Shown in pieces: positions 1 through 64,000 of a stretch of 64,000 bases of DNA. The position numbers and the translations under genes were made by a program. The notes under the pieces are model-generated. The model was not told the DNA's origin. It saw only the letters and a program-made list of their open reading frames with translations, and made no database searches. Location of the stretch: contig JAIXWR010000023.1 in NCBI GenBank assembly GCA_027491155.1, positions 1-64,000 on the forward strand, given 5' to 3'. The DNA comes from Verrucomicrobiaceae bacterium. Its GTDB lineage: Bacteria; Verrucomicrobiota; Verrucomicrobiia; Verrucomicrobiales; Akkermansiaceae. How positions within the stretch are numbered: the first letter of the stretch is position 1; each line of letters opens with the position of its first letter.

Positions 1-49
1 CCTTGAGGATCGCCACGATCTGGCTCTCGGTGAATCGGCTCTTCTTCAT
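1..49 (-). CDS. IS3-family transposase OrfA, N-terminal fragment (cut by window edge)
   Basis: Only the first 16 residues are present, MKKSRFTESQIVAILK, read from an ATG at 49 to the window start. This is the characteristic beginning of the small OrfA protein of IS3-family elements, which carries a helix-turn-helix DNA-binding domain and is normally joined to OrfB by programmed -1 frameshifting. The rest of the gene is off the window. The call rests on the N-terminal signature and on the TG-ended terminal sequence just upstream. Confidence 0.65.
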   Translation of the reverse strand, partial: MKKSRFTESQIVAILK

Positions 50-100
50 CGGTTCGGTTCTGTGGTCCCGACCCGGAGGCTCTCATTTCAAACTGTCCCA
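1..100 (-). mobile_element. IS3-family insertion sequence, left end only
   Basis: The first 100 bases look like the left end of an IS3-family element that continues off the window. Read on the minus strand, the end begins TGGGACAGTTTGAAATGAG at position 100, with the terminal TG typical of this family, and a transposase start codon follows about 50 bases inside. The right end, the second transposase frame and any target duplication lie outside the window, so the element's completeness cannot be judged. Confidence 0.6.
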
Positions 101-396
101 TGCGAGGGGAAGCTTACACGATGTGCTCACCCAATTCAAGACCCGGGAGGAGATCCTCGCCGGGCTCGAAGGAGCGTCATCCGTGTCCGATGCGATCCGG
201 AGGCTTCGGAGATTGCGGGTGGTGCACCCACAGGGGTGAACGAAAGGCTCCATCCAAGGGGTGGCGACGACTTTCCTGGATTTCAGGACTTTTCTCCCCG
301 CCGCGGATGAGCTAGATCCCTACATTCATTGGAGTTTCAGCCCGACCGGGTTCGAAGAACGCGCGGGCAAGGCATTCCAATCACCGGTGCGACGTC
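101..396. other. Intergenic stretch beside the IS end; possible gene remnant
   Basis: Between the IS end and the first small membrane gene I see no convincing intact gene. A plus-strand reading frame without its own start runs from the IS boundary to a stop at 237-239 and ends in a plausible helical, Arg-rich tail (LRRLRVVHPQG). It could be the 3' remnant of a gene broken by the IS. Nothing in it is recognisable, and high GC makes chance frames common. From 240 to 396 I see nothing further. Confidence 0.25.
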
Positions 397-624
397 ATGA
401 TATCCTACGATCACGGAACGCTGCAGCTGTTCGGGATTCCGGTGTTCACCCTCATCGTGGCCAGCGTGTTTTTCGCCGCGCTTGCAGGCCTGGCGTTCGG
501 CATTTTCCGTTGGAAGAAGCGCACCGGCAAGGTGGTGGCCATCGCGTCGGCATTCGTGTTGCTGCTGTTCGCGCTGGCGGTCCTGCTGGTGCTTGTGACG
601 GTCGGGAGCGGCAGCATGGGATGA
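397..624 (+). CDS. Small two-helix membrane protein, function unknown
   Basis: This 75-residue protein has two strongly hydrophobic stretches, at about 14-37 and 46-70, separated by a short basic loop (RWKKRTGK). It should be an inner-membrane hairpin with both ends on the same side. There is no signal peptide, cysteine pair or recognisable motif. It stands alone, 170 bases before another small membrane protein on the same strand. No function can be assigned; the hydrophobicity pattern argues that it is a real gene. Confidence 0.5.
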   Translation: MISYDHGTLQLFGIPVFTLIVASVFFAALAGLAFGIFRWKKRTGKVVAIASAFVLLLFALAVLLVLVTVGSGSMG

Positions 625-794
625 GGGTTGATGGCGCCCCAGGATGTTGCCCCGCGCGGAACGATCCGGCCCGTGCAGCTTTGGTCAGGGGCCGTGCAGA
701 GGCTCCGGACTTCCGGGTCGCCAACTGCGGTCGGGATTCGACGGAATCGCGCGGATCCAACGACAGAAGCGAAGCCGCCGTGGTGTTCTAGCGG

Positions 795-1082
795 GTGATG
801 TGGGACGAGGACGAAGCGGGGGAGGGCCCTGCCAGGAACGAGCGGTCGCCGGATCCGATCGGACTTTTCGCGTGGGGCTTTCTCCTCGCGGGGTTCGGGC
901 AGCTCGGCATGGAGTACGGCCTGAACCTGCTTCCGAGCGGGTTGTATTTCGTGCTGGTCCCGATCGGAGCGGTTCTGCTCGGAGTGCGCTGCTGGCGAAG
1001 GACTCGCCGGGTGTTCTTGACCCTGGCATGGGCCAGCTTGCCGCTGCTGGTGCTCGGGGCCTTCTTCGCGATCGTCGCGTGA
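795..1082 (+). CDS. Small membrane protein, function unknown
   Basis: A protein of up to 95 residues with an acidic N-terminus (residues 1-20) and three hydrophobic segments at roughly 24-40, 45-63 and 74-95. A basic loop (RCWRRTRR) lies between the last two. The frame opens GTG-ATG, so the start is either GTG 795 or ATG 798. It ends 16 bases from the convergent gene at 1099. The composition is that of a small integral membrane protein. No family was recognised. Confidence 0.45.
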   Translation: MMWDEDEAGEGPARNERSPDPIGLFAWGFLLAGFGQLGMEYGLNLLPSGLYFVLVPIGAVLLGVRCWRRTRRVFLTLAWASLPLLVLGAFFAIVA

Positions 1083-1098
1083 TGCCTCCCCGCCTCGC

Positions 1099-1662
1099 TC
1101 AAGGCGTCCGGGCCATGGCGGCGTGGAGCTTCTTCCGTTCGCGGGATCGGAGAACGAGCAGCGCGAAGAAGGAGATCATGAGGAGCAGGAAGGAGAGGAG
1201 GAAGCCTTCGAGCAAGGTGGTGGCGTACACCGCGAGGAAGCCGGTGTTGGGTCCGGAGTCCGGCGTGAGGACGGGCGAGTTCGCGCCGAGGTAGCGGGCG
1301 GCGCCGTTGACGGCGAACAGGGCGGCCATGCCGCACCAGTAGTCGGGCGTGAAAACCATCAGGATCCCGGTGGGCAGGACCAGCACGGAGATGCCCGAGA
1401 TCCATGCGCGGATCCTGGTGCCGAGGGCGAGGGCGCGGGAGAGGAGGTGCAAGGGATCGGAGAAGGGCCCGCGGAGCGAGGTGAGGAAGGCGTAGAGCCC
1501 GATGAAGGTGGCGATCGCGGTGAACATCGCGGCCACGGCGGGCGGTTGTTTCCAGAGTCCCATCCAGCCCAGCGCGATGCCGAGGCTGGGTGCGGCGTTC
1601 AGCAGGCAGTGGAGGGTCCAGTGGCGGAGCTGGCGCGGGAAGACGGAGGCATCGAAGTCCAT
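1099..1662 (-). CDS. Integral membrane protein, function unknown
   Basis: A 187-residue protein with about four hydrophobic segments (roughly 20-37, 43-65, 88-125 and 148-172) and a basic C-terminus. There is no cleavable signal peptide and no motif I recognise. It lies 61 bases downstream of the GH20 hexosaminidase gene on the same strand and could be the last gene of that block. The ATG at 1662 gives a hydrophilic N-terminus before the first helix, which fits a small multipass protein. Confidence 0.5.
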   Translation of the reverse strand: MDFDASVFPRQLRHWTLHCLLNAAPSLGIALGWMGLWKQPPAVAAMFTAIATFIGLYAFLTSLRGPFSDPLHLLSRALALGTRIRAWISGISVLVLPTGILMVFTPDYWCGMAALFAVNGAARYLGANSPVLTPDSGPNTGFLAVYATTLLEGFLLSFLLLMISFFALLVLRSRERKKLHAAMARTP

Positions 1663-1723
1663 GGCGTGAAAGGGGAGGCGGCTCCGGTGAAGGAATGATG
1701 AAGCGCTCGGGAAAAGGCCGCGC

Positions 1724-3352
1724 TCACTGCGGTTTGTCGGGGTATTCCGGCTTCGCGCCCTGGTCGGTGACTTCGGGCGATTTCGCGAAGGGATCGTAGG
1801 GGGCGATGCCGTGCGCTTTCAGCCACGCGAGTTCGGCGGGCAGGCGCTTTTCGAAGCTGGCGAAGTCCTTGCGGGCGGCGGGCGTCCAGGCGGCTTCGGC
1901 GAGGGCGACGAGGCGCGGCCAGGTCATGAAATCGCGGCGGGCCTGGGTCACGGTGGTCTCGGTCCACAGGCAGGCCTGCAGGCCGCGGACTTGCTTCTCG
2001 TCGTCCTCGGAGAGCTGGAGGCCGGCGGGGAAGTGGTAGGTGTCGGCCAGCGGGTTGAAGCCGCCCCAGCGGCGGCCGGCCTGGTGGGAGTCTTCCTGCA
2101 CGAAGTCGAGGTAGCAGGGCCGGCGCGGGCAGAGGACGACAGGGAAGCCCTTGTCGAGCGCCTGGCGGAGGACCTGCGGCTTGTCGTGACGCCACCAGAA
2201 GACAAGGGTCCGGTCGGCGGGCAGGTCGCGCGCGGCGATCTCGTCCCAGCCGCCGGTGGCGAAGCCGAGGCCGTTGATGGTTTTCGCCATCCGCAGGTTG
2301 AACCAGCTTTCGACGGCGGCGAGGTCCTTCAGGTTCTCCTTTTTCATGAGCGCCTGCACCTCGGGGAGCTGCGGCCATTTCTGCCAGCCGAAGTGGACCT
2401 CGTCGCCGCCGAAGTGGATCACGCCGGCATCGGGGAAGAGCGCGGCGACTTCCGTCAGGATGTCGTCGAGGAAGGCCAGCGTCTCCGGCTTCGCGGGATT
2501 GAAGGTGAAGCGCGGCCACTTGTCGGTGCGGCCCTTCTGCAGGAAGCCGCCGCCGTCGTGCTCCGGGTAGGCGCGGACCGCGGCGTCGGCGTGGCCGGGC
2601 ATGTCGATCTCCGGGACGATGGTGATGTTCCGTGCTTTCGCGTAGGCGACGATGTCGCGGATCTGCTGCTGGGTGTAGAACTGCGGCGGGGCGTCGGGCG
2701 AGGTGTCGCTCTCGTTGCCGCGGCCGCCGATGCTGGTGAGTTTCGGGTATTTCTTGATCTCGATCCGCCAGCCCGGGGAGTCGGTGAGGTGCCAGTGGAA
2801 GCGGTTGAGCTTGTAGCGCGCCATGGCGTCGAGCAGCCGTTTCACGCCGGCCTCGCCGGTGAAGTGGCGGCTTTCATCGAGCATGAAGCCGCGCCAGGCG
2901 AAGCGGGGTGCGTCGACGATGTAGGCGCCGGGCAGCTGGATCGCGCCACCGGCATCGCGGCCGGCGTTGCGGATGAGTTGGGCGAGGGTTTGCAAGCCGT
3001 TGAAATGGCCGGCGGGTGTGGCGGCGTGGACGTTGGCGCATTCGGCGACGATGCGGATCACGTAGCCTTCGCCTTCGGGGATCGGGAAGCGGTCGGGCAG
3101 CATGTTCTCCGCGAGGAACTGGATCGTCGACGGGGCATCGGCCGGGGTGATGCCGAGCGGGAAGCCGGCGGCCTCGGAGAGGGTGGCGAGGAAGAGCTCG
3201 CGGTTGTTGGGGTCGGCGACGTGGACGGTGGCGTCCTTGGAAATGCGGAGGTGGGTTTCGATCTCCTTCACGTCGGCGGGCCGCGGGATCACCGGGATCT
3301 CCGCCGCGAGGGGGAGGGCGGCAATGAGGAGGAGGGCGAGGTGGGATTTCAT
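1724..3352 (-). CDS. Secreted beta-N-acetylhexosaminidase, glycoside hydrolase family 20
   Basis: A 542-residue GH20 enzyme predicted to release terminal GlcNAc or GalNAc from glycans outside the cytoplasm. Residues 1-17 are a signal peptide ending LAAE. A GH20b-type N-terminal domain covers about 20-145 and the TIM-barrel catalytic domain about 150-490. The signature HFGGDEVHF puts the catalytic Asp-Glu pair near residues 316-317; the FHWHLTD, PEIDMPGHA and WRGFMLDESRHF segments are also typical of the family. ATG 3352 is chosen because it precedes the signal peptide, although the frame stays open further upstream in low-information sequence. Family-level call is firm; the natural substrate is not known. 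Confidence 0.92.
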   Translation of the reverse strand: MKSHLALLLIAALPLAAEIPVIPRPADVKEIETHLRISKDATVHVADPNNRELFLATLSEAAGFPLGITPADAPSTIQFLAENMLPDRFPIPEGEGYVIRIVAECANVHAATPAGHFNGLQTLAQLIRNAGRDAGGAIQLPGAYIVDAPRFAWRGFMLDESRHFTGEAGVKRLLDAMARYKLNRFHWHLTDSPGWRIEIKKYPKLTSIGGRGNESDTSPDAPPQFYTQQQIRDIVAYAKARNITIVPEIDMPGHADAAVRAYPEHDGGGFLQKGRTDKWPRFTFNPAKPETLAFLDDILTEVAALFPDAGVIHFGGDEVHFGWQKWPQLPEVQALMKKENLKDLAAVESWFNLRMAKTINGLGFATGGWDEIAARDLPADRTLVFWWRHDKPQVLRQALDKGFPVVLCPRRPCYLDFVQEDSHQAGRRWGGFNPLADTYHFPAGLQLSEDDEKQVRGLQACLWTETTVTQARRDFMTWPRLVALAEAAWTPAARKDFASFEKRLPAELAWLKAHGIAPYDPFAKSPEVTDQGAKPEYPDKPQ

Positions 3353-3428
3353 GGGGCTTTTGATAGAGGTTCCGCTTCCTGATGCACGGGAATTGGAGGT
3401 GGGGTGCGGGAGGGGAGCAAAGGCAGGG

Positions 3429-3465
3429 GGAACAACGAAAGGGACGAAAGCGGCGAAATTTGAAG
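3429..3465 (+). repeat. Dispersed CGAAA-core intergenic repeat, copy 1
   Basis: A 37-base unit starting GGAACAACGAAAGGGACG, with CGAAA cores about 9-10 bases apart. It matches 7047-7083 at 35 of 37 positions, and a more diverged inverted copy lies at 7141-7176. All three are outside genes. Confidence 0.7.
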
Positions 3466-3496
3466 AATGGATACCTGATCGGGGTGGTGAGGGAGA

Positions 3497-3613
3497 GGTA
3501 GGGACGACGCGCCCTCGCTCGTCCGCGAAGCGACGGGAGGGCCGGCAGGACCCTTGCGGGTGAAGCGGGCCTGCGGGGACCGCTCCGGTCGGCCGGGGGC
3601 GTCCGACCCTACC
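3497..3613. repeat. GC-rich palindromic element with inverted GGTAGGG ends
   Basis: The element starts GGTAGGGACGACGCGCCC and ends with the approximate reverse complement (GGGGGCGTCCGACCCTACC). The interior has nested complementary blocks such as CCCTC...GAGGG and CGTC...GACG. It is REP- or MITE-like in form. Only one copy is visible in the window. Confidence 0.4.
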
Positions 3614-3638
3614 GCCTGCGGCCGCGGGCACCCGGCGG

Positions 3639-4781
3639 CTATTCAACCTCGTATCGCTTGGTGAACTCGGCGGCTTCGTCCGGCGGCAAGGAGTCGAGCC
3701 ATGCCCGCGCGGCCGTGCCGGTCCGCGGGTTCTTGAAGAGCCGCTCGATCTGTCCGGCGACCTCTTCTTCCGCGAATCGGCGGTCCAGCCAGTCGATCCA
3801 CTTTCCCGTTTCCTGCGGGTCAATCCGCGGACCGAGGTCGCAGAGTTGCGGGTCGAGGATGAAGCTGATTTCGTCGTTGGTCAGCCGGGCTTCATCGATC
3901 CATGGGATCACTTTGTCGAAGCGGCTGGGCTCTTGATCGTATCGGGGAAGCGTCGCTTGCCGGATGTAGGCCAGCATTTCGGAACGCTTGCCGTCATCGC
4001 CGCGGCTCCACGCGCGGAGTGCCGAGATGTTCGCGATCTTTTGCTCGCGGAAGAAGCTGTGGTGGAGAAATGCGATGTCCCCATGGCCCTGTTCATCCGC
4101 TTTGCGGAGGGCCTGCGCCGGATCAATGCGGCTGATTCCCATCAGCAGGCTGGCCCGGGCGTCGCGGATCCGCCTCTCATCCCAGCCAGAGCGCTTCCCG
4201 AGGAACCAAGCCCATGCCACCTCGGGGTTCTTCTCCGCAAGGCGGCGAGCGTGGGATGATATCTCCGAATCGATGCGGTGTTGGACATGGTGATCGGGAC
4301 GGCGGGATTCCATTTCCTCCGCCAGTTCCAGCGCCCTCTCCGGCCGGTCCTGTCCCAAGCGGTCGAGGAGATGGAACAAGAGGTTGAAGCGCGCATCCGG
4401 CGGAATGTCCCCGGTGTCGAGGAGGAGGCGGATCACTTCCTCCAGTTGGGACGGACGGAGTGCCTGGAGTCGCTCCACCAAGGGGATCTGCGTTTCCCAG
4501 TCGGTGTGGTCGCGGTCCTCGGATCCGGCGCGGCGGATCAAGACGTGGGCCAGATCGCGAGCCTCGGCCAAAGGGTCGCTGCGTCGGTGTTCCGACTTTC
4601 CGGGGGGCAAGGGAGCCCCCGGTGAATCGATGCCTTGCATCGACGCCCTGGCGAGAAGGGCGGAGTGCTCCTCACGCAAGCGGCCGAGTTGCTGCTCTTG
4701 CCAGAGGAGTACCGCCAGCAGCGGCAGCGCGATCAGGACGAAACGGGCAGCGGGAAACCGCGATGAAGCCGGGTCCTTCAT
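3639..4781 (-). CDS. Membrane-anchored protein of unknown function, paralogue-like partner of the next gene
   Basis: A 380-residue protein with one N-terminal hydrophobic segment (about 13-27), a short coiled-coil-like stretch (28-45) and a long, mostly helical, charged body with no cysteine-rich or catalytic motif that I recognise. It should be anchored in the cytoplasmic membrane with the body outside. Its ATG overlaps the stop of the upstream gene by four bases (ATGA, 4778-4781), so the two are translationally coupled. Both share the plan of anchor, basic/acidic linker and alpha-helical repeat-like body, which suggests ancient duplication. Families like this are common in Verrucomicrobiota and uncharacterised. 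Confidence 0.7.
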   Translation of the reverse strand: MKDPASSRFPAARFVLIALPLLAVLLWQEQQLGRLREEHSALLARASMQGIDSPGAPLPPGKSEHRRSDPLAEARDLAHVLIRRAGSEDRDHTDWETQIPLVERLQALRPSQLEEVIRLLLDTGDIPPDARFNLLFHLLDRLGQDRPERALELAEEMESRRPDHHVQHRIDSEISSHARRLAEKNPEVAWAWFLGKRSGWDERRIRDARASLLMGISRIDPAQALRKADEQGHGDIAFLHHSFFREQKIANISALRAWSRGDDGKRSEMLAYIRQATLPRYDQEPSRFDKVIPWIDEARLTNDEISFILDPQLCDLGPRIDPQETGKWIDWLDRRFAEEEVAGQIERLFKNPRTGTAARAWLDSLPPDEAAEFTKRYEVE

Positions 4782-6001
4782 TCGAGGCGGTGGGCTTGTT
4801 CCTCCCGATGTTTCTCACGGAGCGCGGGATCGGAGAGCCGGTCGATGAGATTGCGGAGTAGTGCGGGTTCGGACCGGTCGTCCGCGACTTTCAGCACCGC
4901 AGTCAGATAGGCGTCGTTTCCCGTTTCCTCGTGGAACTGAAGCGCCAATCCGCCGGCTTGGTCAAAGCCTTCGACCTGCGCGACTTCAGCCAAGGCAACC
5001 AGCGTGGCGGGCTCCAGCAGCGCCGGGTCGTGCCGCGCGACCCATTCCCGCATCTGTTCGAAGCGGCTGAGTTCCTTCACGTTTTCTCCCGTCGAAAGCC
5101 ACCATGCCGCTGCATCCCGCGCGACCACCATCACGCAGGCTTTTCGCTCCGCTTCGGTCACTCCGATCCGTTCCATATAGGCGTCCACCTGGTCCAAATG
5201 CATTGGCGAGCCGTCGCCATCGCTCCATCTCATCACCGGCCACGCGATGGCTTTTGGCACATCTTCTGGAGGAAGCTGTGAGCGCATGACCTTGGCCCAT
5301 TCCTCCTGCCCGCCCTCCTTCAATTCGTTCATCGCGAGCGATCGCAGCACTTCCAGTCGGCCCTCGGGCGGCCGGGTGGCCAGGATCGCCGCGGCGGTAT
5401 CCGGGTCGGAACGGAGGAACCCGAAGAACGGATCTTGGATCATCTCCCTTGGGACATAGCCGCCCGAGCCGGTGTGCTGCCGGAGCCAGTCCACGGCCGC
5501 AAGCTTGTCACGTGCGACCCATTTGCTGAACTGTTCCCCTATAAACCAGTCCCAGTTCGGTTTTCCCCGGACGGCGAAGCGCGAGAAGCCCATTTCCGGT
5601 GCTTGGAGGAGAATCGCCATGGTCAGGTGTTTCTCCAGCAGCTCGAACTGCGACTTCTCGAGGCCGGCCATCTTCAACTCCTCCATGGTGGCGAGCAGGT
5701 CTTCCACGGACATCGCCTCGATGGCGGCCCGCAGTCGGGCGTTGGTCTGGAGGAGTCCGCCGAGGTAAGTGCCGCTTGCCAGTTCCGCCGCAACGGCCTG
5801 CCAGTCCACCGGATCGCGTTCGATGGCGGAGCGGCGCTCCGGACGGGAATTCGTTGCGGGACGGGCAGGCGGCCGCTCCGAGCGCGTGCCGAGGTCATCG
5901 ATCCGGTCCGCCAGATCGCGTCGCTCAAGTTCCCCGCGCCACAACCAAGCCGCGGCGGCGAGAACGAGGGCGAGCGGGAGGATGTACTGTCGGTAACGCA
6001 T
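4778..6001 (-). CDS. Membrane-anchored helical protein of unknown function
   Basis: A protein of about 407 residues with an N-terminal membrane anchor (about 5-22), a charged linker and a helical body resembling TPR- or HEAT-like solenoids without a clear repeat signature. I prefer ATG 6001 because the anchor then begins at residue 5. A GTG at 6019 would add six residues and overlap the upstream stop as GTGA. It sits between the SHD1-esterase gene and the similar protein at 3639-4781, in one apparent operon. No enzymatic motif is visible and no function is assigned. Confidence 0.7.
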   Translation of the reverse strand: MRYRQYILPLALVLAAAAWLWRGELERRDLADRIDDLGTRSERPPARPATNSRPERRSAIERDPVDWQAVAAELASGTYLGGLLQTNARLRAAIEAMSVEDLLATMEELKMAGLEKSQFELLEKHLTMAILLQAPEMGFSRFAVRGKPNWDWFIGEQFSKWVARDKLAAVDWLRQHTGSGGYVPREMIQDPFFGFLRSDPDTAAAILATRPPEGRLEVLRSLAMNELKEGGQEEWAKVMRSQLPPEDVPKAIAWPVMRWSDGDGSPMHLDQVDAYMERIGVTEAERKACVMVVARDAAAWWLSTGENVKELSRFEQMREWVARHDPALLEPATLVALAEVAQVEGFDQAGGLALQFHEETGNDAYLTAVLKVADDRSEPALLRNLIDRLSDPALREKHREEQAHRLE

Positions 6002-6015
6002 GGTCGCGATGCCGT

Positions 6016-6972
6016 TCACTTACGCTGCGCGAACAGCCACTCGTGCATCGCCTTGTCGGCATAGACGCGACCGGAGATACCGTGGTCGCCGTCGGGATAC
6101 TCGGTGTATTTCACCTCGCCGCGCGCTTCCTTGAGGGCGTCGACCATCCGCTGGCTGTTCTCGGGCTTCACCACGTCGTCCTTCGCGCCGTGGAAGACCC
6201 AGAGGGGGACCTTCTTGAACTTCTCCGCGTCGTTGGGATTGCCGCCGCCGGCGATCGGGACGGCGGCGGCGAACAGCTTCGGCTCGCGGCCTAACAGGTG
6301 GAAAGTGCCCCAGCCCCCCATCGAGTAGCCGGTCAGGTAGATGCGGTCCTTGTCGACCGACAGGTTCTTCACCAGGTCGCCGATGATCCCGACCACCGCG
6401 TCCGCGTTCTTGCCGTCCCACCCTTGTTCCTTCGGGCATTGCGGGGCGATGACGATGCAGGGGTTCTTGCGGTAGTTGTCTTCGTCGGAGAACGAGCGCG
6501 CGTCCCAGGGTTGGTCCGGCGTCATCACGTCGCCGCCGCGGCCGTGGAGATAAATGACCAGCGGGTGACCGGTCTCGTCGGCACCGCGGAGCTTCTTCGC
6601 GCCGAAGATGCGGTAGGAGATCCCTTGGCCTTCGCTTCGTTCCCACTCGCCGGTGAGGAGCTTGGCGAAGGGGCTGCTCTTGTCGGATTTCGCGGCCGCC
6701 TCTTCTTCGGTGGCCTGTTTCTCGGCGACCCATTTCCGGTCGTCTTCCGAGAGGGTATCAAGCGGGATGGTGAAGGTCTTGCGGTCCGAATTCCGGCGGA
6801 TGGTCACCTTGCCATCCTTCGCGGCGATGAACTCCGCCTCGATGGTTTTGCTGCCATCGGAGGTTCTCCAAGTCCGGCTCTCTGCCGCATGGAGGGCGGA
6901 GGCGAGCCAGCATGCGGCGAGGAGGAAGAGGATGCGGGATTTCACTGCCCGCCATGCTGACCTCTTCGCCAT
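6016..6972 (-). CDS. Secreted esterase with N-terminal SHD1 domain and alpha/beta-hydrolase fold
   Basis: A 318-residue secreted hydrolase. Residues 1-30 are a signal peptide. About 32-80 forms an SHD1-type small beta domain (WRTSDGSKTIEAEF, then IPLDTLSEDD), a module common in PVC bacteria. From about 110 to the end is an alpha/beta-hydrolase related to PHB depolymerase, LpqC and other carboxylesterases. YLHGRGGD marks the oxyanion region and GYSMGGWGTF the nucleophile Ser; a candidate Asp lies in FHGAKDD and His in GDHGISG. ATG 6972 was chosen for the signal peptide. The likely role is hydrolysis of an ester, such as feruloyl, acetyl or short acyl groups on polysaccharide. The substrate cannot be told from sequence. 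Confidence 0.82.
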   Translation of the reverse strand: MAKRSAWRAVKSRILFLLAACWLASALHAAESRTWRTSDGSKTIEAEFIAAKDGKVTIRRNSDRKTFTIPLDTLSEDDRKWVAEKQATEEEAAAKSDKSSPFAKLLTGEWERSEGQGISYRIFGAKKLRGADETGHPLVIYLHGRGGDVMTPDQPWDARSFSDEDNYRKNPCIVIAPQCPKEQGWDGKNADAVVGIIGDLVKNLSVDKDRIYLTGYSMGGWGTFHLLGREPKLFAAAVPIAGGGNPNDAEKFKKVPLWVFHGAKDDVVKPENSQRMVDALKEARGEVKYTEYPDGDHGISGRVYADKAMHEWLFAQRK

Positions 6973-7046
6973 CCCCGGCAATCCCGGAATGAGAGCGGGG
7001 AATCCCGGATGTCGCGACGTCTGACTGGAGGGAATAAAGGCAGTGA

Positions 7047-7083
7047 GGAACAACGAAAGGGACGAAATCGGCGAAAGTTGAAG
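7047..7083 (+). repeat. Dispersed CGAAA-core intergenic repeat, copy 2
   Basis: This copy agrees with the one at 3429-3465 at 35 of 37 bases. With the inverted copy at 7141-7176 it forms an imperfect palindrome between two genes. Confidence 0.7.
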
Positions 7084-7140
7084 AGCTGGATCGCGGGGCG
7101 ATTTGAAGCGCCGCTGTATGGTGAGTGGCGGTGGCCGGGG

Positions 7141-7176
7141 ATCAACTTTCGTTCGTTTCGCTCGTTTCGTTGTTCC
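7141..7176 (-). repeat. Dispersed CGAAA-core intergenic repeat, copy 3 (inverted)
   Basis: Read on the minus strand it begins GGAACAACGAAA and ends CGAAAGTTGAT, keeping the CGAAA cores and their spacing while the bases between have drifted. Together with 7047-7083 it could fold into a long stem across a 57-base loop. Confidence 0.6.
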
Positions 7177-7203
7177 CCGGATTCCTCTTGAGGGCGCATG
7201 GAA

Positions 7204-8094
7204 TCAGTCCGGGACGGCGGTGCTGTCGAGTTTCAGATTGTCGGCCGGGATGCCGGCCTCGACGCAGGCGTCCAGCAAGGGCTGAACGGTGGCGAGCGGG
7301 GTGTCGGGGTGCGAGGTGAGGGTGGCGCTGCGGACGCCTGCTTCGACGCGGTCGCGGAGGCGGGCGGGAACTTCGGCGGCGGGGCATGCTTGGCCGTCGA
7401 TGGCAAGCGATCCGTCGCGGGCGAGTTCGAGCAGGACGGTGGGTTCGATGTAAAGGGTGTCTCGGTCGCGGAGTTGAGGGTTTTCGTGTCGGCCGCCGAG
7501 CACGCCGGGGAGGTCGAGGCCCTCGCGCTGGGAAAGCTTCTCGCCGGGTTCACCGCGGAGCAGCCAAACGATGGGCGGTGCGATCTTGCCCGCGGGTCCA
7601 CCGGCCCTGAGCAGGACGGAACGCAAGGTATCGCCGTCGCGGAGGGCGAAGATGCCGGGTTGCTTCACGGCACCGAGGACGTTGCAGGTCGGGCCCCCGG
7701 GGCGGTCCTTGCGGACGTAGGAAATGGTGTATTCGAAGGTGCCTTCGGTGCCGCGGTCGTTGCGCAGTTTGAAGCCGGACGGGGTCTTTTCGAGGGTGGT
7801 GGCGAGGGGGAGCGTGAGCTTCGGCTGCTTCTCCCAGTCATGGCCGACAGCCTTGGCGATAAAGGGCGAGAGATCGTTGGAATCCGGTTTGTCGCCGGCT
7901 TTCGAGACGAGGCGAGTGCCGTCGATCGACACCTGGATGTTTCCCTCGGGTCCGACGAGGTTCCAGCCGGAAGCGTCGTGGATGAGGTGCGAGGAGTAGT
8001 CGGCGCCTTTGAAGACAATCCGCTCGGCATCGGCAGGGGCGAAGAGGATCGAGAGGTAGATGAGAATCGCTTGGATCGGATAGGAGAGGTCCAT
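7204..8094 (-). CDS. Secreted protein with SLBB-like and ExbD/TolR-like domains
   Basis: A 296-residue protein with a hydrophobic signal sequence (about 1-22). The first half is an unassigned beta-rich region. Around 135-215 the sequence NVLGAVKQPGIFALRDGDTL is the hallmark of an SLBB (soluble ligand-binding beta-grasp) domain. The C-terminus, about 225-296 (DGQACPAAEVPARLRDRV, then the PLLDACVEAGI helix), resembles the periplasmic domain of ExbD/TolR. It starts 12 bases after the stop of the membrane kinase gene, whose own C-terminus carries another SLBB-like domain. I infer that both act in one envelope-signalling or surface-glycan-sensing system. The domain calls are by eye. Confidence 0.7.
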   Translation of the reverse strand: MDLSYPIQAILIYLSILFAPADAERIVFKGADYSSHLIHDASGWNLVGPEGNIQVSIDGTRLVSKAGDKPDSNDLSPFIAKAVGHDWEKQPKLTLPLATTLEKTPSGFKLRNDRGTEGTFEYTISYVRKDRPGGPTCNVLGAVKQPGIFALRDGDTLRSVLLRAGGPAGKIAPPIVWLLRGEPGEKLSQREGLDLPGVLGGRHENPQLRDRDTLYIEPTVLLELARDGSLAIDGQACPAAEVPARLRDRVEAGVRSATLTSHPDTPLATVQPLLDACVEAGIPADNLKLDSTAVPD

Positions 8095-8106
8095 GGTCGG
8101 GCAAGG

Positions 8107-10344
8107 TCAGGGGTTGCGGCGGGAGACGAAGATGTTTCGCCCCGTGGCGAGGGCCGGGTTGGGCGCGCGGCCGTCGAGGATCTTGCGGAGATCGTGCTTC
8201 GCGCCGTTGCGGTCGTCGTTGATGAAGACTTCGTCGAGCTTTGCGCTGTCGGTCCAGCCGCCGGCCGCGGCGAGGGCGTCGATGAGGGTGGCGTCTGCGC
8301 GCAGGGTGTAGGATCCGGGGCGGGCGACGGCGCCTGAGACGGAGAGGGTGATGGATTTCAGGGCTTCGTTGGCATCGTTGCCGTTCGCCTCGGCTTCGAC
8401 CTCGGGAAGAAGGGCAGGGGGTGAAGCCGGCGCGGGTGGCTGGACCGGGATCGATGTGGGGCCGGAGCGCATGACGGGCTTGGTGAAATAGAACAACACC
8501 ACCGAAGCCGCGGCCAACAAGAGCCCGCCGAACAGGAGCACGGCGCAGCCGATGCCGATGGCTGCTTTGGAACCTCTGGATTTGGACCGCGCGATGAGGA
8601 TGGCGAGGAGGAGGATTCCTCCAAGGAACAGCACCACGAAGACGATGCCGGTCATGACCGACAGGCCGGAATTCGTCCGCAGAGCGTTGACCGGCCTCGG
8701 GTTCGCTTCGGAAACGGGCGGGGTTGCAGGATTCCATTGCAGGGTGGCCTTGATTCCGTGATCGAGATCGAGGCTGGTGCTGCGGCGCGACGGCCCCATT
8801 TCCACGCTTTTGGTGGTCCATACCTTTGCATCTTCGGAGATGCCGGCCAACAGCTTTGGCCGTCCGTTTTCCAAGCCCGTCGTTTGCACGCGGAAGTACA
8901 AGGTCCTGCCGTCCTTCATCTGGACGGGTTGTCCGTTCGGAGGAAACCAGCGGGTGGTCTGACCCTGATAGACCGGCAGCTCCGCGCCCCACCCGCCGCT
9001 GAGGGTTTGCGGGATCTCAAAGTCGAACTTCGCCCGGCCGATCAGGACTTTTTCGTTGTCTGAGGAGGCATGCGCCGGAACGAGCCACGACTTCCCGAGG
9101 AACACGAGGATGACCATGCAGATCTGGGAAAGCAGGATCCACCTCTTGCCTGGTTTGGACGCAGGGTCGTAAACCCCGCCCGCGCGACGGGTCTGGAAGA
9201 ACATCACGCCGATGGCCGCCAGCGGCGATAGCAGGATGCCGATCAGGGCCAGGTTCCGGGCGAGGGTCTGGGATCCGTCGATATGCGGAATGAAATGACT
9301 CAACAGCCAGCCCAAGCCCGCGCCGAGCAGGCCTACGGGAAATGCGATCGTGGAGAAGAGCAGCAAAAAGCGTTTGAGCGGGCCGGATGTTTGAGGGGCG
9401 ACGGCAGGCAAGGGTGGGGCGACCGGCGGAACCGGCGGAACGGCTTGCAGGGTCTCCACCACGGTCCGGAACTCACCGGCGGTCTGATAGCGGCGTTCGG
9501 GTTGCTTTTCGAGGGCGCGCAGCACCATCTCGTCGAGACGGACGTCGATCTGAACCTTGCGCGACGGCGCGATGAGGTCCTTGCCGGGGCGCTCGCCGGT
9601 GAGCATTTCGTAAAGCACCACGCCGAGCGCGTAGAGGTCGGCACGGTGGTCGATGCCGGTGCGGTCGCCGCCTTGCTCGGGAGCCATGTAAGGCGGGGTG
9701 CCGGAGGTTTCGCCCTCGGCCCCCATCAGCGCGGCGATGCCGAAGTCGGCGATCTTGATCCGGCCCTCGCGGTCTAACAGGAGGTTCTCCGGCTTGATGT
9801 CGCGGTGGACGATGCCCTTGTCGTGGGCGTATTGCAGCGCCTCGCAGATCGGCGGGACGATGGCGAGCGCTTGCTTCGATTCAAGCTTCCCGTCCCGCAG
9901 CAGGTCGCGCAGGTTCACGCCGTCGACGAACTCCATCACGAGGTAGAACAGCCCGCCGGTTTCGCCGAAGTCGTGGATGGTGACGATGTGCGGATGATTG
10001 AGCCGGGCCAGCAGCTCGGCCTCGCGGGCGAAGCGCTCGGCGAAGCGAGGTTCGTGCTCGCGGTCCGGGGCGAGGATCTTGATCGCAACCAGGCGGTTGA
10101 GGGATTTCTGGCGGGCCTTGTACACGACGCCCATCCCGCCGCGGCCGAGGCATTCGAGGATCTCGAACTGCGGGAACTTGTCGGCGATTTCCTCGGGGGT
10201 CGGCGGCGGCGCGGAACTCCGGGCGTCGCCGTTCACCACCGTCCGCGAGGCCAGCGCCTGGCGCAGCAGGCAGGCGGGGCAGAGCGACTGCGGGGAATCG
10301 GCGGGCAGCGCGGTGCCGCAGTCGGGGCAGGTGGGAGCGGTCAT
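8107..10344 (-). CDS. Membrane Ser/Thr protein kinase with zinc ribbon and C-terminal SLBB-like domain
   Basis: A 745-residue transmembrane kinase. Residues 5-25 hold a CPDC...CPAC zinc ribbon. About 55-325 is a eukaryotic-type kinase domain with GRGGMGVVYKA, the lysine in VAIKIL, HRDIKPEN near 180, DFG and APEQ, so it should be active. Three helices follow (about 328-353, 364-385, 400-420), then an extracytoplasmic segment of roughly 140 residues, two more helices (about 560-583 and 598-621) and an SLBB-like end (VSGAVARPGSYTLRADATL, near 665). ATG 10344 is preferred to the upstream in-frame ATG because it begins directly at the zinc ribbon. It lies 57 bases downstream of an ECF sigma gene, a pairing frequent in Planctomycetes and Verrucomicrobiota. 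Confidence 0.9.
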   Translation of the reverse strand: MTAPTCPDCGTALPADSPQSLCPACLLRQALASRTVVNGDARSSAPPPTPEEIADKFPQFEILECLGRGGMGVVYKARQKSLNRLVAIKILAPDREHEPRFAERFAREAELLARLNHPHIVTIHDFGETGGLFYLVMEFVDGVNLRDLLRDGKLESKQALAIVPPICEALQYAHDKGIVHRDIKPENLLLDREGRIKIADFGIAALMGAEGETSGTPPYMAPEQGGDRTGIDHRADLYALGVVLYEMLTGERPGKDLIAPSRKVQIDVRLDEMVLRALEKQPERRYQTAGEFRTVVETLQAVPPVPPVAPPLPAVAPQTSGPLKRFLLLFSTIAFPVGLLGAGLGWLLSHFIPHIDGSQTLARNLALIGILLSPLAAIGVMFFQTRRAGGVYDPASKPGKRWILLSQICMVILVFLGKSWLVPAHASSDNEKVLIGRAKFDFEIPQTLSGGWGAELPVYQGQTTRWFPPNGQPVQMKDGRTLYFRVQTTGLENGRPKLLAGISEDAKVWTTKSVEMGPSRRSTSLDLDHGIKATLQWNPATPPVSEANPRPVNALRTNSGLSVMTGIVFVVLFLGGILLLAILIARSKSRGSKAAIGIGCAVLLFGGLLLAAASVVLFYFTKPVMRSGPTSIPVQPPAPASPPALLPEVEAEANGNDANEALKSITLSVSGAVARPGSYTLRADATLIDALAAAGGWTDSAKLDEVFINDDRNGAKHDLRKILDGRAPNPALATGRNIFVSRRNP

Positions 10345-10379
10345 GATCGGGTGGTCTGCCTTCCTCAAAAGCGTGGGGT

Positions 10380-10392
10380 GGGAAATGTTACC
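10380..10392 (-). promoter_or_regulatory. Candidate ECF-type promoter element before the kinase gene
   Basis: Read toward the kinase gene the sequence is GGTAACATTTCCC, ending 35 bases before ATG 10344. Nearly the same word precedes the sigma gene at 11163-11174. The AAC core fits ECF -35 elements in general. No -10 element is convincing. Confidence 0.35.
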
Positions 10393-10401
10393 AAGAAAAG
10401 A

Positions 10402-11133
10402 TCACCCGGCGAGCGCGGCGAAGAGCGATTGCATTTCTTCTTCGACTGCTTCCGGGGAGGACAAGGTGCGTGCGATCTCGTCGGTGAGCAGGTGACGGTA
10501 GCGCTTGCGGAGGCGGTGGACGGCGACGCGGAGGGCACTTTCGCTCATGCCGAGTTCGGTGGCGATGGTCGCGTAGCCGATGCGGCTGGAGTCGGCGGTG
10601 AGGCAGGGCTTGAGGCGTTCGAACTGCTCGGCTCCGCCTTCGTCGCGGGCGAGCATTTCGAGGTCGCGCAGCACCTTGTCGAGCAGGGCGACGGCCCATT
10701 CGCGGTCGTAGATCCGGTCGGGGCTGCGCTCGTCGGCGACCTCCAGCTTGAGCCCGCTTTCGGCGCTCTCCCAATCGAAGGACAGCGGGGCGATTCCGCC
10801 GCCGCGCTTGTCTCGCGAGGCGTGCTTCCAGTCGTTGATCATCCAGTGCTGGAACGATGCGAGCAGGAAGGAGCGGAAGCGGCCTTTGGAGCGATCGATG
10901 TCGCGGAACGCATCGGCGGTTAGAAGATGCGCGAAGAAGCCTTGCACCAGGTCCTCGGCATCCTCCTTGGATTTCCCCTTCCGCCGGGCGTAGCGGTAAA
11001 GCGGTTGCCAGTAGGTGGCGAACAAGGCCCCGAGCGCCGCGACGGCCCCGTGGTCGCCGCCGCGTGCCGCGTCCTGGACGAGGGTCCAGCGGGTGGTGGC
11101 GAAGAGGGTCGGCGGTGAATCGGGCGCGGGCAT
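10402..11133 (-). CDS. ECF-type RNA polymerase sigma factor (kinase-associated)
   Basis: A 243-residue sigma-70-family factor of the extracytoplasmic-function type. Region 2 covers about 25-105 (ATYWQPLYRYARRKG, then EDAEDLVQGFFAHLL) and region 4 about 165-215, with the helix-turn-helix YATIATELGMSESALRVAVHRLRKRY. It is longer than a minimal ECF because of inserted sequence between the two regions. It belongs to the group found beside zinc-ribbon Ser/Thr kinases, and such a kinase follows 57 bases downstream. ATG 11133 is preferred to GTG 11154. No anti-sigma gene adjoins it; in the family the kinase is thought to supply control. A motif shared with the kinase upstream region suggests autoregulation. 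Confidence 0.88.
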   Translation of the reverse strand: MPAPDSPPTLFATTRWTLVQDAARGGDHGAVAALGALFATYWQPLYRYARRKGKSKEDAEDLVQGFFAHLLTADAFRDIDRSKGRFRSFLLASFQHWMINDWKHASRDKRGGGIAPLSFDWESAESGLKLEVADERSPDRIYDREWAVALLDKVLRDLEMLARDEGGAEQFERLKPCLTADSSRIGYATIATELGMSESALRVAVHRLRKRYRHLLTDEIARTLSSPEAVEEEMQSLFAALAG

Positions 11134-11162
11134 GGTCCGCCCGGCTTCTACCACGGCGCGGC

Positions 11163-11174
11163 GGGAATGTTACA
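11163..11174 (-). promoter_or_regulatory. Candidate ECF-type promoter element before the sigma gene
   Basis: On the minus strand the word is TGTAACATTCCC, ending 29 bases before ATG 11133. It resembles GGTAACATTTCCC at 10380-10392 in sequence and in distance to the start codon. A shared -35-like element read by the sigma factor itself is the simplest explanation, unproven. Confidence 0.35.
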
Positions 11175-11237
11175 TGGATTTCCCGGGAGGCGACTCCTGC
11201 CTCGCCAATGCGGATCCGCGCTGCTACCAACTTCTCC

Positions 11238-12011
11238 ATGAGATCCCTAATTCTTCGATCCCGGCATGCGCTCGGCCTGCCCTGCCTGCTGCTGGCGGTC
11301 CTTCTCGCGGCCGGCGCCTTGACCGCGAACGAGGGCGCCAAGGAGGCTCCCGTCGAGACGACGCGAAAGAAAGTGGGCTGGGTCGAGACCGTGAAGCTCG
11401 AGATCGAAGGCTGGACCGTGCATGCCGACACGGAGCTGGTGAGCGGTGCCCACAAGGAGGAAGGGGAAAAGGCCCTGAAGATGCTGGCCAACCACTTGCA
11501 GCGGATCGCGATCCTGATGCCCGAGAAGCAACTGGCCGAGATGCGGAAGCTGGAGATCCGGATCGACCACTCCCACCCCGAGCTCCACGCGATGCAGTAT
11601 CACCCCAGCGAGCAGTGGTTGACGGCCCAGGGCTACGATCCGGCGCTAGCGAAAAAGGTTCACGTCACCCAGGCGGCGGCCCTTTTGTCGCGCGGGCAGA
11701 TGCTCAAGCATCCCGCGGTCATCCTCCACGAGCTGGCCCACGCGTATCACGACCAGGTCCTCGGCTTCGACGAGCCGGAGATCCTTAAGGCCTACGAGGG
11801 CGCGATGAAGGCGGGGATCTACGAGAAGGTCCTGCTCTTCAACGGCGAGACGGTCCGTCACTACGCCACGACCAACCACAAGGAATACTTCGCGGAGGCG
11901 ACCGAGGCGTATTTCTACCGCAACGACTTCCAGCCCTTCGTCCGCGCCGAGCTGCAGAAGCACGACCCGGCCGGCCACGCGGTGATGGAGCGGGTGTGGG
12001 GGAAACTTTGA
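11238..12011 (+). CDS. Secreted HExxH metallopeptidase-like protein
   Basis: A 257-residue protein with an N-terminal signal sequence (about 1-30) and the zinc-metallopeptidase motif HELAHAYHD, placing His-Glu-His at about 164, 165 and 168. A likely third ligand is a Glu in the segment KEYFAEATEAYF near 216-221, as in HExxH...E metallopeptidases. The upstream part (KLEIRIDHSHPELHAMQYH) resembles a family of small secreted peptidase-like proteins of PVC bacteria. Known members are uncharacterised, so substrate and activity are inference. It is divergent from the sigma gene, with 104 bases between, and is followed after 18 bases by the SASA-family esterase. Confidence 0.78.
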   Translation: MRSLILRSRHALGLPCLLLAVLLAAGALTANEGAKEAPVETTRKKVGWVETVKLEIEGWTVHADTELVSGAHKEEGEKALKMLANHLQRIAILMPEKQLAEMRKLEIRIDHSHPELHAMQYHPSEQWLTAQGYDPALAKKVHVTQAAALLSRGQMLKHPAVILHELAHAYHDQVLGFDEPEILKAYEGAMKAGIYEKVLLFNGETVRHYATTNHKEYFAEATEAYFYRNDFQPFVRAELQKHDPAGHAVMERVWGKL

Positions 12012-12029
12012 ACGACCCCTCATCGCCCC

Positions 12030-13673
12030 ATGAACCTCCATCGAAGCGCCTTCAAACTGATCTCCGCGACGGCGGTTGCCGCCCTTCTCTCCGGCTCCGG
12101 CCTCGGTGCCGCTCCGGAAGGCAAGAAGCTGCTGGTTTTCGTCCTCGCGGGACAATCGAACATGCAAGGGCACGCGGAGGTCTCGACCCTCGCCTATGCC
12201 CCGAAGCCGGCCTACGTGCCGACGAAGGAGGAGTGGGCCATGCTCACCGCGGGCCTGCCGCGGGAGATCCGGCAGAAGTCCGAGGCGTCCATCCGGGAGA
12301 CGCTCGCCAAGGATCCGGCCCATGCGAAATTGTCGCCCAGGGATCTCGGGCCGCTCGTTCAGAAGGCGCTGGATGCCGAGGTGGAGAAGGTGCGCGCCGA
12401 GCGCTACGAGGTGTTCAAGAAGCGCCAGACCGATGCCGCCCGGGTAGCCCGCGACAAGGAACTGGCCGCGATTTTCGCAGCGGGGATCACCGACCGGAAA
12501 GTGATCGAGACGGCCGCCGCGGTGAAGAGCATCAAGGGCGCCGCGGAATTGGCGGATGCATGGCAGTCGAAGCTCGGTCTCCCGACCGGCAAGCAGACCT
12601 TCATCGCGGCCTACGGCGGGGTGAACCGTGCCGCCGAGCCCGGGATGGCCGCCGGCCCGCTGAGCACCGGTTACGGAGCGAGACCGACCGCCTTCGGCCC
12701 CGAATACGCGTTCGGCATCCTGCTGGAGAAGCAGCTCGACCAGCCGATCCTGATCATCAAGACCGCGTGGGGCGGCAAGTCCCTGCACTACGATTTCCGC
12801 CCCCCGTCCGCAGGGCCCTACCGGCAGACGGCCAACGAGAAGCAGCAGGTGGAGAACTGGAAGAAGAGGAAGGCCGCATGGGATCAATACCTCGCCGGCG
12901 GCGGCACTCCGGCGGCCATGAAGCAGATCGACAGGGACTGGAAGGCGCTTGAGAACGAGAAGCGCGGCTTGCAGGCGAAGATCGCCAGGCTGTCGAAGGA
13001 TCAACAGGCGGCGGAGCAGGCGAAACTGGCGGAGCTGAACGCAAGGAGCAAGGAGCTGGGGGCCAAGCGCCTGCCCGATCCCGGCGAGATGCCCAAGCAG
13101 GATGCGGCGGGATTCTACTGGAACGAGATGATCGGCTTCGTCCGCAAGGTGCTGGCCGATCCCGAGGCGTATCATCCCGGCTACGATCCCGCGGCGGGCT
13201 TCGAAGTGGCGGGGGGACTCTGGTTCCAGGGATTCAACGACCAGTTCGATCCCGAGTTCTACGGGAACTACAGTAGCAACATGGTGCATTTCATCCAGGA
13301 CCTCAGGAAAGAGGTGAAGCAGCCGAAGATGCCCTTCGTGATCGGCGTGCTCGGCACGCCCGCCTTCCCCGAGGAGGCGATGGCCAACAACGTCGCCAAT
13401 GCGCAGCGCGAGGCGGCGAAATCCCCGGCGCTGGCCGGCACCGTCGCGGCGGTGGAAAGCTGGCCGCTGACGACCCCCGAAGTCGCGATCTGGCGGATGC
13501 GCAAGGACGCGGCGCAAGCGAATGGCAACGCTGCCGGGACCGCGGAGGCGGAGATGCAGTGGCGGCTCCACGGCAGCAATCTCGGCTACCACTACGACGG
13601 CAGCGGGCGCTTCTTCCTACGCCTCGGGGACGAGTGCGCGGAGGCCATGCTCAAGCTCATGGGGCGGAAGTGA
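12030..13673 (+). CDS. Secreted SASA-family (sialate O-acetylesterase-like) carbohydrate esterase with helical insertions
   Basis: A 547-residue protein with a signal peptide (about 1-27) and the SGNH-like signature LAGQSNMQGH, putting the nucleophile Ser at residue 43. IKTAWGGKSLHYDFRPPSAG and GGLWFQGFND match later blocks of the family, which removes O-acetyl groups from sialic acid or plant polysaccharides. It is longer than usual because of two charged helical stretches, at about 60-175 and 265-350, the second with coiled-coil character. The catalytic His is not obvious by eye; the GYHYDGSGRFFLRLGD region near the end is the best candidate area. It follows the metallopeptidase-like gene by 18 bases and is probably co-transcribed. 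Confidence 0.82.
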   Translation: MNLHRSAFKLISATAVAALLSGSGLGAAPEGKKLLVFVLAGQSNMQGHAEVSTLAYAPKPAYVPTKEEWAMLTAGLPREIRQKSEASIRETLAKDPAHAKLSPRDLGPLVQKALDAEVEKVRAERYEVFKKRQTDAARVARDKELAAIFAAGITDRKVIETAAAVKSIKGAAELADAWQSKLGLPTGKQTFIAAYGGVNRAAEPGMAAGPLSTGYGARPTAFGPEYAFGILLEKQLDQPILIIKTAWGGKSLHYDFRPPSAGPYRQTANEKQQVENWKKRKAAWDQYLAGGGTPAAMKQIDRDWKALENEKRGLQAKIARLSKDQQAAEQAKLAELNARSKELGAKRLPDPGEMPKQDAAGFYWNEMIGFVRKVLADPEAYHPGYDPAAGFEVAGGLWFQGFNDQFDPEFYGNYSSNMVHFIQDLRKEVKQPKMPFVIGVLGTPAFPEEAMANNVANAQREAAKSPALAGTVAAVESWPLTTPEVAIWRMRKDAAQANGNAAGTAEAEMQWRLHGSNLGYHYDGSGRFFLRLGDECAEAMLKLMGRK

Positions 13674-13684
13674 GGGTGGTCCGT

Positions 13685-13725
13685 GGCTCCGCGTGATTGC
13701 CCTTGAAAGGCGCGGCTGCGGAGCC
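13685..13725. terminator. Inverted repeat between convergent genes, possible terminator
   Basis: GGCTCCGC (13685-13692) and GCGGAGCC (13718-13725) form a perfect 8-bp stem with a 25-base loop, between the ends of two convergent genes. There is no T-run, so intrinsic termination is uncertain. A run of ten C follows near 13753. Confidence 0.3.
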
Positions 13726-13779
13726 CGGTGTCCTGATCTTCCCGTCGTGCCGCCCCCCCCCCGTTGCCGAACCTGGCGC

Positions 13780-14115
13780 TCAATAGAACGGGAGAGAAGC
13801 CGTGTGGAGCGCCACCCATCCGAAGAAAATGGACAAGGCGAGGAGCAGTGCGATTCCCGAGGTCGTCGAGAAGGTGGTCGATGCCCACCAAACGGACGAG
13901 CGCTCGGCCCGGATGGTGAGGACGACCCAGGCCAGCGGGAGTATCAGAAGGAGTCCGCCATAGTTGGCGACAAAGCGAGGAAGGCCAAGGGGCACGAAAG
14001 GATTGCCGACAAACATTTCTTCCACGCCGTGAAAACTTGCCGACACGACGATGTTGCCGGCGAAGACGGCGAAGGATTGAAGGGCCCCGAGGAAGATCTG
14101 TGGCCGGTATTCCAT
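13780..14115 (-). CDS. Small multipass membrane protein, function unknown
   Basis: A 111-residue protein starting at ATG 14115 (MEYRPQIFLGALQ). Three hydrophobic segments lie near 7-22, 44-62 and 80-100. The first includes AVFAGNIVVSASFHGVEEMFVG and the last IALLLALSIFFGWVAL. No motif was recognised. The gene lies 77 bases downstream of ppk1 on the same strand and converges with the SASA esterase. An in-frame ATG at 14178 would add a poorly hydrophobic leader and is less likely. Confidence 0.5.
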   Translation of the reverse strand: MEYRPQIFLGALQSFAVFAGNIVVSASFHGVEEMFVGNPFVPLGLPRFVANYGGLLLILPLAWVVLTIRAERSSVWWASTTFSTTSGIALLLALSIFFGWVALHTASLPFY

Positions 14116-14192
14116 TGGCTTCGAGCGGGCGTGATGAAGGCGGAGTTCCGGGTGCGGTGCAGACGCCCACCCGCGCAACTTGCAAGGTCGCG

Positions 14193-16286
14193 CTACTTCG
14201 GCACGTGCGGTTCGAAGGTCATGGCGCGTTCCTGTTCGCGGGCTTTGGCGGCGCGGCGGGCTTCCTTGAAGAAGTGCTCCTGGGCACGGAACTTCTTCTC
14301 GCCGGCGGCGGGGCGGAGGCGTTCGGAGGAGCCGTCGGGCAGGATCTTGGAGGCCTGGGTGTTGTCCTGGAAGAATGACTCCAACAGACGCAAAATGCGG
14401 CGGCGGGCGCGGCTGTCTTCGACCGGGATCATCAGCTCGACGCGGCGCTCGAGGTTGCGGCCCATCCAGTCGGCGGAGGCGATGAAGATGCCGGGGTCGC
14501 CGCCCTGGTGGAAGTAGAAGACGCGGGCGTGTTCGAGGAAGCGGTCGATCACCGAGACCACGCGGATGTTCTTCGAGTGCTTCGGGTCGCCGGCCTTCAG
14601 GCAGCAGATGCCTCGGATGTTGAGCTGGATTTCTACGCCGGCTTTCGATGCCTGGTAGAGCGCGGCGATGATGTCGGGGTCTTGCAGCGAGTTGACCTTG
14701 GCGATGATCCGGGCGGGTTCGCCCTGGCGGGCGCGCTCGGCTTCGGAGGCGATGAGGTCGAGCAGCCGCGGCTTCATCGCGGTCGGCGCGGGGACCAGGC
14801 GCTGGAAGCGCAGCAGCTTCGAGCGGCCGGTGACGGCGTTGAAGAAGAGCGAGGCGTCGGCGCCGTATTCGGGGCGGCAGGTGAGCAGCGAGAGGTCGGT
14901 GTAGAGGCGGGCGGTGGCCTCGTTGTAGTTGCCGGTGCCGAGGTGGACGTAGCGGCGCAGGCGGCCTTCCTCGCGGCGGACGACGAGGCAGATCTTGGCG
15001 TGGGTCTTGAGCCCCTTCACGCCGTAAACGATTTGCGCCCCGGCGCGCTGGAGTTCCTCGGCGCGGAGCAGGTTGCGGGCTTCGTCGAAGCGGGCCTTGA
15101 GCTCGACCAGCACGGTGACGGCCTTGCCGTTTTCCGCGGCGCGGATCAGGGCGTCGATGATCCGGGACTGGCGCGCGGTGCGGTAGAGGACCTGCTTGAT
15201 GGAGACGACCTGCGGGTCATCGGCGGCTTCCTCGATGAGGCGCATCACCGGCTCGAAGCTTTCGTAGGGGTGATGGAGCAGGAGGTCGCGGCGGTTGATC
15301 GCCTCGAAGATCGAGTCACCCGGCGCGAGGTCGGGCGAGGGCTGTGCGGGCCAGTCTTCATCGCGCAGGTGGCCGAAGCCGGGCAGGAAGGCGAGGTCCA
15401 TGAAGCCGGAAAGGGCGAGCGGCCCGGCGATGCGGTGGATCTGGTCGGAGGTGGTCTGGCAGACGTCCTGAATGAGCTTGGCGAGGTCGCGCGGCAGGCT
15501 CGCGGGAAGCTCGAGGCGCACGGTGTCGGAGAGCTTGCGGGCGGCGAGCACTTCCTCCATTTCGCCGGCGAGGTCGCTGGCATCGTCTTCCTGCACGGCG
15601 ATGTCGCCGTTGCGGGTGACGCGGAAGCAGGCGGTGGCTTCGACTTCCTCGCCGGGGAAAAGCTCGTCGGCATGGTGGGCGACGACGTCCTCGATGAGCA
15701 CGAAGGCGAGGCCCTCGCTGCCATCGCTGACGGTCACGCGGCGGCCGAGGCCTTCGGGGATGGGGATCAGGACGTGGCGGGTGGCGCCGGTCTCGCTGTC
15801 GGAAACCCGGCAGGCGACGACGAGCTGGAGGGCGGGAACGAGCGGCGGGGCTTCACCTTCGACCACCGCGAGCGGGGTGAGCAGCGGCGAGATCTGGTCG
15901 TGGAAGGCGGCGGCGACCTGGTCGGCCTGCTGGCCGCCGAGCTGCTTGCATTCGAGGAGGCGGATGCCGGCCTCTTTCAGTGCGCCGCGGAGCACGGTGT
16001 TGAAGAGGCGGTATTGGTCGTCGATCATCCGCTGGACGCGCTTGCGGATGGCCGCGAGCTGCTGGACCGGCGTCATGCCCGAGGGATCGGGGTTCTTGCG
16101 GCCGCTGCGGCGGAGCAGGATCAGGCTGCCGACGCGGACCTGGAAGAACTCGTCGAGGTTCGACGCGGTGATCGCGAGGAATTTCACGCGCTCCAGCAGC
16201 GGGAGGTCGGCGCGCAGGGCCTCGTTGAGCACGCGCTGGTTGAATTCCAGCCAGGACAGCTCGCGGTTGATGAAGGGAAGCTGCAT
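14193..16286 (-). CDS. ppk1: Polyphosphate kinase 1
   Basis: A 697-residue PPK1, the enzyme that reversibly transfers the gamma-phosphate of ATP onto inorganic polyphosphate. The N-terminus (FINRELSWLEFNQRVL, then ITASNLDEFFQVRVG) is the standard N-domain. LLHHPYESFEPV and SIKQVLYRTA mark the catalytic half. GLKTHAKICLVVRR carries the autophosphorylated His near residue 428, equivalent to E. coli His435, and a second conserved His lies in FLEHARVFYF near 585. Length is normal. ATG 16286 gives the canonical start. It is 98 bases downstream of the Ppx/GppA-HD gene, with a palindromic heptamer repeat between them. Confidence 0.95.
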   Translation of the reverse strand: MQLPFINRELSWLEFNQRVLNEALRADLPLLERVKFLAITASNLDEFFQVRVGSLILLRRSGRKNPDPSGMTPVQQLAAIRKRVQRMIDDQYRLFNTVLRGALKEAGIRLLECKQLGGQQADQVAAAFHDQISPLLTPLAVVEGEAPPLVPALQLVVACRVSDSETGATRHVLIPIPEGLGRRVTVSDGSEGLAFVLIEDVVAHHADELFPGEEVEATACFRVTRNGDIAVQEDDASDLAGEMEEVLAARKLSDTVRLELPASLPRDLAKLIQDVCQTTSDQIHRIAGPLALSGFMDLAFLPGFGHLRDEDWPAQPSPDLAPGDSIFEAINRRDLLLHHPYESFEPVMRLIEEAADDPQVVSIKQVLYRTARQSRIIDALIRAAENGKAVTVLVELKARFDEARNLLRAEELQRAGAQIVYGVKGLKTHAKICLVVRREEGRLRRYVHLGTGNYNEATARLYTDLSLLTCRPEYGADASLFFNAVTGRSKLLRFQRLVPAPTAMKPRLLDLIASEAERARQGEPARIIAKVNSLQDPDIIAALYQASKAGVEIQLNIRGICCLKAGDPKHSKNIRVVSVIDRFLEHARVFYFHQGGDPGIFIASADWMGRNLERRVELMIPVEDSRARRRILRLLESFFQDNTQASKILPDGSSERLRPAAGEKKFRAQEHFFKEARRAAKAREQERAMTFEPHVPK

Positions 16287-16290
16287 GATG

Positions 16291-16373
16291 AGATGGTAGA
16301 TGGCAGATGGTGGATGGTCGATGTAAGGCAAGTGGTCGGTGGCGATCTATCTACGATCTGCCATCTACCATCT
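16291..16373. repeat. Palindromic degenerate heptamer repeat between ppk1 and the phosphatase gene
   Basis: The arms 16291-16308 and 16356-16373 are perfect 18-base reverse complements, separated by 47 bases. Each arm is itself made of 7-base steps (GATGGTA, GATGGCA, GATGGTG, GATGGTC, then the same on the other strand). It fills most of the 98-base intergenic space, so the transcript of this gene pair would carry a large hairpin. Confidence 0.75.
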
Positions 16374-16384
16374 GCCATCTTGCT

Positions 16385-17932
16385 TCACCCCGCGTCGTCG
16401 ATCACGACCTCGAGGCCGAAGACCTGCTCGAAGAGATCGCCTTTCGAGGCCATGGCGAGTCGCTCGACGGCGGCGTCGGTAACGCCGGGGAGGACGAGGC
16501 GGAGGCGGCGTTCGTCGCGGTGGAGGACGATTTCGTGGACGCGCTGGTCGTGGGTCCGTTCGAGGGCGTCGGCGACGCGGAGGATGGCGGAGAGCTTGGC
16601 GACGCGGATGCGGTCGGCGGTGTCGAGGTCGCGGTAGTTCGGGTGGTCGATCCGCGGGCCGGAGTGGCGGTGGTAGCGGGAGACCAGCGCGATCATGGTG
16701 ATGTCGAGGCGGTCGAGCCCGAAGATCTCGCTGTTGAGGATGATGTATTCGGAGTGCTTGTGGTGGGCTCGCGGGCTGACGAAGGTGCCGACCTCGTGGA
16801 GGATGGCGGCGACTTGCAGCAGCATGGCATCGTGGCGGGTCATGCCGTGCAGGTCCTGGAGGCGGGTGAAGAGGTGGTCACAGATTTTCGCGACGTGTTC
16901 GCCGTGGCGCGGGTCGGACTGGTAGCGCAGGGCGAGGATGCGGGCGGAGCGGAGGACCTCGGCATTGAGGGTGCCGGCGAGGCTGCCGGAGATGAGGAGG
17001 TCCTGAAGGATGCCCTGTTCGTAGTCGCTCGACGGGATGTGGAGTTCCTTGAGGCCGAAGGTTTCGGCGATGGCGAGGTTGGTCTCCAGCGCGGGCAGCA
17101 TGGCCTCGGCGGTCTGGTAGTCGATCTGGAAGCGGGTGACCAGGTCGAGGTCGCTCATCTGCGAGGCTTCGAGCGCGACCTTTTTCAGGGCCTTGGTGGT
17201 GACGGCGGTGCTGGCCTTCGAAAGGTAGCGGGCGATCTGCTGGATCTCGTAGCCGATGACGACGAGGGCATCGAGCTGGACGTCGTGGTAGTCGAAGCGC
17301 ATCTGGGCGAGGTTGCCCGAGGTGTGCTCGCGGATGACGCGGAGCATCGCGGGGCCTTCGGCGTGGGAGCCATCGGTCGCCTCGCGGGTGCGGTGGGTGC
17401 CGAGGCGGTAGCTGGTGTAGCGGCTGATCGCGCCGTCCTGGAAGAGCAGGGCGCGGGTGTTGCCGGGGCCGACGTGGACGACCAGCGTGCAGTGGCGCTT
17501 CATTGCCGGCGTGTCTTTCAAGCGGCGGCGGGTCTTGAGGTAGATCAGGCGGGTCATCTCGCCGTCGTCGATCGGGTTGATCGACAGCCCGCAGGCGATG
17601 CGGATGCGGTTAAGGAAGACGTCGTGGTTGGTGGCTTCGATCAGGATGTTGGTGGCGACCGCGCGGGTGACCCGGCGGGCGTCGGCCCCGTATTCGCCGA
17701 GGGCGGTCTGGTAGTCCTTGAGGATGGCGACGATGCGCTCGGTGGTTTCCGCGCTGACGCTGCCGTGGCGGAAGACGTCGCGGGCGAGCGGGGCGGGCTG
17801 CTCGAGGAAATCGACCGCCCGGTGGGTGCCGTCGGCGAGCGTCTCGGCGACCAGCAGCGAGACCGAACTGGCGCCGACATGGATCGCGGTCACGAGGGTT
17901 CCGGCGGGGTCGGCGGAGAGCGTGTCAGGCAT
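16385..17932 (-). CDS. Ppx/GppA-family phosphatase with C-terminal HD domain (exopolyphosphatase-like)
   Basis: A 515-residue cytoplasmic protein. The first 310 residues follow the Ppx/GppA ASKHA fold: a phosphate loop near VTAIHVGASSVSLLVAE and a second loop near HVGPGNTRALLF. About 330-500 is an HD-type domain (ILHEVGTFVSPRAHHKHSEYII, near 375-395, then HPNYRDL and ILRVADALERTHDQRV). The family degrades polyphosphate or removes the 5' phosphate of pppGpp. Directly upstream of ppk1 it forms a degradation/synthesis pair, so exopolyphosphatase is the likelier role. The usual glycine-rich phosphate loop DxGSNS is varied here to HVGASS, so activity should not be taken for granted. Confidence 0.82.
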   Translation of the reverse strand: MPDTLSADPAGTLVTAIHVGASSVSLLVAETLADGTHRAVDFLEQPAPLARDVFRHGSVSAETTERIVAILKDYQTALGEYGADARRVTRAVATNILIEATNHDVFLNRIRIACGLSINPIDDGEMTRLIYLKTRRRLKDTPAMKRHCTLVVHVGPGNTRALLFQDGAISRYTSYRLGTHRTREATDGSHAEGPAMLRVIREHTSGNLAQMRFDYHDVQLDALVVIGYEIQQIARYLSKASTAVTTKALKKVALEASQMSDLDLVTRFQIDYQTAEAMLPALETNLAIAETFGLKELHIPSSDYEQGILQDLLISGSLAGTLNAEVLRSARILALRYQSDPRHGEHVAKICDHLFTRLQDLHGMTRHDAMLLQVAAILHEVGTFVSPRAHHKHSEYIILNSEIFGLDRLDITMIALVSRYHRHSGPRIDHPNYRDLDTADRIRVAKLSAILRVADALERTHDQRVHEIVLHRDERRLRLVLPGVTDAAVERLAMASKGDLFEQVFGLEVVIDDAG

Positions 17933-18028
17933 CGCCGGAGACTGGCTGGAGGGGTGGCGCTTTCAATGAAGAAAGTGTCGGCAGGGGGCTGGCGGACGGG
18001 ACTTGGGAGCGGAGCGAGCTTGCCTTAT

Positions 18029-18043
18029 TGATAACCGTTCTCA
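18029..18043. promoter_or_regulatory. Fur-box-like inverted repeat upstream of the giant CotH gene
   Basis: TGATAACCGTTCTCA is a 7-1-7 inverted repeat with one mismatch between the arms and matches the Fur-family pattern TGATAATnATTATCA at most positions. It lies 66 bases before ATG 18109 and in the divergent region shared with the phosphatase gene. Similarity is by eye only. Confidence 0.35.
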
Positions 18044-18046
18044 ATG

Positions 18047-18061
18047 GTAACGATTCGTTAC
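18047..18061. promoter_or_regulatory. Perfect 15-base palindrome upstream of the giant CotH gene
   Basis: GTAACGATTCGTTAC is a perfect 7-1-7 palindrome, three bases after the Fur-like site and 47 bases before ATG 18109. The form is that of a dimeric repressor operator. No regulator is identified. Confidence 0.4.
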
Positions 18062-18108
18062 GGACCGGCCCTTGCAGGAATGTGACGGAAACGTTTCAGA
18101 TTCCGCCG

Positions 18109-21100
18109 ATGCGCTACGGAAGGATTCTTATGCTGTTCGGGGTCGCCGCCGGACAGGCGGTCGCGGACGTCCAACTGAACGAGTTTCTTGCGGCCAACAC
18201 CCAGGCGCATGCCGACGTGGTGGACTTCGAGGACTATCCGGACTGGATCGAGCTGAAGAACACGACCGGATCGCCGATCAACCTTTCCGGTTACTACCTC
18301 AGCGACGACCTCTTGAAGCCCTTCAAGTGGCCGTTTCCTTCGACCGCCAGCATCGCGGCGAACGGCTTCCTGCTGGTATGGGCGGACGGACACGATGCCA
18401 TCCCGGGCCAATCGCGGCCGCGCGGCTACTGGCCATGGCGCAATTTCACGACCGAGGGCTACCACACGAACTTCTCGCTTTCCTCCGACGGCGAGGCGCT
18501 GGTGCTGACCAAGGCGACCGGGCTTGCCACCACCACGCTGGTGCATGCGGCGGTGCCGGCACCGGTCGCCCCGGCCACCGTGGCGGTGTGGAAGTACCTG
18601 GACAACGGCAGCAACCAGAGCACCCAGTGGCGGGCCCGGACTTTCGATGATTCGGCGTGGGCGTCCGGTCCCGCGGAACTGGGCTATGCCGACAGTCCGG
18701 CCACCCCGGTTTCCTTCGGGCCGAATTCCGCCTCGAAGTACATCACCACCTACTTCCGGCACACCTTCCAGGTCGCGGATCCGGGGCTGATCGCCAGCCT
18801 CAGCCTCAAGCTGCTGGTGGACGACGGCGCGGTGGTCTACCTCAACGGCGAGGAGGTCGTCCGCAAGAACCTGCCGGCCGGCGAGATCAGCCATCTCACC
18901 CTGGCAAGCCTGGCGGTGGGCGGGACCGACGAATCCACCTTCACGACCTTCAATCTCCCCGCCAGCGGCCTGCTGCCCGGGGACAACGTGCTGGCGGTGG
19001 AAGTCCACCAGAGCGCTCCCAACAGCAGCGACCTGAGCTTCGACCTCGGCCTCACGGCCACGACCTTCTCCTCGTCGACGACTCTGGATTCGCTGACCTA
19101 CACGACCCAGGTGGACGACGTTTCGCGGGGGAGGAACCCGTCCTTCAACTCGCAGTGGGTGAACTTCGCGGTGCCGACGCCCGGCGCGGCCAACAGCGGG
19201 ACGACGGTGCCCGATCTCCGCGTGCCCGGCGTTCCGACCACCGTATCGCTGGACAGCGGTTTTTATGGCACGCCGCAGAGCGTCAGCCTGAGTTCGGCCT
19301 CGGGGGACATCCGCTACACCCTCGACGGCAGTTTGCCGCAGATCACCTCGCCGCAGTATTCCGCGCCGCTTTCGATCAGCGCGACGAAGGTGCTGCGGGC
19401 GCGGGTCTTCCAGAGCGGCAAGCCGCCGGGACCGGTCGAGACCCGGACCTATTTCATCGGCGAGACCCCGGGGAACCTGCCGGTGGTGTCGGTGGTCGCG
19501 GATCCCGACGCCCTGTTCGGCGCGCAGAAGGGGATCTACTACAACCAGCACGAACCGCTGGTGAGCAGCACCTCGAACTCGGCGCTGGGATTAAGGGATG
19601 TCTACAAGGGCAAGGACGCGCCGGGCAGCCTCGAGTTCTTCGAACCGGGCGGCGCGCAAGGGTTCCAGGTGAACGGAGGGTTCCGGATCGGCGGCGAGAA
19701 CAACTGGGTGCACGGCCAGCGCGCGCTGAACTTCGCGCTGCGGGGGAAGTATGGCGACGACGAGATCAAATATGACGTTTTCCCCGGCTCCCGCATCCCC
19801 CTTCACACCGGGCTCACCCTGCGCGACGGCGGTGACAACTGGGCCACCGACATGCTGCGCGACGGCATGTGGCCGTTCATCGCCGAAGGGCGGATGAAGG
19901 TGGACACCTCCGACTACCGGCCGTCGGTCGTTTTCATCAACGGATCCTACTGGGGCATCCACGACATCCGCCCGCGCTGGGACGACAAATGGTTCTTCGA
20001 GCACAAGCGGGTCAATCCGGACGACGTCGATCACCTCCTCTACGGCCACGTCGACTCGACCGCCGTTTCGCTGGGCATCGAGGGCGGCAATGCCGATGAC
20101 TGGCTCGACCTGCTGGCTTTCCTCAACGGCAACGACCTGACGCAGCCGGCGAACTATGCTTTCGCCGAATCGCGGATCGACATCGACAGCTTCATCGACT
20201 TCGTGGTCGCCGAGTCCTACGCGATCAACATCAGCTGGGAGCACAACCGCGAGTTCTGGCGCGAGCGCAAGCCGGGATCCAAATGGCGGTGGTTCCTGCC
20301 CGACATGGACCGGACCTTCAACAGCTCCTCGCTGACGACCAGCGTGCTCAACGGGATGCTGACCAACGACGAGGTGCTGGTGCGTCTCAAGACGAACACC
20401 ACCTTCAAGAACCGCCTCGCCCAGCGCTTCGCCGCGCACGTGGCATCGACCTTCAAGCCGGCGCGGATCAACGGGATCGTCGACCAGATGGCGGCGGAGA
20501 CGGAAGCGGAGATCCCGCGCCACGTCGCCCGCTGGGCGTCCTACAACGGGACCACGGTGACGGACCGTGCCAACGGCATCCAGGGCGTGAAGGATTTCAT
20601 GGCCGCCCGCGACGCCAACGTCCACGCCGAGCTGCAGGCCCGGCTCGGGGTGGCCGCGCCGGTGAACCTGACGCTCGGCGTCGACAGCCCGGCCGGCGGC
20701 CGGGTGCTGGTCTGCGGGGTGCCGGTCGAGCCGGGAGTGGTCAGGATGTTCCCGAACATCGCCTTCGACCTGATCGCCGAAGCCGCGCCGGGTTACACCT
20801 TCACCGGTTGGACCGGGACCGCCGGCGGGGCCGCGACGACCGTCACGCTGACCGGTGCCACCGCCATCACCGCGAATTTCGTGCCGTCCGGCGAAACGGT
20901 GACCGGCGGAACGCTTGCCGCCAACACCACCTTCAACCTCGCGGGTTCGCCCTACACGCTGAGCGGGGACCTGATCGTGCCGCCGGGGCTGACCCTGACC
21001 CTCGCGGCCGGGGTGGAACTGAGGATGCCGGAGGGCCGGAACATCCGCGTCCAGGGCTCGCTTCAGGTCCAGGGCACGGCGCTGCAGCCGGTCCAGATCA

Positions 21101-23388
21101 CCGGTCGCGACGGCGCCACGTGGGGCGGGATCAGCTTCGAAACGCCCGCCGTTCCCAGCAACCTGGCCCACCTGAGAATCCGCGGCGCTTCCCGCGGGCA
21201 TGATCCGACGGTCTATCCGTATGCCATCTCGGGGCTCAACGCGACGCTCGTGATGGACTACCTCGACATCGACGATTCCGAGGGACCCGTCTTCACCCGC
21301 GGCGGATCGACCATCCTGCGCAACAGCCGTCTCCGCACGCCCTACACCGGGGATTGCATCAACGTGAAGGGCGGCTACGCGGAGACCCGGGACTGCGTCT
21401 TCATGGGCAACAACGCGCCCGACACCGATGCCATCGACTACGACGGCGTCACCGGCGGGATCATCGCCAACAACCGAATCTACCGCTTCCAGGGGCCGAA
21501 CAGCGACGGGGTGGACGTCGGCGAGGAATGTTCGAACCTCGTGGTCGAGGGCAACCTGATCTACTTCAACTCCGACAAAGGCTTCTCGGTCGGGCAAGGT
21601 TCCACCGTCACCATCCGCCGCAACCTGGTGGTCGGCTGCACGCTCGGGGTCGGCGTCAAGGACAGCGGGTCGGTGGCCACGATCGACCAGAACACCTTCG
21701 TCGACTGCGGCAAGGGCGTGGACGTCTATGAAAAGAACTTCGGATCCGGCGGCGGCACGGCGAACGTCGAGAACACGATCTTCTCCCGCTGCACGGGAGG
21801 CACGGTGTCCGCGGACGCCCTGTCGGACGCCACGGTGATTTTCTCGCTGTCCGACACGGTCGCGATGAGCGGCAACGGCAATCAGCTGTCCGACCCGAAG
21901 TTCGTGGACCCCTCGGTGCTGAACTTCCAGCTCCGTCCGGATTCGCCCGCCATCAACGCCGGGCGCCTGGGGCATGCGCCGGATCCCGACGGCAGCCGCG
22001 CCGACATCGGCGCCCTCTACGTCTACTCCCCGGCCCACTATCCTTTCGTCATCGGCGACACGGTCGTGATCGAGGAGGTCTTCGCCAATTCCGGGACCGA
22101 ACCGGACTGGATCGAGCTCCACAACCGTTCGTCCGCGGCGATCGACATCGGCGGCTGGTTCCTCAGCGACAGCGCGGCGAACCTCGCGAAATACCGGATC
22201 CCGGCCGGCACGGTGATCCCGGCCGGCGGCTACCTGGTGTTCGACGAGGACCAGCATTTCGGCACCGCGAGCATCGATCCGGGCCGCATCGCGCCCTTCG
22301 GGCTGAGCGAGGCGGGCGAGACGGTTTACCTGAGTTCGGCGGTCAACGACGAGATCACCGACTACCAGGCCAGGGAGGATTTCGGGGCCTCGCTCGAGGG
22401 CGAGGCGCTCGGGAACTACTACAAGCCTGGTAGCGGCACCTGGAACTTCGTGGCGCTGGTCGCACCCACGCCCGGAGCCCGGAACCGCGGGCCGAGGATC
22501 GGACCGGTGGTCATTTCCGAAGTGAACTACCAGCCCGGCGGGCACGCGGACTCGGAGTATTTCGAGCTGCTCAACATCTCGGACCAGCCGGTGGCGCTTT
22601 ACGACTCCCTGAAAGGCGCGGCCTGGCGGATCACCGACGGGATCGACCACGAGTTTCCCTCCGTGAACCCGATCGTGATGGCGTCCGGCGAGCGGATCAT
22701 CCTCACCAAGAGCGTGACGCGGTTCAACGCCGCCTTCAACCCGCCGCCCGGGACGCGGGTCTTCGAGTGGACCGCGGGGCGGCTGTCGAACGAGGGCGAG
22801 CAGGTCCAGATTGCCCGTCCCGCCGGGGTCGACGGCGCGAACGTGCGCCAGTTCGCCCGGGTGGACCGGGTGGGTTACGAGATTTCGAGTCCCTGGCCCG
22901 CCACCGCGGCCGGCGGCGGGCCTTCGCTGACCAAGGTCGCGGAGGAGGAATACGGCAACGACTTCGTCAACTGGATCGCCGCGACGCCGAATCCCGGGGC
23001 GGGAGCGCCCGGCACCTCGTTCGCCTCGTGGATCGGCGCCTCCGGCCTGCCGGCCGGCGACCGCGATCCGGACGATGATTCCGACGGGGACGGGCGGTCG
23101 AACTTCGTGGAATACGCCCTGGGTTCCTCCGTTTCCGTGCGGGATTCCGGGGCACCGTTCCAGATGGTGTTCAGCGGGGGCGAGGTGGTGTTCGATTACG
23201 CCTTCCGCACCGACCGCCCGGGCGCGGTGGTCGCGATCGAGCATTCGTCCGGCCTCGGCAGCTGGGAACGGGTGGACAGCAGCGCGGTCTCGCTTTCCTC
23301 GGGCTTCCAGAACCGGCGTGCCGGGATGAGCGTGGCCGGGCGTCCCCGCGGCTTCTTCCGGCTTTCCGTGACGGAATCGGCACCCTGA
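18109..23388 (+). CDS. Giant secreted lamin-tail/CotH-kinase surface protein
   Basis: A 1759-residue secreted mosaic; signal peptide at 1-19. In order: a lamin-tail domain (about 20-370) split by a jelly-roll-like insert (160-330, VWKYLDNGSN to VDDGAVVYLNGEEV); a chitobiase C-terminal-type domain (378-450, IRYTLDGSLPQ); a CotH kinase-like domain (455-845) with FLPDMDRTF as the likely metal-binding block; an InlB-type beta repeat (855-928, GYTFTGWTGTAGG); a right-handed beta-helix (931-1298); two more lamin-tail domains (1318-1458, 1465-1638); and an acidic, calcium-binding-like stretch (DPDDDSDGDGRSNFVEYALG) leading into the C-terminal domain common on Verrucomicrobiota exported proteins. ATG 18109 is chosen for the signal peptide. 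CotH proteins can phosphorylate secreted proteins; the target here is unknown. Confidence 0.88.
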   Translation: MRYGRILMLFGVAAGQAVADVQLNEFLAANTQAHADVVDFEDYPDWIELKNTTGSPINLSGYYLSDDLLKPFKWPFPSTASIAANGFLLVWADGHDAIPGQSRPRGYWPWRNFTTEGYHTNFSLSSDGEALVLTKATGLATTTLVHAAVPAPVAPATVAVWKYLDNGSNQSTQWRARTFDDSAWASGPAELGYADSPATPVSFGPNSASKYITTYFRHTFQVADPGLIASLSLKLLVDDGAVVYLNGEEVVRKNLPAGEISHLTLASLAVGGTDESTFTTFNLPASGLLPGDNVLAVEVHQSAPNSSDLSFDLGLTATTFSSSTTLDSLTYTTQVDDVSRGRNPSFNSQWVNFAVPTPGAANSGTTVPDLRVPGVPTTVSLDSGFYGTPQSVSLSSASGDIRYTLDGSLPQITSPQYSAPLSISATKVLRARVFQSGKPPGPVETRTYFIGETPGNLPVVSVVADPDALFGAQKGIYYNQHEPLVSSTSNSALGLRDVYKGKDAPGSLEFFEPGGAQGFQVNGGFRIGGENNWVHGQRALNFALRGKYGDDEIKYDVFPGSRIPLHTGLTLRDGGDNWATDMLRDGMWPFIAEGRMKVDTSDYRPSVVFINGSYWGIHDIRPRWDDKWFFEHKRVNPDDVDHLLYGHVDSTAVSLGIEGGNADDWLDLLAFLNGNDLTQPANYAFAESRIDIDSFIDFVVAESYAINISWEHNREFWRERKPGSKWRWFLPDMDRTFNSSSLTTSVLNGMLTNDEVLVRLKTNTTFKNRLAQRFAAHVASTFKPARINGIVDQMAAETEAEIPRHVARWASYNGTTVTDRANGIQGVKDFMAARDANVHAELQARLGVAAPVNLTLGVDSPAGGRVLVCGVPVEPGVVRMFPNIAFDLIAEAAPGYTFTGWTGTAGGAATTVTLTGATAITANFVPSGETVTGGTLAANTTFNLAGSPYTLSGDLIVPPGLTLTLAAGVELRMPEGRNIRVQGSLQVQGTALQPVQITGRDGATWGGISFETPAVPSNLAHLRIRGASRGHDPTVYPYAISGLNATLVMDYLDIDDSEGPVFTRGGSTILRNSRLRTPYTGDCINVKGGYAETRDCVFMGNNAPDTDAIDYDGVTGGIIANNRIYRFQGPNSDGVDVGEECSNLVVEGNLIYFNSDKGFSVGQGSTVTIRRNLVVGCTLGVGVKDSGSVATIDQNTFVDCGKGVDVYEKNFGSGGGTANVENTIFSRCTGGTVSADALSDATVIFSLSDTVAMSGNGNQLSDPKFVDPSVLNFQLRPDSPAINAGRLGHAPDPDGSRADIGALYVYSPAHYPFVIGDTVVIEEVFANSGTEPDWIELHNRSSAAIDIGGWFLSDSAANLAKYRIPAGTVIPAGGYLVFDEDQHFGTASIDPGRIAPFGLSEAGETVYLSSAVNDEITDYQAREDFGASLEGEALGNYYKPGSGTWNFVALVAPTPGARNRGPRIGPVVISEVNYQPGGHADSEYFELLNISDQPVALYDSLKGAAWRITDGIDHEFPSVNPIVMASGERIILTKSVTRFNAAFNPPPGTRVFEWTAGRLSNEGEQVQIARPAGVDGANVRQFARVDRVGYEISSPWPATAAGGGPSLTKVAEEEYGNDFVNWIAATPNPGAGAPGTSFASWIGASGLPAGDRDPDDDSDGDGRSNFVEYALGSSVSVRDSGAPFQMVFSGGEVVFDYAFRTDRPGAVVAIEHSSGLGSWERVDSSAVSLSSGFQNRRAGMSVAGRPRGFFRLSVTESAP

Positions 23389-23436
23389 CGACTCGATGCT
23401 TGCCAGTCCCGCGGGCTGCCCGGAACATGCGCGCCG

Positions 23437-24258
23437 ATGAAGATCGGCGAAGCGTTGAAGCATTACCGGGTGGAACCCGGGACGAAGGTCGTGCTCGGCT
23501 CGATCGATGCCGGGGAATGTTCCCTGTTTGCCGGCGGCAAGGCCAAGGCCCTGGAGCTTTTCGACGAGTTGCGCGATGAGCTCCAGTCCTTGCAGAAGAT
23601 CCTCTACGCCCAGAACAAGCACCGGATCCTGATCGTCCTGCAGGCGATGGACACCGGCGGGAAGGACGGCTGCGTGAAGCACGTCTTCTCGCGGGTCGAC
23701 CCCCAGGGGGTGCGCGTGAAGGCCTTCAAGAAGCCGAGCGAGGAGGAAGCGGCCCACGATTTCCTGTGGCGGGTCCATCCCCACGTGCCGGGGAACGGCG
23801 AGATCGTGATTTTCAACCGGAGCCACTACGAGGACATCCTGGCCGTGCGGGTGAAGAAGCTCTTTCCCGACGAGGTCTGGCAGCGTCGCTACCGGCATAT
23901 CATCGAGTTCGAGCGGATGCTGGCGGAGGAGGGGACCACGATCGTGAAGATCTTCCTCCATATCTCCAAGGACGAGCAGAAGCGGCGACTGGAGTCCCGC
24001 CTCGCGAACCCGTCGAAGCACTGGAAGCTCAATCCGGACGACCTGAGCGACCGCGCCCGCTGGGAGGAATTCCAGGCGGGTTACGAGGACCTGATCTCCC
24101 GCACCAGCACGGAACAAGCGCCGTGGTTCATCGTGCCGGCGGACCGCAAGTGGTACCGCAACCTGGTCGTCGCGAGGCTGATGGTGGACATCCTGCGCGG
24201 CTTGAAGATGGACTTTCCAAGGCCATCCTGGGATCCCACCGCGGTGGTCATCGAATGA
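23437..24258 (+). CDS. ppk2: Polyphosphate kinase 2 family protein
   Basis: A 273-residue PPK2-family enzyme, which uses polyphosphate to phosphorylate nucleoside mono- or diphosphates (or the reverse). Walker A is MDTGGKDG at 71-78 and the Walker B-like block is FNRSHYEDIL near 126. A lid region (ISKDEQKRRLESRLANPSKH) and the WFIVPADRKWYRNL C-terminal block are typical of one-domain PPK2. Which class (ADP- or AMP-using) cannot be decided by eye. It follows the giant surface-protein gene by 48 bases on the same strand, near ppk1 and the exopolyphosphatase-like gene. The downstream lipoprotein gene overlaps its stop by four bases. Confidence 0.93.
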   Translation: MKIGEALKHYRVEPGTKVVLGSIDAGECSLFAGGKAKALELFDELRDELQSLQKILYAQNKHRILIVLQAMDTGGKDGCVKHVFSRVDPQGVRVKAFKKPSEEEAAHDFLWRVHPHVPGNGEIVIFNRSHYEDILAVRVKKLFPDEVWQRRYRHIIEFERMLAEEGTTIVKIFLHISKDEQKRRLESRLANPSKHWKLNPDDLSDRARWEEFQAGYEDLISRTSTEQAPWFIVPADRKWYRNLVVARLMVDILRGLKMDFPRPSWDPTAVVIE

Positions 24259-24686
24259 GAGGCGTGGACATGGGACGATGGATGAAGGCCGCCTGCGGGA
24301 TTGTTGCCCTGGCGCTTTGCCAGTGCGGCGGCGACGACGGCCCGCCGAAGCCCTTGCCGGAGGAAGAGCAGCTCGATCCCTACCGGTCGCCGATGTCGAT
24401 CCGGATCAACGACGTCATCTATGGACGTGGCAAGCCAGCGGAGATGCTCGCGCAGCTTGCCCTGCTCGGCGTGGGACCGGGGAAGGACTTCGAGGACTTC
24501 AAGGAGGAGTCCGGGATCGACGACTGGTTCGAGATCACCAGTCCGGACGGCGAGACGCGGCAGGTCTCGCTGACCTGCGGCCTTTCGCCGGTGCTCGACG
24601 AGGGCGGGAAGATCACCGTGCTCTACCGCAGCCGAAAGCTCATCGGCGAACGGATGCACGAGGAGATGCGGATCACGCCGGAGTAA
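24255..24686 (+). CDS. Small putative lipoprotein, function unknown
   Basis: A 143-residue protein whose ATG at 24255 overlaps the ppk2 stop (ATGA). In-frame ATGs at 24270 and 24282 would place the hydrophobic signal nearer the N-terminus. The signal ends ALALCQCGG, a passable lipobox with Cys as the modified residue. The mature part is acidic and mixed alpha/beta, with no known motif (INDVIYGRGKPAEMLAQ, LLGVGPGKDFEDFK). Translational coupling to ppk2 suggests co-expression, not shared function. No family was recognised. Confidence 0.6.
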   Translation: MRGVDMGRWMKAACGIVALALCQCGGDDGPPKPLPEEEQLDPYRSPMSIRINDVIYGRGKPAEMLAQLALLGVGPGKDFEDFKEESGIDDWFEITSPDGETRQVSLTCGLSPVLDEGGKITVLYRSRKLIGERMHEEMRITPE

Positions 24687-24738
24687 GATGCCGAACCCGG
24701 GGTGTCGTGGAGCTACCGCAGCGGAAGGGATTCTGTAA

Positions 24739-24763
24739 GGGAGCGTCCCTGCCTCCCGTTTTT
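24739..24763 (+). terminator. Possible intrinsic terminator after the lipoprotein gene
   Basis: GGGAG and CTCCC form a 5-bp stem with a 9-base loop, followed by G and five T. It lies 53 bases after the lipoprotein stop and before the next gene cluster. The stem is short, so the call is tentative. Confidence 0.4.
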
Positions 24764-24826
24764 CATGTTCCGGCAGGAAGTGATTCCGTTTCGGGATCGT
24801 TCCGCGCCTGCATCCTCCTTTAGCTC

Positions 24827-25858
24827 ATGTCGATCCGCCGTCTTGCGCTCGTGGTCCTGCCGCTGGTCTCTTCAAGTCCGGCGCCCGGCTCCGGGGAAGT
24901 CGCCGCCCTGGCCGCGGAGGTGAGGCCGCAAGGATGGATCGTCTTCTCCGCAAGATCGGAAGCCGGGGACTGGGACCTGTTCCTGATGCGGCCCGACGGA
25001 TCGGGCCGGCGCAACCTGACCGGCACCCCCGATGCGAACGAGACCTATCCTCTCTTCTCCCGCGACGGCACGCGGCTGCTCTATCGCCGGCTGGCACGCG
25101 GCGAAGGGGTTTCCGGGAACGACTACGGTCGGCAGGGCGTGCCCGTGGTCGCGGACAGCAACGGCGCGAATGCGAAGGTGCTGGGCGGCGAGGGCGAGTT
25201 GCCCTGGGCAAGCTGGAGTCCGGACGGGAAGTCGTTCGCCACGCTCGACGTGAAAGGCATCCACCTCGTCGATGCCGCGACGGGAAAGGTGTCGCGCACC
25301 TTGAAGCGCGGCGGCTTTTTCCAGCAGGTCACCTGGTCGCCGGACGGGCAGTGGCTCAGCGGCGTGGCGAACAGCTTCGGCACCAGCTGGAGCGTCGCGC
25401 GCATGGACGTGCAGACCGGCGCGGCAAACGCCGTGAGCACCACGGACAACTGCACTCCCGACTGGTTCCCGGACAGCCGGCGCATGATCTTCGCCAACCG
25501 CCACGCCTCCGATATCGCGCTGGGCAAGTCCGGCTGGACGCAGCTCTGGATGGCCGGGGCCGACGGGAAGGATCCGCAGCTCGTGTATGCGGAGGATGGC
25601 CGCCACATCTACGGCGGCCACGTTTCGCCCGATGGCAGCTACGTGCTCTTCACCGGCAACGTGAAAGAGGACGGCGACCCGGAGAACGGCGGCGCGCCGA
25701 TGGCCCTGATGCGACTCGCCGACGCACCGGTTATCGGCGGCGACAGCGCCGTCTTGAAGAAGCTCCACCCCGACGCCAGGCGCGGCCCGGTCCTCACGCT
25801 GCCTGCGGGCTTCGAACCCTGCTGGACCGCCAGCGAAAAACCCGCGACCCCGCCATGA
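24827..25858 (+). CDS. Secreted TolB-like beta-propeller protein (WD40-like PD40 repeats)
   Basis: A 343-residue protein with a signal sequence (about 1-28) and repeated PD40-type blades: FSARSEAGDWDLFLMRPDGSG, ASWSPDGKSFATLD, VTWSPDGQWLSGV, DWFPDSRRMIFAN and HVSPDGSYVLFTGN. It should fold as a six-bladed TolB-type propeller, a scaffold for protein or ligand binding. No peptidase domain follows, so it is not a prolyl oligopeptidase. Its stop overlaps the next gene's ATG (ATGA at 25855-25858), which starts a tightly packed five-gene run through the MBOAT and AlgX-like genes. A role in that surface module is inferred from context alone. Confidence 0.78.
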   Translation: MSIRRLALVVLPLVSSSPAPGSGEVAALAAEVRPQGWIVFSARSEAGDWDLFLMRPDGSGRRNLTGTPDANETYPLFSRDGTRLLYRRLARGEGVSGNDYGRQGVPVVADSNGANAKVLGGEGELPWASWSPDGKSFATLDVKGIHLVDAATGKVSRTLKRGGFFQQVTWSPDGQWLSGVANSFGTSWSVARMDVQTGAANAVSTTDNCTPDWFPDSRRMIFANRHASDIALGKSGWTQLWMAGADGKDPQLVYAEDGRHIYGGHVSPDGSYVLFTGNVKEDGDPENGGAPMALMRLADAPVIGGDSAVLKKLHPDARRGPVLTLPAGFEPCWTASEKPATPP

Positions 25859-26316
25859 GACCGTTCTTCCTCCCGCTCGTCGCCGCGCTTGTCCTCACGA
25901 CCTGCGAGAACTCCGGGCCGCGCGACGGCTCCGACGCCGAAGTCACCAAGCGCGGCAGCATCGAAGTCACCGCGCGCCTGCTCGAAGTGCCCGACGGCGC
26001 CATCTTCCAGCGCGACCTCTACAACTATGCGGCCATCCTGAAATACGAGGTCACCGCCGCGCACCGCGGCCCTCTGGCCGAAGGCGACGTCATTTACGTG
26101 GGCCACTACAACCCGTGGAAACCGCGCGCCGGGGCCGCCGACGGCAGGGTGAAGGACATCGGCGGCAACCTGCGGGAATTCCGCGCCGGGGTGCTGCACC
26201 GCATGGCGCTGGAAACCCCGCTGGACGAGCACTACCTCGGCGGCATCGTGGACAAATACTTCGACAGCCGCGAAGGTCCCGGCCATTGGGCGGTGTGGAC
26301 GAATGCGGCGGAATAG
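25855..26316 (+). CDS. Putative lipoprotein in the MBOAT cluster
   Basis: A 153-residue protein with a lipoprotein signal ending LVLTTC (Cys near 17) and a small beta-rich mature domain (VTARLLEVPDGAIFQRDLYNY, then VIYVGHYNPWKPR). The ATG overlaps the previous stop by four bases, and the MBOAT gene starts three bases after its own stop. Proteins of this size and style often accompany AlgI/AlgJ-like pairs in environmental bacteria, but I know of no assigned function. The YVGHYNPWKPR segment may be a functional loop. Confidence 0.65.
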   Translation: MRPFFLPLVAALVLTTCENSGPRDGSDAEVTKRGSIEVTARLLEVPDGAIFQRDLYNYAAILKYEVTAAHRGPLAEGDVIYVGHYNPWKPRAGAADGRVKDIGGNLREFRAGVLHRMALETPLDEHYLGGIVDKYFDSREGPGHWAVWTNAAE

Positions 26317-26319
26317 GCA

Positions 26320-27723
26320 GTGGTCTTCACCAGCTACATCTTCCTGTTCCACTTCCTGCCGCTGGTGCTGGCGGGAAACTTCGTGCTGCCGGAGCGCTGG
26401 CGGAATGCCTGGCTCCTTCTGGCCAGTTACGTCTTTTACGGTTGGGCGGAACCGCGCTTCCTGCTGCTGATGCTGGCGGTGACGCTCGCGGCGTATTCGG
26501 CGGGCGTCGTGATCGCGCGGTCGGAGCCCGGCTCGCGGCGGCGGCGGGTGGCGCTCACGGCGGCGGTCGCGGCCTGTCTTGGCGCGCTGGGCTTCTTCAA
26601 GTATTTCGACTTCGCGCTCGCCAATCTCGGCGCGCTCTCGCACCTGCTCGGCGGGCCGCGGTGGAGCGCGTGGGGCATCGTGCTCCCGGTGGGGATCTCG
26701 TTCTACACGTTCCAGGCGCTGAGTTACTGCGTGGATGTCTATCGCGGCCACGCGCGGCCGGCGCGTTCGCTGGCGGATTTCGCGTGTTACGTGGCGCTCT
26801 TTCCGCAGCTCGTGGCGGGGCCGATCGTGCGCTACGCGGCGGTGGCCGGGCAGCTCGTGGAACGGCGGGTGACGGTGCCGCATTTCGCCTCGGGCGTGGC
26901 GCTGTTCATCCTCGGCTTCTCGAAGAAAGTGCTGCTGGCGAATCCTCTCGGCAGCGTGGCGGACGCGGCGTTCGGGGCGCAGGCGCTCGACGCGGCGGGC
27001 GCGTGGTGGGGCTTGCTGGCTTACGCGCTGCAGATCTACTTCGATTTCTGCGGCTACTCGGACATGGCCGTGGGGCTCGGGCGCATGTTCGGTTTCGAGT
27101 TCATGAAGAACTTCGACGCGCCGTATCGCGCCGACAGCATCACGGACTTCTGGCGGCGCTGGCACATTTCGCTGGGCACGTTCCTGCGGGACTACCTCTA
27201 CATCCCGCTCGGCGGGAGCCGCGGCGGCACCGCGCGCACCTGCGCGAATCTCGCCATCGTGATGCTGCTCGGCGGGCTGTGGCACGGTGCGAACTGGACC
27301 TTCGTCGCGTGGGGCGCGTGGCACGGCGCGCTGCTGGTCGCCGAACGCTGGGCGGGGGAAAAGCCGGCCTACCGGAGGTTGCCGCGCGCGCTGCGGGTGG
27401 CGGCGACGTTCGGGCTGGTGCTCGGCTCGTGGGTGTGGTTTCGCGCGGATTCGCTGCCGGACGCCCTGGCCTTCTTCCGCTCCATGTTCGGCGGCGGGGA
27501 GACCTCGGAAATCACGGCATTGCTCGCGGGGCAGCTTTTCGGGCCGGGCAAGATCGCGGTCATGGCCGTGGCGGGCGCTTTGGTCTTCTCCGGCACGCAG
27601 GCGCACGAGTGGAGCGCGACGCTCACCTGGCCCCGGTTCGCGCTGCTCGTGCCGCTGTTCGTCCTCGCGGTGCTGGCGATGTTTGCGCAAGCGTCGAATC
27701 CGTTCCTCTACTTCCAGTTCTGA
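26320..27723 (+). CDS. MBOAT-family membrane O-acyltransferase (AlgI-like)
   Basis: A 467-residue polytopic protein of the membrane-bound O-acyltransferase family. GTG 26320 gives the standard N-terminus MVFTSYIFLFHFLPLVL. About eleven hydrophobic segments can be counted. Family blocks include GISFYTFQALSYCVDVYRG, AGPIVRY, FCGYSDMAVGLGRMFG, FWRRWHISLGTFLRDYLY and LGGLWHGANWTFVAWG. The last holds the catalytic His near residue 322, with another His in AWHGALLV. In the AlgI/DltB group the protein passes acyl, usually acetyl, groups across the membrane for transfer to exopolysaccharide. The AlgX/AlgJ-like gene follows directly, which supports polysaccharide O-acetylation. Confidence 0.93.
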   Translation: MVFTSYIFLFHFLPLVLAGNFVLPERWRNAWLLLASYVFYGWAEPRFLLLMLAVTLAAYSAGVVIARSEPGSRRRRVALTAAVAACLGALGFFKYFDFALANLGALSHLLGGPRWSAWGIVLPVGISFYTFQALSYCVDVYRGHARPARSLADFACYVALFPQLVAGPIVRYAAVAGQLVERRVTVPHFASGVALFILGFSKKVLLANPLGSVADAAFGAQALDAAGAWWGLLAYALQIYFDFCGYSDMAVGLGRMFGFEFMKNFDAPYRADSITDFWRRWHISLGTFLRDYLYIPLGGSRGGTARTCANLAIVMLLGGLWHGANWTFVAWGAWHGALLVAERWAGEKPAYRRLPRALRVAATFGLVLGSWVWFRADSLPDALAFFRSMFGGGETSEITALLAGQLFGPGKIAVMAVAGALVFSGTQAHEWSATLTWPRFALLVPLFVLAVLAMFAQASNPFLYFQF

Positions 27724-28806
27724 ATGAGCACGACCGCTGTCCATCGCTCTCTCATCGCCGCTTTCCTCGCGCTTCTCGCCGTCGTGCCGCTCGTGCAGAC
27801 GGTGGCGGAACTGCGACGCGATGATTCCCCGGTGGTGGCGCAGGTGTTCCGCGAACGACCCACGAAGGAATCGCTCGCGGCCTTCGAACGGCGGGTGGAG
27901 GACGCAAGCGTCGCGGCCAACGCGCTGCGGCCGTGGATGCAGGCGGCCCGGTTCTTCGGGCTGCATGAAAGCGGGGCGAAGGTGCTCGTGGGACGCGGCG
28001 GCCAGCTGTTCTATGCCCCGGGCGTCGATGGGATCACGCAGAGGGGCCGGAGCCTCGTGCCCGATGCGCTCGCCGCCACGGTGGCGTTTCGCGACGCCCT
28101 CGGCGAGCGCGGCATCCGGCTCATCGTGGTGCCGGTGCCGAACAAGGAGAGCGTTTATCCGCAGTGGCTCAGCCGGGCCTCGTCGCCGCCGGAGGGCATC
28201 ATCAATCCCGACGCCCGCGCCTTTCTCGAAGGTTGCGCTTCCGCCGGCGTGGAAGCGGTGGATCTGTTCGCCGCTTTCCGCGAGCCGGACCGCATGCCGT
28301 ATTACCTCGCCCATGACACGCATTGGTCGCCGCAGGGACTGGCCGTCGCCGCGCGTGCGGTGGCGGAGCGCGTGGGGCTGCGGGGCGACGTGGATTTCGA
28401 GACACGCGAAGTCACCGTCCGGACCCACGGCGACCTCGTGCGGATGATGCGCTCGCCCGTGATCGAAAGGCATCTCGTTCCGGAGCCGGTCACCGTCGGG
28501 CAGATCACCGCGCCGACCGACGCCGCGCCCTCCCCGGTGCTCGTGCTTGGCGACAGCTTCTGCCGCATCTTCCAGAACGACGAGCCGCGGAATGCCGGCT
28601 TCGTCTCGCACCTCGCGCGCGAACTGCGGATGCCTGTCGCCAGCCTCGTGAACGACGGTGGTGCCGCGACGCTCGTGCGGCAGGAGCTCCATCGCCGCCC
28701 GCAGCTGCTGGATCGCAAGAAGGTCGTGGTATGGGTCTTCACCGAACGGGATTTCCGCCTTGCCACCGAGGGCTGGCAGATCGTTCCACTTGCAAAGGGG
28801 CCATGA
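27724..28806 (+). CDS. AlgX/AlgJ-like SGNH O-acetyltransferase component
   Basis: A 360-residue protein with an N-terminal membrane anchor or signal (about 8-26) and an SGNH-like ALGX/ALGJ domain. The catalytic signature is DTHW at about 198-201 (Asp and His) and GDSF at 276-279 (Ser). PVPNKESVYP and VWVFTERDF are also family-like. It starts on the base after the MBOAT stop, so the two are coupled. The pair should work as in alginate acetylation: the MBOAT protein delivers the acyl group and this protein transfers it to polysaccharide in the periplasm. The polymer is unlikely to be alginate, since no alginate synthesis genes are seen. Confidence 0.88.
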   Translation: MSTTAVHRSLIAAFLALLAVVPLVQTVAELRRDDSPVVAQVFRERPTKESLAAFERRVEDASVAANALRPWMQAARFFGLHESGAKVLVGRGGQLFYAPGVDGITQRGRSLVPDALAATVAFRDALGERGIRLIVVPVPNKESVYPQWLSRASSPPEGIINPDARAFLEGCASAGVEAVDLFAAFREPDRMPYYLAHDTHWSPQGLAVAARAVAERVGLRGDVDFETREVTVRTHGDLVRMMRSPVIERHLVPEPVTVGQITAPTDAAPSPVLVLGDSFCRIFQNDEPRNAGFVSHLARELRMPVASLVNDGGAATLVRQELHRRPQLLDRKKVVVWVFTERDFRLATEGWQIVPLAKGP

Positions 28807-30062
28807 AATCCATCTTCCCGCTCTTGCTTCTTTCGACCGCTGCACTTGCGGATGAGCCCCCCGCTGCCGCGGTGACGGCGGTCACCGGCACGCCCGGTCT
28901 CGTGGCCTTCTGGGACTTCGTGAAGCGCGAGCCGGACGGGGCGCGCCGCTTCACCGCGCACGTGCCTGACGGCGCCCCGACGGATTACCCGCTCGATGCG
29001 GCGAACTATGTCAGGGATTACTGGGGCACGGGACGGGAGGCGACCCATGCGGATTTCCCGCAGCTCGGCCGGGGCCCGTTCGGGAACGCCATCCGCATCG
29101 TCAAGGAGACCGATCCGGACTTCCGGCCTTTCCTGTTCGTGCCGCGCGCGCGGCTGCATGACACGCCGCTGGACATCAAGGGCGCGGGCAGGTCGGTGAC
29201 CGTGGTGGTGTGGGCGATCCGCGAGAGCGGGAACCACGCGCTGGCGGGCATCTGGCACGAAGGCACCGACTTGAAGCAGAAGGAAACCGCCACCATCGCG
29301 AAGGTCGAGCGCGGGCAGCGGCAATACGCGTTGTTTGCCGGATTGAACAAGGAGGGCAGCGCCTGCGGGCACCTGTCGGAGAACGGCGCGGGCTCCTTCC
29401 GGAACAAGTATGCGCTGCACAAGTGCAACTCCGCGGGCGTGGCACCGGCCGTGCCCGCGGACTCGCCGGCGGAGGTGCTCGATGCCTCGTGGCAGTGCCT
29501 TGCGATGACCTTCGATCACGGGAAAGACGAACTCACCGGCTGGCTCAACGGGGTCTCCGGCGACCGCTGGCTCGATCAGCCGAAGAACGACAAGTTGATC
29601 GCTTCGGCTTACAACGCCTACATGCAGGCCCATTTTGCAAAGCTGCCCGGAAAGCAGGAAGGCGAGGACGAGACCTTCCCGGCCGACCAATGGTACGCGC
29701 CGCCCGAGGGCGAGCCGGTGAAAGTGGAAGTGCTGCGCGAATCCGGCGACGAGCGAGTGGAGCTGCGCGAGCATCGTTTCACGAAAATCGAGGTCACCCT
29801 GCGCGGCGGCAAAGAAGTCGCCCGCGACCTCGTGGCCCTGCGCCTGAATCCCTGGTGGTATCCGCACGACCTCCATGCGCCGCCGGACGCCCGGAGCGGC
29901 GGGCCTTTCACGATCGGCCGCGTCATCCACAGCAGCCGCGGCGTCGGCTTCACCGGTTGGATCGGCGGCGTGGCGGTCTTTGACCGTGCGCTCGGCGCGG
30001 ACGAGTTGGGGCGGCTGGCCGCGCTTGGCCGGAAGGGAAGCACCGCGGATCCCGCACCTTGA
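28803..30062 (+). CDS. Secreted LamG/concanavalin A-like protein
   Basis: A 419-residue protein with a signal peptide (about 1-16). Sequence such as GLVAFWDFVKREPDGARRF, then RSVTVVVWAIRES and ending GGVAVFDRALGADELGRLAALG, follows the pattern of LamG-like jelly-roll lectin domains widespread in PVC bacteria. ATG 28803 overlaps the previous stop by four bases. It may bind the polysaccharide handled by the MBOAT/AlgX pair, although no binding residues can be pointed to. A central region (about 190-330) is less typical and may be an insertion. The function is inferred from fold and neighbours. Confidence 0.7.
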   Translation: MKSIFPLLLLSTAALADEPPAAAVTAVTGTPGLVAFWDFVKREPDGARRFTAHVPDGAPTDYPLDAANYVRDYWGTGREATHADFPQLGRGPFGNAIRIVKETDPDFRPFLFVPRARLHDTPLDIKGAGRSVTVVVWAIRESGNHALAGIWHEGTDLKQKETATIAKVERGQRQYALFAGLNKEGSACGHLSENGAGSFRNKYALHKCNSAGVAPAVPADSPAEVLDASWQCLAMTFDHGKDELTGWLNGVSGDRWLDQPKNDKLIASAYNAYMQAHFAKLPGKQEGEDETFPADQWYAPPEGEPVKVEVLRESGDERVELREHRFTKIEVTLRGGKEVARDLVALRLNPWWYPHDLHAPPDARSGGPFTIGRVIHSSRGVGFTGWIGGVAVFDRALGADELGRLAALGRKGSTADPAP

Positions 30063-30136
30063 CGTCCGGACAGCGCGGGTGCCGTTCTGCCGATGTTGGG
30101 TTGCCAAGTTCGGCCAATCGGCTTCCATGGGAGGCC

Positions 30137-31720
30137 ATGAGCGCTTCTCCCTTCATCCGGCCTGCCCTGCGGCGGTTGTTTGCCGTCTTGCTTGCCTCGC
30201 CCCTGGCGGCCGGCGCGGCCGGGAAACCGAACATCGTCCTGCTGTTCGCCGACGACCTCGGACGCTACGCCTCGGCCTATGCCGATCCGAAGCTGCCTTC
30301 GCCGAACGACATCGTCCGCACGCCGGTGTTCGACCGCATCGCGGCGGAAGGCGCGCGCTTCGATCATGCCTTCGTTTCCGTGCCGTCGTGCACCCCGTCG
30401 CGCGGGGCGCTCTACACCGGCCGCCATTTCTTCCGGAACGGCTCGTTCTCGCAGCTCCACAGCCGCTGGACCAAGGGCGCGCCGGACCCGTCCGAGTCCA
30501 TTGTCGGGATGCCGGTGACCTTGCAAAAGGCCGGCTACCACATCGGCTGGAGCCACAAATGGCACATCCCCGAACGGCTGATGGGCGGGAAGCAACGCCA
30601 GTACTCGCCGGCCGGCCAGCGGATCAACAGCTACTCCGAAGTGCTGACGAAGAAGCCCGCCGCCCGCGAAGCGGTGCTGGATGAGGTGCGGAAGAACTTC
30701 CGGGCCTTCCTCGCCGACCGCAAGGAGGGCCAGCCGTATTTCTATTCCTTCAACCCGACCAACACCCACCGCACCTGGGTGCGCGGGTCGGGCAAGGCGC
30801 TGTGGGGGCTCGATCCCGACCAACTGAAGGGCAAGATCCCGCCCTTCCTGCCCGACAACGAGGTGGTGCGCGAGGACATCGCCGACTACCTGGGCGAGGT
30901 GATGGCCTTCGACGCGGCTTGCGGGGTGATCCTCGACGAGATCGCGAAAGCGGGCGAACTCGACCGCACGCTGGTGGTCGTCAGCGGCGATCACGGCGCG
31001 CCGGGCTTTCCGCGCGGGAAGTGCAACGTCCACGATTTCGGCTCCGGGGTGCCGCTCCTGCTGCGCTGGCCGGGAGCGATCGAAGCCGGCCGCGTGGTCA
31101 AGGTGCCGGTCTCGCTGATCGACCTCGCGCCGACCTTCCTCGCCGCGGCGGGTGCGGAATCGCCGGACGATCCCGACGGCCAGAACCTGCTGCCCGCGCT
31201 TGCCAAGGGCGGCGATGACACGTCGCTGCGGGGCTGGGCGCTGATCGGCCGCGAGGTGCATGTCGGCGGCGCGCGCGAGGGCTTCCTGCCCTATCCGGTG
31301 CGGGCCCTGCGGACGCCGGAGTTCCTGTATGTTAGAAATTTCAAGCCGGACCGCTGGCCGATGGGCGATCCCAAGGCGGCGGCCGGCGACGCGGTGCCGG
31401 ATGAGAAGGCGCTGAACGACACGCGCAGCGCCTTCGCCGACATCGATGCCTCGCCGACCAAGACCTGGCTGGTCCGGAACCGCTTCGCGAAGGGACTCGA
31501 AACGGTCCTCCAGCTCGGCTGGGAGAAGCGCCCGGAGGAAGAGCTCTACATCCTGGCCGAGGACCCGCACCAGCTCCGCAACGTGGCGGCGGATCCCGCC
31601 CGCGCGGAAACACTGGCGAAACTCCGCGGCCAACTCATGGCGGAACTGGAGGCGAAGAAGGACCCGCGGCTTACCGATGCGTTCGACCGGCCGCCTTACG
31701 TCGACAAGTCGCGGGAGTGA
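30137..31720 (+). CDS. Secreted formylglycine-dependent sulfatase (N-sulfoglucosamine sulfohydrolase-like)
   Basis: A 527-residue sulfatase with a signal peptide (about 1-30). The metal site begins NIVLLFADDLGRYAS, and the maturation motif CTPSRGALYTGR has Cys 85, to be converted to formylglycine. SHKWHIPE carries the Lys and His that contact sulfate, and VVVSGDHGAPGFPRGK the metal-binding Asp-His. The style is that of heparan N-sulfatase-like bacterial enzymes. It follows the LamG gene by 74 bases on the same strand and ends six bases before the convergent cytochrome fusion gene. It is the only sulfatase here on the plus strand and seems tied to the O-acetylation cluster. Confidence 0.92.
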   Translation: MSASPFIRPALRRLFAVLLASPLAAGAAGKPNIVLLFADDLGRYASAYADPKLPSPNDIVRTPVFDRIAAEGARFDHAFVSVPSCTPSRGALYTGRHFFRNGSFSQLHSRWTKGAPDPSESIVGMPVTLQKAGYHIGWSHKWHIPERLMGGKQRQYSPAGQRINSYSEVLTKKPAAREAVLDEVRKNFRAFLADRKEGQPYFYSFNPTNTHRTWVRGSGKALWGLDPDQLKGKIPPFLPDNEVVREDIADYLGEVMAFDAACGVILDEIAKAGELDRTLVVVSGDHGAPGFPRGKCNVHDFGSGVPLLLRWPGAIEAGRVVKVPVSLIDLAPTFLAAAGAESPDDPDGQNLLPALAKGGDDTSLRGWALIGREVHVGGAREGFLPYPVRALRTPEFLYVRNFKPDRWPMGDPKAAAGDAVPDEKALNDTRSAFADIDASPTKTWLVRNRFAKGLETVLQLGWEKRPEEELYILAEDPHQLRNVAADPARAETLAKLRGQLMAELEAKKDPRLTDAFDRPPYVDKSRE

Positions 31721-31726
31721 GCCGCT

Positions 31727-34678
31727 TCACTTCTCCAGGGGATGATCCTTGAGCAGTTCCTCGGGCTTCCAGAAGATCGAGCGGTCCTTGGTGGCTTCGC
31801 GCACCTTCTTCACGGTCTCGGGGCTCACCGGGGCGGCCTTGTTGCCCCATGAGTTGCGGACGTAGGTCAGCACGGCGGCGAGTTCCTTGTCGTTGAGGAT
31901 CGCGCCGAAGGCGGTCATCGGCGGCACGCCCTTGTCGGGATCGTAGGTCTTGCCGTTCACCTCGATCTTCCCGTGGATGCCGTGGAGGGCGATCTTGATG
32001 ATGCGTTCCTCGCTGCCGGTGACCCAGGGCGTGCCGGTGAGCGGCGGGAACGCCGGATCGAGGCCCTTGCCGTCGGCCTGGTGGCAGGTCGCGCAGTGGG
32101 CTTCGCGGTGGAAGACCTCGCCGCCGAGGACATAGGCCTTGGCGTCGTCGCCTTTCAAGTGGCGCGGGGCGGTGACCTTGATCTTCTTCTCGCGGGCGTC
32201 GGCGATCACCGTCGGCATCGCGCCTTGGGTCGGATCGGCAGGGCCCCAGAAATGCTTCACGGTGGCCGCGGCGATGCGGGCGTGGGGCTCGGGGGATTCC
32301 AGCAGCGACGCGAGGAGTTTCTCGTCGCGGATGTGCTGGCGCTGGTGCCACCACAGCGCCTCGAGCAGCGCGTGGGCGTCCTCCTTCTTCTTCGGATCGA
32401 AGCGCTTCATCCATTCGCGCAGGGCGGGTTCGACCTCGGCCCGGGTGCGGGTGTCGAGCTCGAGGCGGGCGCGTTCGCGGACGCCGTCGGCCGGGTGGAG
32501 CAGCGCTTCCAGCAGCTTGGCGACCGGCTGGCCGTGGATGGCGACGGGTTCCTGCAGCGGGCGGTCCTTGAAGATCATGCGGAAGATGCGGCCGTGCTTC
32601 TTGTCGCGCTTCGGATCGCGGATGTTGTGCTGCATGTGGCCGATGATCACGTTCTGCCAGTCCGCGACGTAGAGCGCGCCGTCGGCGCCGAACTCGGCGT
32701 CGGTGGGGCGGAAGTTCCGGTCGTCGCTGCGGAGGAAATCGGGGGTAGGCTCGCCCCAGACCTCGCCCTGCTTGAAGGTCGCCTTGCCGGACTTGTGGCC
32801 GTCGCGGTGGAGGTCGTAGCGCTTGATGCCGAGGTAGCCGATCGCGTTGCAGATCAGGAAATCCTGCTGGTATTCGTCGGGGAAGTTCGTGCTGGAGACG
32901 ATCGCGTTCGCGGGCACGGGGCGGACTTCCTTGTTGAGCAGCGGGAACATCTTGAAGCCCTTGCCGTCGGGCCGGACCTGGAAGGCGCGACCGCCGGTGC
33001 CGTCGGTGGCGAAGAGGTAGCCCCAGCGGTCGAAGCTGTTGCCGTGCGGGTTCGGGTTGTTGCCGGCGATGAACTGGATCGTGTGGCGGCGCGGGCAGAA
33101 GCGGTACATCCCGGAAGCGGTCGAGGCGAGCGAGGGGCCCCAGGGGTGCTCGTAGTTGTGCTGGAGGAAGATCCCGCTCTGCCAGTAGAGCCCGCCATCC
33201 GGGCCGATGGTGAAGTTGTTCGCGGCGTGGTGGGTGTCGCCCGAGCCGGTCGCCTGCAGCAGCACGATGCGGAGGTCCGCCTTGTCGTCGCCGTCGGTGT
33301 CCTTGAGGAACAGGATGTCGGGCTGCGAGACCACGATCACGCCGCCGCCCCAGAAGGCGAAGCCGAGGGGATTGTGCACCTTGGCGAACTCGATGGCCTT
33401 GTCCGCGATGCCGTCGCGGTTCTCGTCGGGCAGGATGAGGAGGGTGTCGTTCAGGGCCTTCAGCGGTTCCCACTTCGGATAGGTGCCCCAGCAGGCGGCC
33501 CACAGCCGGCCTTTCGTGTCGGTCTGGAGCTGCACCGGATTGGCGAGCGCGGGGAAGCGGGACTCGTCGGCGAAGAGGTTCACCGCGAAGCCTTCGGGGA
33601 CGTTCAGCTTCTTGAGGCTTTCCGCGCCGCTGAGGTAATCGACGGTTCCTTCCTTCGCGGCGCTCGAGCTCTTGCTGCCGCCGCCGACGTTGGAGATCAC
33701 CTCGACCGGCTTCGGGACGTTCGAATCGTCCACCTTCAGGTCCTTGCCCTGCGCGAGGGCGTGGATCCGCCGGTCGCGGTTGGCGGTCATCACGTCGAGC
33801 ATCGCGAGTTCGTGCAGCAGCACCTCGGCGTTGGTCTGGTTGTTGACGAAACGCAGGCCGGCGCGGCTGCCCCAGATGTCGTTCTCGTCGGTGGCGCGGA
33901 AGCGGTTGTGCCAGTGCCAGTCCTTGTCGAGCACCGCCTGGCGCAGCGGCTCCATCGACGGCGACGAGGACACCGGCTGGCCGGCCAGCGCGGAGGCGAT
34001 CACCTCGCCGATCTTGCGGTTGCCTTCGGGCAGCAGGTGGACGCCGTTCAGGGTGAGCGGCGCGGAGGCTTTCGCGTAGAGTTCGCGGGAAGGGTTGAAG
34101 AGATCGACGAAGGCGACGCCTTTCTCCTTGGCGACTTCCCCGATCGCCGCGGTGTAAAGCGCGAGGTTGGCGTTGTTCGCGCTGCCGTCGGGGAGGAGCG
34201 GGTCTTTCAGGTTCTCGTGGGCGATCGGCGAGAAGAGGACGATGCGCGGGGCCGACTCGCCGTTGTATTTCGCGGCCTGGTACTTGGTCACCATCGCGGC
34301 GAGGTCGGCCTTGAACTTCGGCAGCTGGGCCGGGCCGCCGAAGGATTCGTTGTAGCCGAAGAAGGCGAAGATCACGTCGGCCTTGCATTGGGCGAAGTAG
34401 TCCTCGGGCGAGGGGACGCCCTTGGTCCGGGGGCGCGATGTCACCGTGTCGCCGGAGATGGCGAGGTTGCGGAGGGAGAGGTCCTGGCCGGCCAGCTTGC
34501 TCTGGAGGATGGTTTCCACCCAGCCGTCGTGCTGCATCCGGTCGGCCAGGCCGTTGCCGAGCATGCAGATGGTGTCGCCCTTCTGCAGGGGAAGTTGGGC
34601 GGAGGCGGAAGCGGCGAGGGCCAGGCCGGCGGCGAGTTGCCGGATGCCGGTCACGGTGAGGCGGGTTTTGCGGAACAT
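31727..34678 (-). CDS. PVC-type fusion: SGNH/GDSL domain, dehydrogenase-like propeller, HEAT-like region, cytochrome c
   Basis: A 983-residue secreted protein with signal peptide 1-27. About 30-235 is an SGNH hydrolase-like domain (CMLGNGLADRM in the usual Ser position block, FAFFGYNESFGG, and GVHLLPEGNRKIG with the His). About 355-710 is a beta-propeller of the PVC-type membrane-bound dehydrogenase group (VPEGFAVNLFADESRFP, HAANNFTIGPDGGLYWQSG). About 720-830 is helical and HEAT-like. The end is a cytochrome c with heme motif CATCH near 862 and PPLTGTPWV. In the first domain GDS is replaced by GNG, so its hydrolase activity is doubtful. It is the last gene of the long minus-strand run and likely passes electrons from a sugar oxidation. 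Confidence 0.88.
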   Translation of the reverse strand: MFRKTRLTVTGIRQLAAGLALAASASAQLPLQKGDTICMLGNGLADRMQHDGWVETILQSKLAGQDLSLRNLAISGDTVTSRPRTKGVPSPEDYFAQCKADVIFAFFGYNESFGGPAQLPKFKADLAAMVTKYQAAKYNGESAPRIVLFSPIAHENLKDPLLPDGSANNANLALYTAAIGEVAKEKGVAFVDLFNPSRELYAKASAPLTLNGVHLLPEGNRKIGEVIASALAGQPVSSSPSMEPLRQAVLDKDWHWHNRFRATDENDIWGSRAGLRFVNNQTNAEVLLHELAMLDVMTANRDRRIHALAQGKDLKVDDSNVPKPVEVISNVGGGSKSSSAAKEGTVDYLSGAESLKKLNVPEGFAVNLFADESRFPALANPVQLQTDTKGRLWAACWGTYPKWEPLKALNDTLLILPDENRDGIADKAIEFAKVHNPLGFAFWGGGVIVVSQPDILFLKDTDGDDKADLRIVLLQATGSGDTHHAANNFTIGPDGGLYWQSGIFLQHNYEHPWGPSLASTASGMYRFCPRRHTIQFIAGNNPNPHGNSFDRWGYLFATDGTGGRAFQVRPDGKGFKMFPLLNKEVRPVPANAIVSSTNFPDEYQQDFLICNAIGYLGIKRYDLHRDGHKSGKATFKQGEVWGEPTPDFLRSDDRNFRPTDAEFGADGALYVADWQNVIIGHMQHNIRDPKRDKKHGRIFRMIFKDRPLQEPVAIHGQPVAKLLEALLHPADGVRERARLELDTRTRAEVEPALREWMKRFDPKKKEDAHALLEALWWHQRQHIRDEKLLASLLESPEPHARIAAATVKHFWGPADPTQGAMPTVIADAREKKIKVTAPRHLKGDDAKAYVLGGEVFHREAHCATCHQADGKGLDPAFPPLTGTPWVTGSEERIIKIALHGIHGKIEVNGKTYDPDKGVPPMTAFGAILNDKELAAVLTYVRNSWGNKAAPVSPETVKKVREATKDRSIFWKPEELLKDHPLEK

Positions 34679-34750
34679 GGAACCCTTCCAACGTCGCGGG
34701 GGCGGCGCATATTGCAGGCGGGGCCGGGTTTCTGGTCCTGCCCCTGATCG

Positions 34751-35914
34751 TCAGCGCGCCGGCTCCGGCCCGGCCAAGGGAGGCGGCGGGGTGAAGGTCA
34801 GGCCGCGCCACTCGGCCAGAATCCGCAGGTAGAGGTAGGGATCCGGCCACGAGGATGAGGGCTCGACCACGGTGGACTCGGGCCATTCGTTCCAGCTCGT
34901 GACCATGATGAAGTCGGCGCGGGCATCGGTGGCGGCGCGAAGGAAGTCGCGCAGGGTCTGCCCGTCGCGGCGCGGCATCACGTAGGGGTCGTCGCGGAAA
35001 TAGGAGTTGTCGTGCCCGGGGTGGACGGGCAGGAGCATCTTCTTCCCGGCATCGTGGGCGAGTTTGGTCATGTAGCGGTATCTGCCAACGAGGGCCTCGT
35101 ACTCGTGGGCGCGGAAGTTCGAGAACGTGCTGTAGAAGCCGAAGCAGTCCACGCCGGGAACCGCGAGCCAGTCCGCCGGGATGCGCTTCTCCCGGTCGCG
35201 GTCCGCGCCGGCCGCATGATCGTGAGCAATCTTGTCCACGATCCAGTAAACCGGGCCGACCTCGCCTTCGACGTGCTTCTTGAGGAGCGGAAACTCATCT
35301 GCTGTCAGTCCGGGGTCCGCCGGCACCTGATAGAGATACACCGCCGGCCGGCCGTCGATGCGCAGGTAGGCGGGGTGGTCCTTGTAGCGCTTTAGCGCCC
35401 GCGCCAGCATCGCCTGGTATTCCCCGAGTTCCTTGTGGAACTGCGCGCGCTCGTCGAGCAGGGCGAACTTGAAGCCATGCTTGCCCGCCGCCGCGACGAT
35501 GCCGCGGTCCACGTTCTGATCGAGCCCGTTGTGCGTGTCCCACCAGTCCACGAGGAACGCGTCGATGCCCGCCGCTTTCGCGAGCTGCACATGCCATTCC
35601 GCGACCTTCGGATCGGCGCTGTCGTAGAAACCGGCGAGCGGGCGGAAGGCACTGTTCGGCGGCGGCTCGCCGGGCCGCTGCGCCTTCTTCGCGAGGGCGT
35701 TGGTTTCGGAAGATGGATAGGTCCAGTGCAGGAAGGGCCGCTTCGGATGACGGCCGTCGTGATACCAGCAGTAGTAGTTCGCGAACAGCAGCGGGCGCTT
35801 CTGCGGTTCGTCCGCGCCGAAGGCCCGAGCGGCGAGGCCGGCCAGCAGGACCGCGATCACGAAGAGTGGGGCCGCTTTCCATGGGCCGCGGGATGCGGTG
35901 AGGGTGGTTTTCAT
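34751..35914 (-). CDS. Secreted GH99-like glycoside hydrolase (WbsX/GH71-type barrel)
   Basis: A 387-residue protein with a long signal sequence (1-33). The TIM-barrel pattern of the GH99/GH71/WbsX group is clear: FANYYCWYHDGRH at the start, IDAFLVDWWDTHNG near 121, GFKFALLDERAQF, RPAVYLYQV, and FIMVTSWNEWPEST near 340. GH99 members cut alpha-mannosidic linkages (endo-alpha-mannosidase/mannanase); bacterial relatives are mostly untested. ATG 35914 is preferred because the upstream in-frame stretch overlaps the previous gene. It starts 20 bases after the upstream gene and precedes the cytochrome fusion gene by 72. The WNEW acid/base block is intact. Confidence 0.82.
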   Translation of the reverse strand: MKTTLTASRGPWKAAPLFVIAVLLAGLAARAFGADEPQKRPLLFANYYCWYHDGRHPKRPFLHWTYPSSETNALAKKAQRPGEPPPNSAFRPLAGFYDSADPKVAEWHVQLAKAAGIDAFLVDWWDTHNGLDQNVDRGIVAAAGKHGFKFALLDERAQFHKELGEYQAMLARALKRYKDHPAYLRIDGRPAVYLYQVPADPGLTADEFPLLKKHVEGEVGPVYWIVDKIAHDHAAGADRDREKRIPADWLAVPGVDCFGFYSTFSNFRAHEYEALVGRYRYMTKLAHDAGKKMLLPVHPGHDNSYFRDDPYVMPRRDGQTLRDFLRAATDARADFIMVTSWNEWPESTVVEPSSSWPDPYLYLRILAEWRGLTFTPPPPLAGPEPAR

Positions 35915-35934
35915 CGGGAAGGCATTCCGGTCCG

Positions 35935-37932
35935 TCAGCGCCCGCTCTTCTGCTTGTCGAGCTTGCGTTCGGTGATGGTCCAGTTGGTGATGTCGTAGAG
36001 GCGTTCGGTCTCGCCGTCGGAGATGCGCATGTTGCCCTCCCAGTCCTGGTGGATCCACGGGTTGTCGACGAGCGGCCAGGAGGCGTAGTCCACGGGTTTG
36101 CCGTCGATCACGGAGTCGCCGTGGAAGGTTTTCTCCAACCTGACACCGGACCGGTCCACGTAGGTGCCTTTGGCCACCTGCGATGATCCCGCGGGGACGG
36201 TTTCGATGGTGATTTTCGACTTTGCGGTGATGGCGCTTTTGAAATTCACCAGGCGCTCCGCAGGCGTGGCCCCGGCGAAATCCGAGGGCAGGGCCGTCTC
36301 CATGGCCACTGCGGCATTCCGGCCGAAGACGCGGAACTCGGAGTCTTCCTTGTGGAAGCCCCCGCGTCCGGCGAAGACCCGGGCGGCCGGATCCCAGTCG
36401 AAAGGCTGGCTGGCGCTGATGGCGATGAGCACGCTGCCGTAGTCGAGGAAGACCCGGCCGGTCTCGCGGCTGTCGTTGATCATGGCCTGATAACCGTGCG
36501 GAATGTAGGCGAGCACATACCAGGCGTCGGTGCTGAAGGGCTTGTGTCCCTTGATGTCGGTCCGCACCTTCGGCCTGAACTCGGGATGGGTCAGGTCGTT
36601 GGCCACGAGCAGCAGGGAGCCGCGGTGCTGGAGGAACTCCGCGAAGCGGCTGCTGATTCCCGGCGTGTGGTTGGTGAGCGGCTGGTCGTCGCAGGTGGGG
36701 ACGGTCATCCAGCAGATGCTGGCCCTGGTGGGGTCGGGCTGGTCGAACATGACGCCGTAGGGATAGGTCTGCCCCCAGATGCCCGTCTTGCGGCCGGTGG
36801 GGGGATGCGTGATGGCGGTGCTGAAGACCGCGTAAGTTTTATTGATGAACGAGGTCTGGAAATGGCGGTCGCCATCGAAGCGGGAACGGTGCACGTAGGC
36901 CCGGGAGCGATCGGTGGCCGCCTTCACAATGAGGGGATGCGGCCGCCATGGTTCGGCGACGGCGAAGACGGCGGTGGTGTTCCCGCCGAGCTTCGGCGTT
37001 CTTCCGCCGAAGTAGGCCCAGAGCAGCTCGGCGCCTCCGCTCGGAGCCTGGCTGAACCATGCAGGATAACTGCGCCCGGCCGGCGTGGCCCAGTTGCCGT
37101 TCAGCCAGGTGCCCGCCGCATGGGCCATCGACATCTCGTAGGCCATCAATGCGCGACGGGCCAGTTCCTTGTCCGTGTAGGGATTGTCGAAGCTCAGCAG
37201 CGTGCCCACGTTGTAGAGCATGTAGGGCCGCGACGCGAACTCCGGCGACCCCCGGCCGGCCGTGTAGGCGATGCGTTTCTCGAACATCTTCAGCGCATCC
37301 GCCCCGCGCGCGCCGTAGCGTCCGTCTTTGGGTAGCAGGGCGGGGTCCCAGGTCTTCTCGGTGAGATAAAGGTTGAGCGGTATGAGAAACGAGAGATTCC
37401 CCGTCGAGCCGGCCCAGCTCGTGTTCCTGGTGAAGAGCCACTGGAAGTCCGCCTTCAACTGGTCGTCCATCTGGTCGTGATAGCGCATGTAGACGTTTAT
37501 CATAGACCACAGCCCGAAGCCGTTCACGTGGGGCTCGCCCCACTCCATGCCATTGGCCAGCGGGAAGGGTTTGTAGGTGCCTGCCTGCTTCTGTTTCTCG
37601 GCGTTGGCGATGCGCGCCTTGGCCTCCCGGATGCGGTCGCCGATGTAGGCGCGCACGATGGCCAGCCCTTCTTCCTTGCGGCCGGCTTTCAGCAGCAGTT
37701 GCGCGGTCCATCCGGTCATGGGTGAAGGACTGCGCTTCACCGCCTCGAGGTCGGCCAGGGCGGCGCTGACGATCGCGCGCTCCCGTTCCGCCGCGTTGTC
37801 ATACTGCCGGGCGGAGAGGGCGGCGATTTCCGACTTCGGATCCTTCCTTGCATCAGGACCTTCTTTCGCTGGTTCCGCGCCGCAGACCGGGATGGCGAGC
37901 AGCAGGGAGGCGAGGATGGCGCGTGGTTTCAT
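35935..37932 (-). CDS. Large secreted protein of unknown function, possible lyase-like toroid
   Basis: A 665-residue protein with a signal peptide (1-19). The first half is helical, with blocks such as GFGLWSMINVYMRYHDQM and GNWATPAGRSYPAWFSQAP. The second half is beta-rich. A helical toroid followed by beta-sheets is the plan of several polysaccharide lyases, such as heparinase- and alginate-lyase-like families, but I see no conserved catalytic Tyr/His/Asn signature that proves it. It lies between the duplicated SGNH esterase and the GH99-like gene in the sulfatase run, so a role on the same glycan is likely. It could be an unclassified lyase or a binding protein. Confidence 0.65.
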   Translation of the reverse strand: MKPRAILASLLLAIPVCGAEPAKEGPDARKDPKSEIAALSARQYDNAAERERAIVSAALADLEAVKRSPSPMTGWTAQLLLKAGRKEEGLAIVRAYIGDRIREAKARIANAEKQKQAGTYKPFPLANGMEWGEPHVNGFGLWSMINVYMRYHDQMDDQLKADFQWLFTRNTSWAGSTGNLSFLIPLNLYLTEKTWDPALLPKDGRYGARGADALKMFEKRIAYTAGRGSPEFASRPYMLYNVGTLLSFDNPYTDKELARRALMAYEMSMAHAAGTWLNGNWATPAGRSYPAWFSQAPSGGAELLWAYFGGRTPKLGGNTTAVFAVAEPWRPHPLIVKAATDRSRAYVHRSRFDGDRHFQTSFINKTYAVFSTAITHPPTGRKTGIWGQTYPYGVMFDQPDPTRASICWMTVPTCDDQPLTNHTPGISSRFAEFLQHRGSLLLVANDLTHPEFRPKVRTDIKGHKPFSTDAWYVLAYIPHGYQAMINDSRETGRVFLDYGSVLIAISASQPFDWDPAARVFAGRGGFHKEDSEFRVFGRNAAVAMETALPSDFAGATPAERLVNFKSAITAKSKITIETVPAGSSQVAKGTYVDRSGVRLEKTFHGDSVIDGKPVDYASWPLVDNPWIHQDWEGNMRISDGETERLYDITNWTITERKLDKQKSGR

Positions 37933-37991
37933 GTGGGCGGGCTCTGGAAGAGGTGGAGGACTGCGTGGCGTCACGCATGGCATTCATCCTG

Positions 37992-39803
37992 TCACTTCAG
38001 GGCCGTTTCCAGCAAGGGTTTCAGATGCGTGGCAAGGACCTCGTAGCCGCCCGGGCCGAGGTGCAGATGGCCGTCGGAGTAGAGGGCGGTCTTGAGCGTG
38101 CCGTCTTCGTTCGTGAAGGCCTGCCAGAGATCGAGCACGTGAACCTTTTCGCCAAACTTCACCGCGTCGAGGGCCGCGTTGATCTCTCGGATCTTCGCGC
38201 CGACCTCCTTGCCAGGGTCGAAGGCCGGCAGGATCTTCACCAGCACGATCTGCGACTGCGGGCAGCGGGCGCGGAGGTTCTGGACGCAGAGCTGGATGCC
38301 ATGCGCCACGGCGCTCGCGGGGACGCCGTTGGACTGCACGCCGTTCGCGTTGTTGGTGCCGATCATGAGCACGATGGCCTGCGGCGAGATGCCGTCGACA
38401 GCACCATGGTCGAGCCGCCAGAGGATGTTCTCCGTGCGATCCCCACCGATGCCGAGGTTCACGGTCTTCAGCGCCGCGAAGTGTTTTTGCCACGCCGGAT
38501 GGAGGGGCGCGCCGTCCCATCCGCCGCCCCAACCCTGCGTGATGCTGTCGCCGAGCAGCACGACGTCGATGCCGTCCCGCATGGCCTGCACCTTCGCCAG
38601 GCATTGCGCGTGATGCGCGATCCACGGGTTCGTCTCGCCGTCGCCCCAGCGCGCGGCGGTCGGCACGACGGGCCACATTTCCGGGAGATGCTTCTGCACG
38701 TCGTGCCCCGGCTTGCGGGTGAACTCGCCCTTCGTCACCCACGCGAGTGCCTCGGCCGTGAGCGGCCAACCGGTGAGCTGCGGGTCCAGCCGGCCCTCGT
38801 GATAGGGGGCATACGGATAGGTGAGCACGGGCTTCGTCTTCAGGACGAGACCGGCGGCGGCCTGCGGCGCGGTGGGGACCGGTGCGGCTTTCGCGGGTGG
38901 CAGGGAAGGCGAGGCGCTCGTCTTCCGGTCCGCCGGCTGAGCGGGCGCGGGTTTTCCGGCCAGCATGGCGTGGAGCAGCGGCTTCAGTTTCGCGGCATAC
39001 GCCGCATAGCCTGCGGGCGAGAGGTGGATGTTGTCCGGGGTGTAGAGGTCCTTCCTGAGCATGCCATCGGTGCCGGTGAAATCGGCCGACAGCTCCAGCA
39101 CGCGCACCTTCGGGTCGGCTTCGAGGTTCAGCGTGTCGAGGGCGGCGTTGGTGAGCTTGATGTCCTCGTAAAAGCGATTCCCCGGAGAATGCGCGGGCAG
39201 GATCTTCGCCACGATGATCGCGGCGGCTGGAAATTTCTCGCGGAGGTTCTTCACGCACATCTCGATGCCCTTGGCCGCGGCCTCGATGCCGGTCTCGGGC
39301 GTGAAGAACATGTTGTTGTTGCCGATCATCAGCACGATGGCTTTCGGCTGGAGACCCTCGACACCGCCGTGGTCGAGCCGCCAGAGGACGTTTTGCGTCT
39401 TGTCCCCGCCGATGCCGATGTTGACGGCCTTGAGGTCGGGGAAGTGCGTCTTCCACGAGTCGCCCCACTGGATGGTGATGCTGTCGCCGACGAGGAGCAC
39501 GTCGATGGGCCCCTTGTTCTCCTGCACCGTCTTCACATGGGCCTCGTGGAGCTTCAGCCACGCATCGCCGCCGAAGAATCCGGCGCTCGGCACCACCGGC
39601 CACAGGTGCGGCAGGTGCTTGTTCGATTCGCGTCCCGGGCGGCGCTCGTGCTCGGCCTTACCGGTGATGTAGGCCCGTTCTTCCGGTGTGAGCGGCCAGC
39701 CGCTCTTCTGCGGTTCGTCGGTGACGTGAGGGTAGTCGAGGGCGCGGCCGTGCGGAACCAGCAGGAGGCCGCAGGCAAGGACGAGGTGAGGCAGTGATTT
39801 CAT
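37992..39803 (-). CDS. Secreted tandem-duplicated SGNH/GDSL hydrolase
   Basis: A 603-residue protein with signal peptide (1-21) and two complete copies of a PAF-acetylhydrolase-like SGNH domain joined by a Pro/Ala-rich linker (about 283-325). Copy 1 has VGDSITIQW near 105, MIGNNNMFF and DNIHLSPAGY near 260. Copy 2 has LGDSITQGW near 416, MIGTNNANG and GHLHLGPGGY near 580. Both copies keep Ser, Gly, Asn and His. Each copy is introduced by the same lead-in (LTGWPLTAEALAWVTKG in the second, SGWPLTPEERAYITGK in the first), which shows recent duplication of a whole unit. It starts 16 bases after the anti-sigma-like gene. It probably removes acyl or acetyl esters from a glycan. Confidence 0.9.
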   Translation of the reverse strand: MKSLPHLVLACGLLLVPHGRALDYPHVTDEPQKSGWPLTPEERAYITGKAEHERRPGRESNKHLPHLWPVVPSAGFFGGDAWLKLHEAHVKTVQENKGPIDVLLVGDSITIQWGDSWKTHFPDLKAVNIGIGGDKTQNVLWRLDHGGVEGLQPKAIVLMIGNNNMFFTPETGIEAAAKGIEMCVKNLREKFPAAAIIVAKILPAHSPGNRFYEDIKLTNAALDTLNLEADPKVRVLELSADFTGTDGMLRKDLYTPDNIHLSPAGYAAYAAKLKPLLHAMLAGKPAPAQPADRKTSASPSLPPAKAAPVPTAPQAAAGLVLKTKPVLTYPYAPYHEGRLDPQLTGWPLTAEALAWVTKGEFTRKPGHDVQKHLPEMWPVVPTAARWGDGETNPWIAHHAQCLAKVQAMRDGIDVVLLGDSITQGWGGGWDGAPLHPAWQKHFAALKTVNLGIGGDRTENILWRLDHGAVDGISPQAIVLMIGTNNANGVQSNGVPASAVAHGIQLCVQNLRARCPQSQIVLVKILPAFDPGKEVGAKIREINAALDAVKFGEKVHVLDLWQAFTNEDGTLKTALYSDGHLHLGPGGYEVLATHLKPLLETALK

Positions 39804-39819
39804 GGACGGCGGTGGTGGA

Positions 39820-40749
39820 TCATGGCTGGTGCCGGAGCGGCAGGACGGGCTGGGTGCGCAGTGTCAGGGTGATGTTGTCGGCGTGGACGGCGCCGAAGTC
39901 CTCCATCGGCTCGTTGCGTCGGGCGCCGATCTGAATGACGGCGAAGTCGGCTTCGTCGGGGAGCACGCAGCGGGTTCTGATGGTCTGCCATGGCAGGTCC
40001 GTGCCGCCGGTGGAGTCGGTGAGCCTGGCGCCGGTGGCGAGGGCTTCGGAAGCCGCGGCCGGCCAGCGCCGCGGCATGTCCGCAGGGTTTCCGCTGAAGA
40101 GGAAGAGCTGGCAGATGAAGGTGATGGAAGGCGAGCCAGGCGGCCGTGCATCGCCCATGTCGGCGGTCAATTCCAGCGAGGCTTCGTGTCCGGCGGGTGT
40201 CAGGCGGCGCAGCGGGCGCAGGTCCACCAACTGGAAGACGTCGCAGGAGATGGCGCGGCCGTCCGGCGTGTTGGGATCCGGCGCGGGCCGCACGAAGCGC
40301 AGCACGTTGCGGCGGTCGGCTTCATCGAGCCTGACAGTCTCCGCGGGGTCGCCGCTCCATGCTCCATCGGTGCCGGGGAAGCCGGAGCCGAGAGGTCCGC
40401 TTTCGAAGCTGCCGTCAAGCAGGCCGTGGACGGGCGTCGCAGCTGCCAGCGGAGGAGAGGACATCTGCCCCCACACGAGGGTGGCGGTGAACAGACCGGC
40501 AACGAGACCGGCGGCGGCAGCGCTGAGCGCGGGCCACTGCACCTTCCGAGGACCCGAAGACGTCAACCCGGCGGACGATTCAGGCCTGCGGTGGCCTGAC
40601 AGGGCGGCGTCGAGGTGCAGGTGGCGGAGAAAGGCGCGGCGGGAGCCCGGATCTTGCCCGAGCTCCGCTTCGAGGGTGGCGATCTCTTCCGCATCGGCGC
40701 TGCCGTTCAGGTAACGGGAGGCCAGTTGGTGCAGGTCTTCTTCCTTCAT
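39820..40749 (-). CDS. Membrane anti-sigma-like protein with beta-sandwich ectodomain
   Basis: A 309-residue protein. About 1-52 is a short helical domain of the kind that starts PVC anti-sigma/FecR-like proteins (LHQLASRYLNGSADAEEIATLE, RRAFLRHLHLDAAL). One transmembrane helix lies at 72-94, and about 105-309 is outside the membrane. The ectodomain (LLDGSFESGPLGSG, then ADNITLTLR at the end) looks like a jelly-roll, carbohydrate-binding-like fold. Its start overlaps the ECF sigma stop (ATGA, 40746-40749), the standard arrangement for a sigma and its partner. I infer that the ectodomain senses a glycan or envelope state and frees the sigma factor. Confidence 0.78.
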   Translation of the reverse strand: MKEEDLHQLASRYLNGSADAEEIATLEAELGQDPGSRRAFLRHLHLDAALSGHRRPESSAGLTSSGPRKVQWPALSAAAAGLVAGLFTATLVWGQMSSPPLAAATPVHGLLDGSFESGPLGSGFPGTDGAWSGDPAETVRLDEADRRNVLRFVRPAPDPNTPDGRAISCDVFQLVDLRPLRRLTPAGHEASLELTADMGDARPPGSPSITFICQLFLFSGNPADMPRRWPAAASEALATGARLTDSTGGTDLPWQTIRTRCVLPDEADFAVIQIGARRNEPMEDFGAVHADNITLTLRTQPVLPLRHQP

Positions 40750-41279
40750 GGGCTGAGCTTCTCGCGGAGTTCGCGGCGGGTGCAGTCGAGCAGGGTCATG
40801 CGGATGCGGTGCAGGGTTTTGTAGAGTGCCATGGGCGTGCGGCCCAGTTCCTCCGCCAGGCGGTCGATGCGGGTTCCCGGAGCGTAGGCGGATTCGATGA
40901 GGGCGCGCTGGGAGTCAGGCAGTTTCCGAATGCAGGCATCGAGTGCCTGGCGTTCCGCGGCGAACTCGTCGACGGCGGCTTCCGCCTCGTCGGCCAGCTG
41001 CGCGAGCAGGGCGTCGCTGAAGACATGCCGGTCGCGCCGGGCGCGCCGCATGTGGTCGAGTGCCTCGATGCGGGCGACCCCGAACGCCCAGCGCCGGAAG
41101 TCCGCGGGATTCTCGAGGGCATCGAATTTCCGCCAGAGGACCGAAGCGACTTCCTGCATGACCTCGCGGCAGTCCTCGTGCGATGGAACCAGGGACCTGA
41201 CGAAGCCGCGCAGCGATTCCTCCTGCTCCATGAAGAGACGGAGAAACCTGTCCTGCTGCCTGCGGTCGGGATCTTCCAT
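40746..41279 (-). CDS. ECF sigma factor, Rhodopirellula/Verrucomicrobium type
   Basis: A 177-residue ECF sigma factor. Region 2 has FMEQEESLRGFVRSLVP, CREVMQEVASVLWRKFD and WAFGVARIEALDHMRRARR. Region 4 has ACIRKLPDSQRALIESAY and the helix-turn-helix IDRLAEELGRTPMALYKTLHRIR. This is the sigma family expanded in Planctomycetes and Verrucomicrobiota. ATG 41279 gives a normal length, though the frame stays open to 41369. It is coupled by a 4-bp overlap to the membrane anti-sigma-like gene. The position, after nine sulfatases and before a duplicated esterase, makes it the likely local regulator of the glycan genes. Confidence 0.9.
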   Translation of the reverse strand: MEDPDRRQQDRFLRLFMEQEESLRGFVRSLVPSHEDCREVMQEVASVLWRKFDALENPADFRRWAFGVARIEALDHMRRARRDRHVFSDALLAQLADEAEAAVDEFAAERQALDACIRKLPDSQRALIESAYAPGTRIDRLAEELGRTPMALYKTLHRIRMTLLDCTRRELREKLSP

Positions 41280-41384
41280 TGTCTCAACACCGTCCTGGCC
41301 GGCCGCGTTTGCCGCAAAAGGTTCCACCGGGATTCCGCGGCCATCAGAGTGGGCCCCGGAGGCGGGCAATTGCGAGGCCTCTCT

Positions 41385-43082
41385 TCACGGGAAACCGAGG
41401 ATCTGCCCGTCGGCCAGCAGGCGCTCGCGGAGCTTCGGGTATGCGACTTCCTGGACGGAACTCCCGGCGGCGATCGCGAGGGCGGCGGCGGTGCCGGCGC
41501 TTTGTCCGAGGATCATGAACACCGGTTCCATGCGGATCGAGCCGAAGGCGACGTGCGAGGCGGAGAGGCTGACGGGGACGAGCAGGTTCACGCACTCGGA
41601 GGATTCCGGCACGATGGAACGGTAGGAAACGGGGTAGGGCCCTTTGCAGGGGTGGCCGAAGCCGCCTTCGTTGCGGACGGTCATGACGCCGTTCTCCTCG
41701 ACCGCGACGCGCTGGCAGAAGTGGGAATCCATCGCATAGGAGGCCAGGCCGACGGAGTCCTGCGCGACGCGTTTCCCTTCGCAGTCGGACTGGGTCATCA
41801 CGTAAGCGGAGACCATGCGGCGGCCTTCGCGGACGTAGAGCTGGTGCGGCCAGTGGCCGCTGTCCTTGAACTCGGCCGGATCGAGGCCGAAGCCCGCGGC
41901 GCGGCGGCGCAGTTCCTCCGGCACCTGCGGGTCGTTGGCGAGGAAGAACATCAGGCCCTGCTGATAGGCGACGTGATCCTGGAAGATCTTCTCGCGGAGT
42001 TCATAGAGCCCGGGCAGCGGCACGGGCAGGCCGCGGCGGGGAGGCGGGAGTTCGGAGAAGTTCACCGGTTCGAAAGTGCCGTCCGGCCAGCGGTGGCTGC
42101 CGTCGACGAGGTCGGAGGAGAAGCTGCCGGCATTGTTCGAGTCGCCGTTGCGCATCTGCACCGGGCCGTCGGTCATGGGACGGGTGGTGTAGTTCAGCGT
42201 CCATTTCACGCGGGGGTCGAAGTTGAGGAAGCGGGCGAGCAGGGCGTAGCGGCCGGGGTCGTAGCCGGCGGGCTTGGGAAAGGGGATGCGGTCCGGTTTG
42301 TTCGAGAGGATCATCCGGAAGTTGTAAGCCTGGACGCGGAAGTCTCCTTCGCCCGGCACGCCGGGCCGGTGCGGCGAGATTTCCGGCAGCAGGCCGGACG
42401 CGGGATCGCCGGGCGTGCGGTAGGGGCTGATGGGCAGGCCGCAGAACTGATAGACGCCTTTCCACGAGACCTGCTGCCACTGGCCGGCGAGGCTTTCGCC
42501 GTAGGTCCCGCGCGGCTCGCGACCGACGTGATGGGAGACCTTCGCCGCGGCGAGGAGATCGCCTTCATAGGTCGCGTCGATGAACATCGCGGCCTTTACG
42601 GTGAGTCCGGTCGTCATCGTCGCTGAGACGATGCGGTTGCCTTCCATCGCGACCGATTCGAGCGGCTGGTCGTGCAGGACCGTCACCCCGGCTTCGCGGA
42701 GCAGGTCGTGGTAGAGTTTTTCGGCGGAGACCGAGCTGAAGTCCAGCAGCCCGCCGACGCGTTGGTAGAACTCGCGCGCCAGGCCACCGATGGTGTCCTT
42801 GTTGCCGAGGTCGGTGGCGGTGAGTCCGCCGGAGGTGAGTCCGCCGACGTAGCGGTTGAACGAAAGCAGCGTTACCTTGCGCCCCATGCGCGCGGCCTGG
42901 ATCGCGGCGATCGATCCCGCGGAAGTGCCGCCGTAGACCGCGACCTCGCATTCGATCTCCCGGGCTTCCCGCTTTTCCACCGGCCGGTAATAGAATGGAG
43001 AGCCCGACGGCGCGGCGGCAAGGGCGGGCGGGGCGAGGCTCGCGAGCCCGAGCGCTGCGGAAGCGAGGAAGCGTGGGATCAT
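41385..43082 (-). CDS. Secreted FAD-dependent oxidoreductase (FAD_oxidored type)
   Basis: A 565-residue protein with a signal peptide (1-23). The dinucleotide-binding fold begins CEVAVYGGTSAGSIAAIQAARMG near 45-67, followed by VGGLTSGGLTATDLG and FIDATYEGDLLAAAKV. These are the hallmarks of the FAD-dependent oxidoreductase family often found beside sulfatases and xanthan-lyase-like genes in PVC bacteria and Bacteroidota. Export of a flavoprotein suggests Tat transport or periplasmic loading, although the signal has no twin arginine. It lies 18 bases after the sulfatase at 43101-44612. It probably oxidises a sugar, with the cytochrome fusion downstream as a possible electron acceptor. Substrate unknown. 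Confidence 0.88.
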   Translation of the reverse strand: MIPRFLASAALGLASLAPPALAAAPSGSPFYYRPVEKREAREIECEVAVYGGTSAGSIAAIQAARMGRKVTLLSFNRYVGGLTSGGLTATDLGNKDTIGGLAREFYQRVGGLLDFSSVSAEKLYHDLLREAGVTVLHDQPLESVAMEGNRIVSATMTTGLTVKAAMFIDATYEGDLLAAAKVSHHVGREPRGTYGESLAGQWQQVSWKGVYQFCGLPISPYRTPGDPASGLLPEISPHRPGVPGEGDFRVQAYNFRMILSNKPDRIPFPKPAGYDPGRYALLARFLNFDPRVKWTLNYTTRPMTDGPVQMRNGDSNNAGSFSSDLVDGSHRWPDGTFEPVNFSELPPPRRGLPVPLPGLYELREKIFQDHVAYQQGLMFFLANDPQVPEELRRRAAGFGLDPAEFKDSGHWPHQLYVREGRRMVSAYVMTQSDCEGKRVAQDSVGLASYAMDSHFCQRVAVEENGVMTVRNEGGFGHPCKGPYPVSYRSIVPESSECVNLLVPVSLSASHVAFGSIRMEPVFMILGQSAGTAAALAIAAGSSVQEVAYPKLRERLLADGQILGFP

Positions 43083-43100
43083 CGGAGGATGGGCAGTGGA

Positions 43101-44612
43101 TCAACGGCGGGCCTTCTTGCCGCGGCGTGCCGGTTCGGGCGCGGGCAGGTTGTCGCCGGGTTGGCCGGAGAAGCGCCAGGGGTCGCCGTGATGGCGCATG
43201 TTGGCGAGAAGCAGCGCGCGCATTTTCGAGAGTTTGGCGGCATGAGCAGGGTCCTTGGCCAGGTTCACCTGTGCTTCCGACGGTTTCGTTCCGGTGAGGC
43301 CGGCGACCGCGGGATCGCGATGTTCCGCGAGCAACTCGTGGGGGTTCTCCTTGAGGTGGAAGAGCTGGGTTTCACGGACGCCCGACTTCCTCGATTCGTA
43401 TTCGATGAGTTTCCAGTCGCCATGCTTCACGGCGCGCATGCCCGGTTGGTCGCCGCCGTTGTAAACGCCGTAGAGCGTGTCGCGGATGACGGTCTTTTGC
43501 CCGAAGAGCACGGGCTTGAAGCTGGTGCCTTCGTTGGTTTCCGGGACCGGCACGCCGGTGAGATCGCAGAAGGTGGCGAGCAGGTCGCCGAGGTAGATGT
43601 TCCCCGGCGCGCGGCTGCCCGGCTTGATGCCCGGGCCCGCGACGATCATCGGCACGCGCCAGGTGTGTTCGTAGAGGTTCTGTTTTCCCTGCAAGCCGTG
43701 GCGTCCGATGGCGATGCCGTGGTCGGCGGTGTAGAAGATGTAGGTGTTGTCGAGTTCCCCCATCTCCTTGAGCCGGGCCAGCACGCGGCCGACCTGGATG
43801 TCGATGTTTTCCGCGCAGGCGTATTCACGGCCGAGTTCGTTGCGGATGGTGCGTTCGTCGCGGCGGTCCCAGACGCCGCTCACCGACACCTCGTCGCGGA
43901 CGTTCCGGTGGGAGTTGTCGAAGGGATGCGCGGGCAGCCAGTTCGGCGGCAGCGGCGGTTGCTTCGGGTGGGCCGCCGGCAGTGCGGAGCGGTCGCGGTG
44001 ATTGGTGGCACCGTATTTCGCGAGCAATTCCGGCGTGCCGTCGCGGACGTCGTGCGGGTGGGACAGGCCGAAGTGGATGAAGAAGGGGCGCGCGTCCTTC
44101 TTCTCCTTGCGCTGGCCGAGGTAGTCGAGGACGCGGTCGGCGTGCCACGCGCTGCCGGTTTCCGGGGTGCCGCCGCGCATGGTCTTGTCGTGGACAACGC
44201 TGAACTGCTGGTTGGCAGCGGGGTAGCTGTTGCCCTGTTTGCAAGTCCGCATGGTGGCGTAGCCGGCGCGGTTGAAGACGGCACCGATGGTGTTTTTCTC
44301 AAGCCCGGGCGGGCAATCCTTTGCCCCGGGACCGACCGGCAGGTGCCAGACCGTGCGGCCGCTCATGATCATGTGGCGGGACGGCGTGCAAACCGCACCG
44401 CTGAAGGAGCCCATGTGATGCGCGGCGTCGAAGATCATCCCCTGCGCGGCGAGGCGGTCGATGTTCGGCGATTCGAGGGTGGACTGCAGGTTGTGGAACT
44501 TGAAGTCGAAGGGCGACTGGTCGTCGGTCAGGATGAACAGGATGTTCGGCCGCTTGGTCGCGGCGGAGGCGGCGCAGCAGGCGAGCAGCAGGGTGAGGGC
44601 GATGCGTTTCAT
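43101..44612 (-). CDS. Secreted sulfatase (CTPSR), operon gene
   Basis: A 503-residue formylglycine sulfatase with a signal peptide (1-19). Metal-binding NILFILTDDQ near 23-32; CTPSRHMIMSGR with Cys 75; YTADHGIAIGRHG supplies the second metal site. In the usual place of GKWHLG the sequence is MRTCKQGNSYP, so the Lys is kept but the neighbouring His is not in its normal place. Start chosen at ATG 44612; ATG 44621 is three codons upstream. It follows an alpha/beta-hydrolase gene by ten bases. The C-terminal tail is Lys/Arg/Pro-rich (PARRGKKARR), a feature shared with some other sulfatases of this cluster. Confidence 0.92.
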   Translation of the reverse strand: MKRIALTLLLACCAASAATKRPNILFILTDDQSPFDFKFHNLQSTLESPNIDRLAAQGMIFDAAHHMGSFSGAVCTPSRHMIMSGRTVWHLPVGPGAKDCPPGLEKNTIGAVFNRAGYATMRTCKQGNSYPAANQQFSVVHDKTMRGGTPETGSAWHADRVLDYLGQRKEKKDARPFFIHFGLSHPHDVRDGTPELLAKYGATNHRDRSALPAAHPKQPPLPPNWLPAHPFDNSHRNVRDEVSVSGVWDRRDERTIRNELGREYACAENIDIQVGRVLARLKEMGELDNTYIFYTADHGIAIGRHGLQGKQNLYEHTWRVPMIVAGPGIKPGSRAPGNIYLGDLLATFCDLTGVPVPETNEGTSFKPVLFGQKTVIRDTLYGVYNGGDQPGMRAVKHGDWKLIEYESRKSGVRETQLFHLKENPHELLAEHRDPAVAGLTGTKPSEAQVNLAKDPAHAAKLSKMRALLLANMRHHGDPWRFSGQPGDNLPAPEPARRGKKARR

Positions 44613-44622
44613 GGCGCGCATG

Positions 44623-45633
44623 TCACGGGGTGGACAGGAGCTTCACCAGATAGGCCGTGGCATTCGGGAAGGCGGGATCCGGGATGCCGGGGTGGACGAG
44701 TTCGCAGCCGATCCCGATCTTGCGGCAGTGCTGCTGCAAGCCGACGCCGAAGTTGGCCGAGTGGGTGGGATCCTTTTCGTTCCGGCCCATCGCGGGCGGC
44801 TTCGGATAGAAGAGGGCCACCGGCGGGTCACCGGCACCGGCCAGCGCGTAGGGCGAATACTCCGCGATCCATGGCAGCAACCGTTCCCGTTCGGCGAGCG
44901 CCTGGGCGAAGCTTCCGAGGCCCCAGGCGTGGGCACCGTAGCGGCTGTTAGGGATCCATTCCTTCGCCTGGGCGGGATCGAGCGTGGTCTGCGCGCCGAC
45001 CACCGCGGCTCCCTTGAGACGGGTGGACTGGCGGGCGACGGGGTCCGTGCTTTTCGGGTCGGCGAGATCGTCGTGATAGGCAAGCCACAGGCTGGTGCAG
45101 GCCCCGGCGGATCCTCCGGCGGCGGCAATGCGGGCGGGATCGATGTTCCAGTCCGCGGACTTGCTGCGGAGGAACTGCAGCGCGCGCGCGGCGTCGTGCA
45201 TCGGGGCTTTCACCGGCGGCACGACTCCATCTTCGCGGGCCTGTGCCATCAGGCGGTAGTTGATGGCCGCCACCGAGATGCCGGCGTCGAGCAGCGTCTT
45301 CACGTCGACGGAGCGGGTGACCCGTTCCTTGCTGCCGGACGACCAGCCGCCGCCGTGGATGACCAGGACGAGCGGTGCCGGCTTGGCGGACTTGGCTTGC
45401 CAGAAGTCGAGCACGTTGCGGGCGTGAGGTCCGTACTTCACTTCGGTCTTCGAGGGTTTTGGAACGCCGGCGTCGTAGGCCTCCGCGGCGGGCTTGGGGG
45501 CTTTCGCCTTCGCGCGGGGTGCCTTTTTCGGAGCCGTCTCCGGTTCGGCGAAGGCGGGCGTGGCGTGGAGGCAGAGAGCGGCGATCGAAAGCAGGAGGAA
45601 CGAAGGGATGGGTTTCATGCGGATGGGCTTCAT
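44623..45633 (-). CDS. Secreted alpha/beta-hydrolase (esterase/lipase, HGGGW type)
   Basis: A 336-residue secreted esterase. ATG 45633 overlaps the upstream sulfatase stop (ATGA, 45630-45633); a second ATG at 45618 is also possible before the signal sequence. A Lys/Ala/Pro-rich linker follows. The oxyanion-hole motif VIHGGGWSSGSKE lies near 90 and the nucleophile motif GGSAGACTSLW near 170, both of the hormone-sensitive-lipase-like family. A His-containing block near the end (GIGCELVHPGIPDPAF) may supply the catalytic base. It is sandwiched between sulfatases, suggesting that it removes acetyl or other acyl groups that block desulfation. Substrate inferred from context only. Confidence 0.85.
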   Translation of the reverse strand: MKPIRMKPIPSFLLLSIAALCLHATPAFAEPETAPKKAPRAKAKAPKPAAEAYDAGVPKPSKTEVKYGPHARNVLDFWQAKSAKPAPLVLVIHGGGWSSGSKERVTRSVDVKTLLDAGISVAAINYRLMAQAREDGVVPPVKAPMHDAARALQFLRSKSADWNIDPARIAAAGGSAGACTSLWLAYHDDLADPKSTDPVARQSTRLKGAAVVGAQTTLDPAQAKEWIPNSRYGAHAWGLGSFAQALAERERLLPWIAEYSPYALAGAGDPPVALFYPKPPAMGRNEKDPTHSANFGVGLQQHCRKIGIGCELVHPGIPDPAFPNATAYLVKLLSTP

Positions 45634-47063
45634 TGGGTGGTGATTCGGGTTTTCCGGACCGGTGCGATCGTTCCGGGGGCGAGCTTTCGCATTTCCGCGA
45701 GCTTGGCGGCATGCTCCGGCTTGCCCGCGAGGTTCGTCCATTCGTGCGGATCCGCCGCGAGGTCGTAGAGTTCCTCGCCGCCGTCGCGGTAGTGGATGTA
45801 GCGCCAGCTTTCCGTGCTGATCGCGTAGTTCTCAGGGTGGTCGAGATGGGTGATGGCGGCATGCGGCCATTCCGCGGCGGGATCGCGCAGCAGAGGCACC
45901 AGGCTGCGGTTCCCTGCGTCCGCTTTGGGCGGCAGGCCGCACAAGTCAGTGAGCGTGCGGAAGAGATCGACCAAGGACACCGGCCGGTCGCAGACGCTGC
46001 CGGGCCGCGTTCCTTCGGGCAGCCCGGGCACGCCTTCGGGGACGCGGAGGATCAGCGGGACGCGGCCGCTCAGCCGCCACGGCGTGAATTTCTGCCAGTG
46101 CTCCTTTTCGCCGAGATGCCAGCCGTGGTCGCTCCACAGCACGACGATCGTGTTGTCGCGGTGCGGGCTCCTTTCCAATTCGTCCAGCACGCGGCCGACC
46201 ATCGCATCGGCGTAATGGATCGAGGCGAGGTAGGCCTGGATGCCGCGCTCCCATTGCTTGTGTTCGAGGATGTGCGGGAAGTAGCGGTTGCGGGCGATGC
46301 GTTTGCCTTCGGCCGGGACGTCGTCGAGGTCGTTCTCCTTGAAGCCGGGGCCGGGCCGGATGGATTCGAGCGGGAAGGGTTCGAAGTACTTCGCAGGGAC
46401 GAACCACGGTTCGTGCGGCCGGTAGATGCCGCACGCGAGGAAGAAGGGCTTGTCGCGCGGCTGCTGGAGCTGCTTGCCGATCCATTCCGTGACGCGCCAG
46501 TCGCCGCCGAATTCCTCGTCGCTCATTTCGAGCGCGGCCCAGTCGGTTTCCCGGTATTGCCACGGGCCGCCAAGAGCAAGGCTGATCGGCCGGTTCGGCG
46601 GGTTGAAGGTCGGCGGGAAGGGATTGTCCTTGGCCTTGTCCGGGTAGTAGTCGTCCCAGCTTTGGGGATCGATCACGTAGTGGAGCAGCTTTCCCGATCC
46701 GGCGGACCAGTAGCCCTGCCGGGAAAGATAACGGGGAAGCAGCTCCTGGTCGGGCAGGACGTCCCGGAGCTTCTGCGTGTTCTGATAGAGTCCCGAGCGG
46801 TGCGGCGGCAGGCCGGTGAAGACGGCGGTGCGGGAAGGATTGCAGGAGGGCGCCGCGCAGTAGGCGTTGCGGAAGAGGACGCCGCTGGCAGCGAAGCGGT
46901 CGAGGTTCGGGGTCTTCGTCAACGGATGGCCGCCAAGGCAGCCGATCCAGTCGTTGAGGTCGTCCAGGGCGATGAACAGGACATTGGGCTTCCGCCCGGC
47001 GGCATTCGCAGGAGGAAGGATCAGGAGGCAGGAAGCCAGGGTCGCGAGCGGGAGCAGCTTCAT
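45630..47063 (-). CDS. Secreted sulfatase (CNPSR), iduronate-2-sulfatase-like
   Basis: A 477-residue sulfatase with signal peptide (1-22). The metal site starts NVLFIALDDLNDWIGCLGG, the pattern of iduronate-2-sulfatase-like enzymes, and CNPSRTAVFTG has Cys 74. SAGSGKLLHY takes the place of the GKWHLG block and ACGIYRPHEPWFVP and VVLWSDHGWHLGEKEHW are also typical of that branch. The start is ATG 47063 (MKLLPLATLAS), with 47072 possible. It lies 16 bases after the next sulfatase upstream and is coupled to the esterase downstream by a 4-bp overlap. Substrate prediction (2-O-sulfated uronic acid) is by similarity only. Confidence 0.93.
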   Translation of the reverse strand: MKLLPLATLASCLLILPPANAAGRKPNVLFIALDDLNDWIGCLGGHPLTKTPNLDRFAASGVLFRNAYCAAPSCNPSRTAVFTGLPPHRSGLYQNTQKLRDVLPDQELLPRYLSRQGYWSAGSGKLLHYVIDPQSWDDYYPDKAKDNPFPPTFNPPNRPISLALGGPWQYRETDWAALEMSDEEFGGDWRVTEWIGKQLQQPRDKPFFLACGIYRPHEPWFVPAKYFEPFPLESIRPGPGFKENDLDDVPAEGKRIARNRYFPHILEHKQWERGIQAYLASIHYADAMVGRVLDELERSPHRDNTIVVLWSDHGWHLGEKEHWQKFTPWRLSGRVPLILRVPEGVPGLPEGTRPGSVCDRPVSLVDLFRTLTDLCGLPPKADAGNRSLVPLLRDPAAEWPHAAITHLDHPENYAISTESWRYIHYRDGGEELYDLAADPHEWTNLAGKPEHAAKLAEMRKLAPGTIAPVRKTRITTQ

Positions 47064-47079
47064 GGCAAGCATGACCAGG

Positions 47080-48648
47080 TTACTTTTCGGGAGCTGCCTT
47101 TGCCCGAGCGGCGGCGCGGTGAGGAAAGCGGGTGACGGCGACATCGTTCCTCTGCCTCGCACCGGGCGTGCTGCGGCCGTCGGTGATGATCTTCTCGAGC
47201 AGTGCCTTCATCTCCTCGACCTTCTCCGGCATCGAGGCGGCGAGGTTCTTCGTTTCACCGGGGTCGTCGGAGAGCTGGTAAAGTTGCACGGGTTGGCTTT
47301 GTTCGCCGCCTTTGCCCCAGCCGCCGGAACCCGGGGCGGGGATGAATTTCCAAGGGCCGTCGCGCAGGGCCGGCACACCGCCGATGGAAGCGCTCACGGC
47401 GTTTTCGCGGACGGCCTGCCCGCCGCCCTTCAGCAAAGGCATCAGGCTGAAGCTGTCCTCTGCCGCATCGTCCGGCAGTTCCGTGCCCAGGATCCCGGCG
47501 AACGTGCGCATCAGGTCGGCCTGGTGGACCAGCCGGTCGCACACGCCGCCCGGCTCGACCACCGCGGGCCATCGCACGATGAAGGGGACCCGGTGGCCGC
47601 CTTCCCATGCGTCCGACTTGGCGCCGCGCCAGGGGCCGCTGGGGAAGTGTCCCTTCGCTTCCATCTCCTCCTTGCCGATGTAGGGGGCGCAACCGTTGTC
47701 GCTGGTCAAGACGACGAGCGTGTTGTCCGCCTTGCCGCTTCGGTCGAGCGCGGCGAGCACGCGGCCGACCATCGCATCCGTTTCAATGACCAGGTCGGCG
47801 TAAGGGCCGAGGCCGCTCTTCCCTTTCCAAGCTTCGTTCACGGCGAGCGGCGTGTGGGGCGTGGTGAGGGAGAAGAAGAGCAGGAAGGGTTCGGGGCGCT
47901 GGCCGGACTCCGCGACGAAAGCGGCGGCACGGTCGCCGAGGGCGGGGAGGATGGATTCGAGCTTCCAGTCCGGCAGTGCGGGGCCCGGATTGCTGGCCTG
48001 GTTCTTCTCTAACAAACGGGCGGGCAGGAACTCGGAGGGGATGCCGACCGTCCGGTCGTTCTCGATGAAGCAAAAGGGCGGCCAGTTCGGAACATCGGTG
48101 CCGAAGTAGAGGTCGAAGCCGCGTGTCGTGGGGCCGCCCCCGATGGGCTTGGAGAAGACCTCGCGCCAGAGCTCCCGTCGGGCATCGTCGGCCGCGCCGC
48201 CTTTCGATCTGGCTTTGAAGCGTGCGGCCTGGCCGGCGGGAATCGGCCAATCCCAGCCCAGATGCCATTTGCCGATGCAGGCGGTGCGGTAGCCATGCGC
48301 CTTCGCAAGAGCGCCGAGGGTGAGCCGGTCGGGGGCGATGAGTGGCTTCTCCCACTGGCCGACGATGCCTTTCTGCAAGCGGCTGCGCCAATGGTAGCGA
48401 CCTGTTAGAAGGGTGTAGCGCGATGGCGAGCAGACGCCGGAAGAAGAGTGGGCGTCGGTGAACCGCATGCCTTGCGAGGCCAGTCGGTCGATGTGCGGCG
48501 TGGGAATCTTCCCGCGGTCCGGGTTGTAGCAGGAGACATCGCCGTAGCCGAGGTCGTCGGCGTAAATGATGAGGAGGTTCGGCTTCTCCGCCGCGGACGA
48601 AAGCGCCGGGAGCAGCAAGGCGGCGAGGATGGCTCGTGCGGGGTTCAT
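47080..48648 (-). CDS. Secreted sulfatase (CSPSR), arylsulfatase A-like
   Basis: A 522-residue sulfatase with signal peptide (1-20). NLLIIYADDLGYGDVSCYNP is the metal-site start, CSPSRYTLLTGRYHWR has Cys 73, and CIGKWHLGWDWP carries the sulfate-contacting Lys and His. VVLTSDNGCAPYIG completes the metal site. It closely resembles the sulfatase at 49594-51090 in its first 100 residues (both have THAHSSSG-type lead-in and TGRxHWR), so the two look like diverged duplicates. An alpha/beta-hydrolase gene lies between them. The C-terminus is rich in Ala, Arg and Lys. Confidence 0.94.
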   Translation of the reverse strand: MNPARAILAALLLPALSSAAEKPNLLIIYADDLGYGDVSCYNPDRGKIPTPHIDRLASQGMRFTDAHSSSGVCSPSRYTLLTGRYHWRSRLQKGIVGQWEKPLIAPDRLTLGALAKAHGYRTACIGKWHLGWDWPIPAGQAARFKARSKGGAADDARRELWREVFSKPIGGGPTTRGFDLYFGTDVPNWPPFCFIENDRTVGIPSEFLPARLLEKNQASNPGPALPDWKLESILPALGDRAAAFVAESGQRPEPFLLFFSLTTPHTPLAVNEAWKGKSGLGPYADLVIETDAMVGRVLAALDRSGKADNTLVVLTSDNGCAPYIGKEEMEAKGHFPSGPWRGAKSDAWEGGHRVPFIVRWPAVVEPGGVCDRLVHQADLMRTFAGILGTELPDDAAEDSFSLMPLLKGGGQAVRENAVSASIGGVPALRDGPWKFIPAPGSGGWGKGGEQSQPVQLYQLSDDPGETKNLAASMPEKVEEMKALLEKIITDGRSTPGARQRNDVAVTRFPHRAAARAKAAPEK

Positions 48649-48667
48649 CGGCGGGCGCGGTGTTCGG

Positions 48668-49558
48668 TCACGGCACGGCGACCAGCTTTTCGCCGGAGGC
48701 GGGCGTCTTCAGGGTGGGCTCGCCTTCGAGCAGGCCGTGCTTCACGAGGAAACGGTCCGCTTCGATGATGGTGACGCTGCGCCAAGGGTCCTGGTTGAAG
48801 AAGCCGTGCTTTTGTCCTTTGGCGATGTGGAGCTCGATGCCCTTCGTGCCGGCTTGTTTCCATTTCCGGTGGGCGGCATCCCAGCCGGGCTTCCATTCGT
48901 CCTGGTCGCCGAAGAACACGATGGCCGGTGCGAGGTCCGGCTTGATGCAGGTGAGGATGTCGATCTTCGGATCCGTGTGGTCGTCGGGCGAGAAGGCGGG
49001 GTTGAACCAGAGGTAGGCGACCACGCGGGTGTCGATGTCCTTCGGATCGGCGGGATCGTCGAGGCCGGTGCCGAGGGTGGCCAGCGCGCTGATGTGGCCG
49101 CCCGCGCTGCCGCCGCCGGTGATGATGCGCTGCGGATCGATGCCGAGCTTGCCGGAGTTCTGCTTGAACCAGCGGATCGCGCTGCGGGCGTCGGTGACGC
49201 AAACGCGCTTCTTCGATTCGCCTGCGGGAAGCTTCGCGGAGGCTTTGCCGAGCATCTGGTATTCGGCCGTGGCGCAGACAAGCCCGCGGCTGGCGAAGTA
49301 GGCGCAGGCGGCGCGGAACTGGGCGAGCGATCCGCCGGACCAGCCGCCGCCGTGGAAGAGGATCATGCCGGGAACCTTCGCCTTCGAGGGATCGTGACCG
49401 GGCGGGAAGTAGAGTTCCATCCGCCGCTCCTTGCCGGCGGAGGTCTTGTAAACCCGCGACTCCCCGGCCGGGCCGGCGAAGCCGCCGTCGCGATCGGCGG
49501 CAAGGGCGGGAACGAAGGGGGCCAGCAGGCAGAGGAGCAGGAGACGTCGTGTTTTCAT
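48668..49558 (-). CDS. Secreted alpha/beta-hydrolase (esterase, HGGGW type)
   Basis: A 296-residue secreted esterase with signal peptide (1-20). ILFHGGGWSGGSL near 70 forms the oxyanion hole, GGGSAGGHISAL near 145 carries the Ser nucleophile, FFGDQDEW the Asp and KGQKHGFFNQDPW the His. All four parts are intact, in the hormone-sensitive-lipase/acetylesterase style. It starts 35 bases after one sulfatase and ends 19 bases before the next. It is shorter than the other cluster esterase (44623-45633) and lacks its Lys/Pro linker, so the two need not act on the same bond. Deacetylation of a glycan is the likely role. Confidence 0.88.
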   Translation of the reverse strand: MKTRRLLLLCLLAPFVPALAADRDGGFAGPAGESRVYKTSAGKERRMELYFPPGHDPSKAKVPGMILFHGGGWSGGSLAQFRAACAYFASRGLVCATAEYQMLGKASAKLPAGESKKRVCVTDARSAIRWFKQNSGKLGIDPQRIITGGGSAGGHISALATLGTGLDDPADPKDIDTRVVAYLWFNPAFSPDDHTDPKIDILTCIKPDLAPAIVFFGDQDEWKPGWDAAHRKWKQAGTKGIELHIAKGQKHGFFNQDPWRSVTIIEADRFLVKHGLLEGEPTLKTPASGEKLVAVP

Positions 49559-49593
49559 CGGAGGATTCCGGTATGGAAGGAGTTCGCGTGCGA

Positions 49594-51090
49594 TCAGGAT
49601 CCCGCGAGGCGCGGGGCGGAGTGGCCTTGCTCGCGGATCTTCTTCAGCAGGGCCTTGAGTTCCTTCACGCGTTCCGGGTGATCGGCGGCGACATTGTGCT
49701 TCTGTCCGAGATCGGTCTTGAGGTTGTAGAGTTCCACCGGGGCTTTCCCGTCGGGCTGGTAGCCGCGGCGGGCTTCCCACTCCTTGTCGGCGCCGGAAAC
49801 GTAACCGTTGGGCGCATCGATCAGCAGCCAGTCGCCGTGGCGGATGGCGTAGCCTTTCGGGTTGGTGTTGTGGACATGGGTGTCGCGCACCGATGCGGTT
49901 TCGCCTTTGAGCAAGGGGAGGAGATCGTGCGAATCTTCGGCGGCGTCGCGAGGCAAGGCGTGGCCGAGCGCGGAGGCGATGGTGGCCATGAAGTCGATCT
50001 GCGAGACGAGCGCGGGGCTGACCGTGCCGGGCTTGGTGACGCCGGGCCACTTGATGAGGGTGGGCACGCGGTGGCCGCCTTCGTAGATGTCCCGCTTCAA
50101 GCCGCGCAGGGGATGGGCCGACCAGTGGCCGGTCTTCTTGTCGCGGGGGTAGGCGTATTTCTCCGGGCCGTTGTCGGCGGAGAAGATGACGACGGTGTTT
50201 TCCGCCTGGCCCGAGTCTTCGAGCGCCTTGAGGAGCTGGCCGACCGAGTCGTCGGTCTCCACCACGAAGTCGCCGTAGGGGCCCGCCTGCGATTTGCCGT
50301 CGAAAGCATCGTTCGGAATGACCGGCGCGTGGGGCGAGGGATAGGCGAAGTAGAGGAAGAAGGGCTTTCCCGCGGCCTTCCGCGCCTTGATGTATTCGAC
50401 GCCGCGGCGGGTGGTTTCGGGCAGGTTCTGGTAGGGATCCCAGCCGCTGACCATGGGGCCCGGGCGGCACTCCCAGTTGCCTTCCTTGATCGGCTTCCAC
50501 TTCGCGGTGTCCATCATCGTGTCGGGCGCCTGGAGGACCTTGTCGTTCTCGATCCAGCAGTAGGGCGGGAAGTTGATGACCTCGTCGCCGAAGGCGTAGT
50601 CGAAGCCGTGGGCGTTGGGGCCGTCGGGGATGGCTTTCGACCAGTCGAAGTCGCCGGGCTGGATGCCCTTCTTCTTGCTGCCCGGCTTGCGGATGGCGTC
50701 CCAATCGCGCCCGAGGTGCCACTTGCCGATCGTCGCGGTGTCATAGCCCCGGGACTTCAGCATCTCGGGCAGCGTGAGGCGCTCGGGCTTGAAGACCGAG
50801 CCGCCGAAGGCGTCGACGATGCCATGGAAATCCCGCCAGTGGTGGCGGCCGGTGAGCATTGCGTAGCGGGACGGCGTGCAGATGCCCGATGAGCTGTGGG
50901 CATCGGTGAATCGCATCCCCTGGGAGGCGAGCTTGTCGAGATGGGGCGTCGGGATTTTCGACTCCGGATTGAAGCAGCCGAGGTCGCCGTAGCCGAGGTC
51001 GTCGGCGTAGAGGAGCAGGATGTTAGGCTTCTCCGCGGCGCGGAGGAACGTGGCGGAAAGCAGCAGGAGCAGGGAGATCGCGGGTTTCAT
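49594..51090 (-). CDS. Secreted sulfatase (CTPSR), arylsulfatase A-like
   Basis: A 498-residue sulfatase with signal peptide (1-19). NILLLYADDLGYGDLGCFNP opens the metal site, CTPSRYAMLTGRHHWR has Cys 71, TIGKWHLGRDW carries the Lys and His, and VIFSADNGPEKYAYPRDK the second metal site. It resembles the sulfatase at 47080-48648 in order and wording of blocks, most strongly up to residue 100. It starts 20 bases after the end of the sulfatase at 51111-52547. No extra domain is present. Confidence 0.94.
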   Translation of the reverse strand: MKPAISLLLLLSATFLRAAEKPNILLLYADDLGYGDLGCFNPESKIPTPHLDKLASQGMRFTDAHSSSGICTPSRYAMLTGRHHWRDFHGIVDAFGGSVFKPERLTLPEMLKSRGYDTATIGKWHLGRDWDAIRKPGSKKKGIQPGDFDWSKAIPDGPNAHGFDYAFGDEVINFPPYCWIENDKVLQAPDTMMDTAKWKPIKEGNWECRPGPMVSGWDPYQNLPETTRRGVEYIKARKAAGKPFFLYFAYPSPHAPVIPNDAFDGKSQAGPYGDFVVETDDSVGQLLKALEDSGQAENTVVIFSADNGPEKYAYPRDKKTGHWSAHPLRGLKRDIYEGGHRVPTLIKWPGVTKPGTVSPALVSQIDFMATIASALGHALPRDAAEDSHDLLPLLKGETASVRDTHVHNTNPKGYAIRHGDWLLIDAPNGYVSGADKEWEARRGYQPDGKAPVELYNLKTDLGQKHNVAADHPERVKELKALLKKIREQGHSAPRLAGS

Positions 51091-51110
51091 GGGTGGCCGG
51101 GGGAAAAGGT

Positions 51111-52547
51111 TCAGCGGGCGTCCTTGGCAGGCTTGGGTTGCGGGGCTTTCGCGGGCTTGCGGCGGCCTTCGGCGGGGTAGAGGTATTCCGGCTTCGCGAC
51201 CTTCCCGGCGGGGCGGCGGGCGGCGGGCTTGTTGCCGCCGATCTCGGCCATGATGCTTTCGCCGAGCGAGGCCAGTTCCTTGACGACTTCGGGATGCTGC
51301 GCCGCGACGTTCGTTTTCTCGCCGATCTCGCGGTCGAGATGATAGAGGCGCGGCTCGCGGGTCTTCGCGTCGGGAAGCGCATCGCGTCCCATCGTTTCGT
51401 TCTGCGGTGCGATGGCGAGTTTCCACGGTCCCTTGCGCACGGCCTGCAGGTTGTAGCCGGAGAAATAGTAATGCACGCCCCGCGGGGACTCCTTGGACTT
51501 GCCGAGGAGGAGCGGCGAGAGGTCGCGGCCGTCGATGACCGGATCGGCGGGCAGCGTTCCGCCCGCGATCGAGACCGCGGTGGGAAGGAGGTCGATGGTG
51601 CCGGCGATGGCGTCCGCCGAGGAACCGGCGGCGATCTTGCCCGGCCACCAGGCGAGGGTCGGCACGCGGACGCCGCCTTCCCAAGTGCTGCCCTTGCCGC
51701 CGCGCAGCGGGCCGGAGCTGCCGCTGTCCGCGCCCTTGACCAGCCACGGGCCGTTGTCGCTGGTGAAGACGACCAGCGTGTTTTCCGCGAGCTTGAGTTC
51801 GCGAAGGGTGTCGAGCACGCGGCCGGTGGACCAGTCCACTTCCTCGATCCAGTCGCCGACGCGGCCGTTGGAGGATTTGCCGCGGAACTTCTCGCCCGGA
51901 TAGATCGGCGTGTGGATGGCGGTGTGGGGGAGATACAGGAAGAAAGGCTTGTCCTTGTTCGCGGTGATGAAGCGGACGGCCTCGTCGGTGTAGCGCTCGA
52001 CGATCCGCCTTTGCTGTTCGTCGGTGAGCAGCTCGGCCACCTTGTCGTCGCGCAGCAGTGGCGTCACCCTTTGCCCGGTCGCGGTCGACTTGAGCTGCAT
52101 GTCGTTCGAGTAGGGGATGCCGAAGTAGCCGTCGAAGCCCTGCCGGGTGGGAAGGAACTCCGGCTGGTCGCCGACGTGCCACTTGCCGATGCACATCGTG
52201 GCGTAGCCGAGGTCCTTGAGTCGCTCGGCGATGGTGACTTCCTTGGGGTTCAGGCCGTGGCCGCTGCCGGGTCCGTAGACCGCCGGCACGTCGACGCGCA
52301 CGCCGTAGCAGCCGGTGAGGAGCTGGGCGCGGGAAACCGAGCAAACGGGTGCGGCGTAGAACGAGGTGAGCTTCATGCCTTCCGCCGCCATCCGGTCGAG
52401 ATGGGGCGTCTTCTGTTTCGTCGCGCCATAGCATCCGAGGTCGCCGTAGCCCATGTCGTCCATGAAGATGATCACGACGTTCGGTTTCGCGGCGGCGAGC
52501 ATCGCTGTGCCAATCAGGGTGAAGAGGGAGGCGATCGATCGTTTCAT
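51111..52547 (-). CDS. Secreted sulfatase with variant maturation motif CSVSR
   Basis: A 478-residue sulfatase with signal peptide (1-20). NVVIIFMDDMGYGDLGCYGA is a normal metal-site start and CIGKWHVGDQPEF a normal Lys/His block, and VVFTSDNGPWLVKG closes the site. The maturation motif at 52329-52343 (Cys 69) is C-S-V-S-R, with Val where Pro is usual. The Cys, Ser and Arg are kept, so it is probably still converted. The Lys/Pro/Ala-rich tail (KPAKAPQPKPAKDAR) recalls other members of the cluster. It starts 80 bases after the upstream sulfatase. Confidence 0.9.
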   Translation of the reverse strand: MKRSIASLFTLIGTAMLAAAKPNVVIIFMDDMGYGDLGCYGATKQKTPHLDRMAAEGMKLTSFYAAPVCSVSRAQLLTGCYGVRVDVPAVYGPGSGHGLNPKEVTIAERLKDLGYATMCIGKWHVGDQPEFLPTRQGFDGYFGIPYSNDMQLKSTATGQRVTPLLRDDKVAELLTDEQQRRIVERYTDEAVRFITANKDKPFFLYLPHTAIHTPIYPGEKFRGKSSNGRVGDWIEEVDWSTGRVLDTLRELKLAENTLVVFTSDNGPWLVKGADSGSSGPLRGGKGSTWEGGVRVPTLAWWPGKIAAGSSADAIAGTIDLLPTAVSIAGGTLPADPVIDGRDLSPLLLGKSKESPRGVHYYFSGYNLQAVRKGPWKLAIAPQNETMGRDALPDAKTREPRLYHLDREIGEKTNVAAQHPEVVKELASLGESIMAEIGGNKPAARRPAGKVAKPEYLYPAEGRRKPAKAPQPKPAKDAR

Positions 52548-52627
52548 GGGAATCGGTTCAGGCTAGCGGGACGGGTCCGGGTTGGAAGGCGTTTCATCGA
52601 TGGCGGCGTTCCGGCAGAGGCGGGAGG

Positions 52628-54091
52628 TCAGGGTTTTGCGGATCGCTTGCCCGCCTTGCGCCGTTTCTTCGCGTCCACGGGCGATGCCGCCGTTTCGCGC
52701 GCCTTGGCTTCGGCCGCCGCGTCGAAGCGGGGGTTCGGCTCCGCCGGCCTTTTCGCGCCGATTCCGTCCTGCCAGCGGTGGAGCTCACCCAGCAGCTCGT
52801 CGCGCTTGGCCGGCATTGCGTCGGCGAGATTGTGCCGTTCGCCGATGTCCTCCTTGAGGTTGTAGAGCGCGATGTGTCCGTCCTCGTAGTATTCCTTCAG
52901 CTTGTAGTCGCCGACGCGGACCGCCGCGACGGGGCGGGAGCGGAACAGGGGGTCGCGCTGCTCGGTCGTGTTGCTATAACTTTCAAGATAAGCCGGGAAG
53001 TGCCAGAAGAGCGGCCGTCGGCCCAAGGTTTCGGTTTCACCGCGCAGCAAGGGCAGGAGGCTGCGGCCGTCGACCGGCTGGTCGGGAAGGGGCGCGCCGG
53101 CGATGGCGCAGAAGGTCGGAAAGAGATCGAGTCCGATCACCGGTTCGCCCGAGCGCTTTCCCGGAGCGACCACGCCTGGCCAGTGCACGAAGAGCGGAAC
53201 GCGGATGCCGCCTTCGAAAAAGGTGCCCTTGTATCCCCAGAGCGGCGCCATGTCGGTGACGGGGCCGTAGCCGCCGTTGTCGGAAGAAAACACGATCACC
53301 GTCCGGTCGAGTTCGCCAAGTCGTTCGAGTTCGGAAACCAGCCGGCCCACGCTGTCGTCCACGGCCTGGATCATCGTGGCCATGACGACATCATGGTGCA
53401 GCTTGCCGGGCTTCTTCGCTTCGTATTTGGGCAGCAGGTCCTTCTTCGCCTGGAGCGGCGTGTGGACGCCGAAGTGGGCGAGGTAGGCGCACCACGGTTG
53501 GTCCCGGCTTTCCCCGATGAAGCGGAGGGTGCGGTCGGTGAGGGCGTCGGCGAGGTAGGTTCCGTCGGGCAGCAGGTGGCCCGATTTCGTGATCTGGCCG
53601 TATTCGACGGCGACGTCGAACCCTTGCGTGAGCGGGCTCTTGCCGAGGTGCCATTTGCCGAACATCCCGGTGCGGTAGCCGGCGCCCTTGAGGACTTCGG
53701 CCCAGGTCACGATGCCCGGATCGAGGTCGCTGGTGCCGGGCTCGACCATCAGGCGGCGGTGGGCGGCCTGGCCGCGCGGCTTGGTGCCGACGTTGTAGAT
53801 CCGGTGGCGCGGGCCGTATTGGCCGCTGAGCAGGGACGCCCGCGATGGTGCGCAATTGGCGGCGTTCGAGTAGGCGTCGGTGAAGACGAGGCCCTTCGCC
53901 GCGAGGGCGTCGAGATGGGGCGTTTCGTAGAAGTCCGATCCCATGAAGCCGGCATCCTTCCAGCCGAAATCATCGAGGAAGATGAAGAGGATGTTCGGCT
54001 TCGTCGGAGGCTCTTGCGGGCTTCCGTGGCAAGGCACCGCGACCAGCAGGGCCACGGCGATCAGGATCAGGCGTCGCATTGTGAACCTCAT
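52628..54091 (-). CDS. Secreted sulfatase (CAPSR)
   Basis: A 487-residue sulfatase with signal peptide (about 1-24). NILFIFLDDFGWKDAGFMGS opens the metal site; the DFGW/KDAGFMG wording is shared with the sulfatase at 55463-56821. CAPSRASLLSGQYG has Cys 80, MFGKWHLGKSP the Lys and His, and VFSSDNGGYGPVTD the second metal site. The start overlaps the stop of the upstream sulfatase (ATGA, 54088-54091), so the two are coupled; a second ATG lies at 54079. The last 35 residues are Ala/Lys/Arg-rich. Substrate not predicted. Confidence 0.93.
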   Translation of the reverse strand: MRFTMRRLILIAVALLVAVPCHGSPQEPPTKPNILFIFLDDFGWKDAGFMGSDFYETPHLDALAAKGLVFTDAYSNAANCAPSRASLLSGQYGPRHRIYNVGTKPRGQAAHRRLMVEPGTSDLDPGIVTWAEVLKGAGYRTGMFGKWHLGKSPLTQGFDVAVEYGQITKSGHLLPDGTYLADALTDRTLRFIGESRDQPWCAYLAHFGVHTPLQAKKDLLPKYEAKKPGKLHHDVVMATMIQAVDDSVGRLVSELERLGELDRTVIVFSSDNGGYGPVTDMAPLWGYKGTFFEGGIRVPLFVHWPGVVAPGKRSGEPVIGLDLFPTFCAIAGAPLPDQPVDGRSLLPLLRGETETLGRRPLFWHFPAYLESYSNTTEQRDPLFRSRPVAAVRVGDYKLKEYYEDGHIALYNLKEDIGERHNLADAMPAKRDELLGELHRWQDGIGAKRPAEPNPRFDAAAEAKARETAASPVDAKKRRKAGKRSAKP

Positions 54092-55431
54092 TTCGTATCG
54101 AGCGCCGGGTTGGGGAAGACCGGCGACACCTTGCGGTGTTCTTTCATCCGCTTCATCATCGCGGCCACGCGCTCCGGTTCGCGCGCGGCGAGGTCGTCGG
54201 ACTCCGCCAGGTCGCGCCCGAGGTGGAAGAGCATGGGTTTCCCCTGGGCCTTCACGTCGTATTGCACCAGCTTCCAGTCGCCCTGCCGCAGCGCGCGGCG
54301 GGTGCCTTGCTCGTGGAATTCCCAGTAGAGGAAATCGTGCACGCGCTGCTCGCCCCGGCCGGTGAGGGTGGGCGCGTAGGAAATGCCGTCAAGGCCGGCG
54401 GGCGACTCGATGCCCGCGAGATCGCAGGCGGTGGGCAAGAAGTCCCAGAAGGCGCCGACGTGGTCGCTGGGGCCGGGCTTGGCGATCCCGGCGGGCCAAT
54501 GGGCGATCATCGGGACGCGGATGCCGCCTTCGAAGAGGTCGCGCTTGCCGCCGCGCAACGGGCCGGAGGAGTTTAACATCTTAGGGTCGTATCCGCCTTC
54601 GAAGTGCGAACCGTTGTCGCTGGTGAAGAGCAGCAGGGTGTCGCGCGCCACGCCTTTCTTTTCGAGGGCGGCGATCAAGCGGCCGACGTAGGAGTCGAGC
54701 GCCTCGACCATCGCGCGGTAATGGGCGGCCGGCTGTTTGACCGGCGTGTAATGGGCTTTTCCGGGCTTCATGCCGGCACCTCCCGGGACGGATCCTTCCG
54801 GCCCCAGCACGGCGGCATGGGGGATGGGATAGGAAAGGAGCAGGAAGAAGGGGCCTTCCGACTCGCCGATGAAGCGCTCGGCGCGCGCGGTGTAGAGCTC
54901 GGCATCATACGACTTCCCGCGGTGGAGCTCGTTGCCCTCGAGGTCGACCCGGCGGTCCTGGTCGTAGATGAAGCGGGGGTAACGGTGATGGCCGTCGGTG
55001 TGGTTGGTGGTGCCGTAGAACACGTCGAAGCCCTTCTCGAGGACGCGCGCGGGGTTCTGCGTGTTGCCGGAGACGCAGGACTTGCCGATCATGGCGGTGC
55101 GGTAGCCGGCGCGCTTCAGCAAGGTGGCGACGGTGAGGTCCTGCGGATCGGGTCGCAGTTCCTGGGGCCCGTTGCCGCGCAGCCAGGTGCTGCCGGTGTC
55201 CAGGCCGGTCATCAGGGCGCTGCGCGACGGGGCGCAGACCGTGGAGCCCGAGTAGTGCTGGGTGAAGCGGATGCCGCCGGCCGCGAGCTTGTCGAGCACC
55301 GGTGTTTGGATCGTCTTCTGGCCGTAGCAGCCGAGGTCGCCGTAGCCGAGGTCGTCGGCGATGACGAAGATGATGTTCGGCTTGGCCGCGGCCAGACCGC
55401 CGGCGAGCAGGAAGAGAAGGATGGCGCGCAT
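54088..55431 (-). CDS. Secreted sulfatase (CAPSR) with altered GKWHLG block
   Basis: A 447-residue sulfatase with signal peptide (1-15). NIIFVIADDLGYGDLGCYGQ and CAPSRSALMTG (Cys 66) are standard, and LLFTSDNGSHFEGGYD closes the metal site. Where nearly all relatives have GKWHLG, this protein reads MIGKSCVSGNTQNP: the Lys is kept but Trp and His are lost. A His nearby (GTTNHTDGHHRYP) might replace it. It begins 31 bases after the upstream sulfatase and is coupled downstream by a 4-bp overlap. It is probably active on a substrate with a different sulfate environment, though this is inference. Confidence 0.9.
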   Translation of the reverse strand: MRAILLFLLAGGLAAAKPNIIFVIADDLGYGDLGCYGQKTIQTPVLDKLAAGGIRFTQHYSGSTVCAPSRSALMTGLDTGSTWLRGNGPQELRPDPQDLTVATLLKRAGYRTAMIGKSCVSGNTQNPARVLEKGFDVFYGTTNHTDGHHRYPRFIYDQDRRVDLEGNELHRGKSYDAELYTARAERFIGESEGPFFLLLSYPIPHAAVLGPEGSVPGGAGMKPGKAHYTPVKQPAAHYRAMVEALDSYVGRLIAALEKKGVARDTLLLFTSDNGSHFEGGYDPKMLNSSGPLRGGKRDLFEGGIRVPMIAHWPAGIAKPGPSDHVGAFWDFLPTACDLAGIESPAGLDGISYAPTLTGRGEQRVHDFLYWEFHEQGTRRALRQGDWKLVQYDVKAQGKPMLFHLGRDLAESDDLAAREPERVAAMMKRMKEHRKVSPVFPNPALDTK

Positions 55432-55462
55432 GGGTTTCAGGAAAACGGGTCGGCTTGCAGGT

Positions 55463-56821
55463 TCACTTCGAGGCGACGGGATGCCACGCCTCGATCTTCT
55501 TGCGAAGCTGTTCGACGATGTCGGGATGTTTGGAAGAGAGCTCGTTCTTTTCGTCCGGGTCTTCCTTGAGGTTGTAGAGTCGGACCGGCTGCACGTCCCA
55601 GACGTGGATGTTCCGGTATTCGGTGGTGTCCTCGCCCTTGTGGCGGACCAGCAGTTTCCAGTCGCCTGAAATGCACCACAGGTACTGGAGCGTGGCGTCG
55701 GGCCGGCCCGGGCTCATGTTGTGAACCGAGTGGCAGACGCCGAAGACGGTGTCGCGCTTCTGCCGTGCTTGTGGATCGAGCAGGTTGATCCCGGGCAAGT
55801 CAGCGGGTGCCTGGATGCCGGTGGCGGCGGCGATGGTGGGAAAGAGGTCGACCGCATGGGCGAGGTCGGGAGAACGGCCGGGCTCCAAGCGGCCGGGCCA
55901 CGAGAGAAGGATCGGCGTGCGGATGCCCGTTTCAAAGGGCGAGCTTTTCGTGCGGAGCGAGTAGCCTTTCCAGAGCTTCTGGTTCGGGTCGGCGGCGTTG
56001 GTGCTGGTGGCGGCCCAGCCGTTGTCGCAGATGTAAACGACGAGGGTGTTCTCGCGCAGGCCCCGGCGGTCGAGGTGGTCTAACAGCTCGCCGCAGGTCT
56101 CGTCGAACCACTCGCACATCGCGAAGTAGCGGGCGACGTCGTCGGCCCGGCCCGGGGCGCGGTATCTTTCGAGCAGCCGCTGCGGGGGATCGTGGGGCGT
56201 GTGGGGCAGGAAGGGCGCATACCACACGAGGAAGGGCTTCTTCTCGCGGGTGGCGAGGTCGATGAAATCGGTGACGGGCTTCATGCCCGTGCGGCCGATG
56301 ACCAGCCCCGCGTCGCCGTGGCGTCCGCCGCGCTTCGGATCGCCGTGGGTCATGCCGTGGGTGAAGCCGCCGTCCTTGAAGGAGCCCTCCCACCACTTGC
56401 CCGACTGGTGGGCGAGGTAGCCGTCGGCGGTCAGCCCGCGGATGAATCCCGGCATCTTGTTGAAGGCTTCCTGCAGCGGCAGATCGAGGGCCGGGCGGTT
56501 GTTTCTGCCATCCACGTCGTTGCCCGCGATGCCGTGGTCGAAGGGATAGCGGCCGGTCACCATCGACGCGAGCGAAGGGCGGCAGAGCGGTGCGGCGACG
56601 TAGCCGCGCTCGAAGACGACGCTTTGCCCCGCCAGCTTGTCGAGGTGGGGCGTCTTGATGTCCTTGTGCCCCATGAAACCGTAATCCTTCCAGCCCTGGT
56701 CGTCGGAGAGGATGATGACGACGTTGGGTCGTTCCGCGGCCGGCAAGAGGCCGGGGATGCCGAGGGCGAGGAGCAGGATCAGGAAGAGGCGCGGGAATCC
56801 CGCGGGTTGGGAGGTCTTCAT
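55463..56821 (-). CDS. Secreted sulfatase-like protein with CRPSL motif
   Basis: A 452-residue sulfatase-family protein with signal peptide (1-29). NVVIILSDDQGWKDYGFMGH gives the first metal ligands. The maturation site (56570-56584, Cys 80) is C-R-P-S-L: the final Arg is replaced by Leu. The sulfate-contact block is also changed, from GKWHLG to SGKWWEGSF, losing the His. VVYICDNGWAATST supplies the second metal site with Asn in the DN position. The protein is otherwise full length. It may be a divergent sulfatase branch or a catalytically changed member. Its ATG overlaps the upstream sulfatase stop by four bases. Confidence 0.85.
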   Translation of the reverse strand: MKTSQPAGFPRLFLILLLALGIPGLLPAAERPNVVIILSDDQGWKDYGFMGHKDIKTPHLDKLAGQSVVFERGYVAAPLCRPSLASMVTGRYPFDHGIAGNDVDGRNNRPALDLPLQEAFNKMPGFIRGLTADGYLAHQSGKWWEGSFKDGGFTHGMTHGDPKRGGRHGDAGLVIGRTGMKPVTDFIDLATREKKPFLVWYAPFLPHTPHDPPQRLLERYRAPGRADDVARYFAMCEWFDETCGELLDHLDRRGLRENTLVVYICDNGWAATSTNAADPNQKLWKGYSLRTKSSPFETGIRTPILLSWPGRLEPGRSPDLAHAVDLFPTIAAATGIQAPADLPGINLLDPQARQKRDTVFGVCHSVHNMSPGRPDATLQYLWCISGDWKLLVRHKGEDTTEYRNIHVWDVQPVRLYNLKEDPDEKNELSSKHPDIVEQLRKKIEAWHPVASK

Positions 56822-58212
56822 CGGGTGCCGGGTTTGGGGGTCTTTTTCTTCGGGTTTCCGGCTGGCTTGTCCCAGGCCACCGGTGCTTCGTTTCTCTGGG
56901 GTTCTCCCGGCGTGCTGCGGCCGCCGGCGACTTGCTTCCGCATCAGGGTGGCGAGGCGTTCGACGATTTCCGGCCGTTCGGCGGCGAGGTCCTTGGTTTC
57001 GCCGGGGTCGGATTCCAGTTCGTAAAGCTCGCGTTTGCCTTTGGCGGTGAACACGAGCTTCCACGGTCCCTGGCGGATGGCGAGGTCGCGTTTCGGCGAT
57101 TGATGGATGATGGCTTCGCGCGTGCTGTTCTTCGCGCTGCCGAGGAGGACGGGAAGGAGGCTCACGCTGTCCTCGCCCGCGTTGGCGGGGAGTTTCGTGC
57201 CGACGATCTCCGCGGCGGTGGCCATCAGGTCGTTGAGGCAGATGGTCGCGTCCGACACGGAGCCGGGTTGGATTCTTCCCGGCCAACGGGCGAGGAAGGG
57301 CACGCGGTGGCCGCCTTCGTGAATGCTGGACTTCGAACCGCGCAGCGGCGGGTAGGGGCGATTCGCGGCCCCGTTGTCGGCGGTGGCGATGACCAGCGTG
57401 TTCGAGGCAAGGCCCTTGCGTTCGAGGGCGTCGAGGAGCTGGCCGAGCATGTGGTCGCCCTGGTGCAGCCAGTCGCCGTAGCTTGCTTCTTTTCCGGTGA
57501 CCCCGCCCTTGCCGGTGAATTCCGGCGCGGGCACGACCGGCGTGTGGGGCGGGCACATCGGGAAGTAGAGGAAGAAGGGCTTGGCGGCATCGCGCCCGCC
57601 GATCCACTCGACCGCCTTGGCGATCATGCGCGGTTGGTTCTCCACTTCGGCGACGTTCTCGACGACGCGGTCCTGCTCGATGATCGTGCCGATGTTGCGG
57701 GCGTGGGTGAAGCCGTGGAAGAAATCGAAGCCGGCGGCGTTCGGGGGGGTGAGCAGGCGTGTGCCGACGGGGATCGACTTCTCGGTGCCGGGCTTGCCGT
57801 CCCACTTCATGCCGAGGTGCCATTTGCCGATGCAGGCGGTCTCGTAGCCATGCTGCTGGAGCAGGGAGGCGACGGTGAGCCGGTTCTTGGGAATGATCGG
57901 CGGCGAGTAGGTGGTGAGAACGCCGTATTGGCCGATGCGGAAGGGGTAGCGGCCGGTCAGCAGGCCGTAGCGGGTGGGCGTGCAGACCGAGGCCGCGGTG
58001 TGGGCATCGGTAAAGCGCATGCCTTCCGCCGCGAGCCGGTCGAGGTTCGGGGTCTTGAAGGGCGAGTCCTTGCGGTAGCAGCCCGGCTCGCCGTAGCCCA
58101 GGTCGTCGAAGAGGACGAGGACGATGTTGGGCGGCGTGGCATCGTCCGCCCGGGCCTGGGCGGCGAGGAAAGGCAGGAGGCCGGCGGCGAGGCGGAGGGC
58201 TCGGAGAACCAT
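56818..58212 (-). CDS. Secreted sulfatase with CTPTR motif, first gene of the minus-strand run
   Basis: A 464-residue sulfatase with signal peptide (1-22). NIVLVLFDDLGYGEPGCYRK opens the metal site and the motif at 57970-57984 (Cys 77) is C-T-P-T-R, with Thr in the Ser position. CIGKWHLGMKWDG and VIATADNGAANRPYPP are normal. It is the most upstream gene of eighteen consecutive minus-strand genes, so the region 58213-58342 should contain a promoter; a divergent DUF808 gene starts at 58343. ATG 58212 gives the signal peptide; the frame remains open upstream without one. The tail is Lys/Pro-rich (GNPKKKTPKPGTR). Confidence 0.92.
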   Translation of the reverse strand: MVLRALRLAAGLLPFLAAQARADDATPPNIVLVLFDDLGYGEPGCYRKDSPFKTPNLDRLAAEGMRFTDAHTAASVCTPTRYGLLTGRYPFRIGQYGVLTTYSPPIIPKNRLTVASLLQQHGYETACIGKWHLGMKWDGKPGTEKSIPVGTRLLTPPNAAGFDFFHGFTHARNIGTIIEQDRVVENVAEVENQPRMIAKAVEWIGGRDAAKPFFLYFPMCPPHTPVVPAPEFTGKGGVTGKEASYGDWLHQGDHMLGQLLDALERKGLASNTLVIATADNGAANRPYPPLRGSKSSIHEGGHRVPFLARWPGRIQPGSVSDATICLNDLMATAAEIVGTKLPANAGEDSVSLLPVLLGSAKNSTREAIIHQSPKRDLAIRQGPWKLVFTAKGKRELYELESDPGETKDLAAERPEIVERLATLMRKQVAGGRSTPGEPQRNEAPVAWDKPAGNPKKKTPKPGTR

Positions 58213-58342
58213 GGATTCCCTCTTTACTCCGTTTGGAGCCGGAAGTTGCCGGATCCGGGCAAGTTTCCCGTCGGCGTGCGCCCGGTTCCTGCGGGCAAAT
58301 CCCTTCTTGCATCGCCCGGCAGGACGGGGCTCAGCTTCGGGC

Positions 58343-59245
58343 ATGGCAGGCGGGAGTCTTTTGATGCTGTTGGATGATATCGCGTCGCTGCTTGACGACG
58401 TGTCGGTGATGACCAAGACCGCGGCGTCCAAGACCGCGGGTGTGCTGGGAGACGATCTCGCCTTGAACGCCCAGCAGGTCAGCGGGGTGGTGGCGAAGCG
58501 CGAGCTGCCGGTGGTATGGAGCGTGGCGAAGGGGTCTTTCGTCAACAAGCTGATCCTGGTGCCGTCGGCGCTGCTGATCAGTGCTTTCGCCCCGTGGCTG
58601 GTGACGCCGCTGCTGATGATCGGCGGTCTTTATCTTTGCTACGAGGGGGTGGAAAAGCTGGCGCACCGATTCCTGCATTCCAAGGAGAAGTCGGTGGAAG
58701 CCGCGGCGGCGGAACTCGCGGCCCTGGAGGCGGGGGAGATCGACGAGGCGGGGAAGATCAAGGGGGCGGTCCGCACGGACTTCGTGCTCTCCGCGGAGAT
58801 CATCGCGATCACGCTGGGCGTGGTGGCCGCCAAGCCGCTGGCCACGCAGGCGCTGACCTTGTCGGCCATCGCGGTCGTGATGACGGTCGGCGTCTACGGG
58901 CTGGTGGCCTGCATCGTGAAGCTGGACGACCTCGGGCTGTATCTCAGCCAGGGCCGCACGGTCACGGCGCGCGGCACGGGCAAGGCGATCCTGTGGGCGG
59001 CGCCGTTTTTGATGAAGCTGCTATCGGTGCTGGGGACGGCGGCGATGTTCCTGGTCGGTGGCGGGATCCTGACCCACGGGATCCATGCGGTGCACGAGTG
59101 GATCGCGCGTTTCGGTGCATCGCTGGGAGGTTTTGCGGCGAAGATCGTGCCGGTTCTGTTCGATGGGTTGTTCGGGATGCTGGCGGGTGCCGTCGCGCTG
59201 GGAGTAATGATGGTGGTGGCGAAGCTGCGGGGCAAGGGGCATTGA
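58343..59245 (+). CDS. DUF808-family membrane protein (YedI-like)
   Basis: A 300-residue inner-membrane protein of the DUF808 family, related to E. coli YedI, whose function is not known. The start MAGGSLLMLLDDIASLLDDVSVMTKTAA is the family signature, followed by KTAGVLGDDLALNAQQV. Hydrophobic segments lie near 65-90, 145-165, 172-192, 225-245 and 270-293. An acidic helical stretch at about 110-140 precedes the second. ATG 58343 matches the family start. It is divergent from the sulfatase run and ends before a repeat-rich intergenic space. Confidence 0.9.
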   Translation: MAGGSLLMLLDDIASLLDDVSVMTKTAASKTAGVLGDDLALNAQQVSGVVAKRELPVVWSVAKGSFVNKLILVPSALLISAFAPWLVTPLLMIGGLYLCYEGVEKLAHRFLHSKEKSVEAAAAELAALEAGEIDEAGKIKGAVRTDFVLSAEIIAITLGVVAAKPLATQALTLSAIAVVMTVGVYGLVACIVKLDDLGLYLSQGRTVTARGTGKAILWAAPFLMKLLSVLGTAAMFLVGGGILTHGIHAVHEWIARFGASLGGFAAKIVPVLFDGLFGMLAGAVALGVMMVVAKLRGKGH

Positions 59246-59311
59246 GGATTGGCCCGGCGAAGTGGTCCTTGCCAGTGGTCGCTCGGTTCTGCCTCCTTTG
59301 CGGGGATTCCC

Positions 59312-59420
59312 AAGGAGTGGCGGACTCCGATCCGCCCTGCCCATGAGCCGCGAATGATCCGAGGGAACCGCTTTTCAGCGGCTTGCCGCGGGCATGGCGG
59401 ATCGGAGTCCGCCGCTCCTT
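59312..59420. repeat. Inverted-repeat element with 31-base arms
   Basis: The arms 59312-59342 and 59390-59420 are reverse complements at 29 of 31 positions, with the core GGCGGACTCCGATCCGCC. A smaller complementary pair (ACCGCT/AGCGGC-type) lies in the 47-base loop. It has the form of a REP/BIME element or a small MITE. Confidence 0.75.
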
Positions 59421-59474
59421 GATTCCATGCCCTCGGTTTGAGGGTAACGAGAGGGACGAGTCCCCACTCCAAAG

Positions 59475-59506
59475 AAGAAGCCGGCCTCGAAAGAGGCCGG
59501 CTTCTT
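59475..59506. terminator. Strong hairpin terminator between convergent DUF808 and rpoD genes
   Basis: A perfect 14-bp stem (AAGAAGCCGGCCTC) with a GAAA tetraloop, 12 bases after the rpoD stop. The A- and T-rich stem ends allow termination in both directions, though no long T-run follows. Confidence 0.8.
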
Positions 59507-59518
59507 GGGTGAAGGGAT

Positions 59519-61627
59519 TCACGCTCCGGGGAGCTCGATGAAGCCTTCGAGCTTCCGGATACGGGTGGGATGGCGCATCTTGCGGAGTGCCTTGGCTTCG
59601 ATCTGGCGGATGCGCTCGCGGGTGACCTGGAACTGGCGGCCGACTTCCTCGAGGGTGCGGCTGTAGCCGTCCTTGAGGCCGAAGCGCTGCTCCAGCACCT
59701 CGCGCTCGCGCTCGGTGAGGGTGTCGAGGACGTCCTTGATCTTGTCCTTGAGCATCGAGAAGCCGGCTTCCTCCATCGGGTTGTCGGCGGACTTGTCCTC
59801 GATGAAGTCACCGAAGGAGGTGTCGTCCGAATCGCCGACGGGCGCCTGCAGCGAGATCGGCTGCTGGGCCATCTTCAGCACGGCGCGGACGCGCTCGACG
59901 GGCAGGTGGATTTCCTCGGCGATCTCTTCCGGCGACGGCTCGCGACCGTATTCCTGGACGAGCTGCTTCTGGACCCGCATCAGCTTGTTGATCGTCTCGA
60001 TCATGTGGACCGGGATGCGGATGGTCCGCGCCTGGTCGGCGATCGAGCGGGTGATGGCCTGGCGGATCCACCAGGTGGCGTAGGTCGAGAACTTGTAGCC
60101 GCGGCGGTATTCGAATTTTTCCACCGCCTTCATCAGGCCCATGTTGCCTTCCTGGATCAGGTCGAGGAAGGAGAGGCCGCGGTTGGTGTATTTCTTGGCG
60201 ATCGAAATCACCAGGCGCAGGTTGGCCTCGACCATCTCGGTCTTCGCCTTGAGCGCTTCCTTGAGCCAGTGGCGGAGCTGCTTGTTGGTCTCGTCAAAGG
60301 TGTCGGCCTCGTGCCAGCAGCGCTGCTGGATCTCGCGCAGCTTGGTGACGAACTCCTTGTCCTCGGGGTCTGCCTGGACCTTGCGGCCGTATTTCCAGAA
60401 CTTCTGCTGGTAGTCCTCGACCTGCTCGCAGAAGTCCTCGACCACCTTCTGCTTGTAGTAGAAGCGAGTGTAGAGGCGGTGGAGGGTCTGGAGGTTCTTG
60501 GCGAAGGTTTCCTCGAGCTTCTTCTTGCCGCGCGGGTTCTTGGCGGAGAGCTGGCGGAACAGGTCGTCGTTCTCCTCGTGGAGCTGCTTGAGCTGTTCGC
60601 ACTGCTTCGGCAGGATCTTCATGTAGCGCTCGCGGCTCTCGATCTTCTTGTCGAGGATCACGCGGTCGAAGCGCTCCTTGCCCTTGATCAGCTTGTCGGC
60701 GAGGTCGAGGTAGCACTCGGCGGTGAAGCCGAAGAGGTGGAGCTGTTTGGCGACCTCGATCTCGGCGTCTTCGATGCGCTTGGAGATTTCAACTTCCTGC
60801 TCGCGGGTCAGCAGCGGGACCTGGCCCATCTGCTTGAGATACATGCGGACCGGGTCGTCGAGGATGTCGAGCTTCTGGTCCTTGGTGTCGTCGACATCGT
60901 CGGCGTCGTCGTCGCGCTTTTTGTCCTTGTAGCGGTCGACCTCGGAGGCGTCGATGATGTCGAACTCCATGTTGCGGAGCCGCTCCATGATGGCCTCGAC
61001 GTCGGCCTGCTCGACGAGGTCGTTCGGGAGGATCTCGTTGATGTCGTCGTAGGTCAGGTACTCCTGTTCCTTGGCGAGCTTGATGAGTTCGCGGATCTTT
61101 TCCTGGATTTCCGGGGTGTCGATGCGCGGTTTGTCACCATCGCCGCGGGTGGCGGCGGGTTCGGGTGCGGCGGGGATTTCGACCTTGGTTTCCTTTTCCG
61201 GGGCCGGGGCCTTTTTCGGAGCCGGCTTGGCGGCGGGTTCCGCGGGTGCCGGCTTGGCGGCCGGGGCGGCCGGTTTCACGGCCTTGGCCGGGGCGGCGGC
61301 GGGTTTGGCAGCCGGTTTGGCCGGTGCCGCCTTGGGGGCGGGCTTGGCCGCTTTGGGTGCCGGCTTGGCGGGGACGGGCTTGGGAGCCGGCTTCTTGGTG
61401 GCCGCGGCCGGTTTGGCCTTGGCGGCGGGCTTGGGTGCCGGCTTCGCGGCCGGTTTGGCAGGCTTCGCGGCCTTGGGAGTCGGCTTGGCCGGCTTCGCCG
61501 CCGGTTTGGCAGCCTTGGCCGGCTTGGCGGCAGGCTTTTTCGCGGCGGCGGGTTTGGCGGGAACCGGCTTGGCCTTCGGCTTTGCGGCCGGCGATTTGGC
61601 GGGAGAAGCGGCTTTCTTGGAGGACAT
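59519..61627 (-). CDS. rpoD: Primary sigma factor RpoD with Ala/Lys/Pro-rich N-terminal tail
   Basis: A 702-residue housekeeping sigma-70. Region 1.1 begins near 170 ([22 protein letters not shown]), region 1.2 [21 protein letters not shown], then a non-conserved helical region, region 2 ([37 protein letters not shown]), region 3 and region 4 ([34 protein letters not shown]). The first ~164 residues are a low-complexity Ala/Lys/Pro tail ([16 protein letters not shown]-like), which resembles bacterial histone H1-like proteins and is not part of classical RpoD. ATG 61627 gives MSSKKAAS; the upstream frame is short and non-tail-like. It follows dnaG by 106 bases, matching the dnaG-rpoD pairing of many bacteria. 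Confidence 0.95.
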
Positions 61628-61670
61628 GGACAGAAGGGAATGGGAGGGGGAATTCAGGCAAAATTCACCC

Positions 61671-61737
61671 ATGATAGCGCAAGCGGACCGGACTCCGAAG
61701 CGGGCGGGAATCATCGAAGCACCTTTTGCACCGTCAA
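61671..61737 (-). promoter_or_regulatory. Candidate promoter(s) for rpoD between dnaG and rpoD
   Basis: On the minus strand TTGACG (61732-61737) is followed after 16 bases by GATGAT (61710-61715), a moderate sigma-70 pair. A better -10-like TATCAT lies at 61671-61676 but lacks a good -35. Either could start an rpoD transcript apart from dnaG. Matches are by eye. Confidence 0.3.
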
Positions 61738-63641
61738 GGATTGTTTTCCGGTCCCGAGGGGGGCGGATTCTTGCGGTAGAAAGGCTTGGGCGCGGGCTTG
61801 CGATTGGGGGCGAAGCGGTCGCTGAAAACGAAGCGCTGCTTCACGCCCTTGAGGAGTTCGGCGATCCGTTTTTTCTCCTCGAGGAGCCGGATCATCTCCG
61901 CGGGGGCGAGGCCGGGTTGCTGGAGCTGCGCCTGGATGCTCTCGTCGCGCTTGTGGAGGGCCTTGGCCCCGAGTTCGGCCAGGGCGGTTTCGGCGGCGGC
62001 CACGGGGTTCTCCGGCGGGTCGCCATGGAAGGTGGGATCGGAAAGCAGGGCGAGCCGCTGGCTTTCGGGCAGGCTGCCGAGGAAGGCGTTGACCGCGGTG
62101 TGGGAGGCGGGATCGGGCCGGGCGGAGAGGATGGCTTCGAGGAGGGGGATGCCTTCCACGTGTTCGGCCGCCTCGTGGACGCTTTCGTACTGCTCGCCGA
62201 GCCATTCCTGGACCGCTGCGGATTGGAGGGAAAGGCTGCAGAGGTAGCCGACGACCGGGTCGAGCGCCACGGGGACGACGATCTCCGGTTCGGGCTCGGA
62301 TGCCGCATGGCGGTCGCGTTCGGCCGGCTTGTTTTTCGCGGCGCGGGCGGCGCGCAGGACGGCATCGCGGAGTTCCGGCGCGCCGGTGCGGAGGCGGGTG
62401 GCGACGTGGTTGATCATGTCCTCGCGGCCGACCGGATCCTGCACGGCGGCGAGCAGCGAGGCGCATTCGCGGGCGAAGGCGGAGCGCTGCTGGAGATCGG
62501 CGAGGCGGTTCTCCGCGTTGGCGCGGTCGATCTTGAAATCGAAGAAGCCGACGGCGTTGGCGAGCAGTTCGCGGAAGGCATCCGGCCCGTTTTTCTTGAT
62601 GAACGAGTCCGGGTCCTCGCCGGCCGGCATGCGGGCGATGCGGACCGGGATACCTTCCTCGGAGAGGACGCGGAAGGCCTTCTCGGAGGCGAGCATGCCG
62701 GCAGTGTCGGCATCGAAACAGACGATCGCGTTCTTCGCGTAGCGTCGCAGCAGCTTGGCGTGGCTGGGAGTGATGGCGGTGCCCTGGGTGCCGACCACGT
62801 GCTCGATGCCTTGCTCGTGGCAGGAGATCACGTCGAGCTGGCCTTCGCAGATGACCACCGCGTTCTCCTTGAGGATGGCCTTGCGGGCGCGTTCGAGGGC
62901 GAACAGGACGTTCGATTTCTTGAAGACGACGGTCTCCGGCGAGTTGATGTATTTCCCGCTCTTCGGGTCCTCGCGGAGCTGGCGGGCGGTGAAGGCGATC
63001 ACGTCCCCGTGCTCGTTGCGGATGGGGATCATCAGGCGGCCGAGGAAGCGGACGTAGATGCCGCCGCGTTCCTTCTGGACGAAGATGCCGGAGTCGACGA
63101 GTTCGCGGCCGGTGAACTTTTTCTCGCGGGCCCAGTCCATGAAGACGCGGGCATCGTCGGGCATCCAGCCGATCTGCCAGCGGACGGCCATTTCCTTCCC
63201 GAAGCCGCGCGACTTCAGGTAGTCGCGGGCATGGGTCGCCTCGCGGGTGAAGAGGAGCTTGTGGAGGAACTCCGTGACCTCGCGGTGGAGGTCGAGCTGG
63301 CGTCCGCGCTGGCGGCGGGCGCGGTCTTCCTTGGGATCGTAGGCTTCCTCGGTGACCGTGATGCCGGAGCGGGCGGCGAGCTTCTTGATCGCGTCGACGT
63401 AGGTCAGGTTCTCGTATTCGCGGACGAAGGTGATGGCGTCGCCGCTCTTCTTGCAGCCGAAGCAGTGGAAGAACTGGCGCTGGGGATTGATGTTGAAGGA
63501 GGGCGACTTCTCGTTGTGGAAAGGGCACAGCGCCTTGTAGGACGGGCCGGCCCGCTTGACCTCGATGTAGGAACCGATCAGGTCCACGATATCCGTCGCG
63601 GCGAGGATCTGTTCCTTGGTTTCCTGCGAGATCTGGGGCAC
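61734..63641 (-). CDS. dnaG: DNA primase
   Basis: A 635-residue DnaG primase, which makes RNA primers for replication. The N-terminal zinc-binding domain has Cys 39, His 42, Cys 60 and Cys 63 (CPFH, HCFGC). The RNA polymerase/TOPRIM core follows, with [37 protein letters not shown] and [16 protein letters not shown]. The C-terminal third is diverged, as is usual for the helicase-binding domain, and ends in a basic Pro-rich tail. The start codon is GTG 63641 ([18 protein letters not shown]), which fits family starts. It is upstream of rpoD in the same direction. Confidence 0.95.
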
Positions 63642-63776
63642 GGGACGAATTAAGCGCGGGGAGCGGGAAACGGGAATCGCGAAAGATGCCGAACTTTTCG
63701 GATGCGCGGCGTGCGAACCGGTGGAGGATGTTCAAGAACCGGGGAATGGTTCCGCCGGTGTTTACCTCAGCAAGAG

Positions 63777-63947
63777 ATGAAAGTCGTCCGCAAGAACTCG
63801 AAGGGTGAAGCCCGCCAGCTCCTGCTCAAGGAGTATTTCCTCAACGCCTACCTGATCGCCGTGCTCAAGAAAGTGGGCGACGAAGCCGCCCGTCTCACCC
63901 GCGGCCAGCCCGGATTGACGCCGGTGCGGGTCCGTTCCGGAAAGTGA
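63777..63947 (+). CDS. Small basic protein, function unknown
   Basis: A 56-residue basic protein (MKVVRKNSKGEARQLLLKEYFLN would be its N-terminus in part: MKVVRKNSKGEARQ). It is likely helical from about 12 to 42 and ends in an Arg-rich tail (VRVRSGK). It is divergent from dnaG, with 135 bases between. A purine-rich GCAAGAG just before the ATG gives only a weak ribosome-binding site. No family was recognised; size and charge would fit a nucleic-acid-binding or ribosome-associated protein, which is a guess. The window ends 53 bases later with nothing further recognisable. Confidence 0.5.
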   Translation: MKVVRKNSKGEARQLLLKEYFLNAYLIAVLKKVGDEAARLTRGQPGLTPVRVRSGK

Positions 63948-64000
63948 AGCGGTCCGCCTTTCCGGCCGGGAGCGTTGGCAAATGGGTGATTGCACCCGCC

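What the first reader, a model, noticed from the sequence alone, without database searches (positions are those of the whole stretch)
41385..58212. Single-strand run of nine sulfatases, two esterases and a flavoprotein in one apparent operon
Twelve consecutive minus-strand genes, all with signal peptides, are spaced by 10-80 bases or joined by ATGA overlaps (56818-56821, 54088-54091, 45630-45633). The nine sulfatases differ clearly from each other, which suggests nine positions or linkages on a complex sulfated glycan, with HGGGW esterases removing acyl groups in between. No SusC/D, transporter or sulfatase maturase is encoded in the window. PVC bacteria are known to carry many sulfatases; this exact gene order I do not recognise.
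Basis: partly seen in the sequence, partly recalled or inferred. Interest (0 to 1): 0.75.

Follow-up and report, generated by a model that had tools for sequence, protein, structure and literature searches.

The report
Nine-sulfatase gene run in a Verrucomicrobiota
A bacterium of the Verrucomicrobiota carries nine different sulfatase-family genes in one unbroken run, and much of the same set turns up in shuffled order in two related genomes, so they probably work together on one sulfated sugar polymer; it is an unusually large example of a known kind of gene cluster.

Summary
Twelve consecutive minus-strand genes (41385-58212) encode nine PF00884 sulfatases, two BD-FAE esterases and an FAD oxidoreductase, -4 to 80 bases apart. 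It is the longest same-strand sulfatase run in a genome with about 62 sulfatases (next: 3).

No maturase lies in the window, but the genome has an FGE-like gene elsewhere and no anSME above cut-off.

The exact order was not seen elsewhere, but the set recurs: genome G220 has orthologues (68-83%) of 8 of the 12 genes in one shuffled 11-sulfatase run; G006 has 5 of 12. The adjoining DUF808-rpoD-dnaG block occurs without the cluster in relatives.

Best reading: an accessory, recombining desulfation module for one heterogeneous, probably galacto-configured sulfated glycan. Substrate and co-transcription are inferred. Reshuffled multi-sulfatase clusters are already described in PVC bacteria.

Oddest part: g11 has leucine where 99% of sulfatases have a catalytic arginine; all 13 clade members read share this. 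Published work suggests such proteins may be inactive; their conservation suggests a function.

The parts
56818..58212 (-). g12 sulfatase, first gene of the run; motif CTPTR; S1_15-like
   Evidence: PF00884 174 bits; best solved relative 7oze, 227 bits, titled BT1624-S1_15
55463..56821 (-). g11 sulfatase-fold protein with CRPSL instead of CxPxR and GKWW instead of GKWH
   Evidence: PF00884 138 bits; motif conserved in its clade; model pLDDT 73.6, pTM 0.80, nearest folds S1_16/S1_19
54088..55431 (-). g10 sulfatase, CAPSR; nearest solved relative 7an1 (S1_20 by recall)
   Evidence: PF00884 189 bits; 287 bits to 7an1
52628..54091 (-). g9 sulfatase, CAPSR; S1_16-like; start 54091 or 54079
   Evidence: PF00884 178 bits; 333 bits to 9fo1, an S1_16 kappa-carrageenan sulfatase
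51111..52547 (-). g8 sulfatase with CSVSR (Pro to Val), arylsulfatase A-like
   Evidence: PF00884 199 bits; 267 bits to human ARSA 1e1z; V or A at that position in 9 of 9 relatives at 59% or more
49594..51090 (-). g7 sulfatase, CTPSR; S1_15-like
   Evidence: PF00884 191 bits; 298 bits to 9s7x, 277 to 7oze
48668..49558 (-). g6 BD-FAE type esterase with HGGGW
   Evidence: PF20434 66 bits
47080..48648 (-). g5 sulfatase, CSPSR; S1_15-like
   Evidence: PF00884 168 bits; 255 bits to 7oze
45630..47063 (-). g4 sulfatase, CNPSR; nearest solved relative 6hhm (S1_7 by recall)
   Evidence: PF00884 167 bits; 168 bits to 6hhm
44623..45633 (-). g3 BD-FAE type esterase with HGGGW
   Evidence: PF20434 77 bits
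43101..44621 (-). g2 sulfatase, CTPSR; no close solved relative
   Evidence: PF00884 128 bits; best 103 bits to 5g2v
41385..43082 (-). g1 FAD-dependent oxidoreductase
   Evidence: PF12831 319 bits
40746..41279 (-). ECF sigma factor of the Rhodopirellula/Verrucomicrobium family, same strand, 105 bases after g1
   Evidence: TIGR02989 157 bits, cut-off 124.6; start placed
39820..40749 (-). partner gene of the sigma factor, ATGA overlap, no family; possible anti-sigma (inference)
37992..39803 (-). double SGNH/GDSL esterase
   Evidence: PF13472, two stretches, 172 bits
35935..37932 (-). secreted protein of no known family; candidate depolymerase (inference)
   Evidence: no Pfam match, no credible solved relative with a 10-row profile; in G161 a 73% relative lies beside sulfatases
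34751..35914 (-). GH99/WbsX-like protein
   Evidence: PF16317 79 bits, PF14307 51 bits
31727..34678 (-). GDSL + DUF7133 + cytochrome c protein, last gene of the same-strand run
30188..31720 (+). tenth sulfatase, opposite strand; 81% relative near g10/g11 relatives in G329, 65% relative near the 35935 gene's relative in G161
   Evidence: PF00884 107 bits
58213..58363 (.). 151-base divergent gap between g12 and a DUF808 gene; likely promoter region (inference)
   Evidence: no sigma-70-like site found

Best explanation
The run is an accessory, probably polycistronic module for stripping sulfate (and acyl groups) from one structurally mixed sulfated glycan. Nine exported sulfatase-family proteins of at least six different sequence groups, matured by a formylglycine-generating enzyme encoded on another contig, would remove sulfates from different positions; two BD-FAE esterases would remove acyl esters; the FAD enzyme may oxidise a released sugar. 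Chain cutting would come from elsewhere, possibly from the downstream same-strand genes (an unassigned secreted protein and a GH99-like protein) controlled by the adjacent ECF sigma factor. The nearest solved relatives of g5, g7, g12 (S1_15), g9 (S1_16) and g10 (S1_20) remove 6-, 4- and 3-sulfate from galactose or N-acetylgalactosamine, so a galacto-configured glycan is my best guess. Shown: gene content, spacing, recurrence of the set, FGE-like gene. Inferred: co-transcription, substrate, location of action, role of the downstream genes.
For: Nine sulfatases plus two esterases in close one-strand order. The set recurs: G220 has one-strand orthologues of g2, g4, g5, g6, g7, g10, g11, g12 (68-83%) in 19.4 kb with 11 sulfatases, one esterase and one pectate-lyase-like protein; G006 has g2, g5, g7, g10, g12 (69-83%) in 12.5 kb with one more sulfatase and three other genes. 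Best-hit check against 62 own sulfatases: 7 of 11 G220 and 5 of 6 G006 cluster sulfatases point back to this run at 68% or more; under random draw P = 2.1e-5 (or 5.7e-7 for 7 of 8 one-to-one partners) and 1.1e-4. The conserved DUF808-rpoD-dnaG block lacks the cluster in G009 and G002, and DUF808-dnaG in G012, over about 30 kb. FGE-like gene: PF03781 264 bits with the sequence GGSFLCHDSYCMRYRPAAR and a lipobox-like start; anSME model only 49.8 bits against a cut-off of 349. Galacto-specific solved relatives: specificities from passages of PMC10154612.
Against: No transcription data. No GH or PL inside the twelve genes. g9 has no orthologue in either recurring cluster, g8 only a 48% relative in G220, g1 and g3 none in either. 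Fifteen of the 23 relatives' stretches I compared hold only one or no cluster gene at 60% or more, and all were picked because they hit one. In the named-genome scan only 4 of 23 loci hold a close g10 (78-82%); the other 19 (38-47%) sit mostly in unrelated surroundings, and one of the four is alone on a 6.8 kb contig. Subfamily labels rest on best PDB hits, not on SulfAtlas; specificity residues were not checked. The GH99-like gene would fit mannose better than galactose. The sigma-factor pair was not found near the cluster genes of relatives.
Confidence: 0.6

Rival explanations
1. Sulfatase gathering point without one substrate: recombination piles up unrelated sulfatase genes, each serving a different glycan, and selection acts on single genes.
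For: Order is not conserved and members are swapped between clusters. Passages of PMC4807772 describe high turnover and reshuffling of sulfatase clusters in Planctomycetes. Many relatives hold only one of the genes in another context.
Against: Seven of eleven and five of six cluster sulfatases of G220 and G006 point back to the same nine out of 62, more than random gathering would give; spacing is operon-like.
Confidence: 0.2
2. Sulfur scavenging: the run frees sulfate for growth from any available polymer and does not serve carbon use.
For: No GH or PL within the twelve genes. Passages of PMC5615132 name sulfated polysaccharides as a sulfur source as well as a carbon source for freshwater Verrucomicrobia.
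Against: No sulfate transport or assimilation family among the 40 of 44 window genes scanned; esterases and downstream GH-like genes point to polymer use.
Confidence: 0.1
3. Fucoidan or other methyl-pentose sulfated polymer, as in marine relatives.
For: Reported for marine Akkermansiaceae and Puniceicoccaceae (PMC8857213 passages; PMC13174399 first part). S1_15 members occur in such loci.
Against: No BMC shell gene in the genome although such genes are tied to fucose and rhamnose use; GH29 model finds only two partial matches of 46 and 39 bits. S1_17 and S1_25 were not tested directly; 6hr5 (an S1_25 entry by recall) was only the second hit of g2 at 94 bits.
Confidence: 0.07

Closest known systems
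Operon-like multi-sulfatase clusters of Planctomycetes (PMC4807772, passages read)
   Same: Co-oriented adjacent sulfatases that are unlike each other, resemble orthologues elsewhere more than each other, and change neighbours between genomes
   Different: Here nine (G220: eleven) sulfatases in one run in Verrucomicrobiota, and a large part of the set stays together in other genomes, whereas that paper found orthologues of adjacent sulfatases rarely adjacent in relatives
Sulfatase-rich PUL-like loci of marine Verrucomicrobiota (PMC8857213, passages read)
   Same: Mixed sulfatase subfamilies, among them S1_15, S1_16 and S1_7, gathered with hydrolases
   Different: Those were built around GH29 fucosidases; here no GH lies inside the twelve genes and no BMC gene was found in the genome
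Sulfatase genes beside pectin-lyase-like, LamG, GH and planctomycete cytochrome genes in freshwater Verrucomicrobia (PMC5615132, passages read)
   Same: GDSL/DUF7133/cytochrome c gene at the end of the same-strand run; pectate-lyase-like gene inside the G220 run
   Different: That paper's passages do not describe a run of this length
S1 sulfatases without the catalytic Arg (PMC5066984, passage read: 9 of 4058, Lentisphaerae and Planctomycetes, Ile or Leu, 'may be inactive')
   Same: g11 has Leu at that position
   Different: Here a conserved clade across several Verrucomicrobiota families, with further shared changes and, in several genomes, membership in sulfatase clusters
Bacteroidota polysaccharide utilisation loci (Sus-like)
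   Same: One-strand set of glycan-active enzymes next to an ECF sigma factor
   Different: No SusC/SusD match in the window genes scanned

Membership tests
S1 formylglycine sulfatases | PF00884 above its cut-off | tested here: met
   9 of 9, 128-199 bits against 25
S1 formylglycine sulfatases | Cys or Ser nucleophile | tested here: met
   Cys invariant in 9 of 9 and in the tenth sulfatase
S1 formylglycine sulfatases | C-x-[PA]-x-R with catalytic Arg | tested here: inconclusive
   Met by 7 of 9. g8 has CSVSR (Arg kept, Pro to Val). g11 has CRPSL (Arg lost), so for g11 this feature is not met
S1 formylglycine sulfatases | Metal ligands and other catalytic residues (two N-terminal Asp, Lys, His, D-N/H-G, Lys) | tested here: met
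   D40, D41, K142, H207, D266, G268 and K292 (g11 numbering) invariant in all ten. The GKxH histidine is present in g5, g7, g8, g9, g12 only (5 of 9)
S1 formylglycine sulfatases | A maturase in the genome | tested here: met
   FGE-like gene on contig 40; anSME model below cut-off. That it modifies these proteins is not tested
SulfAtlas subfamilies S1_15, S1_16, S1_20, S1_7 | Placement in the subfamily tree | not testable with these tools
   Only best PDB matches; the labels for 7an1 and 6hhm are recalled
PVC multi-sulfatase clusters | Co-oriented, mutually dissimilar, closer to orthologues elsewhere | tested here: met
   27-47% among themselves, 68-83% to orthologues for 7 of 9
PVC multi-sulfatase clusters | Reshuffled context between genomes | tested here: met
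Sus-like PUL | SusC/SusD pair | tested here: not met
   none in 40 of 44 window genes scanned; rest of genome not searched
Operon | One transcript | not testable with these tools
   spacing only; weak promoter/terminator scan

The most novel reading that the evidence does not exclude
The run is one instance of a portable desulfation cassette shared among Verrucomicrobiota that includes a functional but non-canonical member, g11: a sulfatase-fold protein with Cys-x-Pro-x-Leu that has lost the FGly-stabilising Arg, is kept intact across families of the phylum, and works either without the usual formylglycine chemistry or as a glycan-binding partner of the active sulfatases.
Probability: 0.2. Interest if true: 0.65.

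Novelty: new member of a known kind. Interest (0 to 1): 0.42.

Why it matters
If the set acts on one glycan, its members define the sulfation pattern of a polymer that is not yet identified, and the shared subset (g2, g5, g7, g10, g12 in all three clusters) is a short list for enzyme assays. The CxPxL clade offers a direct test of whether sulfatase-fold proteins without the catalytic Arg are dead, as published work suggested, or do something else.

Tried and rejected
Recent tandem duplication: rejected. With G220 and G006 rows included, the nine need nine separate label changes on the tree; with the genome's own rows only they need seven, because g5 and g7 are each other's closest paralogues (45%) and g12 is next (39%). 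So old duplication inside the S1_15-like group is possible, recent copying is not.

Recent foreign import judged by composition: not supported. GC is 66.7% in the run, as in the flanks, and tetranucleotide distances (0.112-0.140 for pieces wholly inside) lie at the low end of the neighbourhood (0.115-0.221 elsewhere). G220's cluster has G220's own GC (53% against 52% beside its dnaG). Exchange between lineages is suggested only by identity: cluster genes 68-83% to G220 against 55% for DnaG and 64% for polyphosphate kinase, two yardsticks. For G006 (69-83% against 79% and 92%) plain descent fits. In one search, 2 of 12 genomes gave no DnaG match at the threshold.

Gene 35935-37932 as a lyase: not shown. 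No Pfam family, no credible solved relative (best E 0.4). The single-sequence model is unusable (mean pLDDT 38); its helical first half and strand-rich second half are only a hint of a two-domain lyase. Relatives occur in 9 of 97 genomes, own included.

CxPxL proteins always in sulfatase clusters: rejected. In nine loci from eight genomes checked around them (window run left out), other sulfatases lie near in G400 and G435 only; further cases are the window, G220, G329 and G002.

Whole-cluster search by DNA: 386 genomes of the order. Empty-site check: G009 and G002 have DUF808, rpoD and dnaG; G012 DUF808 and dnaG but no recorded rpoD hit; G003 and G014 rpoD and dnaG only; G220 dnaG only; no cluster gene in any of the six.

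Habitat: my notes call G006 and G220 freshwater-lake genomes; no call shows this, and I do not rely on it. Papers: for PMC5615132, PMC8857213, PMC6388578, PMC4807772, PMC10154612 and PMC5066984 I saw passages; for PMC13174399 part 1 of 2 plus passages; others only as listings.
Full report
What is there. The window (64000 bases, 66% GC) lies on contig 2 of a 5.73 Mb genome in 46 contigs. Minus-strand genes g12 to g1, transcribed from 58212 to 41385, are nine PF00884 sulfatases, two BD-FAE esterases and an FAD oxidoreductase, with gaps of -4 to 80 bases. The three ATGA overlaps are real, one of them subject to start choice. The scan for terminator-like sites on the transcribed strand and for sigma-70-like promoters found none in 39700-58500, a weak test in such DNA. 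Upstream lies a divergent DUF808 gene, then rpoD and dnaG.

The run is longer than reported. After a 105-base gap an ECF sigma gene (TIGR02989, 157 bits) starts at 41279 and overlaps a gene of no known family by ATGA. Then follow, on the same strand, a double SGNH esterase, an unassigned secreted protein, a GH99/WbsX-like protein and a GDSL/DUF7133/cytochrome c protein ending at 31727. A tenth sulfatase lies on the other strand at 30188-31720.

How unusual. The genome has about 62 sulfatase domains; this run of nine is three times the next longest same-strand run. On a FastTree tree of the 62 plus 17 from G220 and G006, each of the nine needs its own label change. Seven of them (g2, g4, g5, g7, g10, g11, g12) group with G220 and, for five, G006 members at support 100. 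Within the genome itself g5 and g7 are nearest to each other at 45%. Several long branches meet elsewhere in that tree, so only the near groupings are used.

The set recurs. A DNA search of 386 genomes of the order found no listed match to another genome longer than one gene (capped list). Reading stretches around hits, G220 (contig 4, which matches record CAMDCV010000004.1 in length) holds a one-strand run of 11 sulfatases, an esterase and a pectate-lyase-like protein in 19.4 kb, with orthologues of g2, g4, g5, g6, g7, g10, g11 and g12 at 68-83%. G006 (contig 16, CAMCYK010000016.1) holds g2, g5, g7, g10 and g12 at 69-83% plus one more sulfatase, broken by three other genes. Of 23 relatives' stretches compared, chosen because they hit a cluster gene, 8 hold two or more cluster genes at 60% or more: G006, G220, G353 (g10, g1), G329 (g10, g11), G042 (g2, g8), G358 (g2, g10), G047 (g3, g5) and G024 (g3, g8, opposite strands). 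Eleven of the twelve genes, all but g9, appear in at least one such pair. Own-genome best hits point back to this run for 7 of 11 G220 and 5 of 6 G006 cluster sulfatases. A hypergeometric model gives 2.1e-5 (5.7e-7 on one-to-one partners) and 1.1e-4; it assumes every one of the 62 could have been found, which is generous.

Accessory nature. In G009 and G002 the DUF808-rpoD-dnaG block is present, and in G012 DUF808 and dnaG, without any cluster gene in about 30 kb on that side. Composition is native. Cluster genes are closer to G220 than DnaG and polyphosphate kinase are, which suggests old exchange, on two yardsticks only.

Maturation. The genome has a PF03781 protein of 264 bits whose end reads GGSFLCHDSYCMRYRPAAR...GFRC, like the cysteine pair of known FGEs (comparison from recall), with a lipobox-like signal. 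The anSME model reaches only 49.8 of 349 bits. All nine have Cys, which suits an FGE.

Substrate. Best solved relatives: g5 and g12 7oze (BT1624, S1_15); g7 9s7x, then 7oze; g9 9fo1 (S1_16); g10 7an1 (S1_20 by recall); g4 6hhm (S1_7 by recall); g8 human arylsulfatase A; g2 and g11 nothing close. Characterised S1_15, S1_16 and S1_20 enzymes act on 6-, 4- and 3-sulfated galactose or N-acetylgalactosamine (PMC10154612 passages). No BMC gene and two weak partial GH29 matches speak against a fucose-based polymer. Four GH16 genes lie elsewhere, one of them matched in two pieces, and a GH20 gene lies at 1724-3352. The galacto reading is therefore plausible, not shown.

The odd members. g8 has CSVSR; V or A replaces Pro in 9 of 9 relatives at 59% or more. 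g11 has CRPSL. In an alignment of 4058 sulfatases only eleven lacked the Arg; nine of these, with Ile or Leu, came from Lentisphaerae and Planctomycetes and were thought possibly inactive (PMC5066984). Here Leu is present in 13 of 13 clade members read: window, G220, G329, G002, two further own genes, and the match in each of seven other genomes of the phylum; the clade was found in 8 of 115 genomes of the phylum at E <= 1e-90, own included. GKWW or GKLW replaces GKWH in the 11 of 13 where it was read. The other catalytic residues are kept, and g11's model has the S1_16/S1_19 fold (pLDDT 73.6, TM about 0.71). Identity of 71-77% to the G220 and G329 copies argues for a kept function. Against a special link with sulfatase clusters: only 2 of 9 further loci have other sulfatases nearby.

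Comparison with what is known. Dissimilar, co-oriented, reshuffled sulfatase clusters were described in Planctomycetes (PMC4807772 passages), and sulfatase-rich Verrucomicrobiota loci in several papers. I did not see a described run of nine to eleven with a recurring set in the passages and listings, which is not proof that none is in print. I file this as a new, large member of a known kind.

Noticed in passing
window 55463-56821; own loci L151, L170; L177-L182, L191: Sulfatase-fold clade with Cys-x-Pro-x-Leu and GK[WL]W, conserved across families of the phylum.
   Followed up: partly
window 35935-37932; L130:8683-10692: Secreted 665-aa protein of no known family with a 73% relative in G161 beside a relative of the window's tenth sulfatase.
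   Followed up: partly
window 14193-17932 and 23437-24258: Polyphosphate genes close together: a gene that I take for polyphosphate kinase 1 (14193-16286, not scanned with Pfam), Ppx/GppA (16385-17932) and PPK2 (23437-24258).
   Followed up: no
window 26320-28806: MBOAT acyltransferase followed by an AlgX-like protein: a polysaccharide O-acetylation pair.
   Followed up: no
window 18130-23388: 1752-aa protein with CotH kinase, lamin-tail, chitobiase C-terminal and beta-helix domains.
   Followed up: no
window 8107-11133: Protein kinase with SLBB domain next to an ECF-type sigma factor.
   Followed up: no
window 11319-12011: Weak match, below cut-off (25.4 of 27.4 bits), to the PF07737 metalloprotease-like domain family.
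   Followed up: no
G000:C11:30-260 and G000:C30:30-260: Two near-identical partial sulfatase matches at the same position on two small contigs; probably a repeat that broke the assembly.
   Followed up: no
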